From the NCBI RefSeq assembly GCF_019634845.1, contig NZ_JAHCAQ010000012.1, positions 55,830 through 119,829 of the forward strand: DNA of 64,000 nt, written 5' to 3'. Position numbers and translations under genes: made by a program. Origin of the DNA: Dokdonella sp. Its GTDB lineage: Bacteria; Pseudomonadota; Gammaproteobacteria; Xanthomonadales; Rhodanobacteraceae. The notes beneath the pieces were generated by a model. The model was not told where the DNA came from and did no database searches. It was given only the letters and a program-made list of their open reading frames with translations. Shown piece after piece: positions 1-64,000 of the stretch. Every line of letters begins with the position of its first letter. Position 1 is the stretch's first letter.

Positions 1-1560
<1,560 letters not shown>

Positions 1561-1659
1561 TGCGCGGCGGCGCAATGTGCCCGGGGGGCGGCGCGCCGAC
1601 GCCAGCATGGGCGCGCACCGCGCGTGCCGGCCTGCCGCTGCGTTGATGCGTGCCACGCC

Positions 1660-1690
1660 GTCACGCGCCGAACGGGTTCCGAGGCGTGAC
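1660..1690. terminator. Hairpin between convergent genes
   Basis: GTCACGC (1660-1666) pairs perfectly with GCGTGAC (1684-1690), and the interior holds a second small dyad (GAAC-GG-GTTC). It lies between the E1 gene (plus) and the propeller gene (minus) that converge here, so it may terminate both. There is no T run, so the termination role is inferred. Confidence 0.45.
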
Positions 1691-1731
1691 AGCGGCCTGG
1701 TGCGAGGACGCGCCACCTGCCGACGGCAACG

Positions 1732-2649
1732 TCAGTCGAAGCCGTTCTTGAAGATGACGTCATTGCCTGCGCCGCCGCCCCAGTACGGCGTGGTGCCGGC
1801 GACGATCGCGACCGAGGAAGAACCGGGCGCAAGGCTGAGGACGCGGATCGTGCCGTTGCGCACGAACGCGATGCGCTGACCGTCGGGCGAGAACGTCGGC
1901 CACGAATCGAGCGTGTTTACGGAGAGGTCGCGCACCAGGGTGTGCGTGGTCGCCGAATACAGGCCGATGTTGCCTTCCACCGGAATGCCGAATGCGCTCG
2001 GCCCCGGCCCACGCACGGCGACGACCCATTGGCCGTCGATCGAGCCGCTCGGATAGCCGATCTGCAGCGACGGATCGGTAGCGACCTGCACGTCGCAGGA
2101 GCTGCCGTTGCCGGGCGGCGGATATTCGATGCAGATTGTTGCGGGCGTGCCACGGCGCGCGACGATGACGTTCTCGCCAAGCCAGCCCTGTCCGGTCTGG
2201 TAGGTCGAGGATGCGATCGAAACAAAGTGACCGTTCTGGTCCGGAAAATAGTACGTGTACCAGCCAAAGCCTGCGAAGTACCAAGTCCACGACGCCTTCG
2301 TGCCGGACGGCGAAATGCGTGGCAGATCGTAGACTTCGCCGTAGGTCAGCACCTGCGCGGCGCCGCCGGCGAGCGGAACGAGGTAGATCCCGCCGGGATT
2401 CTGGCCCGGAGTCATGTACGCGGCCATGGTGCCGTCGGCGGTGATGCCGGCAGCGGTCGCGTTCTGCTTGATCGTGCGCTGCGTCATCGCCGGATGGTCG
2501 GGATCGACGGCGCAGACGGACGTGCCGCACTGGTAGACGATCGTCGATGCAGCTGGCGCAGCACTGGATGCGCAGGCCGCGAGTGCGCCGAAAAACAGTA
2601 CTGCCGGGTGGGCGGGGCGATATGGAAGCAGGGTGCTGGGGTGTCGCAT
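1732..2649 (-). CDS. Secreted TolB-like beta-propeller protein with GFD tail
   Basis: 305-residue secreted protein of unknown function. I place the start at the ATG at 2649 because GAGGAG lies 11 bases upstream and the protein then opens with a hydrophobic signal (LLPYRPAHPAVLFFGALAACASSAAPA). That stretch contains Ala-Ala-Cys and could be a lipobox. The frame stays open upstream to 3009 but that extension is not protein-like. The body has repeated PD40/TolB-type strands (DLPRISPSGTKASW, SWPTFSPDGQRIAFVRNG), the signature of a WD40-like propeller that binds partners or ligands. Cysteines are paired (YQCGTSVCAV, ICIEY...SSCDV). It ends in VIFKNGFD, the tail shared with four other exported proteins here. 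It sits, antisense, between the true and the decayed 3' ends of the E1 gene, which suggests it arrived with that duplication. Confidence 0.75.
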   Translation of the reverse strand: MRHPSTLLPYRPAHPAVLFFGALAACASSAAPAASTIVYQCGTSVCAVDPDHPAMTQRTIKQNATAAGITADGTMAAYMTPGQNPGGIYLVPLAGGAAQVLTYGEVYDLPRISPSGTKASWTWYFAGFGWYTYYFPDQNGHFVSIASSTYQTGQGWLGENVIVARRGTPATICIEYPPPGNGSSCDVQVATDPSLQIGYPSGSIDGQWVVAVRGPGPSAFGIPVEGNIGLYSATTHTLVRDLSVNTLDSWPTFSPDGQRIAFVRNGTIRVLSLAPGSSSVAIVAGTTPYWGGGAGNDVIFKNGFD

Positions 2650-3030
2650 CAAAGTCAGCGCTCCTCGAATAATGAGCACCCCTGCGCGTTCAACGGTATC
2701 AGGGATGGGGCGGGCAGGCCAACCCCGGTCCGTGCGCTCGCATGCAACGTCGGAGGCGGCGCAGGTCAGTGCGGCGCTTTCCCGGTTGCGGTGGTTCGCC
2801 GGGCGTGCGCGCACGATCGCAAGCGCATGCGCAGAAGCGGCAGCAGCCGTTGCGGCATCGATGAGGTTGCAGTGGGCGGGCAGACCGTCGCGCAGTGCCA
2901 TGGTGACGGTGGCACCGCTGTACACGTTGCTCAGGTGGGTCAGCGCCGGAGTGGTCGTGGTGAACATCCGGCTGCGGTCGTTGCGCGTTGGCCGCGGGTG
3001 ACACCGCACGACGCCATCGGTTTGCGTGAA
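2650..3030. other. Intergenic stretch, no recognised gene
   Basis: About 380 bases upstream of the propeller gene. A minus-strand frame is open to 3009 in phase with the propeller gene, but its translation has no recognisable domain and the Shine-Dalgarno sequence sits at the downstream ATG. I see no promoter I would defend. Confidence 0.4.
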
Positions 3031-3245
3031 CGCGACCTCCGTGTGGCGAGGGTCGCCATGCCGCCGGCGTCGGCGGGGGCGTCATCAGCACCATCGCCGG
3101 GGGCCGACATGGCGCCGTCACGCTGCGTCGCGCGGTCGGGGTCGATACCTGGCGCCGCTGGCCGGGGCCTGCCTCGTGCTGCCGGGTGCGGCCGGCAGCG
3201 TCTCAGCGGGACCGCTCCCGCGCTGCTGCGCGGCGGCGCGACGCG
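3031..3245 (+). pseudogene. Decayed duplicate of the E1 dehydrogenase 3' end
   Basis: The stretch from about 3045 to 3240 matches 1375-1577 of the intact E1 gene in the same orientation at roughly 80% identity by eye. Both contain CATGCCGCCGGCGTCGGCG, then the GACATGGCGCC, CGCTGCGTCGCG, GCCGCTGGCCGGGGCC and GTGCTGCCGGGTG blocks, and even the post-stop CGCGGCGGCGC. The copy has a 1-bp deletion near 3151 and a 3-bp deletion near 3170, so the reading frame is broken. No upstream part of the gene is present. It is a relic of duplication or of an insertion that split a tandem duplication. Confidence 0.8.
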
Positions 3246-3246
3246 C

Positions 3247-3252
3247 TAGAAT
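3247..3252 (+). promoter_or_regulatory. -10 element of a probable leaderless promoter
   Basis: TAGAAT ends 6 bases before the ATG of the cyclase-FHA gene, so a normal start point would fall on the A of the ATG. There is no Shine-Dalgarno sequence and no convincing -35. Confidence 0.5.
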
Positions 3253-3258
3253 CGCCCG

Positions 3259-4164
3259 ATGACCGAACGCCGCGCCCTGACGATCCTGTTCGCCGATGTC
3301 TCCGGCAGCACGCGCCTGTTCGAGACCCGCGGCGATGTCGTCGCCCGCCAGATCGTCGCCGCCGTGCTCGAGGCGCTGGCCGAGGTCACGCGGCGCCACG
3401 GCGGGTGCGTGATCAAGACCATCGGCGACGAGATCATGTGCACGTTTCCGGGCGCGCTCAACGGCCTGCTGGCCGCCACCGACATGCATCGGCGCATCAA
3501 GGCCGACGAGGCATTCCAGCACGACAACGTGGCAATCCGCGTCGGCCTGCATCACGGCGAGGCGCTCGTCGAGGCGGGCGACGTGTTCGGCGACGCCGTC
3601 AACGTCGCCGCGCGCATGGCCGACAAGACGCTGGCCCGCCGCGACCAGATCGTCACTACGGCGAGCACGGTCGAGGGCGTGACCAGCGTCACCGGCATGC
3701 GCATCCGCTCGCTCGGCAATGCCTGGGTACAGGGCAAACAGGCGCCGCTGGAGATCGTCGACGTGCTGTGGCAGGAGGACCTCGCGCCGGTCACGACCGT
3801 GCAGCGCGTCATGCAGTCCGAACAGGCCGCCACGGCGCGGGCGCGCCTGCTGCTGCGCTATCGCGGGCTGGTGTTCGAGCTCGGCGAGGACGCGACCTTC
3901 TCGATGGGCCGCGATCCGGCCAGCAGCCTCGTCGTCGAGACCGAATGGGTGTCGCGCAACCACGCGCTCATCGAGTGGAAGCGCGGCCACTTCATGTTTG
4001 CCGACCGCTCCACCAATGGCAGTTGGATCCGCATGGGCGCCGACCACGAAGTGCTCGTGCACCGCGACGAGGTGCACCTGCGGCGCGGCGGTTCGATCTG
4101 CCTGGGCCAGGCACACGGCGTCAACGAGGCCGACCTCGTGCACTTCGAGTGCAGCGACGGCTGA
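3259..4164 (+). CDS. Class III adenylate/guanylate cyclase with C-terminal FHA domain
   Basis: 301 residues. Residues 1-175 form a class III nucleotide cyclase domain: LTILFADVSGSTRLFE carries the first metal Asp, KTIGDEIMCTF the second, and FGDAVNVAARMA the conserved Asn-Arg region. Residues about 200-300 are an FHA phosphothreonine-binding domain (SMGRDPASSLVV, SRNHALIEW, DRSTNGSW). The family makes cAMP or cGMP; the FHA domain should couple output or localisation to a Ser/Thr-phosphorylated partner. No kinase gene is nearby. There is no signal or membrane segment, so it is cytoplasmic. The -10-like TAGAAT ends 6 bases before the ATG, so the transcript is probably leaderless. A genuine cAMP source would fit the CRP/Clp-type site at 61000-61015. 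Confidence 0.9.
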   Translation: MTERRALTILFADVSGSTRLFETRGDVVARQIVAAVLEALAEVTRRHGGCVIKTIGDEIMCTFPGALNGLLAATDMHRRIKADEAFQHDNVAIRVGLHHGEALVEAGDVFGDAVNVAARMADKTLARRDQIVTTASTVEGVTSVTGMRIRSLGNAWVQGKQAPLEIVDVLWQEDLAPVTTVQRVMQSEQAATARARLLLRYRGLVFELGEDATFSMGRDPASSLVVETEWVSRNHALIEWKRGHFMFADRSTNGSWIRMGADHEVLVHRDEVHLRRGGSICLGQAHGVNEADLVHFECSDG

Positions 4165-4201
4165 GGCCCGGCGAGCGCGAGCGGTGCTCGGCCGCCACGC
4201 C

Positions 4202-5599
4202 TCAGGCGCCGTCGAAACCGTTCTTGAAGATCTGGTCGAAATTGGCCGGCGGCAGGTCGCTGCCCTGGAAGATGCCGAGCGGCGAATAGCCCGAGTATCC
4301 GGGGAACACGTAGTAGATGTTGGGATTGGCCATGCGCCGCACCAGCGCCTCGCTGATGACGCGGCGATAGTCGGTGGTGGCGGCCACGTCGGTGCCCTCG
4401 TAGAGCTGCTCACCGGCCAGGCCCGGGAAGGTGCCGTAGGTGTGGCCGCCGTTGACGCGGCCACCGAGCGCGAGCATGACATTGCCGTAGCCGTGGTCGG
4501 TGCCGCCGTCGGCGTTCTCGAGCACGCGCCGGCCGAACTCGCTCAGCACGATCACGCTGACCTGGTTCATGTAGTTGGTGGGGCCTGCGGCCAGGTCGGT
4601 GTAGAACGCGTTGAGGCCCTTGGACAGGCTCTCCACCTGGTTGCCGAACCAGTCATAGCTCTGCGTCGGGTTGCCCTGGCCGACGTGGGTGTCCCAGTTG
4701 CCGAGGTCGATCGTCACCGCGCGCAGGCCCAGACCCCGCTTGATGAGGTTGGCGACATCGCGCAGTTGCTGGCCGAAGCCATTGTTGTAGGGCAGCGTGT
4801 AGTTGGCACCACCGGCCGGCGCGTAGCCGGCGAAGTCCACGTCACGCAGCAGCGCCAGCGAGGCCAGCGTCTCGGCACCGGCGCGCTCGAGCGCCGTGGT
4901 GCCGTTCCACAGGTTGTTGAGGCGCGCGATCGCGCCGGCACCGGCCACGCCCGGCGGGTCGGCGGCATCGCCGTCCCACGACCAGTGGAAGCTGTTGAGG
5001 CGGAAACTGTCGCCGCCGATCATCGTGATCGCATCGCTGCTGCCGAGCAGGCTCGCCGCAGTGATGTCACCCATCGACACCGCCGGCAACGGCACCGTGG
5101 CGGGCAGGCCGCCGCTGACGAGGTGGCGCGTGAACCAGCCGATGCTGTTGCCGGTGCCGCCGCCGATGCCGAACTCGAGATTGGCCTGCGCGTCGAAATG
5201 GCTGCGGATCACGGGCACCGGCTGCATCTGTCCGGCGGCGACCACCATGGCCAGATGCTGGCTGTTGTAGAGATCGCGCAGTTCGGCCGCACGTGGATGC
5301 AGCAGCCAGTCGGGCGTGCCGTTCAGCGCCAGGCCCGCGCCGGTGCCGGTGGTCGGGATGCGCGTGCTGCTGCGGTAGGACTGGTAGTGGCCACGGTTGG
5401 CATTGCTGGCGCTCGGCGGCAGCAGACTCAGACCGTCCATGGCACCGCGCAGGAACACGATCACCAGGGTGTCATTGCTGGCCGCGGCGGGCAGGAAGTC
5501 GCCGCTGGCGAACCAGGCCTTGGCGTGGCTGCCGCTGCCGGCGGCGAGCGTGAGCGCACTGACGCCCTTGAGGAAGTCGCGACGATTGAATGGGGTCAT
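4202..5599 (-). CDS. DUF1501 family protein, Tat-exported, with GFD tail
   Basis: 465 residues. The N-terminus NRRDFLKGVSALTLAAGSGSHAKA is a clear twin-arginine signal (RRDFLK), so the protein is exported folded. DUF1501 proteins belong to the alkaline-phosphatase-like superfamily; LRGAMDGLSLLPP, TIDLGNWDTH, VIVLSEFGRRVLENADGGTDHGYGN carry the family's likely metal-binding Asp/His residues. Biochemical function is not established. The gene follows the DUF1800 gene by 11 bases, the standard arrangement in many bacteria, so the two products probably act together in the periplasm or outside. It ends in FDQIFKNGFDGA. The start at 5599 is fixed by the Tat motif; the frame is open further upstream, but that part overlaps the DUF1800 gene. 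Confidence 0.9.
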   Translation of the reverse strand: MTPFNRRDFLKGVSALTLAAGSGSHAKAWFASGDFLPAAASNDTLVIVFLRGAMDGLSLLPPSASNANRGHYQSYRSSTRIPTTGTGAGLALNGTPDWLLHPRAAELRDLYNSQHLAMVVAAGQMQPVPVIRSHFDAQANLEFGIGGGTGNSIGWFTRHLVSGGLPATVPLPAVSMGDITAASLLGSSDAITMIGGDSFRLNSFHWSWDGDAADPPGVAGAGAIARLNNLWNGTTALERAGAETLASLALLRDVDFAGYAPAGGANYTLPYNNGFGQQLRDVANLIKRGLGLRAVTIDLGNWDTHVGQGNPTQSYDWFGNQVESLSKGLNAFYTDLAAGPTNYMNQVSVIVLSEFGRRVLENADGGTDHGYGNVMLALGGRVNGGHTYGTFPGLAGEQLYEGTDVAATTDYRRVISEALVRRMANPNIYYVFPGYSGYSPLGIFQGSDLPPANFDQIFKNGFDGA

Positions 5600-5610
5600 G
5601 GCGTCGATCC

Positions 5611-7404
5611 TCAGCGGCGCAGGAATTCTGGCGAGCACAGCAGCAGTGCCACCGTGGTGCGCAGGCGCGCAATCGTGTAGTGCTTGGACAGGTCGTTGGC
5701 GTTCCATCCGCCCGTGTGCGCCCCGTTGGGATCGTATTCGAGATCGAGGTCGGCGGTGGCGGCGGCATTCTGGCGCAGGAAATTGACCAGCGTGGTGCGC
5801 ATCGGCTCGGGCCGGTAGCCGAGCAGGCGATCGCACCAGTAGCCGACGATATTGTCGGCGGTACGTTGCGCCTGGGTGGGCAGCGCAGCCAGCGTATGGC
5901 CCTGGATGTCGGCCAGAAATGGCGTGGCATTGTCGCCGTTGGTCGCGTGGAGCTCCGGAATCCGCGCGAGCATCCTGAAGGTCATGCCCAGTGCACTGCT
6001 GCTGGCCCAGGCCGTCTGCACGTCGGGGTAACCATTGGGGGTGGGCCAGTAGAACCAGCGGTGGCCGGTCTGCTGCACGCGGTAGACGAATTCCTGGGTG
6101 GTGGTCCAGGAGGTCGCCGGGATCGGCGTGAAGTCGGCGAGCAGGCCACGCAGTGCGCTCACCGCACTCATCGCCGGGCGCTTCATCTTGGTGCCCCAGC
6201 TCGTCTTGAACTCGCTCGATTGCAGGATCAGCGCGACGACCTGCTTGATCTGATCGGGGGCGTTGCGTGCGCTCTGGAACAGGTTCGCAGCGGCGTCGAC
6301 GAGTGCGCTCGACGGATTGTCGCCGACGAAGCGCCGGCACAACTTGCCGGCGACGAAGCGCGCGGTGCCCGGATGACCGCACAGGATGTCGAACAGCTTG
6401 CGGCCGTCGTTGCCGTTGTCGCCGGCGTTGTAGGCGAAATAGCGGTTGAGGATGTACTTGTTCGACGGGTCGTGCCAGGGCAGGCGGTAGGTGTAGGTGC
6501 CGTCGTCCTCGGTCGGGTATTGCCAGTGGCCGTTTCTGATCGTCCAGCCGGTCAGCGCCCGGGCAGCCTCGTAGACATCGTTGTCGACGTACTTCAGGCG
6601 TACCGGATTGCCATCGCCGCCGACACCGATCGGCAGCGATGGATCGTCGGGGGCCAGAATGCCGCCGTAGTTCTCCACGCCGAGCGTGTGCAGCTCGAGC
6701 AGCTCGCGCGCGTAGTTCTCGTTGGGCCCGTCGCGATTGGATGCGTACTGGTCGAGGTAGTACATCATCATCGTCGACTTGGCCACTTCCTCGAGCATCG
6801 TGCGGAAGTTGCCCAGCGCATTGGGGCGGATCACGTCACGGTCGTACTGCACGAAGATCGGGCCGCCGTCGTAGTCCCAGCCGAAGGTGCTGAAATGGTC
6901 GTGCCAGAAACCGACCATGACCTCGAACAGCTGCCGCTTGCTGTAGGTCTGGCGGATGATCGTCGCCGCTTCGACCTCGGCCATCGGGCGCATGCGCTCG
7001 AAGTAGTTGCTGCCGCCGATCTGGTTGCGACGCGACCACAGCTGCGGCACGGTCATGTCCAGGGTCTGGTATCCGGCGCTGGCGATGCGATTGTCGCAAT
7101 CGCCATCGGCGATGCTGGCCGGATCGAGCTGCTGCGCGAGCCAGGCGGCCCAGCGGCTTTCGTCATCGGCGCCCAAGGCGATGAACTGGGCGTGCAGCGG
7201 GGTGCTGAAGCCGTGGCTGGCGCGCGTCAGCCAGCGCACCGCGGGCGGTGGCATGGTCAGCGCCTGCGGCGTGACCGGCAGGTCGAGTTCGCGCAGGCCG
7301 GTACGGCCAGGGCTGCGCATGGCTGGCGCAGCGGTGCCGCTGCTGGGCAGCAGCGCACCGAACAGGCGCCGGCGCGAGGCGATGAAGGCGGCATTGGCGG
7401 ACAT
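5611..7404 (-). CDS. DUF1800 domain protein
   Basis: 597 residues, partner of the DUF1501 gene. It contains the family hallmark GPNENYARELLELHTLGVENY (about residues 220-240), FWHDHFSTFGWDY, and GHPGTARFVAGKLCRRFVGDNPS. I chose the ATG at 7404, which has GGAG 8 bases upstream, over the GTG at 7434. An arginine-rich N-terminus (SRRRLFGALLPSSG) resembles a weak Tat signal. The family's function is unknown; DUF1800-DUF1501 pairs are widespread in environmental bacteria and are usually predicted to be exported. Unlike DUF1501, this one lacks the GFD tail (it ends in SPEFLRR). Confidence 0.88.
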   Translation of the reverse strand: MSANAAFIASRRRLFGALLPSSGTAAPAMRSPGRTGLRELDLPVTPQALTMPPPAVRWLTRASHGFSTPLHAQFIALGADDESRWAAWLAQQLDPASIADGDCDNRIASAGYQTLDMTVPQLWSRRNQIGGSNYFERMRPMAEVEAATIIRQTYSKRQLFEVMVGFWHDHFSTFGWDYDGGPIFVQYDRDVIRPNALGNFRTMLEEVAKSTMMMYYLDQYASNRDGPNENYARELLELHTLGVENYGGILAPDDPSLPIGVGGDGNPVRLKYVDNDVYEAARALTGWTIRNGHWQYPTEDDGTYTYRLPWHDPSNKYILNRYFAYNAGDNGNDGRKLFDILCGHPGTARFVAGKLCRRFVGDNPSSALVDAAANLFQSARNAPDQIKQVVALILQSSEFKTSWGTKMKRPAMSAVSALRGLLADFTPIPATSWTTTQEFVYRVQQTGHRWFYWPTPNGYPDVQTAWASSSALGMTFRMLARIPELHATNGDNATPFLADIQGHTLAALPTQAQRTADNIVGYWCDRLLGYRPEPMRTTLVNFLRQNAAATADLDLEYDPNGAHTGGWNANDLSKHYTIARLRTTVALLLCSPEFLRR

Positions 7405-7467
7405 GGGCGTGGCTCCGGTGGGACGGGGAAGCACGACGCCGGCCCTGGCATCATCGCGTGCCGGGCC

Positions 7468-7473
7468 ATTCTA
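7468..7473 (-). promoter_or_regulatory. -10-like element for the DUF1800-DUF1501 pair
   Basis: Read on the minus strand this is TAGAAT, 63 bases upstream of the chosen DUF1800 start. A -35 match is poor. Confidence 0.3.
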
Positions 7474-7581
7474 GACAGGTTCCGGGCCCGTGGGACGTGA
7501 CCGTTTCGCCGCTTTGCGGCCATCGGTGTGCGCGGGCGCGCTGCCGCGGCCGGGCCGCGCTGCGGCTGCGGCCAGGGCCGT

Positions 7582-8622
7582 TCAGACGATGCGCGGTTCG
7601 GGCTCGAGCTCGATGCCGAAGCGTGCGCGTACCGCCTCGCGCACGCGCTGCGCGAGCGCCCACAACTGGGCGCCGCTGGCGTTGCCGTGGTTGACGAGGA
7701 CGAGCGCGTGCTGCGCCGACATGCCCGCATCGCCTTCGCGCAGACCCTTGCAACCGGCCTGCTCGACGAGCCAGGCCGCCGACAGCTTGACGCGCGCATC
7801 GGGCTCGGGCCAGTACGGCAGCTGCGGATGCGCGGCGCGCAGCGCCTGTGCCAGCGGCGCCGCCACCAGAGGGTTCTTGAAGAAGCTGCCGGCGTTGCCG
7901 ATCCGGGCCGGATCGGGCAGCTTGCGCATGCGCAGGCGCATGACCGCCTCGGCCACCTGCGGCGCGCCGGCCTGCTGCACGCCCATGGCGGCCAATTCCT
8001 CGCCCAGGCCCGCATAGTCGAGGCGCAGCGCGCGCTCGCGCGACAGGCGGAACCGCACCGCGCTGATGATGTAGCGCTCGCGCTCGTGTTTGAACAGCGA
8101 ATCGCGATAGCCGAACGCGCAGGCCGCGGCGTCGAGTCGCGCCAGGCGTCCGCTGGCGCGGTCCCAGACTTCGACCGCCTCGATGAATTCGGCCACTTCG
8201 ACGCCGTAGGCGCCGATGTTCTGGATCGGCGCCGCGCCGACCGTGCCCGGGATCAGTGCGAGGTTTTCCAGTCCGCGCCAGCCCTTGGCCAGCGACCACA
8301 GCACGAAATCATGCCAGCGCTCGCCGGCAGCGACGCGCAGGCGCACCTGCGCGTCGTCCTCGTCGATCACCTCGATGCCGCGCGTGTCCAGGCACAGCAC
8401 CACGCCGGGCCAGTCGCGCGTGAACAGGATGTTGCTGCCGGCGCCGAGCACGAGTGGCGCCTGGGTCTTGAACCGCGCGAATCCGAGCAGTTCGGGCAGG
8501 GCGGCTTCCTGCCGCACCTCGACCAGCAGTGCGGCGCGGGCCTCGACCCAAAGGCTGTTGCGCGTGCGCAGCGAGGCGTTCTCGCTGATGGTGTAGGCGG
8601 CGCCGTGCGCGCGGCTGTTCAT
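7582..8622 (-). CDS. murB: UDP-N-acetylenolpyruvoylglucosamine reductase (MurB)
   Basis: 346 residues, the size of the E. coli-type (type I) enzyme. It reduces UDP-GlcNAc-enolpyruvate to UDP-MurNAc with NADPH and FAD, a cytoplasmic step of peptidoglycan synthesis. The FAD domain shows [10 protein letters not shown] and [27 protein letters not shown]; the substrate domain has [13 protein letters not shown] and the catalytic serine in [12 protein letters not shown]. The start at 8622 gives a four-base ATGA overlap with the upstream pyrD stop, so translation is probably coupled. Longer upstream starts would overlap pyrD far more and are unlikely. Confidence 0.96.
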
Positions 8623-9653
8623 GGCGTGGCATCCGTGCGCCGCGCGCGCAGCGCGTCGATGCATTCGCCGATCAGGCGCGGCCCGCGATAGACGAGACCG
8701 CTGTAGAGTTGCACGAGGCTCGCCCCGGCATCGAACTTCGCGCACGCATCATCGCCGCGCATGATGCCGCCGACGCCGACCAGCGGCACGCGCGCGCCAA
8801 GGCGCTGCGCCATGCCGCGCAGCACCGCTGTCGAGCGCTGCAGCAGCGGGCGTCCCGACAGGCCGCCGCTCTCGGCGGCGAAGCGGTGGCCTGCGACGGC
8901 ATCGCGCGCCAGTGTGGTGTTGGTGCAGATGAGGCCGTCGATGCCGGTGGCGGTGACGACGGTGGCGATCGCGTCGAGCTCGGGCTCGGTGAGGTCGGGG
9001 GCGATCTTGAGCAGCAGCGGGCGCCGCGCGCCATGCCGCGCGGCGAGGCGTTCCTGCGCCTCGCGCAGGGTGCCGATCAGGCGCCGCAGCGCATCTTCCT
9101 GCTGCAGGTCGCGCAGGCCCTGGGTGTTGGGCGAGGAAATGTTGATCGTGACGTAGCTCGCGCGTGCGTACACGCGCTCGAGGCAATGCAGGTAGTCGTC
9201 GACCGCATGCTCGTTGGGCGTGTCCTTGTTCTTGCCGATGTTGATGCCGAGCGGGCCATCGAAGCGCGCACGTTCGACATTGCGCACGAGCACGTCGACG
9301 CCGGCATTGTTGAAGCCGAAGCGATTGATGATCGCCTCGTGTTCGGGCAGGCGGAACAGGCGCGGGCGTGGGTTGCCCGGTTGCGCGCGCGGCGTCACCG
9401 TGCCGACTTCGATGAAGCCGAAGCCGAGCGCCGCCAACGCATCGACGTGGGCGCCGTTCTTGTCGAGGCCGGCGCCGAGTCCGACCGGATTGGGCAACTG
9501 CAGCCCGAAGCATTGCAGCGGCAACGCTGCGCGCCGGCCACCGAGCAGCGCGCCGGCGCCGCTGCGCGCGGCAAGCTCGAGTGCGCGCAGCGAGAGGTCG
9601 TGCGCGCGCTCGGCGTCGAGGCGAAACAGCAGCGGGCGGGCCAGGGCGTACAT
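8619..9653 (-). CDS. pyrD: Class 2 dihydroorotate dehydrogenase (quinone)
   Basis: 344 residues. It oxidises dihydroorotate to orotate in pyrimidine synthesis, passing electrons through FMN to membrane quinone. The N-terminal amphipathic helix ([25 protein letters not shown]) is the membrane and quinone-tunnel segment that defines class 2. The catalytic serine is in [19 protein letters not shown]-binding signatures are [23 protein letters not shown] and [33 protein letters not shown]. First gene of a two-gene unit with murB. Confidence 0.97.
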
Positions 9654-9736
9654 CGCGCAGCGGCCGTCAGGCGCTCGGCATCGCGTGCCGGGCGCGCGGT
9701 GCGGTGATCGCGGCCGGCCTCATCGGCGCAGCGCGC

Positions 9737-10039
9737 TCAGTGCATCGAGGCGAGGAAGGCAAGCCCGCCCAGGAACAGGAACACGAACATGATCGCGAGG
9801 GCGATCAGCACCATCTGCGCCCAGCCGAGGATGAGGCCAGCCAGCGCCATGCCGCTGCCCTCCATCGTGCCCGGTGCCGCGCGACGGATCTCGCTGCGCC
9901 CCATGTGGCCGCAGATGATCGCGACCAGTGCGCCGATGAACGGCAGCACGAACCAGCAGACGATGCCGAACACGAGACTGATGACCGCCAGGGTGCTGGT
10001 CTGTGGCGTGGTGGGCGGAGCAGGGGCGGGGCTGTTCAT
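9737..10039 (-). CDS. Small DUF4190-type membrane protein
   Basis: 100 residues with two strongly hydrophobic segments (LAVISLVFGIVCWFVLPFIGALVAIICG and GMALAGLILGWAQMVLIALAIMFVFLFLGGLAFL) separated by a short polar loop (HMGRSEIRR). This pattern, including the GHMGRSEIRR loop, is typical of DUF4190 proteins, inner-membrane proteins of unknown role. The Pro-rich N-terminus (SPAPAPPTTPQTST) precedes the first helix. No strong Shine-Dalgarno is visible before the ATG at 10039. Confidence 0.75.
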   Translation of the reverse strand: MNSPAPAPPTTPQTSTLAVISLVFGIVCWFVLPFIGALVAIICGHMGRSEIRRAAPGTMEGSGMALAGLILGWAQMVLIALAIMFVFLFLGGLAFLASMH

Positions 10040-10154
10040 GCTTGCGGGTTCCCGTCGCATCGGAGTGGCAGCGGCCAGCGTATTCGAGCCGCTGCATCGG
10101 TTCAATCGCCGCTGCGCGCCCCGCGTGGCGCGGCGCGCGCGGACCTCGGCACGC

Positions 10155-11687
10155 TCAGAACTCGAACTTGATGCCCTGTGCGAGCGGCAGCGCGTCCGAA
10201 TAGTTGATCGTGTTGGTCTGGCGGCGCATGTAGGCCTGCCATGCCGTCGAACCCGATTCGCGGCCGCCGCCGGTTTCCTTTTCGCCACCGAAGGCGCCAC
10301 CGATCTCGGCGCCCGAGGTGCCGATGTTGACGTTGGCGATGCCGCAATCCGAGCCGCCGGCGGCGAGGAAGGCCTCGGCTGCCTTGAGGTTCTGCGTGAA
10401 GATCGCCGAGGACAGGCCCTGCGGTACGTCGTTCTGCATCGCGATCGCCTCGTCCAGCGTCTTGAACTTGAGCACGTACAGGATCGGCGCGAAGGTTTCG
10501 GTCTGCACCACCTCGTCGGCGTTATCGAGGCCGGTCACGATGGTCGGCAGCACGAAATTGCCCTTGCCTTCGATGGCCGCACCGCCGCTGGCGATCCGGC
10601 CGCCGCTGGCCTTGGCCTTCTCGATGGCGCCCAGATAGGCCGCCACCGCGTCGCGGCTGTTGAGCGGGCCCATGAGGTTGTCGGGGTTGGTCGGATCGCC
10701 GATCTTCTTCTCGATCTGCTTGTAGGCGGCGACCAGCTTCGACAGCACCTCGTCGTGGATCGATTCGTGCACGATGAGGCGGCGCGTGGTCGTGCAGCGC
10801 TGGCCGGCAGTGCCGACGGCGCCGAACGCGATCGCCGGAATCGCCAGCTTCAGGTCGGCGCTGGCATCGACGATGATCGCGTTGTTGCCGCCCAGTTCGA
10901 GCAGGCTGCGGCCCATGCGGCGCGCCACGCGCTCGCCGACCAGGCGTCCGACCTTGGTCGAGCCGGTGAAGCTCACCAGCGCGATGCGGCGATCGTCGAC
11001 GAAGTTCTGCGCCAGCTCGGTGCCGGCGTCGTTGAACAGGAAGAACAGATCGGGGAAACCGCCGGCCTTGAGCGCGTCATTGCAGATGCGCAGTGCGGCC
11101 ACGGCCGACAGCGGCACCTTCGGCGACGGCTTCCAGATCGAGATGTCGCCGCAGATCGCGGCGATGAAGCTGTTCCACGCCCACACCGCGACCGGGAAGT
11201 TGAAGGCCGAGATGATGCCGACCAGGCCGAGCGGATGCCATTGCTCGTACATGCGGTGGCCGGGGCGCTCGGAGTGCATGGTCAGGCCGTAGAGCTGGCG
11301 CGACAGACCGACGGCGAAGTCGCCGATGTCGATCATTTCCTGCACTTCGCCGTCGCCTTCGGGCTTGGACTTGCCCATTTCCAGGGCAACCAGCGAACCG
11401 AGCGCGTCCTTGTGGCGACGCAGCGCGTCGGCACACAGGCGGATTGCCTCGCCGCGGCGCGGCGCCGGCGTGGTGCGCCAGGTCACGAACGCTTCCTGGG
11501 CGCGGCGCAGGATCGTGTCGTAATCGCTCTGGCTCGAGGCATGGACGCGCGCGATCACCTCGTTGGTGGTCGGGTTGACCGGCTGCAGCAGGCCGGCGTC
11601 AGTGGTCGTGGACCACTGGCCGTGGCCGAGGTAGGTGCCGGAATTGTCCTGGGACAGGCCGAGGGCTTTGAGGATCTGGGCGGGCAT
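10155..11687 (-). CDS. amaB: ALDH7-type aldehyde dehydrogenase (piperideine-6-carboxylate / aminoadipate semialdehyde dehydrogenase)
   Basis: 510 residues. Family ALDH7 oxidises alpha-aminoadipate semialdehyde (in equilibrium with piperideine-6-carboxylate) to aminoadipate in lysine breakdown, and can also detoxify aldehydes. Seen here: the active-site SFTGSTKVGRLVGERVA, ELGGNN with the general-base Glu, the nucleophile in GTAGQRCTTTRR, and the C-terminal ALDH7 signature RRQTNTINYSDALPLAQGIKFEF. The ATG at 11687 has GGAG six bases upstream (TGGAGTCGTC). A TACAAT box (11740-11745, minus) lies 52 bases upstream. No other lysine-degradation gene is adjacent, so the physiological substrate is inferred. 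Confidence 0.9.
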   Translation of the reverse strand: MPAQILKALGLSQDNSGTYLGHGQWSTTTDAGLLQPVNPTTNEVIARVHASSQSDYDTILRRAQEAFVTWRTTPAPRRGEAIRLCADALRRHKDALGSLVALEMGKSKPEGDGEVQEMIDIGDFAVGLSRQLYGLTMHSERPGHRMYEQWHPLGLVGIISAFNFPVAVWAWNSFIAAICGDISIWKPSPKVPLSAVAALRICNDALKAGGFPDLFFLFNDAGTELAQNFVDDRRIALVSFTGSTKVGRLVGERVARRMGRSLLELGGNNAIIVDASADLKLAIPAIAFGAVGTAGQRCTTTRRLIVHESIHDEVLSKLVAAYKQIEKKIGDPTNPDNLMGPLNSRDAVAAYLGAIEKAKASGGRIASGGAAIEGKGNFVLPTIVTGLDNADEVVQTETFAPILYVLKFKTLDEAIAMQNDVPQGLSSAIFTQNLKAAEAFLAAGGSDCGIANVNIGTSGAEIGGAFGGEKETGGGRESGSTAWQAYMRRQTNTINYSDALPLAQGIKFEF

Positions 11688-11739
11688 GACGACTCCACGA
11701 GTGGGCAGGGGGCGCGCAGCACGGCGCCGAAAACCGCCG

Positions 11740-11745
11740 ATTGTA
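11740..11745 (-). promoter_or_regulatory. -10 element for the ALDH7 gene
   Basis: Reads TACAAT on the minus strand, 52 bases upstream of the ATG; no clear -35. Confidence 0.4.
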
Positions 11746-12020
11746 GCAGGCGCGCGGGACCGGCCTGCAGTTGGGGGCGCGGTGCGCAGTTGCAATCACG
11801 CGACTGCGCCGGCCGCTGCGCGTGGTGTCGGCGTGGCCGGCGGCACGCCGCGATGCCGTGGCTTGCAATGCCCCCGGCACGCGCCACGCCGGCAGCGCCG
11901 CGGGCGCGGCGCGTCCCGCCACCAGCGGGTGCTTTGCGCACCGCCGCCGCGGCGTGCCCGCAGCCCGTGCGATGCCGCCATTGCGGGATTGCTCGCAGTA
12001 TCCCTAGACTTCCCGATTCC
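11746..12020. other. Intergenic stretch before tRNA-Arg, no gene seen
   Basis: The divergent region between the ALDH7 gene and the tRNA. Several frames are open by GC bias but none looks like protein. It must carry the tRNA promoter; I could not identify a convincing hexamer pair. Confidence 0.4.
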
Positions 12021-12097
12021 GGCCCCGTAGCTCAGCTGGATAGAGCGCGCCCCTCCTAAGGGCGAGGTCACAGGTTCGAATCCTGTCGGGGTCGCCA
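12021..12097 (+). tRNA. tRNA-Arg (anticodon CCU)
   Basis: A complete cloverleaf. Acceptor GGCCCCG pairs with CGGGGTC with one G-U pair; the D arm is GCTC...GAGC; the anticodon stem CGCCC/GGGCG holds the loop CTCCTAA, giving anticodon CCU (reads AGG); the T arm is ACAGG-TTCGAAT-CCTGT. The discriminator base is G and CCA is encoded at 12095-12097. tRNA-Arg(CCU) genes are frequent integration sites, but no integrase or direct repeat of the 3' end follows. Confidence 0.97.
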
Positions 12098-12140
12098 TTT
12101 CCCGCCGCCGTGTGCGGCACCGGTCGGCGCGGGCGCTGCG

Positions 12141-12923
12141 ATGCTCCATGGTCAGAAAATCGTCGTCGTCATGCCGGCCTATCACGCCGAAAAGACGCTG
12201 GCCGAGTGCCACGCGGCGATTCCGCACGACATCGTCGACGAGGTGCTGCTGGTCGATGACGCCAGTGACGACGCCACCCTCGAGGTGGCGCGTCAGCTCG
12301 GCATCCGCAGCCATCGCCATCGCGTCAACCGCGGCTACGGCGGCAACCAGAAGACCTGCTACCGGCTCGCGCTCGACGCCGGCGCCGACATCGTCGTCAT
12401 GCTGCACCCGGACTACCAGTACGAGCCGCGCCTCATCACGGCGATGGCGGCGATGATCGCCTCGGGCGTCTACGACGTCGTGTTCGGCTCGCGCATCCTC
12501 GGCAATACCGCGATCGCGGGCGGCATGCCGCGCTACAAATACGTGTTCAACCGCATGCTGACCGCGTTCGAGAACCTCGTGATCGGCGCCAAGCTGTCGG
12601 AGTTCCACTCCGGCTACCGTGCGTTTTCCAGGCGCGTGCTGGAGTCGCTGCCGCTGGCGGTCAACTCCGACGATTTCGTGTTCGACAACCAGATGCTCGT
12701 GCAGGCCCACGCGTTCGGCCAGCGCATCGGCGAGATTTCGTGCCCGACGCGCTATTTTCCCGAGGCCAGCGAGATCAACTTCCGGCGCTCGGTGGTTTAC
12801 GGACTCGGCGTCGTGCGCACCGCGCTGAGCTATCGCCTGTGGAAGTGGGGCCTGCACCGCTCGCGCCTGTTCTCGACCGATCCGGGCGACCGGCTCGATG
12901 CCCGACCCGTCGATGCGCAGTGA
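12141..12923 (+). CDS. Family 2 glycosyltransferase
   Basis: 260 residues. A GT-A fold begins at once ([16 protein letters not shown]), with the nucleotide-binding Asp pair in [11 protein letters not shown] and the metal/acceptor region in [12 protein letters not shown]. No transmembrane helices flank it, unlike bactoprenol glucosyltransferases. The family transfers a sugar from a nucleotide or polyprenyl donor to lipid or glycan acceptors. The last 26 bases overlap the next gene, an integral membrane glycosyltransferase, so the two probably work in one surface-glycan pathway: this one could supply a polyprenyl-phosphate sugar that the next protein uses. Acceptor and sugar are unknown. Confidence 0.85.
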
Positions 12924-14580
12924 CGCCCAGCGCCAGGCGCCGCGCGCAGGCTGGCCATGGTGGCTGCTGGCGGCGGTGGCGCTGCTCGCGGGCAGCTTCC
13001 TGCGCGGATGGCAACTGCGTTCGCAGATGCTCATGGACGACGAGTGGCATGCGGTGCGCAAGCTCATCGGCGCCGACATGGAAAACATCGCCGACCATTT
13101 CGGCGTGGCCGACTACTCGATCCCGCTCACGTTGTACTACCGCTGGCTGTACGACCACGCCGCGCTCAGCGAATGGGCCATGCACCTGCCGCTGTTGACG
13201 TGCGGCATCGCCTTGCTCGTGCTCGCGCCGTGGCTGCTGCGGACAACGCTGTCGCTGCCCGAGCGCGCCAGCTGGCTCGGCCTGCTCGCCGCCTCACCGC
13301 TGCTGATCTATTTCAGCCGCACGGCACGCCCGTACGCATTGCTCGCGCTGTGCGGCGTGATCGCCTTCGTGGCGCTGCAGCGCTGGTATCGCGCGGGCGG
13401 ACGCAGCCTGGGCTGGGCCGCCACCTATCTGATCGCCACCTGCGTGGCCGGCTGGGCACACCTGCTCTCACTCGTGTTCACGCTGTGGCCGCTGGCCTGC
13501 GCCGGCCTGCTCGCAGCGGCCGGTTGCCTGCGTGCGCCGCAGCGCAGTCAGTCGCGCGCGCTGCTTGGGCGCGTGTTGGCGCTGGGCGCCTCGATCGGCG
13601 GCGTGCTGCTCGTGCTGCTGTTGCCGCCGCTGCTCAACGATTGGGCCGCGCTGGCCGGCAAGGCGGCCACCGATCGCGTGACCTGGCACAGCCTCTATCG
13701 CACCGTGCTGATGGATTACGGCATCGTCGATGCGAGCCTGCTGGTCGTGATGCTGGCGCTGACCGTGGCCGGCGCCGGCTGCCTGTGGCGGCGCGAGCGT
13801 TTCCTGACCGGCAGCGTCGCCAGTGCCTGCGTGGTCGGCCTTGCCGTCATCGCGCTGGCGCAACCGGCGTGGATCCAGCATCCGGCCGTGCTCGCGCGCT
13901 ATTGCGCACCGGTGTTGCCGTTCCTGCTGCTGTTCGCTGCCTGCGGACTCGTCGCCGCGCTGGCGCGCGTGCGCGCACCGGCGCTGACGGCGCTCGGTGT
14001 CGCTGCGGTGCTTGCGCTGCTCGTCGTGCGCGGGCCGCTGCCGAGCTGGTACTACGACCCCAACCAGTTCATGGGGCATGCGCTGTTCCAGTTCGACTAC
14101 GACGCGCGTGACAACCCCTACGTGACGCAGTTCGAACTGGGGCCGGTGTCGGCGTTCTATCGCGAGCTCGCGCAGCGGCCAGCGCGCAGCGTGACGCTGA
14201 TCGAGACGCCGGCGCACATGCATTCGAACTACGTACCCGATCCGTGGTTGCAGCAGATCCACCACCAGAACGTCAAATACGCGCTCGCCTCGCCGGTGTG
14301 CGGCGAAGGCGACTGGGACGAGTACCCGTACACGGCCACCGGTGCGCACTTCACGCGCGTGGCGCGGCTCGGCGACATCGTCGATGGGGCGAACTGGGGC
14401 GCGGACTACCTCGTCATGCGCATGCGGCCGTGGACGCTGCCGTATGGCGACAAGTTTCCGTTTCCGGTGCCGTGGCCCGACATGACGGCCTGCGTGGCGG
14501 CCGTCCAGGCCCGACTCGGCGCAGCGGTGTTTCGCGACGAGCAGATCACGGTGTTCGCGCTCAAGCGCGACGCGCGCTGA
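12898..14580 (+). CDS. Integral membrane GT-C (GT39/ArnT-like) glycosyltransferase
   Basis: About 560 residues with ten or so hydrophobic helices across residues 18-390, then a C-terminal soluble domain of about 150 residues. After the first helix the exported loop has [14 protein letters not shown]; the acidic DDE in this position is the catalytic signature of GT-C enzymes that use polyprenyl-phosphate sugars. [11 protein letters not shown] is also typical of this family. The alternative start at 12913 would remove five residues. The gene overlaps the upstream GT2 gene, and a two-gene operon is likely. Substrate unknown. Confidence 0.8.
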
Positions 14581-16056
14581 TCAGTCGGCGGCTGGCGCGG
14601 CGATCGGCGTGAACGGCACCGCCGGCCGCGCCGGCAGGGCCGCGCTCCAGCGCGCGAGCTTGGCCTCGATGCTCGGCGTGGTGGCGATCTGCGGTTCGGA
14701 ATGCTCGACCGTGCCATCGGCATCCGGCTCGGCGTTCTCGCGCGCCTCGACCGAAGCCCGCGCCAGCTCGAATGCCGCGCTCGGCAACGTGGTGTGGTTG
14801 AACGCCTCGACCAGCAATGCCTTGCCGAAATAGGTGATGTCGGCATCGGCTCCGCAGCCGAACGAGGTGCGGTCGCTGCGCGCCGAGGTCATCACCAGCG
14901 TCGAGTCGTCGCGCAGCGCGTCGATGAAACCGCCCGAATAGCAGGCATTGACGATCACGACCTTCCAGCGCATCGCGGGCGTGGTCTTGAACGCATCGCT
15001 CAGGTCGGCCGGCGCGAGCTGGGCCAGCGGCAGCGGATCGAGGTCGACGAGCAGCTCGTGCTCGGGCGCGCCGTGGCTCGTGAGGTAGACCAGCACGATG
15101 TCCTGTGCCGGATCCATCACGCGGGCGATGGCCTGCAACGCGCGGTGCAGGCTGGTCCAGCTCGCCAGCGGCTGCGTCGTCACCGTGGCCGGGTTGTTGA
15201 CGAGCACGACCACATGGCCGGCGGCGTCGAAGCGCTGCTCGAACAGCCTGCGCGCATAGTCGACCTCGTTGCGGAACACGTCCTCGCTGCCGTCACCGGC
15301 GAACGCGACCACGTAGAGGTTGGTGCGGCCGGGCGTGCGCGGCGCGAGGCGGGCGAGTTCGGCATCGAGCAGCGGCCCCTGCGCGTAGATGGCCTGCTCG
15401 GCGTCGAAGTCGGCGCGCACCGGCGCGGCCGGTTCCGGCTCCTGCGGGTCGGCGTCGTCCGCCGCGGTCGCGGCGTCGCTGAGCTCGGCACGGTGGGCCG
15501 GCAGGGCGGTATCGACCAGCGCCGTCGACGGCAGCCACCACCACGCCGCGCCGGATACCGCAAAGCACACCAGGCTGGCCAGCAGGCTGCGCCCGAAGCG
15601 CTGCGGCATGAGCCAGTGCGCGATCACGAGCAGGACGAAAAACCACCAGAACTGTCCGACCAGTGCCAGCAGCAGCGCGAGCAGGCCGTGGTCATGCGCC
15701 TGCAGGAGGCCGGCCAGGTGGCGCAGCGGCCAGTGCACGAGCGCGGCCGCCGCAACCGTCGCCGCGAGCAGCGTGCTGGCGATGCCGGTGGCGAGTGCGC
15801 GGCGCTGCGCGAAGCGGGCAAGCAGCCAGCCCGCGATGTAGGTGAGCAGGCAGTCGCCGAGCACGGTCACCACGCCGTCTGCCTCGAAGCGCCACGGGCG
15901 CGCCGCATCGAGCGCGTCGATCACGAGCGAGCTGGCCAGGTAGGTGAGCACGAGGGCCACGAACAGCCCGGCGCCGGCTTGCAGGGCGTGGCCGCGCGGC
16001 GCGCGGAGCAGGGCGGCGCGCAGGCCGTCGAGGAGTGATCGCAACAGGTCGTTCAC
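14581..16056 (-). CDS. Membrane-anchored C13 (legumain/caspase-like) peptidase
   Basis: 491 residues. About five hydrophobic helices occupy residues 25-180. They are followed by an acidic linker and a C13 peptidase domain from about 245 to 420. The catalytic dyad is visible: His328 in VLVYLTSHGAPEHE and Cys372 in KVVIVNACYSGGF. NLYVVAFAGDGSEDVFRNEVDYARRLF matches the family start. Legumain-type bacterial peptidases are little studied; they belong to the caspase-haemoglobinase clan CD, which cleaves after Asn, Asp or Arg, and GPI-transamidase is a eukaryotic relative. It converges with the glycosyltransferase pair: the two stop codons abut at 14580/14581. A GATAAT box at 16110-16115 lies 53 bases upstream. 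Confidence 0.87.
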   Translation of the reverse strand: MNDLLRSLLDGLRAALLRAPRGHALQAGAGLFVALVLTYLASSLVIDALDAARPWRFEADGVVTVLGDCLLTYIAGWLLARFAQRRALATGIASTLLAATVAAAALVHWPLRHLAGLLQAHDHGLLALLLALVGQFWWFFVLLVIAHWLMPQRFGRSLLASLVCFAVSGAAWWWLPSTALVDTALPAHRAELSDAATAADDADPQEPEPAAPVRADFDAEQAIYAQGPLLDAELARLAPRTPGRTNLYVVAFAGDGSEDVFRNEVDYARRLFEQRFDAAGHVVVLVNNPATVTTQPLASWTSLHRALQAIARVMDPAQDIVLVYLTSHGAPEHELLVDLDPLPLAQLAPADLSDAFKTTPAMRWKVVIVNACYSGGFIDALRDDSTLVMTSARSDRTSFGCGADADITYFGKALLVEAFNHTTLPSAAFELARASVEARENAEPDADGTVEHSEPQIATTPSIEAKLARWSAALPARPAVPFTPIAAPAAD

Positions 16057-16109
16057 GCAGGATCCGGGCGGGGTGATGGCGCGGGCACCGGCCCGCGCGC
16101 GGGGCGGCG

Positions 16110-16115
16110 ATTATC
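16110..16115 (-). promoter_or_regulatory. -10-like element for the C13 peptidase gene
   Basis: Reads GATAAT on the minus strand, 53 bases before the start codon at 16056. It lies in the 141-bp gap after mtnC, so the peptidase gene can be transcribed separately from the methionine-salvage genes. Confidence 0.35.
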
Positions 16116-16197
16116 GCTGCTGGGCGCGGCGTTGGTCACTTTGCGCGTCGGCCTGCGGGCGCGTGCAGCGACTGCGCCGCGCCGCCGGCGGGTGGCT

Positions 16198-16884
16198 TCA
16201 TGCCGGCTCGATCGCGTCGAAGTCGGCCACGCAGGGATGGCGCCCGCCGGTGGGGCAGCGCGCGGGTGCGCGCGCGAGCAGCGTCGTCTGCAGGCCGGCC
16301 GTGTGCGCGGCGTCGAGTTCGGCCTCGACGTCCGACAGGAACAGGATCGCGCCGGGTGCGGCGTCGATCTCGGCGGCGATGCGCTGGTATGAGGCCGCTT
16401 CACGCTTGGGGCCGGTCCGGGTGTCGAAATAGCCGTCGAACAGCGCAGTGAGGTCACCGGCTTCGCTGTAGCGGAAGAACAGCCGCTGCGCCGGCACCGA
16501 GCCCGACGAGTAGACGTAGATCCGCTTGCCGGCCTCGCGCCAGGCACGCAGCCGCGCCGGCACTTCGGGGTACACGTGGGCGCGATACTCGCCCGCGGCA
16601 TAGCCGTCGGCCCAGATCATGCCCTGCAAGGCCTTGAGCGCGGTCGACTTGCGGTCGGCGTCGATCCATTCGATCAGCAGGTCGATGAGCTCTTGCCGCG
16701 AGGCCGCGATCTGCCCGGCCTCTTCGGCGGCAAGCTGCAGCCAGTGCTGCACCTCGGCGGTGTCGTCATGGGTCTCGATGAAGGCCGGCAGGCGTTCGCG
16801 TGCATACGGGAACAGCACGTCCTTGACGAAGTCGATCGAGCTGGTGGTGCCCTCGATGTCGGTGAGGATGGTGGTGATGGGCAT
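16198..16884 (-). CDS. mtnC: Acireductone synthase (enolase-phosphatase E1)
   Basis: 228 residues, a HAD-superfamily enzyme that enolises and dephosphorylates 2,3-diketo-5-methylthiopentyl-1-phosphate in the methionine salvage pathway. The nucleophile motif is LTDIEGTTSSIDFVKDVLFPYAR; the second HAD motif is IYVYSSGSVPAQRLFF; GDLTALFDGYFDTRTGPKREAASY and LFLSDVEAELDAA carry the Lys and final Asp motifs. Last gene of the mtnB-mtnD-bPH-mtnC run, 80 bases after the PH-domain gene. Confidence 0.95.
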   Translation of the reverse strand: MPITTILTDIEGTTSSIDFVKDVLFPYARERLPAFIETHDDTAEVQHWLQLAAEEAGQIAASRQELIDLLIEWIDADRKSTALKALQGMIWADGYAAGEYRAHVYPEVPARLRAWREAGKRIYVYSSGSVPAQRLFFRYSEAGDLTALFDGYFDTRTGPKREAASYQRIAAEIDAAPGAILFLSDVEAELDAAHTAGLQTTLLARAPARCPTGGRHPCVADFDAIEPA

Positions 16885-16964
16885 GGCGGCGAGACTCGCA
16901 ACTGGCGGTGGGATGTTGGATTTGGCGCTGGCCGAACAGGGCGCGTCGACCGCTGCCGCCGTCG

Positions 16965-17414
16965 TCAGGCGGTGTGGTCGGCGCCGCCGCGCAGGCGGGC
17001 CGCTTCGACATGATCGGCGTAGGCGCTCTCGATTGCACGCTTGACCGCCAGCGGGTCGTCGACGCGGCTGAACACCATGGCGGTTTCGCCGCGCCCGGTC
17101 AGCGCCACGTCGCCGTAGCCGAGCACGCGACCGAGGCTGGTCTGGCGCAGGTCGACGGTCTCGATCGAGGCCAGCCGCAGTTCGGTCGTGTTGCGACTGA
17201 CGATGCCGGACTTGCGCACCACGCGGCGGTCGGTCACGCCCTGCTCGATGGCGCGCAGGCGCAGCCATTCCCATACGGCGCCGATGAGGGCGATGCCGAG
17301 CGTGGGCACCGCCAGCAGCACGAACAGGGCCAGGCGCCAGTACGCGCTCCAGTGCAGCGCAAAGCGCGCCAGCACGGTCTCACCGGGGGCGAGCGACTCG
17401 TCGAGGTAGCTCAT
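16965..17414 (-). CDS. Bacterial PH-domain (bPH2, YdbS-like) membrane protein
   Basis: 149 residues. GETVLARFALHWSAYWRLALFVLLAVPTLGIALIGAVWEWLRL holds two close hydrophobic segments; after them comes a bPH2 domain (AIEQGVTDRRVVRKSGIVSRNTTELRLASIETVDLRQTSLGRVLGYGDVALTGRG). Such proteins sit in the inner membrane and have no known catalytic role. It overlaps mtnD by four bases (ATGA), so it is translated with the methionine-salvage genes although it has no known part in that pathway. Confidence 0.85.
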   Translation of the reverse strand: MSYLDESLAPGETVLARFALHWSAYWRLALFVLLAVPTLGIALIGAVWEWLRLRAIEQGVTDRRVVRKSGIVSRNTTELRLASIETVDLRQTSLGRVLGYGDVALTGRGETAMVFSRVDDPLAVKRAIESAYADHVEAARLRGGADHTA

Positions 17415-17983
17415 GTGCGTGCGCGCGCCGCCGAGGCGTGCGGCGTCATCAACGGGAAACGCGTGGCGATGTCATCGCCCGTGAACTGGGCGACCCAGCC
17501 GTCGGGATTGCTGAACAGGCGGATCGCGACGAAGTAGGGCGATTCGCTCATGTCGAACCAGTGGCGCGCACCGTCGGGCACGCTGATGAGATCGCCGGCC
17601 TCGCACAGCACTTCGTAGACGCGCGCGTCGACGTGCAGCGTGAACTGGCCGGCGCCGGCGACGAAGAAGCGCACCTCGTCCTCGCTGTGCCGATGCTCGC
17701 TGAGGAACTTGCGGCGCAACGCGGCGCGGTCGGGGTGGTCGGGTGCCAGGCTCACCACGTCGACGGCGCGATAACCCTGCTCGCGCATGAGGCGATCGAT
17801 GTCGCTGCGGTAGGCCGCGATGACCTCGTCCTGGCTGGCGCCGGGAGCCAGCGGGGCGTTGGCTTGCCAGCGTTCGAAGCGCACGCCGATCGCGGCCAGT
17901 TCGCGCGCGATGTCGGCGTGGTCGGCATGCGTGGCCAGCGGTTCGTCGCCGCGGGTCTCGTCGAAGATGCGCAATCGGCTCAT
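17411..17983 (-). CDS. mtnD: Acireductone dioxygenase
   Basis: 190 residues, a cupin that uses O2 to split acireductone into the keto-acid precursor of methionine and formate (Fe form), or into methylthiopropionate, CO and formate (Ni form). Metal ligands appear in [13 protein letters not shown] (His-His-Glu) and the later His of GARHWFDM. The start at 17983 overlaps the mtnB stop by four bases (ATGA), and the gene's stop overlaps the bPH gene in the same way. Confidence 0.96.
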
Positions 17984-18630
17984 CGCAGGGCTCCTCGCAG
18001 TTGGATCAGGTCGAGCTCGCATTCGAGCAGGAATTGCAGCGCATCCAAGTGGCGGCGTGCGGTCGGCATGTCCTTGCCCCACGTATAGATGCCGTGGCCG
18101 TCGATCAAGTAGCCGTGCAGCGGCCGCCCCGCGTCGAGCCAGGCGTCGACCGCGGCGACGAGTTCGCGCATGTCCTGGGTGTTGGCGAACACCGGCAGCG
18201 CAAGCACGTCCTCGTGCGTGCTGAAGCCGGTGATGGCCTTCTGCAGCTCCCAGCCTTGCAGGTTGATCACGCCGCGCGGCGCGAACAGGCGCGAGGCGAC
18301 CGACTGCGTGCGCGAATGGGTGTGCAGCACCGCGCCGACGTCGGCCCAGCGCCTATAGATCTGGGTGTGCAGGGCGGTCTCGGCCGATGGCCGCAGCAGC
18401 GGGTCGAGGGCGCGGCCGTCCAGGTCGACCGCCATGATGTCGGCGACCGTGAGCTGGCCCTTGTCGCGACCCGAGATCGTCACCGCGGCGTGGTCGGCAT
18501 CGAGCCGCATCGAGAAGTTGCTGCTGGTGGCCGGCGTCCAGCCGAGCGCGCCGAGCGCATGGCCGGCCGCCGCGATCTCGCGTGCGCAGGCCTCGAAGCG
18601 GGCGGGGTCGATGTGGGCTTGGCTGTTCAT
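17980..18630 (-). CDS. mtnB: Methylthioribulose-1-phosphate dehydratase
   Basis: 216 residues, class II aldolase/adducin fold, Zn-dependent. It dehydrates methylthioribulose-1-phosphate to the diketone used by MtnC. Seen: [25 protein letters not shown], and zinc ligands in [16 protein letters not shown] plus the later GHGIYTWG. I chose the ATG at 18630. A TACACT box lies about 28 bases upstream of it on the minus strand and may be the operon's -10. First gene of the salvage run. Confidence 0.95.
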
Positions 18631-18767
18631 GCGCAAGGCAGGCCGTGATGGACGCATTAGTGTAGCCGAGCGCGTGCATGCGGCCGTGGCCAGCGCAGGC
18701 TGCGCGTCTCGGCATCTGCGACCGGCTGCTGCCACAATGCGCACTGTCCTGGCGGAGTCCGTGTCAC

Positions 18768-20264
18768 GTGCCTGAATCGACGCCGATCGTCCTGATCCTG
18801 CTTGGCGCCGCTGTCGGCTGCCTGCTTGGCGGCGCGCTGCTGGCGCTGTGGGTGCCGCGCTGGCGGCGTGCGGCGCATGCCGCCGGGCAGGCCAGTCGCG
18901 ACGCCGAGGTGGCCACGCTCGATGCCCAGCGCGAGGCCGCCCTGGCGCGCGCCGACGAGCTTGGTGCCCGCCTGCGGCGCGCCGAAAGCGACGCCGAAGC
19001 CGCGACGCAGCGCCTGCGCGAGGTCGGCGAGGCGGCCAGCGCGCAGCGCGCCGAGGCGGAACAGTTGGGCAGTCAGCTCGGCGAGGCGCGGCGCAGCCGC
19101 GACGAGGCGCAGGCGCGACTGCTCGAACTCACACGGGAGCATTCGGCGCTGCAGGCCGCCTCACGCGAACAGGCGCAGGCGGCCGCTGACCGGCTGGCGC
19201 TGCTCGACCAGGCCGAGCAGCGCCTGCGCGACTCGTTCCAGAACCTCGCCAACCAGATCCTCGACGCCAAGAGCGAGCGCCTGCGCGAGCAGAGCTCGCA
19301 GCAGCTCGGCGGCCTGCTCGAACCACTCAAGCTCCAGCTCAAGGAGTTCCGCGAGACGGTCAGCGCGACCTGGGCCAGCGACCAGCACGAACGCGGCGCA
19401 CTGAGCCAGCAGATCCGGGACCTGCACGCGCTCAACCAGCGCATGAGCCAGGACGCGGTCAACCTCACGCGTGCGCTCAAGGGCGACAGCCAGGCCCAGG
19501 GCGCCTGGGGCGAGCTCGTGCTCGAGCGCGTGCTCGAGGCATCGGGCCTGCAGGCCGGGCGCGAATACGACGTGCAGGCGAGCTATGCCGATGGCGAGGG
19601 CGGGCGCCAGCGGCCCGACGTCATCGTGCACCTGCCCGAGGACAAGGACATCGTCATCGACGCCAAGATGTCGTTGGTGGCCTACGAGCGTTTCGTCGCC
19701 GCCGTCGACGATGAGGCGCGCCGCCCCGCGCTGGCCGACCACGTGGCCTCGCTGCGGCGCCACATCGACGGCCTGTCGGCGCGCAACTACCGTGATCTCG
19801 ACGGTCTGCGCACGCTCGATTTCGTGCTGCTGTTCGTGCCGGTCGAGGCGGCCTTCATCGAGGCCGTGCGCGCCGATCCGGGCCTGTACGCGCATGCGCT
19901 GGGCAAGAACATATCGCTGGTCAGTCCGAGCACGCTGCTGGCCACGCTGCGCACGGTCGCGCACCTGTGGCGCATCGAGCGGCGCAACGCGCGTGCCGAC
20001 GAGATCGCGCGTCGGGCGGCGCTGCTGCATGACAATTTCGCGCTGCTCGTCGATGAACTCGTCGCGCTCGGTGAGCAGTTGGGCAAGGCGCAGCGCGCGC
20101 ATGCGGGCGTGCTGCGGCGCCTGACCGAAGGTGGCAAGGGCAGCGTGCTGTTGCAGGTGCAGAGCCTGGCCGAGATCGCGCCGGTCAAGAAGGCGCTGCC
20201 GGCGGGCCTGCTCGGCGCGGCCGACGCCGCCGCGGACGACGCCGCGCCGGGGCCGCCGGCCTGA
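18768..20264 (+). CDS. rmuC: DNA recombination protein RmuC
   Basis: 498 residues. The N-terminal membrane helix ([27 protein letters not shown]) is followed by a long Ala/Glu/Arg-rich coiled coil (about residues 35-190) and the RmuC nuclease-like domain ([58 protein letters not shown]). RmuC limits inversions at short inverted repeats and has a restriction-endonuclease-like fold with the DAKMS catalytic region. I chose the GTG at 18768 because GGAG lies ten bases upstream; the frame is open to 18678, but the extra residues would precede the membrane helix without purpose. Confidence 0.92.
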
Positions 20265-20292
20265 ACGCGGAGGTCGCCGCGCGGCCTGCGTT
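20264..20292. terminator. Possible bidirectional hairpin
   Basis: AACGC...AGG pairs with CCT-GCGTT with a two-base bulge, and it fills the gap between convergent rmuC and the permease gene. Weak. Confidence 0.3.
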
Positions 20293-21720
20293 TCAGCCCG
20301 CGCGCAGGCGGCTGTGGCGATAGCCGTAGGCGAAGTAGACGACGAGACCGAACACACCCCAGACCAGCATGAGCATCCAGTTGTGGATCGTCATCGTCGA
20401 CAGCAGGATGCCGCAGCTCACGATGCCGGCCAGGCACACCAGCGGCGCCAGCCGGATACGGAACGGACGCGGCAGGTCGGGCTGGGTGTGGCGCAGGATC
20501 CACACGCCGCCGCAAACCGCCGCGAACGCGATCAGCGTGCCCATCGAGGTGAGCTCGCCGAGGATGTCGAGCGGGAACACCGCCGCCAGCAGGGCGATGC
20601 CGATGCCGGTGATGACAGTGTTGATGTGCGGCGTGCGGTACTTGGGATGGATCGTCGTGAACAGCCGTGGCAGCAGGCCGTCGCGGCCCATGATCATGAA
20701 GATGCGCGGCTGGGCGATGATCATGACGAGCACCACCGAGGACAGGCCGATCAGTGCGCCGACTTCGACCACCACGCGCAGCCAGGCCAGTTCGGGATGG
20801 CTCGCCACCGCCGTCACCACCGGTTCGTTGGTGCCGAGCTGGCCGAACGGCGTGAGGCCGGTCATGACCGCGGCCATCGCGATGTAGAGCACGGTGCAGA
20901 TCGCCAGCGAGGCCAGCATGCCGATCGGCAGGTCGCGCTGCGGATTCTTCGATTCCTGTGCCGCCACCGAGGTGGCCTCGAAACCGATGTAGGCGAAGAA
21001 CACCATCGACGCGCCGCGCAGGACACCTTCCCAACCGTATTTGCCGGGGCCTTCGTTGGCCGGGATGAACGGTTCCCACAGTTGCGGATCGACGTATTTC
21101 CAGCCCGCGAAGATCACGATGAGGATGAGGCCGGTCTTGAGCACGACCATTATTGAGTTGACGGTCGTCGACTCGCGGATGCCGACATAGCACAGCGCCG
21201 TCAGCGCCAGCACGATGCCGGCCGCCGGCAGGTTCATGAGCGCGCCGGTCGGCTTGAGCTGACCGTCGAGCGGGGCATTGGTCAGCGCCGCCGGCAGGTG
21301 GATGTTGAAGTGTTCGAGGAAGCTGAGGAAATAGCCGGTCCAGCTCACGGCCACGGCCGAGGCCGAGACGCCGTACTCAAGCACGAGCATCCAGCCGATG
21401 AACCAGGCCGCCAGCTCGCCCAGCGTGGCGTAGGTGTAGGTGTAGGCGCTGCCCGACACCGGCACCATCGAGGCGAACTCCGCGTAGCACAGCGCGCAGA
21501 ACGTGCAGCACAACGCGGCCAGCACGAACGACAGGATGATGGCCGGACCGGCATGGTCGGCCGCGGCCTGGCCCGTGATGACGAAGATGCCGCCGCCGAT
21601 CACGGCGCCGATGCCGATGGCCGTGAGGCCCCACGGCCCGAGCGTGCGCACGAGGTCGAGCTGCTCGGCGTCGGCGCGGGCGACGTGGGCGTGCTTGATG
21701 GCGAGGAGCTGTTTGAGCAT
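20293..21720 (-). CDS. APC-family amino acid permease (CAT/YfnA type)
   Basis: 475 residues, about 12-13 transmembrane helices. The first helix has the unwound GIGAVIGGGIFVITG signature of APC transporters, and AGPAIILSFVLAALCCTFCALCYAEFASMVPVSGSAYTYTYATLGELAAW matches the conserved second and third helices. ESKNPQRDLPIGML and FMIMGRDGLLP are also family signatures. Members take up cationic or neutral amino acids with protons; the substrate cannot be read here. It is 95 bases downstream of a second, related permease in the same direction, so the two probably arose by duplication. Confidence 0.92.
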   Translation of the reverse strand: MLKQLLAIKHAHVARADAEQLDLVRTLGPWGLTAIGIGAVIGGGIFVITGQAAADHAGPAIILSFVLAALCCTFCALCYAEFASMVPVSGSAYTYTYATLGELAAWFIGWMLVLEYGVSASAVAVSWTGYFLSFLEHFNIHLPAALTNAPLDGQLKPTGALMNLPAAGIVLALTALCYVGIRESTTVNSIMVVLKTGLILIVIFAGWKYVDPQLWEPFIPANEGPGKYGWEGVLRGASMVFFAYIGFEATSVAAQESKNPQRDLPIGMLASLAICTVLYIAMAAVMTGLTPFGQLGTNEPVVTAVASHPELAWLRVVVEVGALIGLSSVVLVMIIAQPRIFMIMGRDGLLPRLFTTIHPKYRTPHINTVITGIGIALLAAVFPLDILGELTSMGTLIAFAAVCGGVWILRHTQPDLPRPFRIRLAPLVCLAGIVSCGILLSTMTIHNWMLMLVWGVFGLVVYFAYGYRHSRLRAG

Positions 21721-21815
21721 GGCGGATCCGGGGCGGGACGATCAGTGCGCGAAGCGCGTTGCAGCCGGTTGCGTCACAACCGGCCGCAGCGTCATGTCGG
21801 CATGGCAGGCAGCGC

Positions 21816-23324
21816 TCAGTTCGACCCCTGGCCGGCGAGCTGGCTGCGACGATAGCCGTAGAGGCGATACACGAGCAGGCCGACCATGGCCCACACGATG
21901 AACACCACCTTGGCCGTCATGCTGAGGTTGACGAACAGCAAGGCACAGCCGAGCACGGCGAGCGGGCACACCAGCCACACCATCGGCGTGCGGAACGGCC
22001 GGTGCCGCTCGGGCTGCTGCTTGCGCAGGATCATCACCCCGATCGACACCATCGCGAACGCGAGCAGGGTGCCTGCGTTGGAGGTGTCGGCGAGCTTGCC
22101 GACCGGGAACAGCGCGCCGCAGACCGACACTACCGCACCGGTCAGATAGGTGATCACGTGCGGGGTGAAGAAGCGCGGGTGGACCTTGGACAGCGCGTCG
22201 GGCAGCAGGCCGTCGCGCGACATCGTGAAGAAGATGCGGGTCTGGCCGAACATCATCATGAGGATGACCGACGGCAGCGCGATGATCGCGGCCACCCCGA
22301 TGTAATTGCCGATCTGGGTGAAGCCGAGCATGCGCAGCACATGCGCGAGCGGCTCGTTGCTGCAGACCAGCGCATCGGAGCCGACGCAGGCGGCGGCCAT
22401 CGCCGGGGTGCCCGGGTCGAGCGGCAGGCCGTCGGCGCCCAGCATCGGCTGCGCACCGACCGAGCCGGCGGCGCCGTAGCCGACCAGCAGGTAGAAGATC
22501 GTGCAGATCACGAGCGAGGCGATCAGACCGATCGGGATGTTGCGGTTGGGATTCTTGGTTTCCTCGGCGGCGGTCGATACCGCATCGAAGCCGACGTAGG
22601 CGAAGAAGATCGAGGCGGCCGCGCCGAGCACGCCGACGCCGCCGAGCGGGCTGCCCCAGCCGCCGGGCAGGAACGGTTCGAGGTTGCTGCTCTTGGCCAC
22701 CGGCACCGCGATGGCGACGAACACGGTCAGCGCGATGATCTTGATCGCCACCAGTACCGCATTGACCTTGGCGCTCTTGGAAGTGCCGATGACGAGCAGC
22801 CACGTCACCGCCACGCCGATGATGAAGGCGAGCAGGTTGAAGCCGCCACCCGAGTAGTAGCCGGTACGCAGCCATTCGGGCAAGGCCAGCGCGCCGGGCT
22901 CGACCAGGCCGAAGAAGTCGGTATGCATGAGCAGACCGTTCATGTAGCCCGACCAGCCGACGCAGACCGCGGTCGCGCCGATCGCGTACTCGAGCACGAG
23001 CGCCCAGCCGACGATCCAGGCCACGAGCTCGCCCATGACGCCGTAGGTGTAGGTGTAGGCCGAGCCCGAGACCGGCACCATCGCGGCAAGTTCGGCGTAG
23101 GCGAACGCGGCAAGGCCGCAGACCACGGCGGCGATCACGAACGACACCATCATCGCGGGGCCGGCCTTCTGCGCGGCCTCCGCAGTGAGCACGAAGATGC
23201 CGGTGCCGATCACGGCGCCGATGCCGAGCAGGGTCAGCTGGATGGGGCCGAGCTGGCGCTTGAGCGCTTTTTTCTCGGCTGTTTCGAGGATCTGGTTGAG
23301 CGGTTTGACACGCCAGAAAATCAT
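21816..23324 (-). CDS. APC-family amino acid permease, second copy
   Basis: 502 residues, related to the 20293 permease along its whole length (GIGAVIGTGIFVLTAEAAQKAGPAMMVSF, PVSGSAYTYTYGVMGELVAW, ETKNPNRNIPIGLIASL, FTMSRDGLLPDALSKVHP). It differs by an extra loop of about 30 residues with two cysteines (AAACVGSDALVCSN) before helix 8. The start at 23324 is set by AAGGGGA five bases upstream. A 24-bp palindrome lies about 155 bases upstream, and the tandem-repeat array about 290 bases upstream. Confidence 0.92.
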   Translation of the reverse strand: MIFWRVKPLNQILETAEKKALKRQLGPIQLTLLGIGAVIGTGIFVLTAEAAQKAGPAMMVSFVIAAVVCGLAAFAYAELAAMVPVSGSAYTYTYGVMGELVAWIVGWALVLEYAIGATAVCVGWSGYMNGLLMHTDFFGLVEPGALALPEWLRTGYYSGGGFNLLAFIIGVAVTWLLVIGTSKSAKVNAVLVAIKIIALTVFVAIAVPVAKSSNLEPFLPGGWGSPLGGVGVLGAAASIFFAYVGFDAVSTAAEETKNPNRNIPIGLIASLVICTIFYLLVGYGAAGSVGAQPMLGADGLPLDPGTPAMAAACVGSDALVCSNEPLAHVLRMLGFTQIGNYIGVAAIIALPSVILMMMFGQTRIFFTMSRDGLLPDALSKVHPRFFTPHVITYLTGAVVSVCGALFPVGKLADTSNAGTLLAFAMVSIGVMILRKQQPERHRPFRTPMVWLVCPLAVLGCALLFVNLSMTAKVVFIVWAMVGLLVYRLYGYRRSQLAGQGSN

Positions 23325-23479
23325 TGCGTCCCCTTGACGAGCTGAGATGTGCGGGTGACGGCGCGCCCGAGTCAACCCCGTGCCGTCGTGCAGCGTGTGC
23401 ACGACCGCTGGCCGGACACAACGGTCCGGTACCTTACGCGAGCGCTACCGGAGCGGCAAGCTGCCATTGGGCATGTCGT

Positions 23480-23503
23480 GCATGCTGCTGCGCGGCAGCA
23501 TGC
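23480..23503. repeat. Perfect inverted repeat upstream of permease gene
   Basis: GCATGCTGC (23480-23488) and GCAGCATGC (23495-23503) form a perfect nine-base dyad around TGCGCG. It lies upstream of the 23324 start. It could be an operator or a leader hairpin; nothing in the sequence decides between these. Confidence 0.5.
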
Positions 23504-23616
23504 GGCAGGTGATCGCGCAGCCATGCACCGCCCGCGCAACCATCGTCCGCAGCGGCGCATGCGCGCGCTTCGCGTGGCGCGACACGGCGCCGCGGCCAGT
23601 GGCGCGCCGCGTTCCG

Positions 23617-24291
23617 GCCGTCCCTGGGACGCAGTCCACTCGGCTCCTGCCTCGCCAGAGCCTGCCGCTGCTGCCGGAGTGCGGCGCATGGCGCGTGATG
23701 GACTGGACCGAGCAACCGTCCCTGGGACGCAGTCCGCTCGGCTCCTGCCTCGCCAGAGCCTGCCGCTGCGCGGCCGGAGGGCGGCGCATGAGCGCGTGAT
23801 GGACTGGACCGAGCAACCGTCCCTGGGACGCAGTCCGCTCGGCTCCTGCCTCGCCAGAGCCTGCCGCTGCTGCCGGAGTGCGGCGCCATGGCGCGTGATG
23901 GACTGCCGAGCAACCGTCCCTGGGATGCAGTCCGCTCGGCTCCTGCCTCGCCACAGAGCCTGCCGCTGCTGCCGGAGGGCGGCGCATGGCGCGTGATGGA
24001 CTGGACCGAGCAACCGTCCCTGGGACGCAGTCCGCTCGGCTCCTGCCTCGCCAGAGCCTGCCGCTGCTGCCGGAGTGCGGCGCAGAGCGCGTGATGGACT
24101 GGACCGAGCAACCGTCCCTGGGACGCAGTCCGCTCGGCTCCTGCCTCGCCAGAGCCTGCCGCTGCGCCGCCGGAGGGCGGCGCAGAGCGCGTGATGGACT
24201 GGACCGAGCAACCGTCCCTGGGACGCAGTCCGCTCGGCTCCTGCCTCGCCAGAGCCTGCCGCTGCGCCGCCGGAGGGCGGCGCAGAGCGCG
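23617..24291. repeat. Seven-copy ~98-bp tandem repeat of hairpin units
   Basis: The landmark GTCCCTGGGACGCAGTCC starts at 23620, 23718, 23819, 23916, 24016, 24114 and 24214 (one copy has GGGAT, the first ends in CCACT), so the period is 97-101 bp. Each unit carries two dyads. In dyad A, CCGAGC pairs with GCTCGG around GTCC-CTG-GGAC. Dyad B is ten-base CTGCGCCGCC / GGCGGCGCAG with a GGAG loop in the last two copies and is degenerate (CTGCTGCC...) in others. The array abuts the efpL stop codon at 24292 and runs toward the permease gene. Open frames run through it in several phases because the unit is stop-poor; I do not regard them as genes. Confidence 0.93.
24262..24285 (-). terminator. Hairpin directly after efpL
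   Basis: Dyad B of the last repeat unit: a perfect ten-base stem with GGAG loop that begins six bases after the efpL stop codon. There is no U run, so intrinsic termination or 3'-end protection is inferred. Confidence 0.45.
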
Positions 24292-24855
24292 TCAGGCTCT
24301 ACCTGCGAATTCGCCGGTGGTGGTGTTGACCATGACCTTCTCGCCGGTGCTGATGTACTCGGGCACGAGGATCTCGATGCCGGTGCTCAGGCGCGCCGGC
24401 TTGGGGCGCTTGGTGGCGGTGGCGCCCTTGAGCTCGGGCGCGGTCTCGATGACTTCGAGCGTGACGTTCTGCGGCAGTTGCAGCGCCACCGGCGCGTCGT
24501 CGATGAGCTGGACGTAGCAGCCCTCGATGCCGTCGACGAGGTAGCCGGACGCATCGCCGATCGCGCTCGCATCGAGCGTGTACTGCGTGTAGTCCTCGCT
24601 GTCCATGAACACGAAGGCCTCGCCGTCCTTGTAGGAATAGCTCACCGCGCGACGCGTGAGCTCGGTCTCCTTGAGGTCATCGTCGGCGCGCAGCGACAGG
24701 TCGAGCTTCTGCCCGCCCGGCACGGCGTACATGGTGAAGCGGAAGGTGACGTTGCCGCCACGGCCTTGCGGCGAGCTGCGCTCGATGTCGCGAATCTGCC
24801 AGACCTTGCCGTCATGCTCGACGACGTTGCCCTTCTTGATGTCTGCGGCTTTCAT
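24292..24855 (-). CDS. efpL: Elongation factor P-like protein EfpL (YeiP)
   Basis: 187 residues. EF-P fold with three beta-barrel domains; it binds the ribosome between P and E sites and relieves stalling at proline-rich and some other motifs. It is EfpL rather than EF-P because the first-domain loop reads SSPQGRGGN, with an Arg at position 32 in place of the modified lysine of EF-P, and because of EfpL-type [21 protein letters not shown] and the ending [34 protein letters not shown]-like residues ([25 protein letters not shown]) are the conserved C-terminal signature. The stop codon abuts the tandem-repeat array. Shine-Dalgarno is weak. Confidence 0.92.
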
Positions 24856-24967
24856 GCGGGGAGTGGACCGTGGAAAGTGGGGAGGCGGGAACCTTGCCGT
24901 CGCGGTCGGCGCGACGTGGCGTGCGGGAAACCTTGCGGCGCGGGCGCCCGGCAGGCACCCGCTGCGC

Positions 24968-25735
24968 TCACTTGGGGGCCAGGCGGATCGCGCCGTCGAT
25001 GCGGATGACGCCACCATTGAGATAGTGGTTGCCGAGGATGAAGGCGACCGTGTCGGCGTATTCCTCCGGCTTGCCCAGGCGCGAGGGGTAGGGCACCTGC
25101 GCGCACAGCGATTCGTACACGTTCGGCGGCATGCCATCGACCATCGGGGTGTGGAACACGCCCGGCGCGATCGTCATCACGCGCACGCCGATGCGCGCGA
25201 ACTCGCGCGCCATCGGCAACGTCATGCCAACCACGCCGCCCTTGGAGGCGGAGTAGGCGGCCTGGCCGATCTGGCCCTCGAAGGCGGCGATCGAGGCGGT
25301 GTTGACGATCACGCCGCGCTCGCCGTCCGGGCCGGTCTCGTTGTGCTGCATGAGGTCGGCCGCGGCCTTGGCCACATTGAAGCTGCCGACGAGATTGACC
25401 ATCACGGTGGTGGCGAAATTCTTCAGCGGCATCGGCCCTTCCTTGCCGAGCACGCGGCCCGCGCCGAGGATGCCGGCGCAGTTGATCGCGACGTTGAGGC
25501 CGCCGAGCCGGGCCTTGGCCTCGGCCAGCGTCGCGCTGACTGCCCCCTCGTCGGTCACGTCGGTACGCAAATACGCAGCGGCCGCGCCGAGCGACGCCGC
25601 GGCCGCCCGGCCCTTGTCGTCGTTGACGTCGAGCAACGCGACCCGGCCGCCGCGTGCGACGAGATGCTGCGCGACGGCAAAGCCGAGCCCGGAAGCGCCG
25701 CCCGTGATGACGGCCTTGACCTGATCGAGTTGCAT
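24968..25735 (-). CDS. Short-chain dehydrogenase/reductase (HSD10-like)
   Basis: 255 residues. Rossmann motif [15 protein letters not shown] motif as NCAGILG, catalytic Ser in [13 protein letters not shown] and YxxxK as YSASKGGV. Acidic residues after the second strand (LLDVNDD) favour NAD. The pattern resembles type II 3-hydroxyacyl-CoA dehydrogenase (HSD10), which acts in branched-chain acyl-CoA and isoleucine breakdown. That would suit the leucine genes at 30-34 kb, but the substrate is not provable here. A TAGAAT box (25765-25770, minus) lies about 29 bases upstream. Confidence 0.9.
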
Positions 25736-25764
25736 GTGGCGTTCCGCTGGAAATCGGGGCGCGG

Positions 25765-25770
25765 ATTCTA
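25765..25770 (-). promoter_or_regulatory. -10-like element for the SDR gene
   Basis: Reads TAGAAT on the minus strand, 29 bases upstream of the start codon. Confidence 0.4.
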
Positions 25771-25860
25771 CCAGCATGCGCTGTTGCGATGCCGCGACGC
25801 CTGGCGGCGGTGGCGTGTCGTGTCTGGGGGCGCGATTGCGTATCGGTAGGTTGCAAGGCA

Positions 25861-25879
25861 ATGCGCGCGAGGCGCGCAT
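25861..25879. repeat. Perfect palindrome in the divergent SDR/S8 region
   Basis: ATGCGCGC (25861-25868) and GCGCGCAT (25872-25879) around GAG. It lies 58 bases before the S8 protease start and could act as an operator or leader hairpin. Confidence 0.45.
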
Positions 25880-25937
25880 GCCGGCGGCGCCGGATCGCCA
25901 CGGTTGCAATCCGGTTCAATCATCGGAGGGGAATACC

Positions 25938-28802
25938 ATGACACGCTTATCGCTCGACCTGCTTGCCACCGCGATCGCAATCGCACTGTCCGCCCCGTCA
26001 CTTGCGGCGCCGCCGGCCCCTGCGGGTGACACGCAGGCGCTGGCGCGGGCGCTCGACATCACTCCCGAGCGCCTGCACGACGTCGTCGTGGCGACCGAGC
26101 GGCTGCTCGACGGGCGCGAACTGCGCACCGTGAAGGCACTGGATGCAGCCAGCGGCGACATCGTTGGCCGCACCTTCGACGGCGACCGTGCCGTGGACGC
26201 CGAACGCGTGCGCGCCGCAGCCGGTGCCACCTGGCGCCTGGCTTATGGCGCGATGACGCCAGCCCTGCTCGAACGGATGCAGACGCTGGCGCCATCCGAT
26301 CGAGTCGTCGTCGACCTGTGGTATGTCGCCGATCTTCCGGACGACGGAGGCGGGCCGAGCGGCGAATCGGACGTCGCGGCATACAGCGGCGGAGCGGCGC
26401 TCGATGCGCCGAGCGTCGCGAGCGGCGACAAGCGCGACGCCGTCGCCTTGGAGGGGCCGCCGGCCGGACTTGCGCAGGCCGCGGCAGCCGTCACGCCCGC
26501 CGCGGAGGCCGAAAAGACAACCGACGCCGCGGCGGAGCAGGTTCGGCTCGAAGCCGAGCGTCTCGACCGCGCGGCGGCGGTCGCCGCGGTCGAGGCCGGC
26601 AATCAGTTCCGGCTCGCCGACCTGCGCAGCGCGCTGTCCGCGCCGCGCATGGCCATGGTGCAGCGACTCGAATCCGCCGGTGTCAGGGTCGTGTACGCCA
26701 GCGACATCGTGCCGTCGGTCATCGTCGAGATCGATCCGGGACGGGCCTGGTCGATCGCGCGCTGGCCCGATGTGGCGATCCTCGACGACACCGGCGGCGA
26801 GCAGGGCCCCAGTCTCGATGTCGCGCGCCCGACCGACAACGTGACGCCGATCAACGCCGTTGGCTATGACGGCAGCGGCGTGACCGTCGCGGTCGTCGAG
26901 GGCGGACGCATCTATCCGAGCAATCCGTACATGACCGTGTCGCAGAGCCGTGACACGTCGCTGGCGACCTCCGCGCACACCACCGGCGTCGGCGGCATCA
27001 TCGCCAGCACCCATGGCACACATCGCGGCCTGGCGTCGGCCAGCACGTTGATCAGTGCGAACGGTCAGTACAACACGGCAGGCTCGCTCGAAGCCGCGAC
27101 CGATTGGGGCGTGGCCCGCGCGCAGGTGCTCAATCACAGCTGGGGTTTCAAGAACGTTGCCAGCAACGCCTTCAATGCATTCGACCGCCGCCTCGACTAC
27201 ATCACGCGCAACTCGTTCCGCCTCAACGTGCACGCGGCCGGCAACCACGGCGCACCGAACTGCGGCCAGGACCCGGCGACGACCGTCTACGGCGTGGAAT
27301 CGCCTGGCCGCGGCTACAACACGCTGACCGTTGGCGGCTACAACGACCACAACACCATCGGCTGGGGCGACGATGACCGCTACGTCTGCTCGGCCAGTGG
27401 CTGGCCGATCGGCGATGGTGCCGGCGGCACCCACGTCAAACCCGAAGTCGATGCCGGCGCCGCCGACATCGTGTCGCTGGCGGAAACGACGAGTTCGAGT
27501 TCGCCCTTGAGCGGTGGCCTGTGGGGAACGAGCTTTGCCGCGCCCGCCGTCTCCGCCCTCGCCGCCGACCTGATGGAAGCGGACAGCCAGCTCGCCGGTT
27601 CGCCGGTTGCGGTGCGTGCATTGATGATGGTCGGTGCCCTGCGTTCGGCTGCCGACCGGCCGACCATCGATGGCACGGCATCGGTCTACGCGACCGAGAA
27701 CGGGCCGTGGTGGTTCCAGGGCGTCGACGCGTCGAGCTTTCCGAGGACCTACGAGGTGTACGCGCGTGCTGGCCAGCGTGTGCGCTTCGCGATCAACTGG
27801 CTGTCGAACGTGACGCTGAGCGGTTCGACCTATTCCAACGACAACATCCCGGGCGATCTCGACCTGCGTGCCTACCGCAGCGACGGCACCACGCAGGTGG
27901 CCTCTTCGATCAGTTCTTACAACAACTTCGAGCTGGTCGACTTCTATGCGCCGGCCACCGATACCTACAAGTTCAAGATCACGCTGTTCGGCAGTTGGAG
28001 CGGCAGCGCCACGCCGTTTGCTGCGGCCGCCCGGCTCGACGGCAGCTATCTGCCGCGCGGCGCTTGGTGGCATTTCAACGGCGCACCGAAGGCGCAGGGC
28101 ACCTTCTTCGACATTCGTCCGGCGGAGGAGTACGCGGGTTGGGTACCGTACTGGCGTGGCGTCGCGCTGCGCTCGGCAACCACCGCGGACTACGACCTCG
28201 AACTGTATGACGCGTCGTGGTTCCTGGAGCCGGTCAACGCGACCGACACGTTCAACCGGCCGCGGCGCGCCGTCTCGGCCTATGCTGGCAGCGCCGTCGA
28301 CTTCATCATGGTCGACGGCAACCACTGGCCATCGACGGCCCGCGAATTCTTCCGCGTGAAAAGGTATACCGGCAGCGGCGAGTATTCGATCGTCGCGGCC
28401 AACGGCGCGTACTACTCGTCCGGCAGCGGTGGTTTGTATGGCCCGTACTCGATGGACGCCAATACCTCGCTGTTCGTCGCCGACATGGGCTTCGAGGCGA
28501 ACAGCGAGCGGCGCATCACGCTCGTGCCCGGCGCGGGCGCCGGCAGTGCCGACATGGGGCTGGCACTGTACCGCTCGAACGGTGCGGATTCGGCGACATG
28601 GGCGCAAGGACGCAGCCAGGCAGTCGCCACCCGCGATGCGGCCGGCGCTGGCGGCGGCGAAACGCTCCGCTATCGCTTCGATGGCACGAGCACGGACTAT
28701 CTCGGCCTTGCCGTCTACAACAAGACCCAGGCCACCACGCCGACGTTCTACCTGCGCGTGACGCCCAGTGCGATCTTCACCGATGGCTTCGACGGCAATT
28801 GA
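25938..28802 (+). CDS. Large secreted S8 (subtilisin-like) serine protease with GFD tail
   Basis: 954 residues. The ATG at 25938 has GGAGGGG seven bases upstream. A Sec signal (LSLDLLATAIAIALSAPSLAAPP) is followed by a ~290-residue prodomain, then an S8 domain from about 315 to 560. The triad positions are Glu321 (VAVVEGG, where Asp is usual), His347 (SAHTTGVGGIIA) and Ser532 (GTSFAAPAVSALAADL). Cysteines are spaced as in secreted proteases (PNCGQDP, YVCSASG). The C-terminal ~350 residues look like beta-sandwich modules (RVRFAINWLSN...GDLDLRAYR). It ends in AIFTDGFDGN, the shared tail. Probably a secreted or surface-retained protease for protein scavenging. Confidence 0.88.
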   Translation: MTRLSLDLLATAIAIALSAPSLAAPPAPAGDTQALARALDITPERLHDVVVATERLLDGRELRTVKALDAASGDIVGRTFDGDRAVDAERVRAAAGATWRLAYGAMTPALLERMQTLAPSDRVVVDLWYVADLPDDGGGPSGESDVAAYSGGAALDAPSVASGDKRDAVALEGPPAGLAQAAAAVTPAAEAEKTTDAAAEQVRLEAERLDRAAAVAAVEAGNQFRLADLRSALSAPRMAMVQRLESAGVRVVYASDIVPSVIVEIDPGRAWSIARWPDVAILDDTGGEQGPSLDVARPTDNVTPINAVGYDGSGVTVAVVEGGRIYPSNPYMTVSQSRDTSLATSAHTTGVGGIIASTHGTHRGLASASTLISANGQYNTAGSLEAATDWGVARAQVLNHSWGFKNVASNAFNAFDRRLDYITRNSFRLNVHAAGNHGAPNCGQDPATTVYGVESPGRGYNTLTVGGYNDHNTIGWGDDDRYVCSASGWPIGDGAGGTHVKPEVDAGAADIVSLAETTSSSSPLSGGLWGTSFAAPAVSALAADLMEADSQLAGSPVAVRALMMVGALRSAADRPTIDGTASVYATENGPWWFQGVDASSFPRTYEVYARAGQRVRFAINWLSNVTLSGSTYSNDNIPGDLDLRAYRSDGTTQVASSISSYNNFELVDFYAPATDTYKFKITLFGSWSGSATPFAAAARLDGSYLPRGAWWHFNGAPKAQGTFFDIRPAEEYAGWVPYWRGVALRSATTADYDLELYDASWFLEPVNATDTFNRPRRAVSAYAGSAVDFIMVDGNHWPSTAREFFRVKRYTGSGEYSIVAANGAYYSSGSGGLYGPYSMDANTSLFVADMGFEANSERRITLVPGAGAGSADMGLALYRSNGADSATWAQGRSQAVATRDAAGAGGGETLRYRFDGTSTDYLGLAVYNKTQATTPTFYLRVTPSAIFTDGFDGN

Positions 28803-28856
28803 CGATTGAGTTCCGCGCGTCGCGGCGTGCCTGTGCCCGGCTGGAACAGCATTGCG

Positions 28857-28895
28857 TCGCTGCCCGTTGCGTACAGGATGCGCGCCGGGCAGCGA
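28857..28895. terminator. Strong bidirectional hairpin
   Basis: TCGCTGCCCG (28857-28866) pairs perfectly with CGGGCAGCGA (28886-28895), a ten-base GC-rich stem with a 19-base loop, between the convergent S8 protease and GNAT genes. It is the likely end of both transcription units, although no T tract follows. Confidence 0.6.
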
Positions 28896-28912
28896 TGTGA
28901 TTGCAGGGCCGA

Positions 28913-29401
28913 TTACAGCTCGCGCAGGTAGTAGCGGTCGCAGCCGAAGTGGCCAGTGGCGCCGAGCGCGACGGGAATGCGCCGGAAGCCGTGTCGCTGG
29001 TAGAGGTGTTGCGCCGCGTCCATGCCGCTCAGCGTTTCGATGTAGCAGCGCCGGTAGCCCAGGTCGCGGGCCGCATCGAGGCAGCGCTCGAGCAGGGCGT
29101 GGCCGGCGCCATGGCCGCGCAGCGCCGGCAGGAAGTACATCTTGCGCAGCTCGCAGGTGTCGCCGCGGCCGCCCGCGAGCGGCGCGATGCCGCCGCCGCC
29201 GAGTACTTCGCCCGCGGACTCGACGACGAAATAGGCGCAGCGTGGCTGCGCGTAGGCGGCGTGCATGGCCGCGACTTCGGCATCGTGGATCGCGAAACCG
29301 GCGCCGCCGGCGCCGAATTCGGGCATGACGCTGCGGATGATCGCGGCGAGCGCCGGATCATCTGCTGGCGCGAGTGGACGGATGACGAAGCCTGTACTCA
29401 T
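28913..29401 (-). CDS. GNAT-family N-acetyltransferase
   Basis: 162 residues. The acetyl-CoA site reads RKMYFLPALRGHGAGHALLERCL (R/Q-x-x-G-x-G/A motif), and the end is the usual GNAT AQHLYQRHGFRRIP. The substrate is unknown. Last gene of the minus-strand run that starts with the leucine genes; 49 bases separate it from the cyanophycinase-like gene. Confidence 0.88.
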   Translation of the reverse strand: MSTGFVIRPLAPADDPALAAIIRSVMPEFGAGGAGFAIHDAEVAAMHAAYAQPRCAYFVVESAGEVLGGGGIAPLAGGRGDTCELRKMYFLPALRGHGAGHALLERCLDAARDLGYRRCYIETLSGMDAAQHLYQRHGFRRIPVALGATGHFGCDRYYLREL

Positions 29402-29450
29402 CGGCGCGGGTCACGCCGTGGCGGCGCTGGCTGCGCGAGGCACGTCGTCG

Positions 29451-30260
29451 TCACAGGCTCTGGCGGAAATCGAGGTCGTAGCGTGCGCCGGCCGTGAGCG
29501 CGTGCAGGCGCAGGTTGGTGATGCGGATCGGCGCACCGGGCGTGACGTCGGCGACATTGGACTCGGCCATCTCGGCCGGGTCGAGCAGCGTGATGCCGCC
29601 GGCGCCGAGTACTTCGAGCACATTGTCGGGGCCGATGATCGCGGCGGTGGCGGCGTCGATGCCGAGGCCGAGCGCGAACGGATTGAGCGCGAGCGCACCG
29701 AGCAGGCGACCGAGGCGATCGCCGGCGTGGCCGCCCTGATCGATCACCACGCGGTTGGTGAGGCCCAACCCCGGCGCGAACTGCACGCCGCCCTGGCGCG
29801 GTGTCGCACCCTGCTCGCCGTGGGCCACCATGTGCTCGCACAGCAGCGCGGCGGCGGGACCACAGCCGGCGACGGCCATGCCTTCGGCATTGCGCCGGCG
29901 CAGTGCACGCGCCAACCGGGTGCCGCCGATGAGGGTGGACAGGCGCAGTGGCTGGTCGGTCTGCAGCAACACCAGCTGAGCCTGATCGATCGCGGCGAGC
30001 AGAGCGAGCTGCTCGCTGTCGGCGCGCGTGCGCAACAGCACGCGCATCGTCTCGGCGGCGCCGGCCGCGCGCAGCAGGCTTTCCAGTTCGGAATCGTCGC
30101 CGTCAGCGGCTTCGCCGCTGGCAACGATCACCACGCGCGGTTGCGGCGCGAGCAGCGCCAGCAGGCGGGTGAAGGTGTCGGCGGCGCGCGCTGCGTCCGC
30201 CAGCGCGCCGGCCGCGATGATGTAACCGCGGCTGCGGTCGGGACCGAGTTTGGCGGGCAT
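29451..30260 (-). CDS. Cyanophycinase-like (S51 family) protein, nucleophile apparently lost
   Basis: 269 residues. The C-terminal half (LGLGIDAATAAIIGPDNVLEVLGAGGITLLD) and the central strand pattern match cyanophycinase, a serine exopeptidase that releases beta-Asp-Arg from cyanophycin. At the nucleophile elbow, where active members have GTSAGA, this protein reads VAGCGPAAALL, so the Ser is replaced (Gly, with a neighbouring Cys). No signal peptide and no cphA are seen. It may be a non-catalytic binder, or a Cys-dependent variant. A TATACT box (30286-30291, minus) lies 26 bases upstream, so it can be transcribed on its own as well as from the leucine operon. Confidence 0.7.
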   Translation of the reverse strand: MPAKLGPDRSRGYIIAAGALADAARAADTFTRLLALLAPQPRVVIVASGEAADGDDSELESLLRAAGAAETMRVLLRTRADSEQLALLAAIDQAQLVLLQTDQPLRLSTLIGGTRLARALRRRNAEGMAVAGCGPAAALLCEHMVAHGEQGATPRQGGVQFAPGLGLTNRVVIDQGGHAGDRLGRLLGALALNPFALGLGIDAATAAIIGPDNVLEVLGAGGITLLDPAEMAESNVADVTPGAPIRITNLRLHALTAGARYDLDFRQSL

Positions 30261-30285
30261 GGCTGGCTCGTGCGACGAAATCGCG

Positions 30286-30291
30286 AGTATA
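30286..30291 (-). promoter_or_regulatory. -10-like element before the cyanophycinase-like gene
   Basis: Reads TATACT on the minus strand, 25 bases upstream of the start codon; it lies in the short gap after the HMG-CoA lyase start-distal end. Confidence 0.35.
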
Positions 30292-30311
30292 GCGAGCGTG
30301 CGCGCCGCCGT

Positions 30312-31211
30312 TCAGGCGGCCGCGCGTGCGCGCGCGACGCGACTGGACGTTTGCCGGCCCAGTGCCTGGCTCAGCCACAAGCCGGTGTCGATGAGCCGCG
30401 CGAGGTCGATGCCGGTGGCGATGCCCATGCCGTCGAGCATGTAGACCACGTCTTCGCTGGCGACATTGCCGCTGGCGCCCTTGGCGTAGGGGCAGCCGCC
30501 GGTGCCCGACACCGCGCTGTCGATGACGGCGACACCTTCCTCCAGGCAGGCGAGGATGTTGGCCAGCGCCTGTCCGTAGGTGTCGTGGAAGTGCACGGCC
30601 AGCGCGCTCATCGGCACTGCGTCGGCGACCGCGCGCAGCATCGCGCGCGCCTTGGCCGGCGTGCCGACGCCGATCGTGTCGCCGAGCGAGATCTCGTGGC
30701 AGCCCAGCGCATGCAGGCGTTGCGCGACATGCACCACGTCGGCAAGCGGCACCTCGCCCTGGTAGGGACAGCCGAGCACGGTGGAGACATAGCCGCGCAC
30801 CTGGACGCCGTCGCCGCGCGCGCGCTTGAGCACGGGCACGAAGCGCTCGATCGATTCGTCGATCGAGGCGTTGATGTTCCTGCGGCTGAACGCCTCGGAA
30901 GCCGCCGCGAACACCGCGATCTCGGTCACGCCGACCGCGCGCGCGCGCTCGTAGCCTTGCAGGTTCGGCACCAGCACCGGATAGGACACGCCCGCCGCCT
31001 TGCGGATGCCAGCGTAGACCTCGGCCGCATCAGCGAGCTGCGGCACCCATTTGGGGCTGACGAAGCTGGTCGCCTCGATGGTCGTCAGGCCGCAAGCCGA
31101 CAGGCGGTCGATCAGCTCGATCTTGGTGGAGGTCGGAATGATGGCCGCTTCGTTCTGCAGGCCATCTCGCGCGCCCACTTCGACGATGCGGACCGCTGCG
31201 GGCAGGTTCAT
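30312..31211 (-). CDS. liuE: Hydroxymethylglutaryl-CoA lyase
   Basis: 299 residues, TIM-barrel HMGL-like family. It splits HMG-CoA into acetoacetate and acetyl-CoA, the last step of leucine breakdown. The metal/active-site start is VRIVEVGARDGLQNE; ATSFVSPKWVPQLAD, HFHDTYGQALAN (metal His pair) and the HMG-CoA lyase catalytic Cys loop SGTGGCPYAKGASGNVASEDVVYML are all present. It overlaps the upstream lipoprotein gene by four bases (ATGA). Confidence 0.95.
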   Translation of the reverse strand: MNLPAAVRIVEVGARDGLQNEAAIIPTSTKIELIDRLSACGLTTIEATSFVSPKWVPQLADAAEVYAGIRKAAGVSYPVLVPNLQGYERARAVGVTEIAVFAAASEAFSRRNINASIDESIERFVPVLKRARGDGVQVRGYVSTVLGCPYQGEVPLADVVHVAQRLHALGCHEISLGDTIGVGTPAKARAMLRAVADAVPMSALAVHFHDTYGQALANILACLEEGVAVIDSAVSGTGGCPYAKGASGNVASEDVVYMLDGMGIATGIDLARLIDTGLWLSQALGRQTSSRVARARAAA

Positions 31212-31876
31212 CGTCGGGGCTCCGTGGCCGTGTGCTGCAGTGAGCGCTCGAAATCCTGCAGATCCTGTCCGCTGCGCCGGAACACGTGCCAGGGCTTGTC
31301 GCTGAACAGGTCATGCTTGCGCACGATGTCGAGCATCTGCGCCCGCCCGCCGCGCAGGTAGACATGCAGTTCGTTGCGCGTCTTGTTGACCGTGCCTTCG
31401 AGCTTGCCGTCGATCACGAGTCGCGCCGCCTTGGCGCTGTCGACTTCGTACAGTTCGAGGCGGTCACCACGCAGCCGATAGCGGACGTAGTAGTAGGACT
31501 TGGCCGGCGGTGGCTCGATGGCGTGGGGTGGCGCGATCTCACCCAGACTGCGCAGCGCGCTGTCGGCGACCACGAGGTAGTCGCCGCCGCGCAGATGGAC
31601 GAAATTGACCGCCACGCGCCAGCGCTTGAGCGGCGCGCCGCCCGCACCCTGCTCGAACAAGGTCAGCGCGCAGGCTTCGTCGACGAAGAAGCCGACCCGT
31701 TCCTTGTTGTCGTCGTTGCTGGCCTTGGCGCCGGGCTGTTCGAACCACAGCCCCTTCCAGCCGGTGTCGCAGGTCTCGATGTTGTCGCCCAGCGGCGCTT
31801 CGAAGCGCGTTTCGACACAGGCGCCGAGCGCCATGCAGAGCACGAGGCAGGCGACGGTGCGGATGAAGTGGGACAT
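31208..31876 (-). CDS. Predicted lipoprotein of unknown function in the leucine operon
   Basis: 222 residues. The signal ends in a lipobox (LVLCMALGAC), so it should be a membrane-anchored lipoprotein; the residue after Cys is Val, not Asp, which favours the outer membrane. I recognise no domain. The body is mixed alpha/beta with WKGLWFEQPG, YYYVRYRLRGDRLELYEVD and VYLRGGRAQMLDIVRKHDLFS. It lies between mccA (58 bases upstream) and the HMG-CoA lyase gene (ATGA overlap), so it is expressed with leucine catabolism although an envelope lipoprotein has no obvious part in it. Confidence 0.72.
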   Translation of the reverse strand: MSHFIRTVACLVLCMALGACVETRFEAPLGDNIETCDTGWKGLWFEQPGAKASNDDNKERVGFFVDEACALTLFEQGAGGAPLKRWRVAVNFVHLRGGDYLVVADSALRSLGEIAPPHAIEPPPAKSYYYVRYRLRGDRLELYEVDSAKAARLVIDGKLEGTVNKTRNELHVYLRGGRAQMLDIVRKHDLFSDKPWHVFRRSGQDLQDFERSLQHTATEPRR

Positions 31877-31934
31877 CGCGGACTCCGGGGGTGGCTGGGA
31901 AGCGGGCGTCACGTGGCGCAGGGCGGGCACCGGA

Positions 31935-33935
31935 TCAGGCCTCGAGCCGCACCAGCACCGCGTCGGCATCGACGAAATCGCCAGCGGCCGCCTGCACGGC
32001 CGCGATCGTGCCGGCGCGCGGCGCCTTGAGGCTCAGTTCCATCTTCATCGCCTCCATGACGAGCAGCTCCTGGCCCTCGGTGACTTCAGTACCGGGCGAG
32101 ACCTTGACCAGCACGATGCGACCTGGCATCGGCGCCAGCACGCGGTCGCCGCTCGCCGCCGCGCTCGGCGTCCATGCGAACGCGGGCGCATGCGCGAACA
32201 GGTGGCGGCGCGTGCCGTCGTGCACGATGAGGCCGTCGCGATCGAGCACGACCTGCCAGCGGCGCGCGACGCCATCGAGGTGGGCGCTCAAGGCGGTGCC
32301 GTCGAACCGGGCATGCTCGAGTACGAGCTGGCGCGTGCCGTCGTCGAGCCGATAGTTGCCGGCGGCGCCGAAGGCACTGATCTCGTGACGCTGCCCACGC
32401 GCGAGCAGGGCCACGATGCGCTTGCCGGCGTGGCCGACGCGCCAGGCATCGGCCCGCGCCCACGGCGACCATGGATCGGCGCCGGTGCGCGCGCAGCGTG
32501 GCGCCTGCGCCTCTTCGTGCAACAGCCAGGCGACCGCAGCGATGAACGGCGCGTCGGCATCGGAGGCATCGGCAGCAACGAATTCGGCCAGGTTGCGATC
32601 GAGATAGCCGCTGTCGATGCTCGCGTCGACGATTGCGCGATGGCGCACCAGGCGCTCGAGGAAGTCGATGTTCGACTTGGGGCCGATCACCGCGCACCGC
32701 GCCAGCGCCTCGCGCATGCGCACGAGCGCGGCCTCGCGCGTCTCGTCCCAGACGATGAGCTTGGCGATCATCGGGTCGTAGAAGATCGTCACGGTGTCGC
32801 CCGCGACCACGCCCGAGTCGATGCGCACGTGACGCGAGGGCGTGGGCAGGCGCAGCGTTTCGAGCCGCCCCGAACCGGGCAGGAAGCCCTGCTCGGGATC
32901 CTCCGCGTACAGGCGCAACTCGATCGCGTGACCAAGCTGCGGAATCGATTTGTTGCGCACCAGCGAGGCCGGCAGCGGCTCGCCGGCTGCCACGCGCAGT
33001 TGCAGTTCGACCAGGTCGAGGCCCAGCACCATCTCGGTGACCGGGTGCTCGACCTGCAGGCGCGTGTTGATCTCCATGAAATGGAAGTCGCCATCGGCAC
33101 CGACGATGAACTCGACGGTGCCGGCATTGACGTAGTCGAGCGCCTGCGCTGCGGCGATCGCGGCCTGGCCCATGCGCTCGCGCAGGTGCGGGGTGAGGAA
33201 CGGTGAGGGGGTTTCCTCGAGCACCTTCTGGTAGCGGCGCTGGGCCGAACATTCGCGTTCGTTGAGATGGATCGTGTTGCCGTGGCTGTCGCCGAAGATC
33301 TGGAATTCGATATGGCGCGGATGGTTGATGTAGCGCTCGAGCAGCACGCGGTCGCGGCCGAACGCGTTCTTCGCCTCGCGCTGGCAGCTTTCGAGACTGG
33401 CAGCGAACTCGTCCAGGCTGCGCACGACACGCATGCCCTTGCCGCCACCGCCGTAGGCGGCCTTGATCATGAGCGGAAAGCCGATGCGCTGCGCCTCGCG
33501 CGCGAGCAGGGCCGGATCCTGGTCGTCGCCGGTGTAGCCGGGCACCACCGGCACGCCGCGCGCGGCCATCAGCTCCTTGGCGCCGGCCTTGGAGCCCATC
33601 CGGCGCATCGAGTCGCCCGACGGTCCGATGAAGACGAGTCCGGCGCGCTGCACGGCATCGGCAAAATCGGGGTTTTCCGACAGGAAGCCATAGCCGGGGT
33701 GGATCGCCTGCGCGCCGGAGCGCAGTGCGGCCTCGATGATGGCGTCGCCGCGCAGATAGGACTCGGCCGGGCGCGGGCCGCCGATCGGCCAGGCCGCGTC
33801 GGCCAGCCGCACATGCTGGGCCGTGGCGTCGGCCTGCGAATACACCGCAATCGGCGCGACGCCGAGGCGGCGGCAGGTGCGGATCACGCGGCAGGCGATT
33901 TCGCCGCGGTTGGCGATGAGGATCTTGTCGAACAA
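31935..33935 (-). CDS. liuD: 3-Methylcrotonyl-CoA carboxylase, biotin-containing alpha subunit
   Basis: 666 residues from a TTG start. It carboxylates biotin and presents it to the beta subunit, which makes 3-methylglutaconyl-CoA in leucine breakdown. Biotin carboxylase domain, about residues 1-445 (FDKILIANRGEIACRVIRT, KAAYGGGGKGMRVV, HIEFQIFGDSHGNTIHLNERECSAQRRYQKV, FMEINTRLQVEHPVTEM); a linker domain; C-terminal biotinyl domain with MEAMKMEL. I chose TTG at 33935 because GGAG lies eight bases before it and the family starts MFDKILIANRG; the frame is also open to a TTG at 33965. No beta subunit gene is in the window. Confidence 0.92.
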   Translation of the reverse strand: MFDKILIANRGEIACRVIRTCRRLGVAPIAVYSQADATAQHVRLADAAWPIGGPRPAESYLRGDAIIEAALRSGAQAIHPGYGFLSENPDFADAVQRAGLVFIGPSGDSMRRMGSKAGAKELMAARGVPVVPGYTGDDQDPALLAREAQRIGFPLMIKAAYGGGGKGMRVVRSLDEFAASLESCQREAKNAFGRDRVLLERYINHPRHIEFQIFGDSHGNTIHLNERECSAQRRYQKVLEETPSPFLTPHLRERMGQAAIAAAQALDYVNAGTVEFIVGADGDFHFMEINTRLQVEHPVTEMVLGLDLVELQLRVAAGEPLPASLVRNKSIPQLGHAIELRLYAEDPEQGFLPGSGRLETLRLPTPSRHVRIDSGVVAGDTVTIFYDPMIAKLIVWDETREAALVRMREALARCAVIGPKSNIDFLERLVRHRAIVDASIDSGYLDRNLAEFVAADASDADAPFIAAVAWLLHEEAQAPRCARTGADPWSPWARADAWRVGHAGKRIVALLARGQRHEISAFGAAGNYRLDDGTRQLVLEHARFDGTALSAHLDGVARRWQVVLDRDGLIVHDGTRRHLFAHAPAFAWTPSAAASGDRVLAPMPGRIVLVKVSPGTEVTEGQELLVMEAMKMELSLKAPRAGTIAAVQAAAGDFVDADAVLVRLEA

Positions 33936-34012
33936 GGCGAACACTCCGCGCAGGCTACCGGCCAATGATGACAGACCTCATGCCGCACCCCTAGGGATCG
34001 ATCACGGCGCCG

Positions 34013-34801
34013 CTAGCGAACCCACGGCGGCGCCCTCTTGTCGAGGAAGGCGGCCAGGCCCTGCTGGCCTTCCGCCGATACGCGCAGGCGTGCGATCAGG
34101 GCGGCGTTGTCGCGGTCGCAGCGCTCGCACGACTCGATCGTCATGCCGCCGGTGCGCAGCGCGAGCTGCTTGGCCTCGTGCTGCGCCAGCGGCCCACCCT
34201 TGGCAAGGAAATGCAGGCTGCGCTCGACTGCCGCGTCGAGCTGGTCGGGCGCGACACACTCGTGGAGCAGGCCGATGCGCGCGGCGGTGACGGCGTCGAA
34301 CACTTCGCCATTGATGAACAGGCGCCGCGCCTGGCGCTGGCCGATCGCCGCGATCACGTAGGGCGAGATCACGGCCGGCACGAGGCCGAGCTTGACCTCC
34401 GACAACGCGAACTTGGCGCCGTCGACGCCGATCGCGATGTCGCAGCAGGCCACCAGGCCGACGCCGCCGCCATAGGCCGAGCCGTTGACGCGCGCAATGG
34501 TCGGCTTGGACAGGAAGTTGAGCGTGCGCATGAGCGCAGCCAGCCGCAGTGAATCCTCGCGGTTGGCTTGCTCGCTGGCATCGACCATGCCGCGCATCCA
34601 GTTGAGGTCGGCGCCGGCCGAGAACGAGGCGCCCGCGCCGGTCAGCACCACCGCGCGCACGCCGGCGTCGCGGTCGCAGTCCAGCAGCGCGGCGGTGAGC
34701 TCGGCGATCAGCGTGTCGTCGAAGGCGTTGTGCACCTGCGCGCGGTTGAGCGTGAGCGTGGTGATGCCGGCCTGGCGTTGGATGAGGATCGAATCGGGCA
34801 T
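34013..34801 (-). CDS. liuC: Enoyl-CoA hydratase/isomerase, probable methylglutaconyl-CoA hydratase
   Basis: 262 residues, crotonase fold. Oxyanion-hole and active-site motifs: GAGASFSAGADLNWMRGM, ARVNGSAYGGGVGLVACCDIAIG, FALSEVKLGLVPAVISPYV (with the Glu of hydratases). Because the next gene is the 3-methylcrotonyl-CoA carboxylase alpha subunit and an HMG-CoA lyase follows, hydration of methylglutaconyl-CoA is the likely reaction. The start at 34801 has a TATCAT box (34831-34836, minus) 29 bases upstream, a candidate -10. It diverges from feoA. Confidence 0.88.
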   Translation of the reverse strand: MPDSILIQRQAGITTLTLNRAQVHNAFDDTLIAELTAALLDCDRDAGVRAVVLTGAGASFSAGADLNWMRGMVDASEQANREDSLRLAALMRTLNFLSKPTIARVNGSAYGGGVGLVACCDIAIGVDGAKFALSEVKLGLVPAVISPYVIAAIGQRQARRLFINGEVFDAVTAARIGLLHECVAPDQLDAAVERSLHFLAKGGPLAQHEAKQLALRTGGMTIESCERCDRDNAALIARLRVSAEGQQGLAAFLDKRAPPWVR

Positions 34802-34830
34802 GAGTGGCAGCGCGTTGCAGCAAGACGCCG

Positions 34831-34836
34831 ATGATA
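34831..34836 (-). promoter_or_regulatory. -10-like element for the leucine-degradation run
   Basis: Reads TATCAT on the minus strand, 29 bases upstream of liuC. Confidence 0.35.
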
Positions 34837-34951
34837 GCGCCGGGCCGTTGGGTGGCCGCCGGACCGGCCGCAGCCGATCGGCCGCGGTGCGTGGCGATGC
34901 CCTGCGGCCATGCGCCGCGCCGGCGTTTGCCACGCGGCGGCGCGAGTCGGC

Positions 34952-34977
34952 TAGAATTGCGAATCGTTCTTGTTTGC
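34952..34977 (+). promoter_or_regulatory. feo promoter -10 with overlapping Fur-like box
   Basis: TAGAAT (34952-34957) is a good -10 about 29 bases before feoA. Directly overlapping it is ATTGCGAATCGTTCTTGTT (34956-34974), an imperfect dyad around GAATCGTTC that resembles the Fur-site core GAGAATCGTTCTC. Position and gene function fit repression by Fe-Fur. Confidence 0.55.
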
Positions 34978-34986
34978 GCGTGACGC

Positions 34987-35232
34987 GTGCGGCTCTCAGA
35001 ACTTCGCAAAGGCCAGTCCGCCGTGGTCGGGCAGGTCGAGGACACCGAGGCGGGCGACGTGGTCGCGCGGCGCCTGCGTGAGCTTGGCTTCGTTGCCGGC
35101 GAGCCCGTGCGCGTGGTCGCCAGCGGGCCGTTCGGACGCGATCCGCTGCTGGTGCAGATCGGCTACACGCGCTTTGCGCTGCGCCGCCCCGAAGCCGCGC
35201 GCGTGCGCCTCGTCGACGAGCCGCAGCCGTGA
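34987..35232 (+). CDS. feoA: Ferrous iron transport protein A
   Basis: 81 residues, GTG start. Small SH3-like barrel that binds FeoB's cytoplasmic part. RLSELRKGQSAVVGQVEDTEAGDVVARRLRELGFVAGEPVRVVASGPFGRDPLLVQIGYTRFALRRPEAARVRL matches FeoA from end to end. Its last bases overlap the feoB start (GTGA). Confidence 0.93.
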   Translation: MRLSELRKGQSAVVGQVEDTEAGDVVARRLRELGFVAGEPVRVVASGPFGRDPLLVQIGYTRFALRRPEAARVRLVDEPQP

Positions 35233-37076
35233 ACGCCACGGCACCGGCCCTGCATGCCGCGCTGGTCGGCAGTCCCAACTGCGGCAAGACCGCGCTGTTC
35301 AATCGCCTGACCGGCGGGCGCGCCAAGGTGGCCAACTACGCCGGCGTCACGATCGAGCGCAAGGAAGGGCGGCTGGAAACGCCAGCTGGGCGGCAGGTGC
35401 GCGTGCTCGACCTGCCCGGCGCCTACAGCCTCGATGCGGCCAGTCCCGACGAGGTCATCACGCGCGATGTCTGCGCCGGGCGCCTTGCGGGCGAAGCCGC
35501 ACCCGATCTCATCGTCTGCGTGCTCGATGCGACCAACCTGCGCCTGCACCTGCGCCTGGCGCTCGAACTGGCGCAGCTCGGGCGACCGATGCTGGTCGCG
35601 CTCAACATGATGGACGTGGCGCAACGGCGCGGCATTCGCATCGACATCGACCGCCTGCAGGCCGGGCTCGGCGTGCCGGTGGTGGCAACCGTGGCGGTGC
35701 GTCATGGTGGCGCCGCGGACCTGCTGGCGGCGCTCGATCGCGGCGCCGCGCGGGTGCCACCGGCTGCGCCCGCCGGTGGCGACCTGCACGCGCGCGTGCG
35801 CGCGCTGCTCGCCGAGGCGGTGACGATGCCGCGTGCGACCGCGGCGATCGATGATGCGATCGACGCCGTGGTGCTCAATCGCGTGGCCGGCCTGGCGATC
35901 CTCGCGCTGGTGATGTTCCTGATCTTCCAGGCCGTGTTCAGTTGGGCTGCGCCGCTGCAGGACGCGGTGGCTGCGGGCGTGGCGGGCGCCGGCGAGTGGG
36001 TCGGCAGCCTGCTGGGGTCGATGCCGTTGCTGCAGAGCCTGGTCACCGACGGCATTTTTGCCGGTCTTGGCACCGTGCTCGAGTTCCTGCCGCAGATCCT
36101 CGTGCTGTTCCTGTTCATCCTCGTGCTCGAGGAATCGGGTTACCTGCCGCGCGCGGCGTTCCTGCTCGACACGTTGATGTTCCGCGCCGGCCTCACCGGT
36201 CGCTCGTTCATCCCGCTGCTGTCGAGCTTCGCCTGCGCGATCCCCGGCATCATGGCCACGCGCAGCATCGCCGATCCGCGCGATCGCCTGACCACGATCC
36301 TCGTCGCGCCGCTGATGACCTGCTCGGCGCGACTGCCGGTGTACACGCTGCTGATCGCCGCGTTCATCCCGCGCCGCGACGTGTTTGGCATCTTCAACCT
36401 GCAGGGCATCGTGCTGTTCGTGCTGTATCTCGCCGGCATCGTCAGCGCGCTTGCGGTGGCCTGGGTCATCAAGCGCCTGCAGCGTGATCGCAGCGAGCAC
36501 ATGCTGTTGATGGAGTTGCCCTCGTACCGGCTGCCCGATCCGCGCAGCATCCTGCTCGGGCTGTGGGAGCGTGCGCTGATCTTCCTGCGCCGTGTCGGCG
36601 GCATCCTGCTCTCGCTGACGATCCTGCTGTGGTTCCTGTCGAGTTTTCCGGCGCCGCCCGAGGGCGCCACGCTGCCGCCGATCGACTACAGCTACGCCGG
36701 CCACATCGGGCGCTGGATGACGCACGTGTTCGCGCCGATCGGCTTCAACTGGCAGATCTGCATCGCGCTGATCCCGGGTCTGGCCGCGCGCGAGGTGGCG
36801 GTGTCGTCTCTGGCCACGGTGTATGCGCTGTCGGCCGCCAGCGAGGAAGCCGCCGCTGCGGCGCTGGGCACCACGATCGCGGCGCAGTGGTCGCTCGCCA
36901 CGGCCCTGTCGCTGCTGGCCTGGTACGTGTTCGCGCCGCAGTGCATGTCGACGCTGGCGGTGATTCGCCGCGAAACGAATGGCTGGCGTTATGTGTGGAT
37001 CAGCGCGGTCTACCTGTTCGCGCTGGCTTACCTCGCCTCGTTCATCACCTACCAGCTCACGCTGGCGCTCGCATGA
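35229..37076 (+). CDS. feoB: Ferrous iron transporter FeoB
   Basis: 615 residues, GTG start within the feoA stop. The N-terminal G domain has G1 GSPNCGKT (residues 14-21), G2 with NYAGVTIERKEG, G3 DLPGAYSL and G4 NMMD. The membrane part has two Gate motifs: FLPQILVLFLFILVLEESGYLPRAAFLLD...SFACAIPGIMATRSI and IALIPGLAAREVAVSSLATVYAL, with the conserved Cys of the permease pore (SSFACAIPG) and MTCSARLPVY. It imports Fe2+ across the inner membrane. Length is shorter than E. coli FeoB (773) because the long C-terminal tail is absent. Confidence 0.96.
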   Translation: MNATAPALHAALVGSPNCGKTALFNRLTGGRAKVANYAGVTIERKEGRLETPAGRQVRVLDLPGAYSLDAASPDEVITRDVCAGRLAGEAAPDLIVCVLDATNLRLHLRLALELAQLGRPMLVALNMMDVAQRRGIRIDIDRLQAGLGVPVVATVAVRHGGAADLLAALDRGAARVPPAAPAGGDLHARVRALLAEAVTMPRATAAIDDAIDAVVLNRVAGLAILALVMFLIFQAVFSWAAPLQDAVAAGVAGAGEWVGSLLGSMPLLQSLVTDGIFAGLGTVLEFLPQILVLFLFILVLEESGYLPRAAFLLDTLMFRAGLTGRSFIPLLSSFACAIPGIMATRSIADPRDRLTTILVAPLMTCSARLPVYTLLIAAFIPRRDVFGIFNLQGIVLFVLYLAGIVSALAVAWVIKRLQRDRSEHMLLMELPSYRLPDPRSILLGLWERALIFLRRVGGILLSLTILLWFLSSFPAPPEGATLPPIDYSYAGHIGRWMTHVFAPIGFNWQICIALIPGLAAREVAVSSLATVYALSAASEEAAAAALGTTIAAQWSLATALSLLAWYVFAPQCMSTLAVIRRETNGWRYVWISAVYLFALAYLASFITYQLTLALA

Positions 37077-37408
37077 ACGCGACGATCGTGCAGGGCGTGG
37101 TCGTCGCGCTGATCGTCGGCTGGGCCACTTGGTCGGCGTTGCGGCGCCTGCTGCCGCAGACCTCGCGCCGCTGCATCGCGCGCGTGCTCGGCTGGTTCGA
37201 TCGTCCCGCACTGCCGGACGCCTGGCGCCGACGCGCGCGGGCCTGGCAGCCGCGCAGCAGCCAAGGTGGCTCGTGTGGCACGGGATGCGCCTCCTGCGGC
37301 GGCTGTGGCGGCGCGGACCTGGCGCGCGCGGACCCCGGGCCACGGCCGCTCGTATTCACGCCCGGGTCGCGGCGCAAGGATGGCGGCGCGCGCGATCCGC
37401 AGGGTTAG
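37073..37408 (+). CDS. Small Cys-rich membrane protein following feoB
   Basis: 111 residues, starting in the feoB stop (ATGA overlap). It has one N-terminal transmembrane helix (TIVQGVVVALIVGWATWSALRRLL), a basic middle, and a cysteine cluster GSCGTGCASCGGCGG (five Cys spaced 4, 3 and 3 apart). I do not recognise a characterised family. Its position matches that of FeoC or other small accessory proteins in feo operons. The Cys cluster could bind iron or an Fe-S cluster, an inference without direct support. Confidence 0.75.
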   Translation: MNATIVQGVVVALIVGWATWSALRRLLPQTSRRCIARVLGWFDRPALPDAWRRRARAWQPRSSQGGSCGTGCASCGGCGGADLARADPGPRPLVFTPGSRRKDGGARDPQG

Positions 37409-37493
37409 GCCGCTCGCTCCGCCAGCGACATGGCCGTCCGCTGCGGGCGCAGGTTGCGACGCATCGGGCACGCCCGCTCGTGGCAGGCGTGTC

Positions 37494-37499
37494 TACAAT
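37494..37499 (+). promoter_or_regulatory. -10 element of a probable leaderless hutG promoter
   Basis: TACAAT ends exactly six bases before the hutG ATG (37506), so the start point would coincide with the ATG. No Shine-Dalgarno sequence is present. Confidence 0.5.
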
Positions 37500-37505
37500 G
37501 TGCGC

Positions 37506-38297
37506 ATGGACATCTGCAGCCTGCATCGCGGCACCCAGCCGCTGCTCGTGAGCCTGCCGCATGACGGCAGCGAGCTTCCCGCCGACATCGCCGCGCGGCT
37601 CACGCCTGCGGCGCGGCGCGTGCCCGACACCGATTGGCATGTCGCGCGGCTCTACGAGTTCGCGCGCGAACTCGGCGCTTCCGTGCTCGTGCCGAGGTAT
37701 TCACGCTATGTCGTCGATCTCAACCGCCCGTCCGACAACGCTTCGCTCTATCCGGGCCAGAACACGACCGGACTGTGTCCGATCGTCCAGTTCAGCGGCG
37801 AGCCCGTGTACCAGGCCGGCGAAGAACCGCGGCGCGAGGAAATCGAACGCCGCGTGGCGACGTACTGGCAACCGTACCATGACGCGCTCGCTGGCGAGAT
37901 CGCGCGCTTGCGCGCGGCGCATGGCCGCGTCGTGCTCTGGGAAGGCCATTCGATTCGCAGTCGCGTCCCGTTCCTGTTCGAGGGACGCTTGCCCGATTTC
38001 AACCTTGGCACAGCCGACGGCGCGAGTTGCACAGTGGGCTTGCAGCAGCGCCTGGCCGCGATCCTTGCGTCGCATCGGCAGTACACGCACGTCATCAATG
38101 GTCGCTTCAAGGGCGGCTACATCACGCGCCACTACGGCCGTCCCGGCGATGGCGTCGATGCGGTGCAGCTGGAGCTCGCACAGATCAATTACATGGACGA
38201 GGATACGTTCGAGTATCAACCGCGCCGCGCGCAGCACACGCAACAGCAATTGCGGGCGCTGCTGGTGGCCGCACTTGCGCAACCCGCCGCGCCCTAG
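37506..38297 (+). CDS. hutG: N-formylglutamate deformylase
   Basis: 263 residues, FGase family. It hydrolyses N-formylglutamate to glutamate and formate in histidine breakdown by the five-step route. Seen: LVSLPHDGSELP, VPDTDWHVARLYEF, SRYVVDLNRPSDNASLYPGQNTTGLCP and LWEGHSIRSRVPFLFEGRLPDFNLGT; the His and Glu residues of these segments are the likely metal ligands. The hutU gene lies 2.7 kb downstream on the same strand, and minus-strand propeller genes separate them. hutH, hutI and hutC are not in the window. Confidence 0.93.
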   Translation: MDICSLHRGTQPLLVSLPHDGSELPADIAARLTPAARRVPDTDWHVARLYEFARELGASVLVPRYSRYVVDLNRPSDNASLYPGQNTTGLCPIVQFSGEPVYQAGEEPRREEIERRVATYWQPYHDALAGEIARLRAAHGRVVLWEGHSIRSRVPFLFEGRLPDFNLGTADGASCTVGLQQRLAAILASHRQYTHVINGRFKGGYITRHYGRPGDGVDAVQLELAQINYMDEDTFEYQPRRAQHTQQQLRALLVAALAQPAAP

Positions 38298-38476
38298 CGC
38301 TCGAAGCCGGTGCCGACGTCCTGGTCGCAGCTGATGGTGACGTCACCGGGCCGACGGTCAAATCCAGGGCTCCTGCCGGCAATCATGGCCGCCGGCGCGC
38401 CACTGCCGGTGAGGGCGTGCACGATGACGCGGCCGTGTGCGTGCGGAGTGCTGGCGCCGATCGACACCAGCGCGCT
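38294..38476 (-). pseudogene. 3' remnant of a third propeller gene
   Basis: The minus-strand frame ending at 38294 reads SALVSIGASTPHAHGRVIVHA then a GSGAP...IAG...GF segment, and stops after VGTGFER. This aligns without gaps larger than one residue to the end of the 39767 protein (LVSIATTDPSARGRIVVHS, then GGAFPLAVLQG...GF, then IFKDGFDG). Upstream sequence is not alignable by eye, no start is available, and the ending is degenerate. It is the C-terminal ~60 codons of a third tandem copy. Its stop overlaps the convergent hutG stop. Confidence 0.72.
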
Positions 38477-38558
38477 GACCGCGCGCATCGCGGCCAAGGC
38501 CCGAGACAGACTCGCCGGTTGTCGGGGGCGGGCCTGCACCGGGACGAAGCGACGCCGC

Positions 38559-39626
38559 TCAGGGGTCGAAGCCGTTGGCGAAGAGGCGGTCCGGCGGCAC
38601 TGCGAACGGCTCACCGACCGTGTACGGGCTGACGTTGCTGCCGACCAGTTCCTGCACGGGTGCCACGTTGCCACTGGCATCGGCGGCAAACGTCAGCAGG
38701 CGGTTGTTGGCCGGGTCGTTGTCCGTGCCGGCCGTCACCACGATGCGGCGCAGCCAGGGATCGAAGCCCAGATTGCTGTTGTAGTAGCCCACTGGCAGGT
38801 CGAGATGGGTTGCAGCGCCCTCGATCACGTGGAGCGGCTGCGCGTCGCCGCTCGCGTCCTCGGCGAACACGAGGATGCGACCGTGCTTGATCGTCATGCC
38901 GCTCGACTCGCGTTCGATCGTCAGCACGAACAGGCGATGGCCGACAGGATCGTGGGCGAGTCCCCGTGGGTCGCGGACTGCGCTGCCGGTGATCATGCGC
39001 GTGGGCGCAACGTAGCCCGTGGCCGTGCGCGCGTGGAAGATGATTCGCCCGTCGTAGGACGGGCCATCCGAGTAATCGACCACGGCGAGTTCATCGCTGC
39101 TCGGGATATGGATGAGACTCGTCGGATTGCGCAATTCGGTCGGTGATCCGCTGTTGCCGCCATAGCTGATCCCGCGCAGCGGCGCCGCCTGATCGCCGCT
39201 GGCCTGCAGTGGCCAGGTGTAGATGCAGCAGTTGCTCGCGATGACCGCCAGCTCACCGAACTGTGGCAGCGGCACGCTGCGACGCGGCTGGCCCAGAAGC
39301 GGCGGGTTGAGCACGCGCAGTGGCGCCACATTGCCATGGGCGAACGCCGGGTAGACGCGGATCGCCCTGCCGTAGTAGTCGGACACGTAGATCACCTCCT
39401 CGCCGGCTGCGTAACTTCCGGTTGCTGGCGTGTCGAGCTGGGTGTCGGCGCCGCTGATCTCGCGGATCGGCAGGTCCGCGCCCTGCGCATCGGCGTCGAA
39501 TACACGCAGCGGGTGGCCCAGCGGCTGGCCGAACTGGAAGCCACCAAGCACGATGTCGGCGTCGGCCGGCAGGGCCGTGAATGTGAGCGTGGTGGCGATG
39601 AGGGTGGTGAGCAGGGACTTGCGCAT
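38559..39626 (-). CDS. Secreted six-bladed-propeller-type repeat protein with GFD tail (copy B)
   Basis: 355 residues. Sec signal RKSLLTTLIATTLTFTALPADA. About six repeats carry a blade signature of the type GNVAPLRVL (also GDQAAPLRGI, GYVAPTRMITG, GDAQPLHVIEG, GNVAPVQELVG), each followed by strands of the YVSDYYGRAIRVYPAF kind. Such repeats suggest an NHL-like propeller. The catalytic residues of lyase or phytase propellers are not recognised. It ends in DRLFANGFDP. Paralogous over its length to the neighbour at 39767 (same VYDADYxGxAIRVY, LLGQxR, LRNPTSL/LNNPAGI segments). Function unknown. Confidence 0.82.
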   Translation of the reverse strand: MRKSLLTTLIATTLTFTALPADADIVLGGFQFGQPLGHPLRVFDADAQGADLPIREISGADTQLDTPATGSYAAGEEVIYVSDYYGRAIRVYPAFAHGNVAPLRVLNPPLLGQPRRSVPLPQFGELAVIASNCCIYTWPLQASGDQAAPLRGISYGGNSGSPTELRNPTSLIHIPSSDELAVVDYSDGPSYDGRIIFHARTATGYVAPTRMITGSAVRDPRGLAHDPVGHRLFVLTIERESSGMTIKHGRILVFAEDASGDAQPLHVIEGAATHLDLPVGYYNSNLGFDPWLRRIVVTAGTDNDPANNRLLTFAADASGNVAPVQELVGSNVSPYTVGEPFAVPPDRLFANGFDP

Positions 39627-39766
39627 GACTGGACTCCGGACGGTTGCCTGTCAATACGCGCTTTCGCGGCCAAATCCCTCACCGCGCGAATCCCTCGCCT
39701 CGTTGCCGGCAGCAGCGGCGCCATGCAGGCGGATTGCCTGGCCGGCGACGACCGGTCGCTGTTTGG

Positions 39767-40855
39767 TCAGCCGTCGAATCCATCCTTGAAGATGCGGTCG
39801 AAGGTGACCGCAGCCGTCCCCGGGCTACTGCCAAAACCGGTGTTAGCTCCCTGCAGGACGGCCAGCGGGAAGGCGCCGCCGTATGCGAACCTCGAATGCA
39901 CGACGATGCGGCCGCGCGCGCTCGGGTCGGTGGTGGCGATGGAAACGAGGATGTGTCCGCTGTTCTCGTCGAAACCGAGGCCGCTCGGATACTCGCCGCT
40001 CGCCATCACCATCGAGGCGAACGGCCCGTAGATCACGCGCAGCGGGGTGGCGTCGCCCACGGCATCGGCGGCGAACGCGATCACACGCGCCGAATGCTGA
40101 GGGTCGGTGTCAGGCGGGCCGACGACGGCGAATATCGTCTGCGTTTCCTCATCGACCGCCACGCGCACGTTGCTGCGACCGCCCAGCTGCGTGCTCGGGC
40201 CTTCTATCACACGCAATGGCGTCGCCGCGGAACCATCGCTCAGACGCGAATAGATCAGGATGCGATTCGGATAACCTGCGGCGGAATCGTCCTTGTAGTC
40301 GCCGACGACGATCTCGCCGCGACGCCGGTTGAGCGCGATCCCGGCCGGATTGTTGAGCTGGCTTGCGGAAACGTTGTTGCCGCCCCAGGGAATGTTGCGG
40401 ATCGGGTTGACGTTGCCACCATTGGCCAGTCGCGGCCAAGTGACGATCGAGCGCATGCGGGCAATGGCGACCATCTCATCGTGCGCTCGGTCGACGCGTA
40501 CCGCGCGTACCTGGCCAAGCAGTGGCGCGTTCATCGTGCGCAACGGCGCTGCGGCGCCGCTGGCGCGTGCATCGTAGACGCGGATTGCCTGCCCCCAAAA
40601 GTCGGCGACGTAGAGCACATTCTCGCTCGGCTCGAATTCGACTGAATTGGCCGTGACGATCGGATTGGCGTTTCCCGGCACGAGGCTGCGCAGCGGCGCG
40701 ACGTTGCCACCGGCACTGTCGGCGAAAAAGACGATGGAGCCTGAACCGGACTGGCTTGGATAAGTGCCATTGCCGACGACGAGTTCGGCCTGCGCAAACG
40801 GCGTGGCGAGACAAAGCATCGACAACAGGCAAACAATGTGCGGACTCTTGCGCAT
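39767..40855 (-). CDS. Secreted six-bladed-propeller-type repeat protein with GFD tail (copy A)
   Basis: 362 residues. Signal RKSPHIVCLLSMLCLATPFAQA. The repeats are GGNVAPLRSL, GAAAPLRTM, GGNVNPIRNI, GSAATPLRVIEG, GDATPLRVIYG and GGAFPLAVLQG; LYVADFWGQAIRVYDA and LNNPAGIALNRRRGEIVVGDY are propeller strands. It ends in TFDRIFKDGFDG. Copy B lies 140 bases downstream and a remnant third copy follows that, so this is a tandem array. It diverges from hutU. The initiator ATG at 40855 was chosen because the signal peptide begins there. Confidence 0.82.
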   Translation of the reverse strand: MRKSPHIVCLLSMLCLATPFAQAELVVGNGTYPSQSGSGSIVFFADSAGGNVAPLRSLVPGNANPIVTANSVEFEPSENVLYVADFWGQAIRVYDARASGAAAPLRTMNAPLLGQVRAVRVDRAHDEMVAIARMRSIVTWPRLANGGNVNPIRNIPWGGNNVSASQLNNPAGIALNRRRGEIVVGDYKDDSAAGYPNRILIYSRLSDGSAATPLRVIEGPSTQLGGRSNVRVAVDEETQTIFAVVGPPDTDPQHSARVIAFAADAVGDATPLRVIYGPFASMVMASGEYPSGLGFDENSGHILVSIATTDPSARGRIVVHSRFAYGGAFPLAVLQGANTGFGSSPGTAAVTFDRIFKDGFDG

Positions 40856-40944
40856 GATCGGATCTCGGGTGAGGGCAGGTTCCCGTAACGGAGAAGCGCG
40901 GCCGAAATCCCAAGCCGGCGCGGCACGCCACCTCACGCGGATGC

Positions 40945-40950
40945 GATAAT
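40945..40950 (+). promoter_or_regulatory. -10 element for hutU
   Basis: GATAAT 27 bases before the hutU ATG; the gene also has a Shine-Dalgarno, CGAGGAGCC, so the transcript has a normal leader. Confidence 0.45.
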
Positions 40951-40977
40951 CGGCCTTTGCCTCCCGAGGAGCCTGCG

Positions 40978-42648
40978 ATGAACGCCGCCAACCGCATCGA
41001 CACCAGCCGCACGATTCGCGCGCCGCGCGGCAGCACGCTCACGTGCAAGAGCTGGCTCACCGAAGCACCGTTCCGCATGATCCAGAACAACCTCGATCCC
41101 GAGGTCGCCGAGAACCCGCACGAGCTGGTCGTCTACGGCGGCATCGGCCGCGCCGCGCGCAACTGGGAATGTTTCGACGCCATCCTGCGCAGCCTGCGCG
41201 AGCTGGGCGACGACGAAACCCTGCTCGTGCAATCGGGCAAGCCGGTGGGCGTATTCCCGACCCACAAGGATGCGCCGCGCGTGCTGATCGCCAATTCCAA
41301 CCTCGTGCCGCACTGGGCGACCTGGGAGCACTTCAATGAGCTCGACCGCAAGGGCCTGATGATGTACGGGCAGATGACGGCCGGCTCGTGGATCTACATC
41401 GGTTCGCAAGGGATCGTGCAGGGCACCTACGAAACCTTCGTCGAACTCGCCCGCCAGCATTACGGCGGCAGCTGGCAGGGGCGCTGGATCCTCACGGCGG
41501 GCCTGGGTGGCATGGGCGGCGCGCAGCCGCTGGCCGCTTCGCTTGCGGGTGCGTGTTCGCTCAACATCGAGTGTCGCCAGTCGAGCATCGACTTCCGCCT
41601 CAAGACGCGCTACGTCGACGAGCAGGCGGCCGACCTCGACGACGCACTCGCGCGCATCGCCACGTACACGACTGCCGGCCAGGCGAAGTCGATCGCGCTG
41701 CTCGGCAACGCGGCGGACATCCTGCCCGAACTCGTCCGCCGCGGCGTGCGCCCCGACGCCGTCACCGACCAGACCAGCGCGCACGATCCCGTGCACGGTT
41801 ACCTGCCGATCGGCTGGAGTGTCGAACAGTGGCTGACCGAGCAGAAGGCCAGTCCCGAAAAGGTGCGCGACGCGGCGAAGAAGTCGATGCGCGTCCACGT
41901 CGAGGCGATGCTGGCGTTCCACGCCCAAGGCATCCCGACGATCGACTACGGCAACAACATCCGCCAGATGGCCAAGGACGAAGGCTGCGCGAACGCGTTC
42001 GACTTCCCCGGCTTCGTGCCGGCCTGCGTGCGCCCGCTGTTCTGCCGCGGCATCGGCCCGTTCCGCTGGGTGGCGCTGTCGGGCGATCCCGAGGACATCT
42101 ACAAGACCGATGCCAAGGTCAAGCAGCTCATCCCCGACGACGCGCACCTGCACCGCTGGCTCGACATGGCACGCGAGCGCATCAGCTTCCAAGGTCTGCC
42201 CGCGCGCATCTGCTGGGTCGGCCTCGGCCAGCGCCACAAGCTCGGCCTCGCCTTCAACGAAATGGTGCGCAACGGAGAACTCAAGGCGCCGATCGTGATC
42301 GGTCGCGATCATCTGGATTCGGGCAGCGTCGCCTCACCGAACCGCGAGACCGAGGCGATGCGCGATGGATCCGATGCCGTTTCCGACTGGCCGTTGCTGA
42401 ACGCGCTGCTGAACACCGCCGGCGGCGCGACCTGGGTCAGCTTCCACCACGGCGGTGGCGTCGGCATGGGCTACAGCCAGCACAGCGGCGTGGTCATCGT
42501 CTGCGACGGCAGCGAGGATGCCGACCGTCGCATCGCCCGTGTGCTGTGGAACGACCCCGGCACCGGCGTGATGCGGCATGCGGATGCGGGTTACGAGATT
42601 GCCAAGGCGTGCGCGCGGGAGCAGGGGCTCAAGCTGCCGATGGCGTAG
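40978..42648 (+). CDS. hutU: Urocanate hydratase
   Basis: 556 residues, the usual length. Second step of histidine degradation: urocanate to imidazolonepropionate, using tightly bound NAD+ as an electrophile. It has the family signature [17 protein letters not shown] (residues about 264-280, catalytic Cys region follows at [22 protein letters not shown]) and [15 protein letters not shown]-like NAD-binding residues ([15 protein letters not shown]). ATG at 40978 follows GAGGAG by seven bases; an upstream in-frame start at 40957 is unlikely. An 8-bp perfect hairpin follows the stop. Confidence 0.97.
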
Positions 42649-42655
42649 GCGCGGC

Positions 42656-42677
42656 ACCGGTCCGGCGCGGGACCGGT
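42656..42677 (+). terminator. Hairpin after hutU
   Basis: ACCGGTCC (42656-42663) and GGACCGGT (42670-42677) form a perfect eight-base stem around GGCGCG, seven bases after the hutU stop. Confidence 0.55.
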
Positions 42678-42713
42678 CGTCACGGTGCCACGAGGTCCTG
42701 TGTGGCGCTAGCT

Positions 42714-42740
42714 GCGAGCGCGCTGCGCGTTCGCGCTCGC
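42714..42740. promoter_or_regulatory. Palindrome immediately upstream of the nrdA promoter
   Basis: GCGAGCGCG (42714-42722) and CGCGCTCGC (42732-42740) are a perfect nine-base dyad with a nine-base spacer, ending five bases before the proposed -35. It does not look like an AT-rich NrdR box. Operator or end of an upstream transcript. Confidence 0.4.
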
Positions 42741-42745
42741 CGGCA

Positions 42746-42774
42746 TTGAATCGGCACCACGGATCGAATATCTT
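42746..42774 (+). promoter_or_regulatory. Probable nrdAB promoter
   Basis: TTGAAT, 17 bases, TATCTT: the best spaced hexamer pair in this region. A start near 42780 would place the cobalamin riboswitch at the very 5' end of the transcript. Confidence 0.5.
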
Positions 42775-42783
42775 GTGTCCGTC

Positions 42784-42970
42784 GATGGTGCCCAGCACAA
42801 CATCTGGGGCGTTGCCTGATGGCAACGCGGGAATCCGGTGTGAATCCGGAACTGCCCCGCAGCGGTGATCGGGAACGAAAGGCGCAGATCGCACCGGGGT
42901 GAACGCCCCGGCAAGCGGCGCCCGTAGGAGAGGTCCAAGCCTCGTGCCCGAGAGTCCGAATACCGGCCGT
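42784..42970 (+). ncRNA. Cobalamin (B12) riboswitch
   Basis: The core elements are in order: a 5' P-stem region with GTTGCCTGATGGCAAC, then GGAATCCGGTGTGAATCC, GGAACTGCCCCGCAGCGGTGA split over two lines of the core, a peripheral arm (CACCGGGGTGAACGCCCCGG), and the 3' AGAGTCCGAATACCGGCC. These are the invariant segments of B12 elements. Adenosylcobalamin binding normally lowers expression of the downstream gene. Here the gene is a B12-independent class I ribonucleotide reductase. The distance from the aptamer to the nrdA start is about 215 bases. Confidence 0.93.
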
Positions 42971-43008
42971 CGACCGCCGTGCCGCAAGGCGTGGCGTTGG
43001 CTCGAAGG

Positions 43009-43100
43009 CCCTCGCGGGAGGGACCGGCCGGAAGTCTGCTGCGATCGCTCGCCGCTTCCGCCGTCGCTGCCGCAGGTCCTTCCCTCGCTCGCGGGAGCGA
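43009..43100 (+). promoter_or_regulatory. Hairpins between riboswitch and nrdA (candidate expression platform)
   Basis: CCCTC-GCGG-GAGGG (43009-43022) and TCGCTC-GCGG-GAGCGA (43085-43100) have the same loop and related stems. They lie between the aptamer and the strong Shine-Dalgarno at 43171. Either may be the terminator or switching stem; this is inference from position. Confidence 0.4.
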
Positions 43101-43183
43101 AGGCCGGCGGATCGCGGGCAATCTCAAGCCGTGAGTCGTCGCGCCTGTCTCCTGCGGGTTCATTGCTCGTGAAGGAGGACACC

Positions 43184-45616
43184 GTGACACCGATCGATCT
43201 CGCCGCCGAAACGGCCGCCGCGGGCGCTGCGCCCGCGCCACAGTCGGGCCAGGACGCCTTTCGCCTGACCTCGCCGCATCCGGGTCCGGTCGCCATGCAG
43301 GTGACCAAGCGTTCAGGCGCGAAGGAGCCGGTCGACCTCAACAAGATCGTGCGTGCGGTGACGCGCTGCTGCGACGGGCTCGCCGACGTCGATCCGATGC
43401 GCGTGGCCCTCAAGACGATTGCGGGCCTCTACGACGGCGCGACCACACGCGAACTCGACGAGCTGTCGATCCGCACCGCCGCCTCGTTCATCGCCGAAGA
43501 ACCCGAGTATTCCAAGGCCGCGGCGCGCCTGCTCGCCGGCTATATCGACAAGGAAGTGCAGGGCCTGGGCATCTATTCGTTTTCGCAGTCGATCCGCCTG
43601 GGCTTCGACGCCGGCCTCATCAACGAGCGTGTGCTCGAATTCGTCGAGGCCAACGCGCGCAAGCTCAATGACGCGGTCGATGCCCAGCACACGCTGCGCT
43701 TCGAGTATTTCGGCCTGCGCACGCTGTACGACCGCTACCTGCTCAAGCACCCGACGCGGCGCCAGGTCATCGAGACCGCCCAGCAGTTCTGGATGCGCGT
43801 GGCGTGCGCGCTCAGCGACAGCGTGCCCGACGCGATCGATCTGTACGGCCTGTTCGCGCGGCTCGACTACGTGCCGAGTTCGCCGACGCTGTTCAACTCC
43901 GGTACGCGCCATGAGCAGCTGTCGAGCTGCTTCCTGCTCGATTCACCCGAGGATTCGCTCGAAGCGATCTACGACAAGTACCGCGACGTCGCGCTGCTGT
44001 CCAAGTTCTCCGGCGGCATCGGCCTGGCCTACCACCGCGTGCGGGCGGAAGGTTCGCTGATCCGCTCCACCAATGGCCTGTCCAACGGCATCGTGCCGTG
44101 GCTGAAGACGCTCGATTCCTCGGTCGCGGCCGTCAACCAGGGTGGCAAGCGCAAAGGCGCGGCCTGCGTCTACCTGGAAAGCTGGCACGCCGACATCGAG
44201 GCCTTCCTCGAACTGCGCGACAACACCGGCGACGAGGCGCGCCGCACGCACCACCTCAACATCGCCAACTGGGTCCCGGACTTGTTCATGCGCCGCGTCG
44301 AGGCCGACGCCGACTGGTCACTGTTCGATCCGCGTGACGTGCCCGATTTTCCCGACCTGTGGGGCGCCGCGTTCGACAGCGCCTACGCGCAGGCCGAGGC
44401 ACGCGGGCTGGCCCGCAAGCAGGTCAGGGCGCGCGATCTGTATGCACGCATGATGCGCACGCTGGCGCAGACCGGCAACGGCTGGATGACCTTCAAGGAC
44501 GCCTGCAACCGCGCCGCCAATCAGACCGCGAAGGCCGGCCACGCGATCCACCTGTCGAACCTGTGCACCGAAATCATCGAAGTGACGAGCAGCGGCGAAA
44601 CCGCGGTCTGCAACCTCGGCTCGATCAATCTCGCCCAGCACCACGATGGCCGTGCCTTCGATTTCGACAAGCTCGCCCATACCGTGCAGGTCGCGGTGCG
44701 CCAGCTCGACCGCGTCATCGACCTCAACTTCTATCCGATCGACAGCGCGCGCGCCTCGAACCTGCGTTGGCGGCCGGTCGGTCTCGGCCTGATGGGGCTG
44801 CAGGACGTGTTCTTTGCGCTGCGCCTGCCGTTCGACAGCGATGCTGCGCGTGCCTTGTCGGCGCGCATCGCCGAAGAGATCTACTACTGGGCGCTGCGCA
44901 CCTCGCTGGAACTGGCGCGCGGGAAGGGCGCGCATCCGGCCTTCGCCGACACGCGCGCCGCCCGCGGCGAGCTGCAGTTCGACGCCTGGAACGTGACGCC
45001 GACCGACGGCGCGCGCTGGGACGCACTGCGCGCGGAGATCAAGGCGCATGGCCTGCGCAATTCACTGCTGATCGCGATCGCCCCGACCGCGACGATCGCC
45101 TCGATCGCGGGCTGCTACGAGTGCATCGAGCCACAGGTGTCGAACCTGTTCAAGCGCGAGACGCTGTCGGGCGATTTCCTGCAGGTCAACCGCTATCTGG
45201 TCGACGAACTCAAGCGGTTGGGGCTTTGGACCGCCCAGACCCGCGATGCGATCAAGCTCGCCGAAGGCTCGGTGCAGTCGCTGGCGACGCTGCCGGCGGA
45301 ACTGCGCACGATCTACCGCACGGTCTGGGAGACGCCGATGCGCGCGCTCATCGACATGGCCGCCGACCGCGGCGCGTTCATCGACCAGAGCCAGTCGCTG
45401 AACCTGTTCATCGAGAATCCGAACATCGGCCAGTTGTCGAGCATGTACATGCATGCGTGGAAGAAGGGCCTCAAGACCACCTACTACCTGCGCTCGCGCC
45501 CGGCGACGAAGATCGCCAAGACCACTGTCGGCGCCGCGCCGGCGAAGACCTACAGCGATTCGGAAGCAGTCGTCTGCTCACTCGAAAACCCCGAAATGTG
45601 CGAGGCCTGCCAATGA
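43184..45616 (+). CDS. nrdA: Class I ribonucleoside-diphosphate reductase, alpha subunit
   Basis: 810 residues from GTG at 43184, set by AAGGAGGA six bases upstream. It reduces ribonucleotides to deoxyribonucleotides with the NrdB radical. An N-terminal ATP cone spans about residues 38-130 (MQVTKRSGAKEPVDLNKIVRAVTRCC). The redox Cys lies in QLSSCFLLDS; the active site has HLSNLCTEIIEVT (Asn, Cys, Glu) and AVCNLGSINL. The radical path Tyr pair is in MHAWKKGLKTTYYLR. The C-terminal arm ends MCEACQ, the usual thioredoxin-reactive Cys pair. The start overlaps nothing upstream; nrdB overlaps its stop (ATGA). The B12 riboswitch lies in the leader. Confidence 0.96.
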   Translation: MTPIDLAAETAAAGAAPAPQSGQDAFRLTSPHPGPVAMQVTKRSGAKEPVDLNKIVRAVTRCCDGLADVDPMRVALKTIAGLYDGATTRELDELSIRTAASFIAEEPEYSKAAARLLAGYIDKEVQGLGIYSFSQSIRLGFDAGLINERVLEFVEANARKLNDAVDAQHTLRFEYFGLRTLYDRYLLKHPTRRQVIETAQQFWMRVACALSDSVPDAIDLYGLFARLDYVPSSPTLFNSGTRHEQLSSCFLLDSPEDSLEAIYDKYRDVALLSKFSGGIGLAYHRVRAEGSLIRSTNGLSNGIVPWLKTLDSSVAAVNQGGKRKGAACVYLESWHADIEAFLELRDNTGDEARRTHHLNIANWVPDLFMRRVEADADWSLFDPRDVPDFPDLWGAAFDSAYAQAEARGLARKQVRARDLYARMMRTLAQTGNGWMTFKDACNRAANQTAKAGHAIHLSNLCTEIIEVTSSGETAVCNLGSINLAQHHDGRAFDFDKLAHTVQVAVRQLDRVIDLNFYPIDSARASNLRWRPVGLGLMGLQDVFFALRLPFDSDAARALSARIAEEIYYWALRTSLELARGKGAHPAFADTRAARGELQFDAWNVTPTDGARWDALRAEIKAHGLRNSLLIAIAPTATIASIAGCYECIEPQVSNLFKRETLSGDFLQVNRYLVDELKRLGLWTAQTRDAIKLAEGSVQSLATLPAELRTIYRTVWETPMRALIDMAADRGAFIDQSQSLNLFIENPNIGQLSSMYMHAWKKGLKTTYYLRSRPATKIAKTTVGAAPAKTYSDSEAVVCSLENPEMCEACQ

Positions 45617-46626
45617 GCGCGCCCAACCGCCTGCTCGATCCGGGCTTCGATCTCACGCTGCGGCCGATGCGCTATCCGCAGTTCTACGAGATGTATCGCG
45701 CCGCGATCAAGAACACCTGGACCGTCGAGGAGGTCGACTTCCAGATCGACCTGGCACACCTCGCCCAGCGCATGACGCCGGCCGACCAACACCTGATCCA
45801 GCGCCTCGTCGCGTTCTTCGCGACCGGTGATTCGATCGTGTCGAACAACCTCGTGCTCAACCTTTACCGACACATCAACGCGCCCGAAGCGCGCATGTAC
45901 CTGTCGCGCCAACTGTATGAAGAGGCGCTGCACGTACAGTTCTACCTGACCCTGCTCGACAACTACATTCCGGAGCCGGAGCGGCGCGCGCAGGCGTTCG
46001 CGGCGGTCGACAACATCCCCTCGATCCGCCGCAAGGCCGCGTTCTGCATGCGCTGGATCGACTCGATCCAGTCGCTCGAACGCATTGCCAGCGATGCCGA
46101 CAAGCGCCAGTTCCTGCTCAACCTCACCTGTTTCGCCGCCTGCATCGAAGGCCTGTTCTTCTTCGGCGCGTTCGCCTACGTCTACTTCCTGCGTTCGCGC
46201 GGCCTGCTGCCGGGCCTGGCCGCCGGCACCGCGTGGGTGTTCCGCGATGAATCGGCGCACATGGCATTCGCCTTCGAGGTGCTCGACACCGTGCGCCGCG
46301 AGGAACCGCAACTGTTCGATTCACAATGGGCCGAGCAGGTGACGCGGATGATCGGCGAGGCGGTCGATTGCGAGACCCAGTTCGCCGAGGACGTGCTCGG
46401 TGGCGGCGTGGTCGGCATGACGATCCCGGAGATGCGCCAGTACCTCGAATACGTCGCCGACCGTCGTCTGGCCACGCTGCGGTTGCCGACGCGCTACGGG
46501 GCGCACAACCCGTTCCCGTTCATGGAACTGCAGGACGTGCAGGAGCTGACCAACTTCTTCGAACGCCGCGTATCGGCCTACCAGGTCGCGGTGCAGGGCG
46601 AAGTCGGCTTCGACCATGCGTTCTGA
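45613..46626 (+). CDS. nrdB: Class I ribonucleoside-diphosphate reductase, beta subunit
   Basis: 337 residues, ferritin-like fold carrying the metal centre and tyrosyl radical. Metal ligands: Asp in VDFQIDLAHL, Glu and His in YEEALHVQFYLTLLDNYI, Glu in AACIEGLFFFGAF, Glu and His in FRDESAHMAFAF. The Tyr seven residues after the first ligand Glu (EALHVQFY) is at the radical position of E. coli R2. Coupled to nrdA by an ATGA overlap. Confidence 0.95.
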   Translation: MSAPNRLLDPGFDLTLRPMRYPQFYEMYRAAIKNTWTVEEVDFQIDLAHLAQRMTPADQHLIQRLVAFFATGDSIVSNNLVLNLYRHINAPEARMYLSRQLYEEALHVQFYLTLLDNYIPEPERRAQAFAAVDNIPSIRRKAAFCMRWIDSIQSLERIASDADKRQFLLNLTCFAACIEGLFFFGAFAYVYFLRSRGLLPGLAAGTAWVFRDESAHMAFAFEVLDTVRREEPQLFDSQWAEQVTRMIGEAVDCETQFAEDVLGGGVVGMTIPEMRQYLEYVADRRLATLRLPTRYGAHNPFPFMELQDVQELTNFFERRVSAYQVAVQGEVGFDHAF

Positions 46627-47023
46627 CGACATCGGCGCTTCGCGCACGCGCCAGACACGCTGCGTCGAGATCGTGTTTCCCGACCACTGCAACCATCTGG
46701 GCAGCCTGTTCGGCGGCCAGGCGCTGGCATGGATGGACAAGGCCGCGTTCCTCGCCGCCAGCCGATTTTCGGGATGCACCGTGGTCACGGCGCGCTCCGA
46801 TCGCATCGACTTCCGCGAGCCGGTCAAGCTCGGCGAGATCGTCGAACTGGTGGCCACCGTCACCAGTGTCGGGCGCAGTTCGATGACGGTGCGCGTGTCG
46901 CTGCTGCACGAGGCCGAACCAGGCGGTACCGCACGGCCGGCGACGACCGGCGAGTTCGTGATGGTCGCGGTCGACGACAGCGGTCGCGCGGTTGCGGTGC
47001 GGCGCGGCGCCAGCGATGCCTGA
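46616..47023 (+). CDS. Hotdog-fold acyl-CoA thioesterase (YciA/BACH type)
   Basis: 135 residues. PDHCNHLGSLFGGQALAWMDKAAFLAASRFSG is the family's active-site segment (Asn-His...Gly-Gly-x...Asp), and VTARSDRIDFREPVKLGEIVEL follows in the usual place. It hydrolyses medium or long acyl-CoAs. The start overlaps nrdB by eleven bases, so it is probably co-transcribed with nrdAB although no functional link is known. Confidence 0.88.
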   Translation: MRSDDIGASRTRQTRCVEIVFPDHCNHLGSLFGGQALAWMDKAAFLAASRFSGCTVVTARSDRIDFREPVKLGEIVELVATVTSVGRSSMTVRVSLLHEAEPGGTARPATTGEFVMVAVDDSGRAVAVRRGASDA

Positions 47024-47180
47024 CATTGCGGGGACGCCTGGGCGGTCACGCGAGCCGTCGGCGCCGGCGCGACGCTCGCGGATGGCACTGGCAGGGTGCG
47101 CGCATGCGGCGCGCGGGCACGGCCGCTCGCAGTGGGCGCGAGTCTGCTAACTTGGCGCTCCCTGCGAACGGAATGCCCCG

Positions 47181-47687
47181 ATGAATGATGTCGCCCATAC
47201 CGATGCCGGACTGGCCGAACGCGGCCGCGTGGTCGCCGAGCTGCTGCTCACGCGTGGCCAGACCATGGTGACGGCCGAATCGTGCACGGGGGGCTGGATC
47301 GCCAAGGTGCTGACCGACATTCCCGGCAGCTCGGCCTGGTTCGAATGCGGCGTGGTCGCCTACGGCTACGAGGCCAAGGAGGCCTTGCTCGGCGTGCATC
47401 CCCAGACGCTCGAGCGCACCGGCGCGGTGAGCCAGGAAACCGTCATCGAGATGGTGTCGGGTGCCCTGGCGCGCTATGGCGCGAGCGTGGCGGTGGCGGT
47501 CACCGGCGTGGCGGGTCCGAGTGGCGGCACGCCCGACAAACCGGTCGGCACGGTCTGGATCGGCTGGAAGCGGCGCGGCGGCTACGCGCATGCGCAAGTG
47601 TTCCACTTCGACGGCGACCGCGAGGCCGTGCGGCGCCAGACCGTCGCCGCGGCGCTCGATGGCGTGCGCCAGATTCTTACGAACTGA
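47181..47687 (+). CDS. pncC: Nicotinamide-nucleotide amidohydrolase (CinA C-terminal domain)
   Basis: 168 residues, the stand-alone CinA C-domain. It deamidates NMN to nicotinic acid mononucleotide, recycling NMN made by DNA ligase. The Ser of MVTAESCTGGWIAKVLTDIPGSSAWFECGVVAYGYEAKE is the catalytic residue; VAVTGVAGPSGGTPDKPVGTVWIG is the other signature. A -10-like GCTAAC precedes it. pncC next to recA is a common proteobacterial order. Confidence 0.94.
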   Translation: MNDVAHTDAGLAERGRVVAELLLTRGQTMVTAESCTGGWIAKVLTDIPGSSAWFECGVVAYGYEAKEALLGVHPQTLERTGAVSQETVIEMVSGALARYGASVAVAVTGVAGPSGGTPDKPVGTVWIGWKRRGGYAHAQVFHFDGDREAVRRQTVAAALDGVRQILTN

Positions 47688-47723
47688 CACGGCGTTTGGC
47701 GGTCGGCGTTGGCGGCGCTGTGG

Positions 47724-47763
47724 GATAATCTGCGCCTTGTGCCGTCTCCGCTGCTGAGACGGC
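47724..47763 (+). promoter_or_regulatory. recA -10 element and leader hairpin
   Basis: GATAAT at 47724-47729 is the -10 candidate. Twelve bases on, GCCGTCTC (47741-47748) and GAGACGGC (47756-47763) form a perfect eight-base stem with a seven-base loop in what would be the 5' leader. I found no LexA box that I would defend. Confidence 0.45.
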
Positions 47764-47803
47764 GCGGCGGCACACTGGCCGCCACCACCGACGAGGACCC
47801 GTG

Positions 47804-48835
<1,032 letters not shown>

Positions 48836-48854
48836 AGCCGCTGCGGTCGCGCGC

Positions 48855-49436
48855 GTGGACCTGCTGCGCGCGCGTGCCGGCCCGTTGCACAACCTGTTCG
48901 TGGCCCTGCGGCCCGATGCTGCGGCCGCTACGGCACTCGCGGCCGCGGTCGCCGCACTGCGCGCGAGTGGCGCAACGGCGGGACGCTGGGTTGCCCAGTC
49001 ACGTCATCACCTGACGTTGCAGTTCCTTGGCAGCCACGCCGCGCTCGACACCGCGCTCGTGGCGCGCGTCTGCGCCGCGGCGGCGCGGGTGCGCGCGGCG
49101 CCGTTCGAACTCATCCTCGACCGCTTCGGCAGTTTCGATCGACACAGCGGCGTCGTGTGGCTCGGCCCGACGCAGGTACCGGCGGCGCTCATCGCGTTGC
49201 ATGCGGCACTCGTCGCGGCGTTGCGGCAGGCTGCGCTGCCGTTGCCGCCGACGCAGCCGTTCGTGCCGCATGTGACTGTGCTGCGCAACGCGCAGGCCGC
49301 GTTCGCGGCGCCGTGTTCGCCGCCGGTGCGCTGGCCGGTCGGGCAGTTCATGTTGATCGACAGCCCGCTGCGGCCGGCGCTGCCGTATCGCGTGCTCGGG
49401 TGCTGGTCGCTGGCGGATTCCGACACCGGCAGTTGA
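48855..49436 (+). CDS. thpR: RNA 2',3'-cyclic phosphodiesterase (2H family)
   Basis: 193 residues from the GTG at 48855. The two HxTx motifs of the 2H phosphoesterase fold are present: RHHLTLQFLG and PHVTVLRN. It opens 2',3'-cyclic phosphates to 2'-phosphomonoesters; older names are 2'-5' RNA ligase or LigT. The start is uncertain because there is no clear Shine-Dalgarno. It probably reads through from recA. Confidence 0.88.
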   Translation: MDLLRARAGPLHNLFVALRPDAAAATALAAAVAALRASGATAGRWVAQSRHHLTLQFLGSHAALDTALVARVCAAAARVRAAPFELILDRFGSFDRHSGVVWLGPTQVPAALIALHAALVAALRQAALPLPPTQPFVPHVTVLRNAQAAFAAPCSPPVRWPVGQFMLIDSPLRPALPYRVLGCWSLADSDTGS

Positions 49437-49453
49437 ACGGGCGCGCCTGCCGC

Positions 49454-49459
49454 TACAAT
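49454..49459 (+). promoter_or_regulatory. -10 element of a probable leaderless rluF promoter
   Basis: TACAAT ends exactly six bases before the rluF ATG at 49466. TTGAAC (49433-49438), 15 bases upstream, may be the -35. No Shine-Dalgarno sequence. Confidence 0.55.
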
Positions 49460-49465
49460 GCGCCG

Positions 49466-50179
49466 ATGCGCTTGAACAAACATATCGCCGACAGCGGCCA
49501 CTGCTCGCGGCGCGAGGCTGATCGGCTCATCGCCGCGCAGCGCGTCAAGGTCAATGGCGTCGTCGCCGGCATCGGCACCCAGGTCGAGGAAGGCGACGCC
49601 GTGCTCGTCGACGGGCAGGCGCTGGCCACGCGCAAGCCGCGCAAGGGTGGGCGACGGCACGTCTACATCGTGCTCAACAAACCGGTCGGCATCACCTGCA
49701 CCACCGAGCACGAGGTGGGCGGCAACATCGTCGATTTCATTGGCCATGAGCAACGCATCTTTCCGATCGGGCGGCTCGACAAGGACTCCGAAGGCCTGAT
49801 CCTGCTCACCAGCAATGGCGACATCGTCAACGACATCCTGCGCGCCGAGAACCGCCACGAAAAGGAATACCTGGTCGCGGTCAACCGGCCGGTTACTCCC
49901 GAGTTCCTTGCTGGCATGGCGCGCGGCGTGCGCGTGCATGGCCAGCTCACCAGGCCATGTCGTACCTCGCGCATCGCCAAGTTCGGCTTCCGCATCGTGC
50001 TCACGCAGGGCCTCAACCGGCAGATCCGGCTGATGGCGGCCGCGTTCGGCTATCGCGTGACGCAACTGCGCCGCGTGCGCATCGTCAACATCCGGCTCGG
50101 CGCGCTCAAGCCCGGTCAGTGGCGCAACCTGACCGAACCCGAATTGCGCGAACTGCTGCCGGCGCGCACCGACTGGTGA
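49466..50179 (+). CDS. rluF: 23S rRNA pseudouridine(2604) synthase RluF-like
   Basis: 237 residues. The S4 domain (MRLNKHIADSGHCSRREADRLIAAQRVKVNG) is followed by the RsuA/RluB/RluF catalytic domain with the nucleophile Asp in FPIGRLDKDSEGLILLTSNGD and with HEKEYLV and QGLNRQIRLMAAAFGY. HIADSGHCSRREADRLI and NIVDF segments favour RluF over RluB. It lacks the long basic tail of the E. coli protein. Transcript probably leaderless. Confidence 0.9.
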   Translation: MRLNKHIADSGHCSRREADRLIAAQRVKVNGVVAGIGTQVEEGDAVLVDGQALATRKPRKGGRRHVYIVLNKPVGITCTTEHEVGGNIVDFIGHEQRIFPIGRLDKDSEGLILLTSNGDIVNDILRAENRHEKEYLVAVNRPVTPEFLAGMARGVRVHGQLTRPCRTSRIAKFGFRIVLTQGLNRQIRLMAAAFGYRVTQLRRVRIVNIRLGALKPGQWRNLTEPELRELLPARTDW

Positions 50180-50339
50180 GAGCGGCGGCCCGATCGAGCA
50201 TCAGGGCCTGCAGGCTTGGCAGCGTGGTGTTGGCACTGGTGCCGAAGCCAATGTCATCGCTCCGGATCGCTACCACTTGGCTTGCGCCGTCCCGGCGGTA
50301 GCCGGTCCGCAGCCGCGGCCCGGCGTCCGCCCGCATTGC

Positions 50340-51056
50340 TCACTCGGCGAGCGCGGCGTTGTGATAGACCTCCTGCACGTCGTCGAGCGCGTCGAGCCAG
50401 TCGAGCAGGTCGCGCAGCGTCTCGGCAGCCTCGCCGCTGACGCCCGTGCGGTTCTCGGGACGCATGACGATGTCGGCGCGCAGCGGCGCAAAGCCCGCCG
50501 CCTGCAGTGCCGCCTTGACCGCCTCGAACTGTTCGGGTGCGCACAGCACTTCGCTGTGGCCATCGCCAGCCACGACGTCATCGGCACCGGCGTCGATGGC
50601 GACTTCGAGGATGCGATCCTCGCTGCCGGCGGCGGTGGTGGCGAACACGAGTTCGCCGATGCGCTTGAACTGGAACGCAACCGAACCGCTGGTGCCGAGA
50701 TTGCCGCCGTGCTTGGTCAGCGCGTGACGCACCTCGGCCACCGTGCGCGTGGGGTTGTCGGTCATGGCGTCGATGATGAGTGCGATGCCACCGGGGCCGT
50801 AGCCCTCGTAGCGCAGTTCCTGCATGTCGTCGGCGCCATCGGCACCCGAGCCGCGGCGGATCGCGCGCTCCATCGTGTCCTTGGGCATGTTGGCCACGAG
50901 CGCCTTGTCCATGGCGGCGCGCAGGCGCGGATTGCCGGCCGGGTCGGCACCGGTGCGTGCCGCGACCGTGATCTCGCGGATCAGCTTGGTGAAGATCTTG
51001 CCGCGCCGAGCATCTTCGGCGTTCTTGCGGTTCTCGATGCTGGGGCCTCTGCCCAT
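50340..51056 (-). CDS. yebC: YebC/PmpR family protein
   Basis: 238 residues. [34 protein letters not shown] and [31 protein letters not shown] are family signatures. Members were described as transcription regulators and more recently as ribosome-associated factors that help at proline-rich stalls. A TAAAAT box about 33 bases upstream (minus) may be its -10. It converges with rluF. The 160-base gap between them has no gene I can name. Confidence 0.95.
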
Positions 51057-51135
51057 GGTCGTGCCTGCGTAGCGGAAATGGCGAACGGGCGATTTTAGCG
51101 CGGCGCCGCGCCGATCGACATGGCGCCGCAGGCGG

Positions 51136-53961
51136 TCATGGCGTGCAACCCTGCGGCACCGGCGTCAGGCGCCCGATGTCGAGCGTGCCGCTTTGCCCGG
51201 CATGGCTGCCGCTGGTGAAGCGGTACTCGAAGCGCCCCGCGCTGCAGCTGGTGAAGACGAGCCGGCCGGTACCGACCTGCACCGTCTGCGTCGTTGCCGG
51301 CGCATCGAAGATTCCGCCGGTACTGTCGTAGATGCCGATCGAATCGAAGCTCGTCTGTGTGGCCGTGGCCAGGCTTTGCAGCGTGAACCAGTGCTGGCCA
51401 TTGGGCCCGCTGCTGGCGGTACCGCTTGGCAGGAACGTGTACCAGGCGCCGAACAGCACGCCTTGCGGCGGGTTGAAGTCGAGGATCAGGCCCTGGCCGC
51501 TGTTGGACGGATCGGGCCAGGCGCCGCCGCGCGCGTAGTTGGCCGGCGCCGCCTGCGGGTTGGCGCAATTGACGTCGGCCAGCAGGCGCTGCAGCGGAAT
51601 GAGACCGCGACGGCCGTCGGTGAAGCTGTACGACAGCGCGGCGTGGTTGCAGTCGTTGAAGTTGATGCTGGCCTCGCCGACGACCTGGGTGGTGGTGGCT
51701 TGCGCCGAGTCGAAGCGGCCGCCCAGGGTCTGGTAGATCGACATCGTCGAGTAACTGGTCTGGTCGACCGTGCCCTGCACCGTGTACCAGCGCTGATGCC
51801 CGCTGAGGTCGAACGTGAACCAGCCGGCGAACAGGTTGCCGCGGCTGGTGCCGAACAGGTCGGGTGAGATTTCCATCACCAGGCCTTGGCTGTCGGTGAC
51901 CGGATCGCCCCAGGAACCCGTGAGCGCGAAGCGGTTGGCCGTCATGTTCCATGCATCGAGCAGGTTGGAGATGTCGAGCGAGCCCAGGCCCGTCGCCATG
52001 TCGTAGCCGGTTCCGACCAGATAGCCCTCGACACCGCCGCTCAGGCTCGTGGGTCCCGGCAGGCTGTTGTTGCAGAGGCTGGCGGTGCCCACCGAGCAGG
52101 TGCTGACGCCGCTGCTTTCGACCGTGACGTCGTGATAGATGTCGTGGCTGCTCGCCGCCAGCGAATACAGGCGCGGGTTGAGGTTGCCCTGCGCGTGCAG
52201 CGCCTTCTGGTTGATGAGCGCCGCCACGCCGGCCATGCTCGGCGCCGAGGCCGAGGTGCCACCCCACAGCAGGAAATGGAACTTGTTGTCGTCACCGGGC
52301 ACGCACGAGGCATTGGATGCCGCCATGCAGCCGAAATAGCCGTTCTTGACCGAGGCGCCGAACGACACGTCGGGCAGGTAACGCCCCTGCGTCGCGGTCG
52401 GCATGCCCGGCGCGACCTGCCAGGCCGGCCGCCTGACATAGGTGCTGACGCCGCCGCCGGTGGCGGCGACGTGGCTCTTGCCGTCCTTGTCCAGCGGCTC
52501 GTTCCAGGCGCCCTCGCGGATGTAGCCCTTGGCCGACACGAAGCCGCTCGTGTTGCCGGGGTTCCAGAACGCCCGGTCGTCGGTGCCGATGCCGAAGCTG
52601 GTGCCGCCGACGCAGGTCACGTGGCCCGATGCACACAGGATGTTGGTGCTGCGCACGAGACCGGGCTCGGGCACCGTGAAGTACTTGGCGCAATCGGCTG
52701 CACCGGCATCACCCGAGGAAACGAATACCGACTGGCCCTGCATCGCCGCCTGCAGGTAGACGTCCTCGAGCCAGTTGGCCACCGCCTGCGAATTGGCGCC
52801 CTCGCAGGAACCGAAGCTGACCGAGATGATCGACGCTTCGAGTGGTTCGGCATCGACCGCGTGGATGAGTGACAGGATCAGGCCGTCGCTGTTGTTGCGG
52901 TCGCCGCTCACGATGAGCTTGATGTCGGCGCCCGGCGCCACGCTTCCGGCGCGGGTCACGTCGAGCGTGGCCTCGCCCTGGTCACCCAGCGACTCGTCCG
53001 GGTCATCGCAGCTCGGCGTGCCGGTGGTGCCGCAGGTGGTGGCGGGCGGGCCCGGATCGCTGCCATCGGGCGGAATCACCACGATCGGCGTCTTCATCGT
53101 GACGTTGGTGCGCTGTCCGAAGGCCTGGATGTCGGCGTCGTTGACGCGCGCGCGGCCAAGCACGGCGATGGTCTGGCCGCGGCCGTCGAGACCCTGTGCG
53201 GTGGCGCGTTCCTGACCGTAGATCTTGGCGAAGTCACCCGGTGTCACGTAGTGCGCGCAGACCGTGCCCTGGCAGTTCGACATCGCCGGCTTGCCGCTGC
53301 CGCTGAACACGGCCTCGTGCCGCTCGCGGTGCGCCAGCGGCGTGAAGCGCACTTCGCTGAGGCCCACTACGCCGCCGATGATGTCGGCCATGTCGCTTGC
53401 AATCGCCACTTCGCCCGCGGGCGCCATGCGCTTGCGGCCGTCGGCGGTCTGGTACCAGTGCAACTGCGTGCCGAAGGCGGCGCCGACGGCGGCGGCGCTG
53501 CCGGCAAAGCGCATCCGCGTGCGGCTGTTGGCGATCGCTTCGACCCGCAGGCCGTGGCCAAGCAGCCAGCTGCTGACCCGTGCGATGTCGGCGTCGCTGG
53601 CGCCGAACCGCGCGCCGATCTCGCTCGGCGTGAGCCAGCGCTGGTAGTTGGGCGAGGCCGGGTCCTGCACCTGGGCGAGATAGGCATCGAAGGCCGCCTG
53701 GCGCTCGGGCGAACGCTTGAGCGAGAGCTGCAGGGCGCCCAGCTCGAGCGCCTGCGACACGGCGCCGCGATCGTTCTTGGCGCTGGCCCAGGCGACGCCC
53801 TGGTCGCGCAGCACGGCGCGCTGCGGGCTGGCGACGCGCAGTGCGGCGGGCGGCGCGGCGGCGATCGCCGCCGTTGCTGCCAGAGCCACCAGTACGGCCA
53901 ACAGGTAGGCGCGGCGCGGCGTGGCGCGCGCCGGCGGGGTGACTCGGGGGTGGGTGCTCAT
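51136..53961 (-). CDS. Secreted sedolisin (S53) protease with pro-kumamolisin domain and two C-terminal repeats
   Basis: 941 residues. Signal [20 protein letters not shown]; pro-kumamolisin domain about residues 45-210; S53 domain about 225-670 with the triad Glu330 and Asp334 (GEATLDV), oxyanion Asp418 ([10 protein letters not shown]) and nucleophile Ser570 ([10 protein letters not shown]). Active in acid after self-cleavage in known members. Residues 673-808 and 809-941 are two copies of a beta-rich module with WxDPxxSGQGL, GxWxTF and QxWxTxQ motifs, of the kind repeated in many Lysobacterales secreted proteins. There is no GFD tail (ends PVPQGCTP). It diverges from the cytochrome gene. Confidence 0.9.
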
Positions 53962-54100
53962 TGCGGCGCGGGTCCGGTCATGCGGGAGCCCGGCATGATC
54001 CGGGTGCGGCTGCTGCCGTGCAAGTCGCGCCCCGCGGCAACCTGCCGCTGACGTGATCCGTGCCGGGTGTCACGGATTCGACCCGCGGTGGCGGGGCGGC

Positions 54101-54114
54101 TTGATCCAGATCAG
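54101..54114. promoter_or_regulatory. FNR/ANR-type box
   Basis: TTGATCCAGATCAG matches TTGAT-N4-ATCAA in 9 of 10 defined positions and equals the common TTGATCCAGATCAA site but for the last base. Its centre is about 62 bases upstream of the cytochrome ATG, which suits activation from -41.5 with a short leader. It may also act on the divergent sedolisin gene. Confidence 0.65.
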
Positions 54115-54169
54115 GGCCGGCCGCGGCGCGGCAGCCGAGCATCAGCCGACCGCAAAGGGGAGTGGTGCG

Positions 54170-56152
54170 ATGGCCTGGGCAGCGATGTGGCGGGGCGGAT
54201 GCTTGGCCGTGATGGGCCTGTCGGCAATCGCGGCGGCGGCCGATCCGCTGCCGCTGACCCAGCGCGATTTCCTCGTGCCGGGGACACAGGTCGGCGATGT
54301 CGATGCGAGCACGTTCTTCCCGCCGCAGTTGTGTTCGGCCTGCCATTCGCACACGCCCAACGACTCAGCGCCCTACGACAGCTGGCGCGGCAGCCTCATG
54401 GCGCAGGCCGGGCGCGATCCGCTGTTCTTCGCCCAGATGACCACCGCCAACCAGGACGTGGCCAATGTCGGTTCCTACTGCCTGCGCTGCCATGTGCCAA
54501 TGGCGGTGGTCAGCGGCAGCGTCGCCACACCCGATGGCAGCGCACTGGGCAACCGCGACAAGGATGGGGTCGACTGCCATTTCTGTCACGCGATGGTCGA
54601 CCCCGTGTACAAGCCCGGCCTCAGCCCGCCGCAGGACCAGGCCATCCTCGCCGCGCTCGACCAGGTGCCGGCGCACGCCGGCAATGCGATGTTCGTCCTC
54701 GACCCCGAAGGTCTGCGGCGCGGTCCGCGCAGCGATGCGTTGCCGCCGCATTCGCTGGCCACTTCGCCCTACCATCGCAGCGCCGCGCTGTGCGGCAGTT
54801 GCCACGATGTCGGCAATGTCGCGGTGTCGCGCCAGGGCGATGGCACTTACCGCTACAACGCGCTCGACACACCGGCACCGACCGCTGACCCGGCGCAGCA
54901 TTTTCCGCTCGAGCGCACCTATTCGGAGTGGCGTTTGTCGGCGTTCGCGAGCGGCGGCGTCGACATGGGTGGCCGCTTCGGCGGCGATGGCGGTGGCGTG
55001 GTGTCGACCTGCCAGGACTGCCACATGCCGGTGCGCGGCGGCCAGGCCTGCACCAGTGGCCCCGACCGGCCCGACCTGCGCAGCCACGATTTCGCCGGCG
55101 CCTCATCGTGGGTGCTCGACATCATTGGTCGCTACAACGCCGGCGACCCGGCCGTCGATCCGGCCGCGATCGCCACCGGCATGGCGCGCGCCAACGATAT
55201 GCTCGGCCGCGCCGCGTCGCTCGAACTCGTGCAGCAACCCGGCGGCGTGCTGCGCGCACGCGTCATCAACGAATCGGGCCACAAGCTGCCGACCGGGCAC
55301 ATCGAAGGTCGCCGTGCCTGGGTCGAAGTGCGCGTGCTCGATGCCGCGAGCAACGTGCTGCGAACCTATGGCGGCTACGACGCCGCGACCGCCGAGTTGG
55401 ACGAAGACAGCACGGTGGTCTACGAGATGGCGGTGGGCCTGTCGCCGGCCGCCGCGGCACTGACCGGCCATCCCGTCGGGCGCACCACCCACATGGCGCT
55501 GGCCGATACCGTGGTCAAGGACAGCCGCATTCCGCCGCGTGGTTTCGTCAACGCGGCCTTCGCCGCCGCCGGCGCACCGACGGTCGGCCGTGACTATGCC
55601 GATGGCCAGTACTGGGACGACGTGCGCTTCTGGTTGCCGCAAGGCGCCGCGCAGGTGCAGGTGGCGGTGCACTACCAGACCGCGACGCGGCACTACATCG
55701 AGGCGCTGCGCGATGCCAACGTGACCGATCACTGGGGCGATACGCTGCATGATCTGTGGGAGCAGAGCGGACGCTCGCCGCCGGTCACGATGGCGAGCGG
55801 CAACCTCGCGATCGGCGACTTCCTGCGTGGCGACTTCAACGGCAACGGCGCGCTCGACCAAGCCGATGCCGACCGCCTGGCGGCCTGCATCGGCGCCGGC
55901 GCTGCCGGCATCGAGGCCTGCCTCGCTGGCGACTTCAACGGTGATCGTCGCGTCGATTGCAGCGATGCACAGGCATTCGCCGCGGCCTGGCCTGGTCCGG
56001 GCGCGGCGCCATTGCCGCCGGTGTGCGTGGCCGGCACGGCGCGGGCGGTGCCGGCCAGTTCGGGCTGGGGGCTGGCCCTGCTCGGCGCGCTGCTGCTGCT
56101 GGTCGGCGCCGGCGCACTGCAGCGGTCCCTGCGCAGGCGCCGCCGCGTCTAG
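54170..56152 (+). CDS. Exported pentaheme cytochrome c with dockerin pair and CTERM anchor
   Basis: 660 residues; ATG at 54170 with AAGGGGAG eight bases upstream. Sec signal (CLAVMGLSAIAAAADP). Five CxxCH haem sites: CSACH (55), CLRCH (104), CHFCH (136), CGSCH (208), CQDCH (281), in a cytochrome c554-like arrangement. A beta-rich domain (about 300-550) follows. Then comes a dockerin-like pair of Ca-binding loops (GDFNGNGALDQADADRL and GDFNGDRRVDCSDAQAF). The end, VPASSGWGLALLGALLLLVGAG plus an Arg cluster (LRRRRRV), has the motif-helix-basic plan of IPTL/PEP-CTERM sorting signals. Likely a surface or outer-membrane-bound electron carrier. The FNR-type box upstream suggests low-oxygen expression. 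Confidence 0.88.
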   Translation: MAWAAMWRGGCLAVMGLSAIAAAADPLPLTQRDFLVPGTQVGDVDASTFFPPQLCSACHSHTPNDSAPYDSWRGSLMAQAGRDPLFFAQMTTANQDVANVGSYCLRCHVPMAVVSGSVATPDGSALGNRDKDGVDCHFCHAMVDPVYKPGLSPPQDQAILAALDQVPAHAGNAMFVLDPEGLRRGPRSDALPPHSLATSPYHRSAALCGSCHDVGNVAVSRQGDGTYRYNALDTPAPTADPAQHFPLERTYSEWRLSAFASGGVDMGGRFGGDGGGVVSTCQDCHMPVRGGQACTSGPDRPDLRSHDFAGASSWVLDIIGRYNAGDPAVDPAAIATGMARANDMLGRAASLELVQQPGGVLRARVINESGHKLPTGHIEGRRAWVEVRVLDAASNVLRTYGGYDAATAELDEDSTVVYEMAVGLSPAAAALTGHPVGRTTHMALADTVVKDSRIPPRGFVNAAFAAAGAPTVGRDYADGQYWDDVRFWLPQGAAQVQVAVHYQTATRHYIEALRDANVTDHWGDTLHDLWEQSGRSPPVTMASGNLAIGDFLRGDFNGNGALDQADADRLAACIGAGAAGIEACLAGDFNGDRRVDCSDAQAFAAAWPGPGAAPLPPVCVAGTARAVPASSGWGLALLGALLLLVGAGALQRSLRRRRRV

Positions 56153-56244
56153 TCGCCGGCGCTGCTGGCCAGGCCGACACGCGGCCTGCGCGCGGGCCGC
56201 GGGGCGCTCGGCTACAATCCGCGCCCCGCATCGATGCCAGTCCC

Positions 56245-58062
<1,818 letters not shown>

Positions 58063-58147
58063 GCCCGCTGCACGCCGCGCCGCGCGGCGTGGCCGCTACA
58101 CTGCGTGCTGCGCCGCGTCCCCGCCGCCACTGTCCACCTGCACCGAC

Positions 58148-59191
58148 ATGCTTGCCCTCGCCCAGACCCTGTTCGCACCGCTCGACATCGGCGCTGTGAA
58201 GCTCGCCGCCGATGCCCGCGTGCTCGTGCTCGGCGCGCGCGACGGGCAGGGCTGGCGCCAGCACGCGGGACCGCACTGGTGCTGCGAGCAGGGCTTCAGG
58301 CCATGGCACGACGCGCTGCGGGCCGCCGGTCTGGCGGCGACCGAGCGCGTGGCCGATGCCACTTTCGACGCCGCACTGATCTTCACGCCGCGCCAGCGCG
58401 AGCGCGCGCGGGCGCTGTACGCGCGCGCCGCCGCGCTGGTGGGCGAGGGCGGCACGATCCTCGCCGCGCAGCGCAACGACCAGGGCGCGCGTTCCGCGCA
58501 AGCCGATTTCGGCGCGCTGCTGGGCGCGGCCGAGCAGCACACGCAGCGCAAATGCCGCGTGTTCTGGGCGCGGCGCCAGCACGACCGGATCGATGCGGAG
58601 CGGCTGGCGCAGTGGCAGGCATTGGATACGCCGCAGCCGATTCTCGGCGGCCGCTGGTGGAGTCGGCCGGGTCTGTTCGCGTGGGATCGCATCGATGCCG
58701 GTTCGGCCCTGCTCGCCGCGCAGTTGCCGACCACGCTGGCCGGTCGCGTCGCCGATCTTGGCGCCGGCCACGGTTACCTCGCCTGCGCCATCCTCGAGCG
58801 CTGCCCGCAGGTGGACGCGCTCGATCTGTACGAAGCCGAGGCGCTCGCGCGCGAACCGGCGCTGCGCAATCTGGCGGCGGCTGTCGCCGCCAGCGGTCGC
58901 GCGGTCGACACCCATTTCCACTGGCATGACGTGCGGCAGGGCCTGACGCGATCATACGACGCGATCGTGACCAATCCGCCGTTCCACGAAGGCCGCGCCG
59001 ACGAGCCCGAACTGGGCCGCGCCTTCATCGCCGCGGCCGCCGCCGCGCTCGCGCCCACCGGTGAACTGTGGCTCGTCGCCAATCGGCACCTGCGCTACGA
59101 AGCGCTGCTCGTGCAGCGTTTTTCGCAGGTGCGCGAACTGGCCTGTGATGACGGCTACAAGGTCATCCACGCCACGGGGCCGCGCGCATGA
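58148..59191 (+). CDS. rsmC: 16S rRNA (guanine1207-N2)-methyltransferase-like
   Basis: 347 residues. The C-terminal methyltransferase domain has VADLGAGHGYLACAIL (SAM site) and the catalytic TNPPFHEGRADE; the N-terminal half is the degenerate duplicated MT domain of RsmC. It methylates 16S rRNA. The ATG at 58148 is preceded by no strong Shine-Dalgarno. The stop overlaps the rsuA start by four bases (ATGA). Confidence 0.9.
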   Translation: MLALAQTLFAPLDIGAVKLAADARVLVLGARDGQGWRQHAGPHWCCEQGFRPWHDALRAAGLAATERVADATFDAALIFTPRQRERARALYARAAALVGEGGTILAAQRNDQGARSAQADFGALLGAAEQHTQRKCRVFWARRQHDRIDAERLAQWQALDTPQPILGGRWWSRPGLFAWDRIDAGSALLAAQLPTTLAGRVADLGAGHGYLACAILERCPQVDALDLYEAEALAREPALRNLAAAVAASGRAVDTHFHWHDVRQGLTRSYDAIVTNPPFHEGRADEPELGRAFIAAAAAALAPTGELWLVANRHLRYEALLVQRFSQVRELACDDGYKVIHATGPRA

Positions 59192-59907
59192 AACTGGTCA
59201 GGCACATCGCCCGACTCGGCTATGGCAGCCGCAAGCAGGTGCTGGCCTTGCTGCGCGAGGGTCGCATCACCGCGGCGGACGGACGCGCGCTCGCCGCCGA
59301 CACTGCGCTCGACCATGCATTGCTGCGACTCGACGGCGAGCCACTCGACGTGGCGCCCGGTTTCATCGCGATGCTGCACAAGCCGGTCGGCTACACCTGC
59401 TCGCGCAAGGATGCGGGGCGCCTCGTGCACGATCTGTTGCCGCCGCGTTGGCGCGCGCGCGAGCCGCAGGTGTCGACAGTCGGGCGCCTCGATCGCGAAA
59501 CCTCGGGCCTGCTGCTGCTCACCGACGATGGCGCCCTGCTGCACCGGATCATCGCCCCGCGCGCGCATGTGGCCAAGGTCTACGTGGCCGAGCTCGCACA
59601 GGAGATGCGCGGTGATGAAGCGGCGTTGTTCGCGAGCGGCACGCTCATGCTCGAATCCGAGACCACGCCGCTGGCGCCGGCGCAGCTGCGCGTGCTCGCG
59701 CCGCGCCGTGCGCAGCTGACGCTGCACGAGGGGCGCTACCACCAGGTGCGGCGCATGTTCGCGGCGACCGGCAACCACGTGCTTGCACTGCATCGCGTCG
59801 CAGTTGGCGCGCTCACGCTCGGCGAGCTGCCCGCGGGGCAGTGGCGGCTGCTCGACGCCGACGACATCGGGCGCATCTTCGTGCCGCCGGTCGATGCCGG
59901 CGCGTGA
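59188..59907 (+). CDS. rsuA: 16S rRNA pseudouridine synthase RsuA-like
   Basis: 239 residues. S4 domain (MKLVRHIARLGYGSRKQVLALLREGRITAADGR) and catalytic domain with the nucleophile Asp in STVGRLDRETSGLLLLTDDG, KVYVAEL, and HEGRYHQVRRMFAATGNHVLALHR. RsuA makes pseudouridine at 16S position 516. The pairing with rsmC, another 16S modifier, supports this over RluB/E. Confidence 0.9.
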   Translation: MKLVRHIARLGYGSRKQVLALLREGRITAADGRALAADTALDHALLRLDGEPLDVAPGFIAMLHKPVGYTCSRKDAGRLVHDLLPPRWRAREPQVSTVGRLDRETSGLLLLTDDGALLHRIIAPRAHVAKVYVAELAQEMRGDEAALFASGTLMLESETTPLAPAQLRVLAPRRAQLTLHEGRYHQVRRMFAATGNHVLALHRVAVGALTLGELPAGQWRLLDADDIGRIFVPPVDAGA

Positions 59908-59975
59908 CGTGCGTAGCGTTGCCGGCGCGGCCGATGTGCGATGCTGATGTCGCCCCGAGCGAGGTGATGCAGGCG

Positions 59976-60797
59976 ATGCCGACAACAGTGACGCGACCCC
60001 GATGTCGGTTGGCGGTGCGGCGCGTGCGCGGCGCGGCGCGAGTCGGCATGGCGGTGCTGGCCTGCCTGCTGGCTGCGCCGGCGCCCGGGTTCGAATTGCG
60101 CCGCGTCGCCCACGGCGCCGATCGCTACGTGCTGGTCGAGCTCGATCTCGACCACGATGCGCTCGAGCTGCGCTGGCAGGATGGCGCCGGCAAGTCGCTG
60201 GGCAGCATCGAAAGCCTGCGCGCCTGGGGCGCGGCGCGCGGACGCACGCTGCAGTTCGCCACCAATGCCGGCATCTACGATCGCGAGCTGCGGCCGCTGG
60301 GTCTGCATGTGGAAGATGGCAGCGAGCGGCGTCGGCTCAACACCGTGCGCCTGCCCGGCACGGTCGGCAACTTCTCGATGCAGCCCAACGGCGTGTTCTA
60401 CGTCGACGAGGCCGGCAATGCCGGCGTCATGACCACGCAGACCTGGCAGGCCCGGCCCATCCCGGCGCGCATCGCGAGCCAATCGGGACCGATGCTGCTC
60501 GTCGATGGCGAGGTCAACCCGAGCTTCGATCCGGCATCGACCAGCCGCAAGATCCGCAGCGGCGTCTGCGCGCCCAGTCCGCGTCGCGTGGTGTTCGCGA
60601 TCAGCGAGGTGGCGGTGTCGTTCCACCGCTTCGCGAGCATGCTGCGCGAGGACGCGGCCTGTCGCGACGCGCTGTTCCTCGATGGCACGCTGTCGCAGTT
60701 GTGGACGCGTGAGACCGGCTACGTCGGCGCGGCCGCGCCGCAGCTCAAGCCCTACGTCGGGATGTTCGCGGTGTTCGCGCCCGCGGCAGAACGTTGA
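59976..60797 (+). CDS. Secreted phosphodiester glycosidase-family (NAGPA-like) protein
   Basis: 273 residues. I chose ATG 59976 (GAGG 11 bases upstream); ATG 59967 is possible. Signal VGMAVLACLLAAPAPGF. FATNAGIYDRELRPLGLHVEDG, FSMQPNGVFYVDEAGNAGVM, ASQSGPMLLVDGEVNPSFDPASTSRKIRSGVC and ALFLDGTLSQLW are the conserved segments of the DUF2233/NAGPA domain, known from the enzyme that uncovers mannose-6-phosphate and from phage/bacterial envelope proteins. Likely a periplasmic hydrolase of sugar phosphodiesters; substrate unknown. Confidence 0.85.
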   Translation: MPTTVTRPRCRLAVRRVRGAARVGMAVLACLLAAPAPGFELRRVAHGADRYVLVELDLDHDALELRWQDGAGKSLGSIESLRAWGAARGRTLQFATNAGIYDRELRPLGLHVEDGSERRRLNTVRLPGTVGNFSMQPNGVFYVDEAGNAGVMTTQTWQARPIPARIASQSGPMLLVDGEVNPSFDPASTSRKIRSGVCAPSPRRVVFAISEVAVSFHRFASMLREDAACRDALFLDGTLSQLWTRETGYVGAAAPQLKPYVGMFAVFAPAAER

Positions 60798-60818
60798 TCA
60801 ATCGGACGGTCGCACGAA

Positions 60819-60832
60819 GCACTCGATAGTGC
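60819..60832 (+). terminator. Small hairpin after the NAGPA-like gene
   Basis: GCACT-CGAT-AGTGC, a perfect five-base stem 21 bases after the stop. Weak as a terminator. Confidence 0.3.
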
Positions 60833-61117
60833 GATGCGCCGGGGCCGTCGTCAGAGTCCTTGCGCACATGCATCCCGTGGCGTCGAGCCGGTGCCGCCCG
60901 CTGGTCGTCGTGACGTGGCGATCGCGCAATGCTCGATGAGGCGGAAGCAACCCGTTGAACACGTGTCGACCGATGCAATCGCAGTGATGGCCACCGGCTT
61001 GTGACCGCTCTCACATCAACGCGAAACCGCGTCGAGTAGCGTGCGTCCGTGGCCGAGCGAGTTCGGTGCGCGACTCGCTTCTGGCGTGGCGTGGTGCACG
61101 AGTGAATGGAGGCCGTC
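60833..61117. other. Regulatory region before the RHS gene
   Basis: About 285 bases without a gene. It holds the perfect CRP/Clp site and the Shine-Dalgarno GGAGG at 61108. An antisense open frame crosses it but its translation is Arg/Thr/Ser-rich and not protein-like. Confidence 0.5.
61000..61015. promoter_or_regulatory. Perfect CRP/Clp-type binding site
   Basis: TGTGACCGCTCTCACA fits TGTGA-N6-TCACA exactly. Its centre is about 41.5 bases before a start point that would follow the weak -10 TAGCGT at 61037-61042, the class II activation geometry. It lies 102 bases before the RHS ATG. Confidence 0.7.
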
Positions 61118-64000
61118 ATGAATTCGTTGCTGCGGTATGCGTGGGTTGGCGTGGTCAGCATCGTTGCTGCGTTGTCGGCCGCACCAGCTGCGGCGACACA
61201 AGGATGGTTCTCCAGTGTCGGCGACGGCTCGGTGCTCTACCGCAGTCCACAGGAGGCGTGCTTTTTAGGCGTCATGGGAGCCTACATCGAGGCTGATCGC
61301 CCGAGCAGGCCGCCCGCGGCGCAGTATCGCATTCTCGGCTCGAACGTGAGCGCCGTGGGCGATGGCGACTATCACTGCCAGGGCGTGCTGCACGTGCGTA
61401 GCGGCCCCGGAGCCACCAACTGGACTTTGCTGCTGACCGTGGGTGATGCCATGGTGATGGGCAATCCCAATGACGCCTGCAGCCTGCCCGGCTACAGTGA
61501 CCCCGTGACTGGTCAATGCGGGCCACCCAAGTGCACCGATGAATGTTGTGGTGCCTGCCCCAACGGAAGCAATCCGATCCACGGCGCTTCGGGCAACAAG
61601 CACCAACGCGAAGTGGATTTCGTCGGCAGTGGCCCGTTTCCGCTGCGGTTGGAGCGCAGCTACGACAGCAACCGCGTGTGGGAAAAGCGCAGCCGACCGC
61701 TGGGTATCGGTTGGATGCACAGCTACGGCGCCTTCATCGTCGGCATCGGCCCGAGTCCATTTGCCGCTGCGGTGGCCTACCGCCCCGACGGTCGCGTGCT
61801 GTCGTTCACACGCACGGGCAGCACGTGGCAGGGCGATCCCGATGTTCCCGAGCGCTTGTCGCTCGAGACCGACGCGAGCGGCATGCCGCAGTGGAAGCTG
61901 GTGACGGCCGACGATCACACCGAGGTGTACGACGGCATCGGGTTGCTCAGATCGATCACCAACCGTGATGGCTTGACTCAGACGCTCGATTACGTCGATG
62001 CCGGCGGACGCAACAGCGGGCGCGTGTACACGGTGACCGATCCGCAAGGTCGACGCCTGCGTTTTGCCTATGACGCATCCGGACGGATCGATACGGTCAC
62101 GGACGAGAATGATGTGGTGATCCAGTATGGACGCGACGCGAGCAACAACCTCACCTCCGTCACCTGGCCAATGCCCGGCGGCGCGAGCGCCACGCGCACC
62201 TACCACTACGCTGAGGCGGGGCAGACCGGTGGCGTTGCCCAGCCGCACGCGCTCACGGGCATCACCGACGAACTCAACCAGCGCTTCGCGAGCTGGGGTT
62301 ACGACAACCGCGGTCGCGCCACGCTGAGCGTGCACGGCCCCTTCGCCGGCGGCAGCATCGACCGCACCGCCCTTGTCTTCAACGCCGACGGCACCACCGG
62401 CGTCACTGACGCGCTCGGTCAGCAGCGCACTTTCGGCTTCGACGTCAAATTTCAGGTAGCCCGTACTGCAGCACTGGATGTGCCGTGTGATTATTGCGCA
62501 GGGGCGGCGCAGACGAAGGCCTACGACGCCAACGGCTATCCGCAGTCCGAGCGCGACTTCCGCGACACCGAGACCCTGCACACCTTCGATGCGCGCGGCC
62601 TCGAAAGCGTGCGCATCGAGGCCAACAGCATCCCCGATCCTGCCAATCCGGCGCAGCGCATCACGCCGCCCGAGCAGCGCACGATCCACACGAGCTGGCA
62701 CACCTCGTTGCGCGTGCCGTTGCAGCGCACGGTCACGAACCGCGCGGGCGTCATCGAGTCGCGCACCGACTGGTCGTACAACACGCGCGGCCAGCCGCTC
62801 GCGCGCTGCGACTACGATCTGACGGTTGCCGGCGCGGCGGGCTACGTCTGTGCCGCCACCGGCACGCCGCCGGCCGGCATACGGCGCTGGGTGACGAGCT
62901 ATTGCGACGCGGTGGACGGGAGCGAGTGTCCGCTGGTCGGACTGGTGCGCTCGGTCGACGGCCCGCGCACGGACGTGGCGGACGTCACCACCTGGACCTG
63001 GCGCATGGCCGACGACCCCGCCACGCCGAAGAAGTACCGCAAGGGCGACCTGTGGAAGGTCACCAACGCACTCGGTCACGTCACGCAATACCTCGAATAC
63101 GACGGCAACGGGCGGCCAACGAAAATCGTCGATCGCAACGGGGTCGTCACCACGATGATCTACCACCCGCGCGGCTGGCTGCGCGAGCGCACCGTGCGCG
63201 CTCGCGCCGACGGCGCCCCTGACGCGAATGATGCGACCACCACGATCGCCTACGACGGTGTCGGCAACGTGGTGCAGGTCACGCAGCCCGACGGCGCGTA
63301 TCTGCACTACGACTACGACGTCGCGCATCGCCTGATCCGGATCACCGACAATACGGGCGCGCGCGTCGAGTTCACGCTCGACGCGCTCGGCAACCGGACG
63401 GCGGAGAAGACCTATGCCAGCGGCGGGTCGACGCCCGTGCGCCTGTTGACGCGCAGCTACGATACGCTCAGTCGCCTGAGCCACGAGTTTGACGCCCAGG
63501 GCCGCGATACCCAGTTCAGCTACGACGTCAACGGCAACCGCACCGACCAGATCGATCCGCTGCTGGTGAAGACGCGTTGGGCGTACGATCGGCTCAACCG
63601 ACTCGAGAGCCTCGTGCAGGACGATCAGGGCTCGGCACCAGCGACGGCGAACACGACCACGGCTTACGCCTACGACGCGCGTGACAACCTCCGGCAGGTG
63701 ACCGATCCCGATGCACTCACGACGGCCTACATGTATGACGGCCTGGGGAATCTGGATGGTTTGAACAGCCCCGATACGCAAACAACCACCTACAGCCAGG
63801 ATGCGGCCGGCAATCGCACCTCGCAGATCGATGCGCGCGGTGTGGAGAACGGCTATGGCCACGACGCGCTCGGTCGCCTGACCGGCATCAAGTTCGGCTC
63901 GTCGCCGTCGGCGAGCTACCTCTACGACGAGGGCAATCTGACGACGGGGTGCGCGATCTCGTACCCGGTCGGGCGCCTGACGCGGATGCTCGATGCGAGC
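61118..64000 (+). CDS. Secreted RHS/YD-repeat protein, 5' part (runs off window)
   Basis: 961 codons, no stop before the window ends. ATG at 61118 with GGAGG six bases upstream. Sec signal (LLRYAWVGVVSIVAALSAAPAAA); a Cys-rich segment (GQCGPPKCTDECCGACPNG); then a DUF6531-type start of the RHS shell (SGNKHQREVDFVGSGPFPLRLERSYDSNRVW, GIGWMHSYG). RHS/YD repeats follow (YDASGRIDTVTDENDVV, YDGVGNVVQVTQPDG, YDVAHRLIRITDNTG, YDVNGNRTDQIDP, YDARDNLRQVTDPD, HDALGRLTGIKFG). Such shells encapsulate a variable C-terminal toxin or are surface adhesin-like. The core and tail lie beyond 64000. A long antisense frame covers the same region and is a GC artefact. Confidence 0.9.
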   Translation, partial: MNSLLRYAWVGVVSIVAALSAAPAAATQGWFSSVGDGSVLYRSPQEACFLGVMGAYIEADRPSRPPAAQYRILGSNVSAVGDGDYHCQGVLHVRSGPGATNWTLLLTVGDAMVMGNPNDACSLPGYSDPVTGQCGPPKCTDECCGACPNGSNPIHGASGNKHQREVDFVGSGPFPLRLERSYDSNRVWEKRSRPLGIGWMHSYGAFIVGIGPSPFAAAVAYRPDGRVLSFTRTGSTWQGDPDVPERLSLETDASGMPQWKLVTADDHTEVYDGIGLLRSITNRDGLTQTLDYVDAGGRNSGRVYTVTDPQGRRLRFAYDASGRIDTVTDENDVVIQYGRDASNNLTSVTWPMPGGASATRTYHYAEAGQTGGVAQPHALTGITDELNQRFASWGYDNRGRATLSVHGPFAGGSIDRTALVFNADGTTGVTDALGQQRTFGFDVKFQVARTAALDVPCDYCAGAAQTKAYDANGYPQSERDFRDTETLHTFDARGLESVRIEANSIPDPANPAQRITPPEQRTIHTSWHTSLRVPLQRTVTNRAGVIESRTDWSYNTRGQPLARCDYDLTVAGAAGYVCAATGTPPAGIRRWVTSYCDAVDGSECPLVGLVRSVDGPRTDVADVTTWTWRMADDPATPKKYRKGDLWKVTNALGHVTQYLEYDGNGRPTKIVDRNGVVTTMIYHPRGWLRERTVRARADGAPDANDATTTIAYDGVGNVVQVTQPDGAYLHYDYDVAHRLIRITDNTGARVEFTLDALGNRTAEKTYASGGSTPVRLLTRSYDTLSRLSHEFDAQGRDTQFSYDVNGNRTDQIDPLLVKTRWAYDRLNRLESLVQDDQGSAPATANTTTAYAYDARDNLRQVTDPDALTTAYMYDGLGNLDGLNSPDTQTTTYSQDAAGNRTSQIDARGVENGYGHDALGRLTGIKFGSSPSASYLYDEGNLTTGCAISYPVGRLTRMLDAS

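Follow-up and report, generated by a model that had tools for sequence, protein, structure and literature searches.

A nine-residue motif, mostly C-terminal, is spread far beyond chance over unrelated exported proteins of the Dokdonella sp. genome from which the window derives (the whole 64,000-nucleotide stretch of DNA analysed). It is confined to certain lineages of one bacterial order. Bacteria rich in the motif mostly own a second type II secretion system (T2SS), designated type A, and the motif may thus be an address label. The reading we prefer, at a probability of about 0.46, is that the motif is a short transplantable docking tag recognised by the type A T2SS. The tag is apparently unnamed, having appeared in no family model or paper found.

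The tag in the window and in its genome

The preliminary description of the window reported five C-terminal tails, and all five were read in the sequence where it placed them. DVIFKNGFD with its stop codon (positions 1732–1761, minus strand) ends a TolB-like/PD40 propeller protein (gene about 1732–2649), whose tail reads NDVIFKNGFD. DQIFKNGFDGA and its stop (4202–4237, minus strand) end a Tat-exported DUF1501 protein (gene 4202–5599), the tail reading FDQIFKNGFDGA. On the plus strand, SAIFTDGFDGN and its stop (28767–28802) end an S8 protease with a PPC domain, and here the tail reads PSAIFTDGFDGN, with Ser replacing the prefix Asp. The longest open frame of this protease begins at 25734; the gene is taken as 25938–28802. 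DRLFANGFDP and its stop (38559–38591, minus strand; tail PDRLFANGFDP) end an exported protein (gene 38559–39626), which is a paralogue of the NHL-repeat exported protein encoded at 39767–40855. The latter ends in DRIFKDGFDG and a stop (39767–39799, minus strand; tail FDRIFKDGFDG).

The five proteins had been described as having unrelated folds. There are four independent tagged kinds in the window, i.e. the TolB-like/PD40 propeller, DUF1501, the S8 protease and the NHL-like pair, but genes 38559 and 39767 fall into one similarity group. The sequence DVGTGFER, which had been offered as a degenerate further case, is instead due to common descent. It is the decayed tag of a remnant at 38294 (38300–38470, minus strand), which represents the terminal part of another, third NHL-like copy. 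By tblastn this remnant has 36% aa identity over 59 aa to the end of 39767 (E-value = 2e-8), and its tag is not an independent instance.

The preliminary description also placed a Sec or Tat signal on all five proteins. The Tat signal of the DUF1501 protein at 4202 is above the NCBIfam cut-off (19.6 vs 16.7 bits), a heuristic finds Sec-like signals in 1732, 38559 and 39767, and the S8 protease signal, missed by the heuristic, was seen by eye. In the window's five proteins, the best stretch of every listed Pfam/NCBIfam model stops short of the tail. The DUF1501 tail is predicted to be disordered, with pLDDT under 50 at positions 457–465 after a well-predicted domain (structure prediction from a 20-sequence alignment).

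The scale of the tag had been missed in the preliminary description. A degenerate DNA pattern has 85 matches in the 3.26 Mb genome and the reversed pattern has 1. Among 84 in-frame sites, 59 lie at most 11 residues from the stop, where 2.0 are expected; the number of residues that follow the motif in these 59 cases varies from 0 to 11. An extra Asp is common to 52 of the 59, giving D-x-[IL]-F-x-[DN]-G-F-[DE]. Signal peptides are predicted heuristically in 40 of the 59 tagged proteins vs 66 of the 423 remaining open frames at these loci. Two of the checks that had been proposed thus gave the expected outcome, enrichment at C-termini and, by the heuristic, enrichment for signal peptides.

The 59 proteins sort into 38 groups that show no similarity to one another. 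Domains are shared in two of the groups (11 and 8 members), but no domain ahead of the tag is common to all 59, and common descent of the last domain is rejected as an explanation of the full set. The Gly codons of the 59 tags are GGC (42), GGT (8), GGA (5) and GGG (4). Synonymous codons thus vary, showing that it is the protein and not the DNA that is conserved. By eye, the motif with the same D-x prefix is also found directly after signal peptides and between domains, and a tandem motif is seen once. No hydrophobic helix or basic cluster is seen in the 59 tails, and the tag differs in this from the CTERM types, as had been noted. Of the 56 and 52 families matched by the 59 proteins, 25 each are listed, and no tail model is among those listed.

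At E-values up to 0.01, profile matches show choice_anch_Q in 11 of the 59 proteins, choice_anch_J in 2, and also rhombosortase- and myxosortase-dependent M36 and ExeM. Relatives of LapA, LegP and ExeM are among the tagged proteins; one account discusses LapA and LegP together with the T2SS substrates of Legionella (PMC6617341). In several proteins of other genomes choice_anch_Q stands directly ahead of the tag. This domain (NF041518) is a passenger, with the tag coming after it and changing type with the genome. DUF1501 proteins are mixed, which weighs against the docking reading: 4 of 17 from tag-using genomes have no tag, and only 1 of the 10 tag-free comparisons is a close relative. Of the untagged genes that recur next to tag genes, those at 15 loci encode Ser/Thr kinases and those at 6 loci sigma factors; these are read as regulators and were rejected as tag machinery. 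In four genomes with low tag copy number (G064, G006, G017 and G107) the tags are real, and no adjacent unique gene was identified there.

Spread of the tag and of the type A system

Matches to the pattern with Gly (G-type) number 15–206 in 82 of 298 genomes of the order, and at most 10 in each of 271 genomes of the same class outside it. The tail was also found in Dokdonella fugitiva. The counts over genomes are two-peaked. One lineage carries Arg where others have Gly (R-type), with high counts. The switch is seen on choice_anch_Q proteins, whose tails are G-type in tag-rich genomes and R-type at 8 of 11 such loci in genus g31, these loci being the R-type sites that were read individually. 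Genomes with at least 15 G-type or at least 11 R-type pattern matches are called tag-rich and those with at most 7 of both tag-poor, classes that rest on counts and not on site-by-site reading; the 7 of 298 genomes in between are excluded from the main comparison.

The secretin of the second T2SS (type A) is present in 95 of 104 tag-rich vs 14 of 187 tag-poor genomes. Type A is defined by an E-value up to 1e-110, plus six hand calls from contig-edge or split pieces (tag-rich G112, G126, G151 and G170, tag-poor G261 and in-between G165); G185, also on the hand list, meets the threshold anyway. Without the hand-called fragments the counts are 91 of 104 and 13 of 187. At tag-rich thresholds of 20 and 15, type A is present in 87 of 93 tag-rich and 25 of 205 other genomes. 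Within families the association gives chi2 = 53.5 and an odds ratio of 15, in-between genomes being taken as not tag-rich. Intermediate secretin matches (E-value 1e-59 to 1e-103) occur in twenty genomes, which all belong to family f2 and are scored as lacking type A. A quick tree, with long branches flagged at L336, L324 and L288, separates the secretins of types A and B, and type A follows the families. On the type B tree the tag and type A each change 4 times, G006 being scored as a tag user, and by our reading 3 of the 4 changes are on the same branch for both traits.

The second T2SS is the best co-occurring machine found, and its link with the tag is a correlation with real exceptions. 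Nine of the 104 tag-rich genomes have no type A secretin. Seven of these are fragmented or incomplete assemblies; the other two, G063 and G095, are 97–98% complete and have real C-terminal tags and a type B secretin only. Of the 14 tag-poor genomes with type A, G006, G017 and G107 carry small numbers of real tags. In G216 the tag is absent and a rhombosortase gene adjoins the type A gspD. Ten are unexplained (G243, G261, G080, G125, G154, G174, G087, G181, G193 and G199). Type A is also not the sole trait that tracks the tag, since the copy number of the TIGR02999 sigma-factor family does so as well: 1–35 in 35 G-type-rich panel genomes, 9–16 in three R-type g31 genomes and 0–8 in the other 26 tag-poor genomes, with 2 in the low-number tag user G006. 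The type A T2SS and the tag may belong to a larger set of genes, many in number, that were lost jointly.

Type A GspC contains a T2SSC domain in 37 of 37 sequences and a PDZ domain in 36 of 37, and its model is nearest to the EpsC and PulC PDZ domains. In the window's own genome and at locus L096 of another, the type A gspC/gspD region, a tagged gene, a sigma-factor-like gene and kinase genes are found together in the same order. Columns that are acidic in three g31 genomes and in no more than 25% of the remaining genomes number 7 of 273 in type A GspC and 11 of 595 in type A GspD. As co-variation of charge with the Arg variant this was set aside, being a single lineage event that proves nothing. 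Column 233 of type A GspC is a lead only.

Docking and other readings of the tag

As a docking tag, the motif would act after Sec or Tat has carried the tagged protein across the inner membrane and the protein has folded in the periplasm. The exposed flexible tag, mostly at the C-terminus and at times at the mature N-terminus or between domains, would then be bound by the type A T2SS. The likely receptor would be the periplasmic part of GspC with its HR and PDZ domains, the GspD secretin's N-domains, or both, and the bound protein would pass the outer membrane through the same system, with the tag presumably left in place. If the T2SS does read the tag, its cargo could be predicted from the sequences of many genomes in a bacterial order, and a short peptide could map the receptor, the natural Gly/Arg switch supplying matched pairs. 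An address label is the thing T2SS machines were thought to lack.

The main rival is surface anchoring, in which export through the T2SS depends on other signals and the motif binds or joins a surface or outer-membrane receptor and so keeps the protein on the cell, as GlyGly-CTERM does together with rhombosortase. It is somewhat doubtful in our estimate and has several points in its favour. Among the tagged families are some that carry other anchors elsewhere (choice_anch_Q and choice_anch_J, M36, ExeM), and the tagless G216 has its type A T2SS next to a rhombosortase. In Vibrio, GlyGly-CTERM is described as serving membrane association, export needing a second signal (PMC13393428). For Wenzhouxiangella, which we guess to be genus g31, one report describes a medium without protease activity and assumes surface anchoring (PMC7691419). 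However, no receptor or enzyme family was identified, and N-terminal and internal sites misfit enzymatic attachment at the C-terminus. A surface anchor of this kind would be a sorting tag without a membrane helix. On either reading, dozens to some two hundred hitherto unconnected sites per genome are joined into one system.

The same N-terminal, between-domain and tandem sites argue against a cleaved C-terminal signal. The preliminary description had suggested a sorting or processing tag; a real tag of exported proteins was found, but C-terminal cutting by a protease or sortase appears improbable. The C-terminal share of sites and a layout resembling other CTERM tags would fit it, but with 0–11 residues after the motif there is almost nothing to remove, cleavage at the other sites would cut the protein, and the helix and basic cluster are missing. 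Nor was a dedicated processing enzyme found in a search for rhombosortase. This enzyme is above the 84-bit cut-off in 4 of 64 genomes, comprising 1 of 35 G-type-rich panel genomes (G095) and 3 of 29 others (the three g31 genomes, among these 29, do not have it), and just under it in tag-rich G028 (82.7) and G148 (80.1). As a partner of the tag it was rejected.

Binding by a DegP/DegS-like PDZ protease or a folding chaperone, as a periplasmic quality-control tag, is less credible still. PDZ proteases bind C-terminal tails, and the tail is predicted to be flexible in one protein, but it has no free hydrophobic end, the number of trailing residues varies, and DegP/DegS-like PDZ proteases probably also exist in tag-free relatives. 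Hardly to be entertained is a motif with no function of its own, i.e. a last strand retained by descent or a segment multiplied through gene duplication. The two domain-sharing groups and the duplicated remnant at 38294 are of this kind, but the 38 dissimilar groups, the synonymous codon variation, the Gly-to-Arg change with high counts in one lineage and the two-peaked genome distribution all speak against it.

Comparison with known systems

Matches listed in a literature search by motif strings were unrelated words only; most subscription journals lie outside the scope of this search, and absence from print is not proven by it. The T9SS CTD, PEP-CTERM/exosortase and MYXO-CTERM/myxosortase systems resemble the tag in placing one C-terminal sorting element on unrelated exported proteins genome-wide. 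The T9SS CTD is a C-terminal folded domain of about 70 residues with Por/Spr machinery. The tripartite PEP-CTERM tail of motif, hydrophobic helix and basic cluster is not seen in the tag. The element in these systems is either a domain that folds or a tripartite tag that contains a membrane helix and is served by a membrane protease (partly after PMC3237569), whereas the present tag is short, polar and tolerant of position.

GlyGly-CTERM/rhombosortase (TIGR03501/TIGR03902) also joins many unrelated exported proteins by a common C-terminal tag, shares the passenger families M36 and ExeM with the present one, and is associated with T2SS genes (PMC3237569). However, GlyGly-CTERM combines a Gly-rich motif with a transmembrane helix and basic residues, and it depends on rhombosortase. 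The present tag has none of these, is 9 residues long and, unlike GlyGly-CTERM, may be internal or N-terminal.

Like T2SS substrates, the tagged proteins as a group are exported by Sec or Tat to the periplasm (by the heuristic, and by the DUF1501 Tat signal), and a T2SS is found in the same genomes, GspD being above cut-off in 61 of 65 panel genomes and type A as counted above. T2SS substrates are described in a review as having no common sequence (PMC10128026), and a 2025 paper states that a linear universal T2SS signal is lacking (PMC12369372). It is possible, if rather less than an even bet, that the tag is the first linear, near-universal T2SS address tag, of 9 residues at either end or internal, with a dedicated GspC/GspD that changed specificity at the Gly-to-Arg switch. 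A precedent is PelI, in which an exposed 9-residue loop (loop 3) is reported to bind both GspC and GspD as a T2SS signal and to recruit a folded periplasmic protein (PMC7949064). The tag is likewise a short segment of about this length. However, the PelI loop belongs to one protein only and is part of a composite signal, whereas the present motif is linear and is carried by dozens of proteins per genome.

Tagged proteins of the window and of the genome

All five tails that the preliminary description placed at the ends of exported proteins (genes at 1732, 4202, 25938, 38559 and 39767) are confirmed by reading the sequence. They had been assigned to five unrelated proteins, which holds for four independent kinds only: 38559 and 39767 are paralogues, and the remnant at 38294, taken as a further, degenerate case, derives by decay from the end of a third copy of this kind. 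The tagged DUF1501 gene at 4202 follows a DUF1800 gene (5611–7434, minus strand, E-value = 1.6e-100) on the same strand, and the two likely form a two-gene unit (4202–7434). A region at 54053–56152 (plus strand) shows weak matches to MtrC/MtrF domains and a type I dockerin, both under the Pfam cut-off.

Searched with a degenerate DNA pattern of the tail, the 3.26-Mb Dokdonella assembly gives 85 matches versus 1 for the reversed pattern. Translation of the 84 unique sites from their fetched surroundings puts 17 tags directly before the stop codon, 57 no more than 6 residues from it and 59 no more than 11; for this last distance, 2.0 would be expected if the sites were placed uniformly in these open frames. 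The 59 C-terminal cases have the consensus D-x-[IL]-F-x-[DN]-G-F-[DE], with the first Asp present in 52, although it is outside the search pattern. Synonymous codons of the tag differ among sites, thus conservation acts on the protein. A kelch-like protein (by eye) in locus L083 (8490–9701, minus strand) ends in DDIFKDAFER, with Ala for Gly, and the pattern therefore under-counts the tags of this genome.

By eye, about six of the other 25 sites lie directly after a signal peptide with the D-x prefix kept, e.g. ...aaaaadtVFASGFE... and ...alasafdsVFHDGFE...; others are situated between domains inside long exported proteins and a few are chance. A protein of another genome, G006 (locus L234), ends in two tandem tags, VFQDGFEGARTGVVFADGFE. 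A cleaved C-terminal signal, as suggested earlier, is not borne out, since N-terminal, internal and tandem positions would be tolerated by a docking peptide and not by such a signal.

Trimmed of their last 30 residues, the 59 proteins form 38 groups (BLASTP, E-value 1e-4), the largest having 11 and 8 members. Among the 25 of 52 Pfam families listed are S8, M14, M28 and astacin peptidases, GH44, endonuclease I, pectate lyase, beta-helices, propellers and DUF1501. The NCBIfam matches (E-value up to 0.01, 25 of 56 families listed) include choice_anch_Q in 11 of the 59 proteins and families named for other sorting systems: rhombosortase- and myxosortase-dependent M36, LPXTG-anchored peptidase and ExeM. 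No family model covering the tail is among the listed Pfam and NCBIfam matches of the window proteins or of the 59. A simple signal-peptide rule that requires an ATG start is positive in 40/59 tag proteins versus 66/423 further open frames of these loci, chosen long and non-overlapping, an approximate contrast because some of these control frames are non-genes.

Distribution of the tag and its Arg form

Counts of the Gly form (G-type) are two-peaked over 298 genomes of the order: 82 lie at 15–206 matches and, of the remaining 216, 213 have 9 or fewer. None of 271 genomes of the same class outside the order exceeds 10. The tag followed by a stop codon is found in at least 115 stretches of named genomes. 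Labels place 69 of the 80 listed matches in the order (Dokdonella, Pseudofulvimonas, Marinicella, MAGs) and give 8 only as Proteobacteria, Gammaproteobacteria or Pseudomonadota; L113, L145 and L168 are MAG contigs under the names Spirochaetales, Accumulibacter and Actinomycetota, one each, which may reflect misbinning or transfer. In low-count genomes, C-terminal tags are seen in 5/5 loci read in G006, 3/4 in G017, 3/4 in G107 and 1/5 in G064; in G075, G049 and G082 the matches look like chance.

Genus g31 of family f10 seemed tag-free, but in 8 of 11 loci its choice_anch_Q proteins carry Arg for Gly at their ends (DRFE, SRFD). Across the 298 genomes the Arg pattern (R-type) occurs 11–93 times in 21 of 25 g31 genomes, 41 times in one g70 genome and 12–14 times in three others. 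G161, which adjoins g31 in the secretin tree, has both kinds, 35 G-type and 12 R-type. The simultaneous change of Gly to Arg in several proteins points to a common reader that recognises the motif.

With the window DUF1501 protein as query, 30 loci could be read from a set of 43 chosen genomes. The protein ends in the tag or a recognisable variant in 13 of 17 cases from G-type users (low-number G064 and G006 included), six being variants such as IFANGFQ, IFAASFD, IYKGGFE and IFVDEFE, versus 0/3 from the R-type lineage and 0/10 from tag-free genomes. The four untagged proteins of tag-using genomes count against the association. The comparison is also weaker than it appears, since only one protein of the ten from tag-free genomes is a close relative (G032, 48% identity), and it has an unrelated extension at its end; the other nine are distant (32–41%). 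In R-type G009 (48%) and G037 (44%) the protein ends with the folded domain; tagged ones are about 20 residues longer. An AlphaFold2 model of the window protein (20-sequence alignment) has mean pLDDT of 92 (positions 441–450), 58 (451–460) and 38 (461–465), which suggests a flexible tail.

A second type II secretion system in tag-rich genomes

In a 65-genome panel (TIGR02517 model) most tag-rich genomes carry two full-length secretins, as do g31 genomes, while tag-poor genomes of families f1 and f2 mostly carry one (G073 three, G061 two). The 80 secretin regions split into types A and B by similarity to the two Dokdonella secretins. A quick tree gives clades of 38 and 42 rows, with type A following families and long branches for divergent G061 and G074 copies.

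In the 298-genome search, type A (E-value up to 1e-110 plus six genomes called by hand) is present in 95/104 tag-rich genomes (at least 15 G-type or 11 R-type matches) versus 14/187 tag-poor ones (at most 7 of both), the seven in between being left out; without hand calls the figures are 91/104 and 13/187. Fisher's test gives p = 7e-50 but ignores kinship of the genomes. At genus level the counts are 32/33 versus 5/52; stratified by family, the Mantel-Haenszel odds ratio is 15 (chi2 = 53.5). Over the type B secretin tree, the tag and the type A secretin need four changes each. As the tree reads, the two traits change together on three branches, those of the untagged part of f2, of G053 and of the main untagged clade of f1, while in f8 loss of the secretin seems to precede that of the tag.

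There are exceptions. G063 and G095 are 97–98% complete and have real C-terminal tags with type B alone; type A is also missing from seven further tag-rich genomes, all with fragmented or incomplete assemblies. Of 14 tag-poor genomes with type A, three have few real tags and ten are unexplained. In the remaining one, tag-free G216, the type A gspD lies close to a rhombosortase gene (locus L288, contig C47), so that the same secretion machine seems to be combined there with another tail system. Two tag-rich genomes show a rhombosortase match just below the cut-off. Copy number of the sigma-factor family TIGR02999 goes with the tag as well (1–35 copies in tag-rich panel genomes, 0–8 in most others), thus the type A system may be one among several traits inherited together.

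In the Dokdonella genome type A gspC/D, a tagged gene, a sigma-factor-like gene and kinase genes stand in succession, an order repeated in another genome (L096). In L278 and L285 type A gspCDEF lies between rho/trx/rhlB and ftsE/ftsX (names from sequence reading). Beside tagged genes, Ser/Thr kinase genes recur in 15 loci and sigma-factor genes in six (L086, L096 and others); these possibly regulate the tagged exoproteome.

Possible reading of the tag and known systems

The simplest account is that the motif would be a linear docking peptide recognised by the type A system, the reader probably being GspC and/or GspD. Type A GspC has a T2SSC domain in 37/37 sequences and a PDZ domain in 36/37, and its model comes closest to the EpsC and PulC PDZ domains. 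Column 233 of the type A GspC alignment (L285–L287 and L292) holds an acidic residue in three g31 genomes, the mixed G161 and G011, and the other sequences mostly have Lys, Arg or Gln; this column is a lead as a candidate receptor site.

The main rival is that the tag would serve surface retention, in parallel to GlyGly-CTERM. In Vibrio, according to the part of the source available, GlyGly-CTERM leads to membrane association and a second signal directs export (PMC13393428). In genomes with GlyGly-CTERM, T2SS components score high in the profile, with no tie to a T2SS subclass in the portion available (PMC3237569). Docking to the type A system would have precedents, as given in extracts of the reports: a 9-residue exposed loop recruits PelI to GspC and GspD, and flexible loops are proposed as general T2SS signals (PMC7949064); the Ig domain of VesB holds a signal dependent on the EpsC PDZ domain (PMC12369372). 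The tag itself was not found among the literature results examined, and a review, in the part available, describes T2SS substrates as lacking a common sequence (PMC10128026). The tag falls within the known kind of protein-sorting tags; if a T2SS were shown to read it, it would be categorically new.
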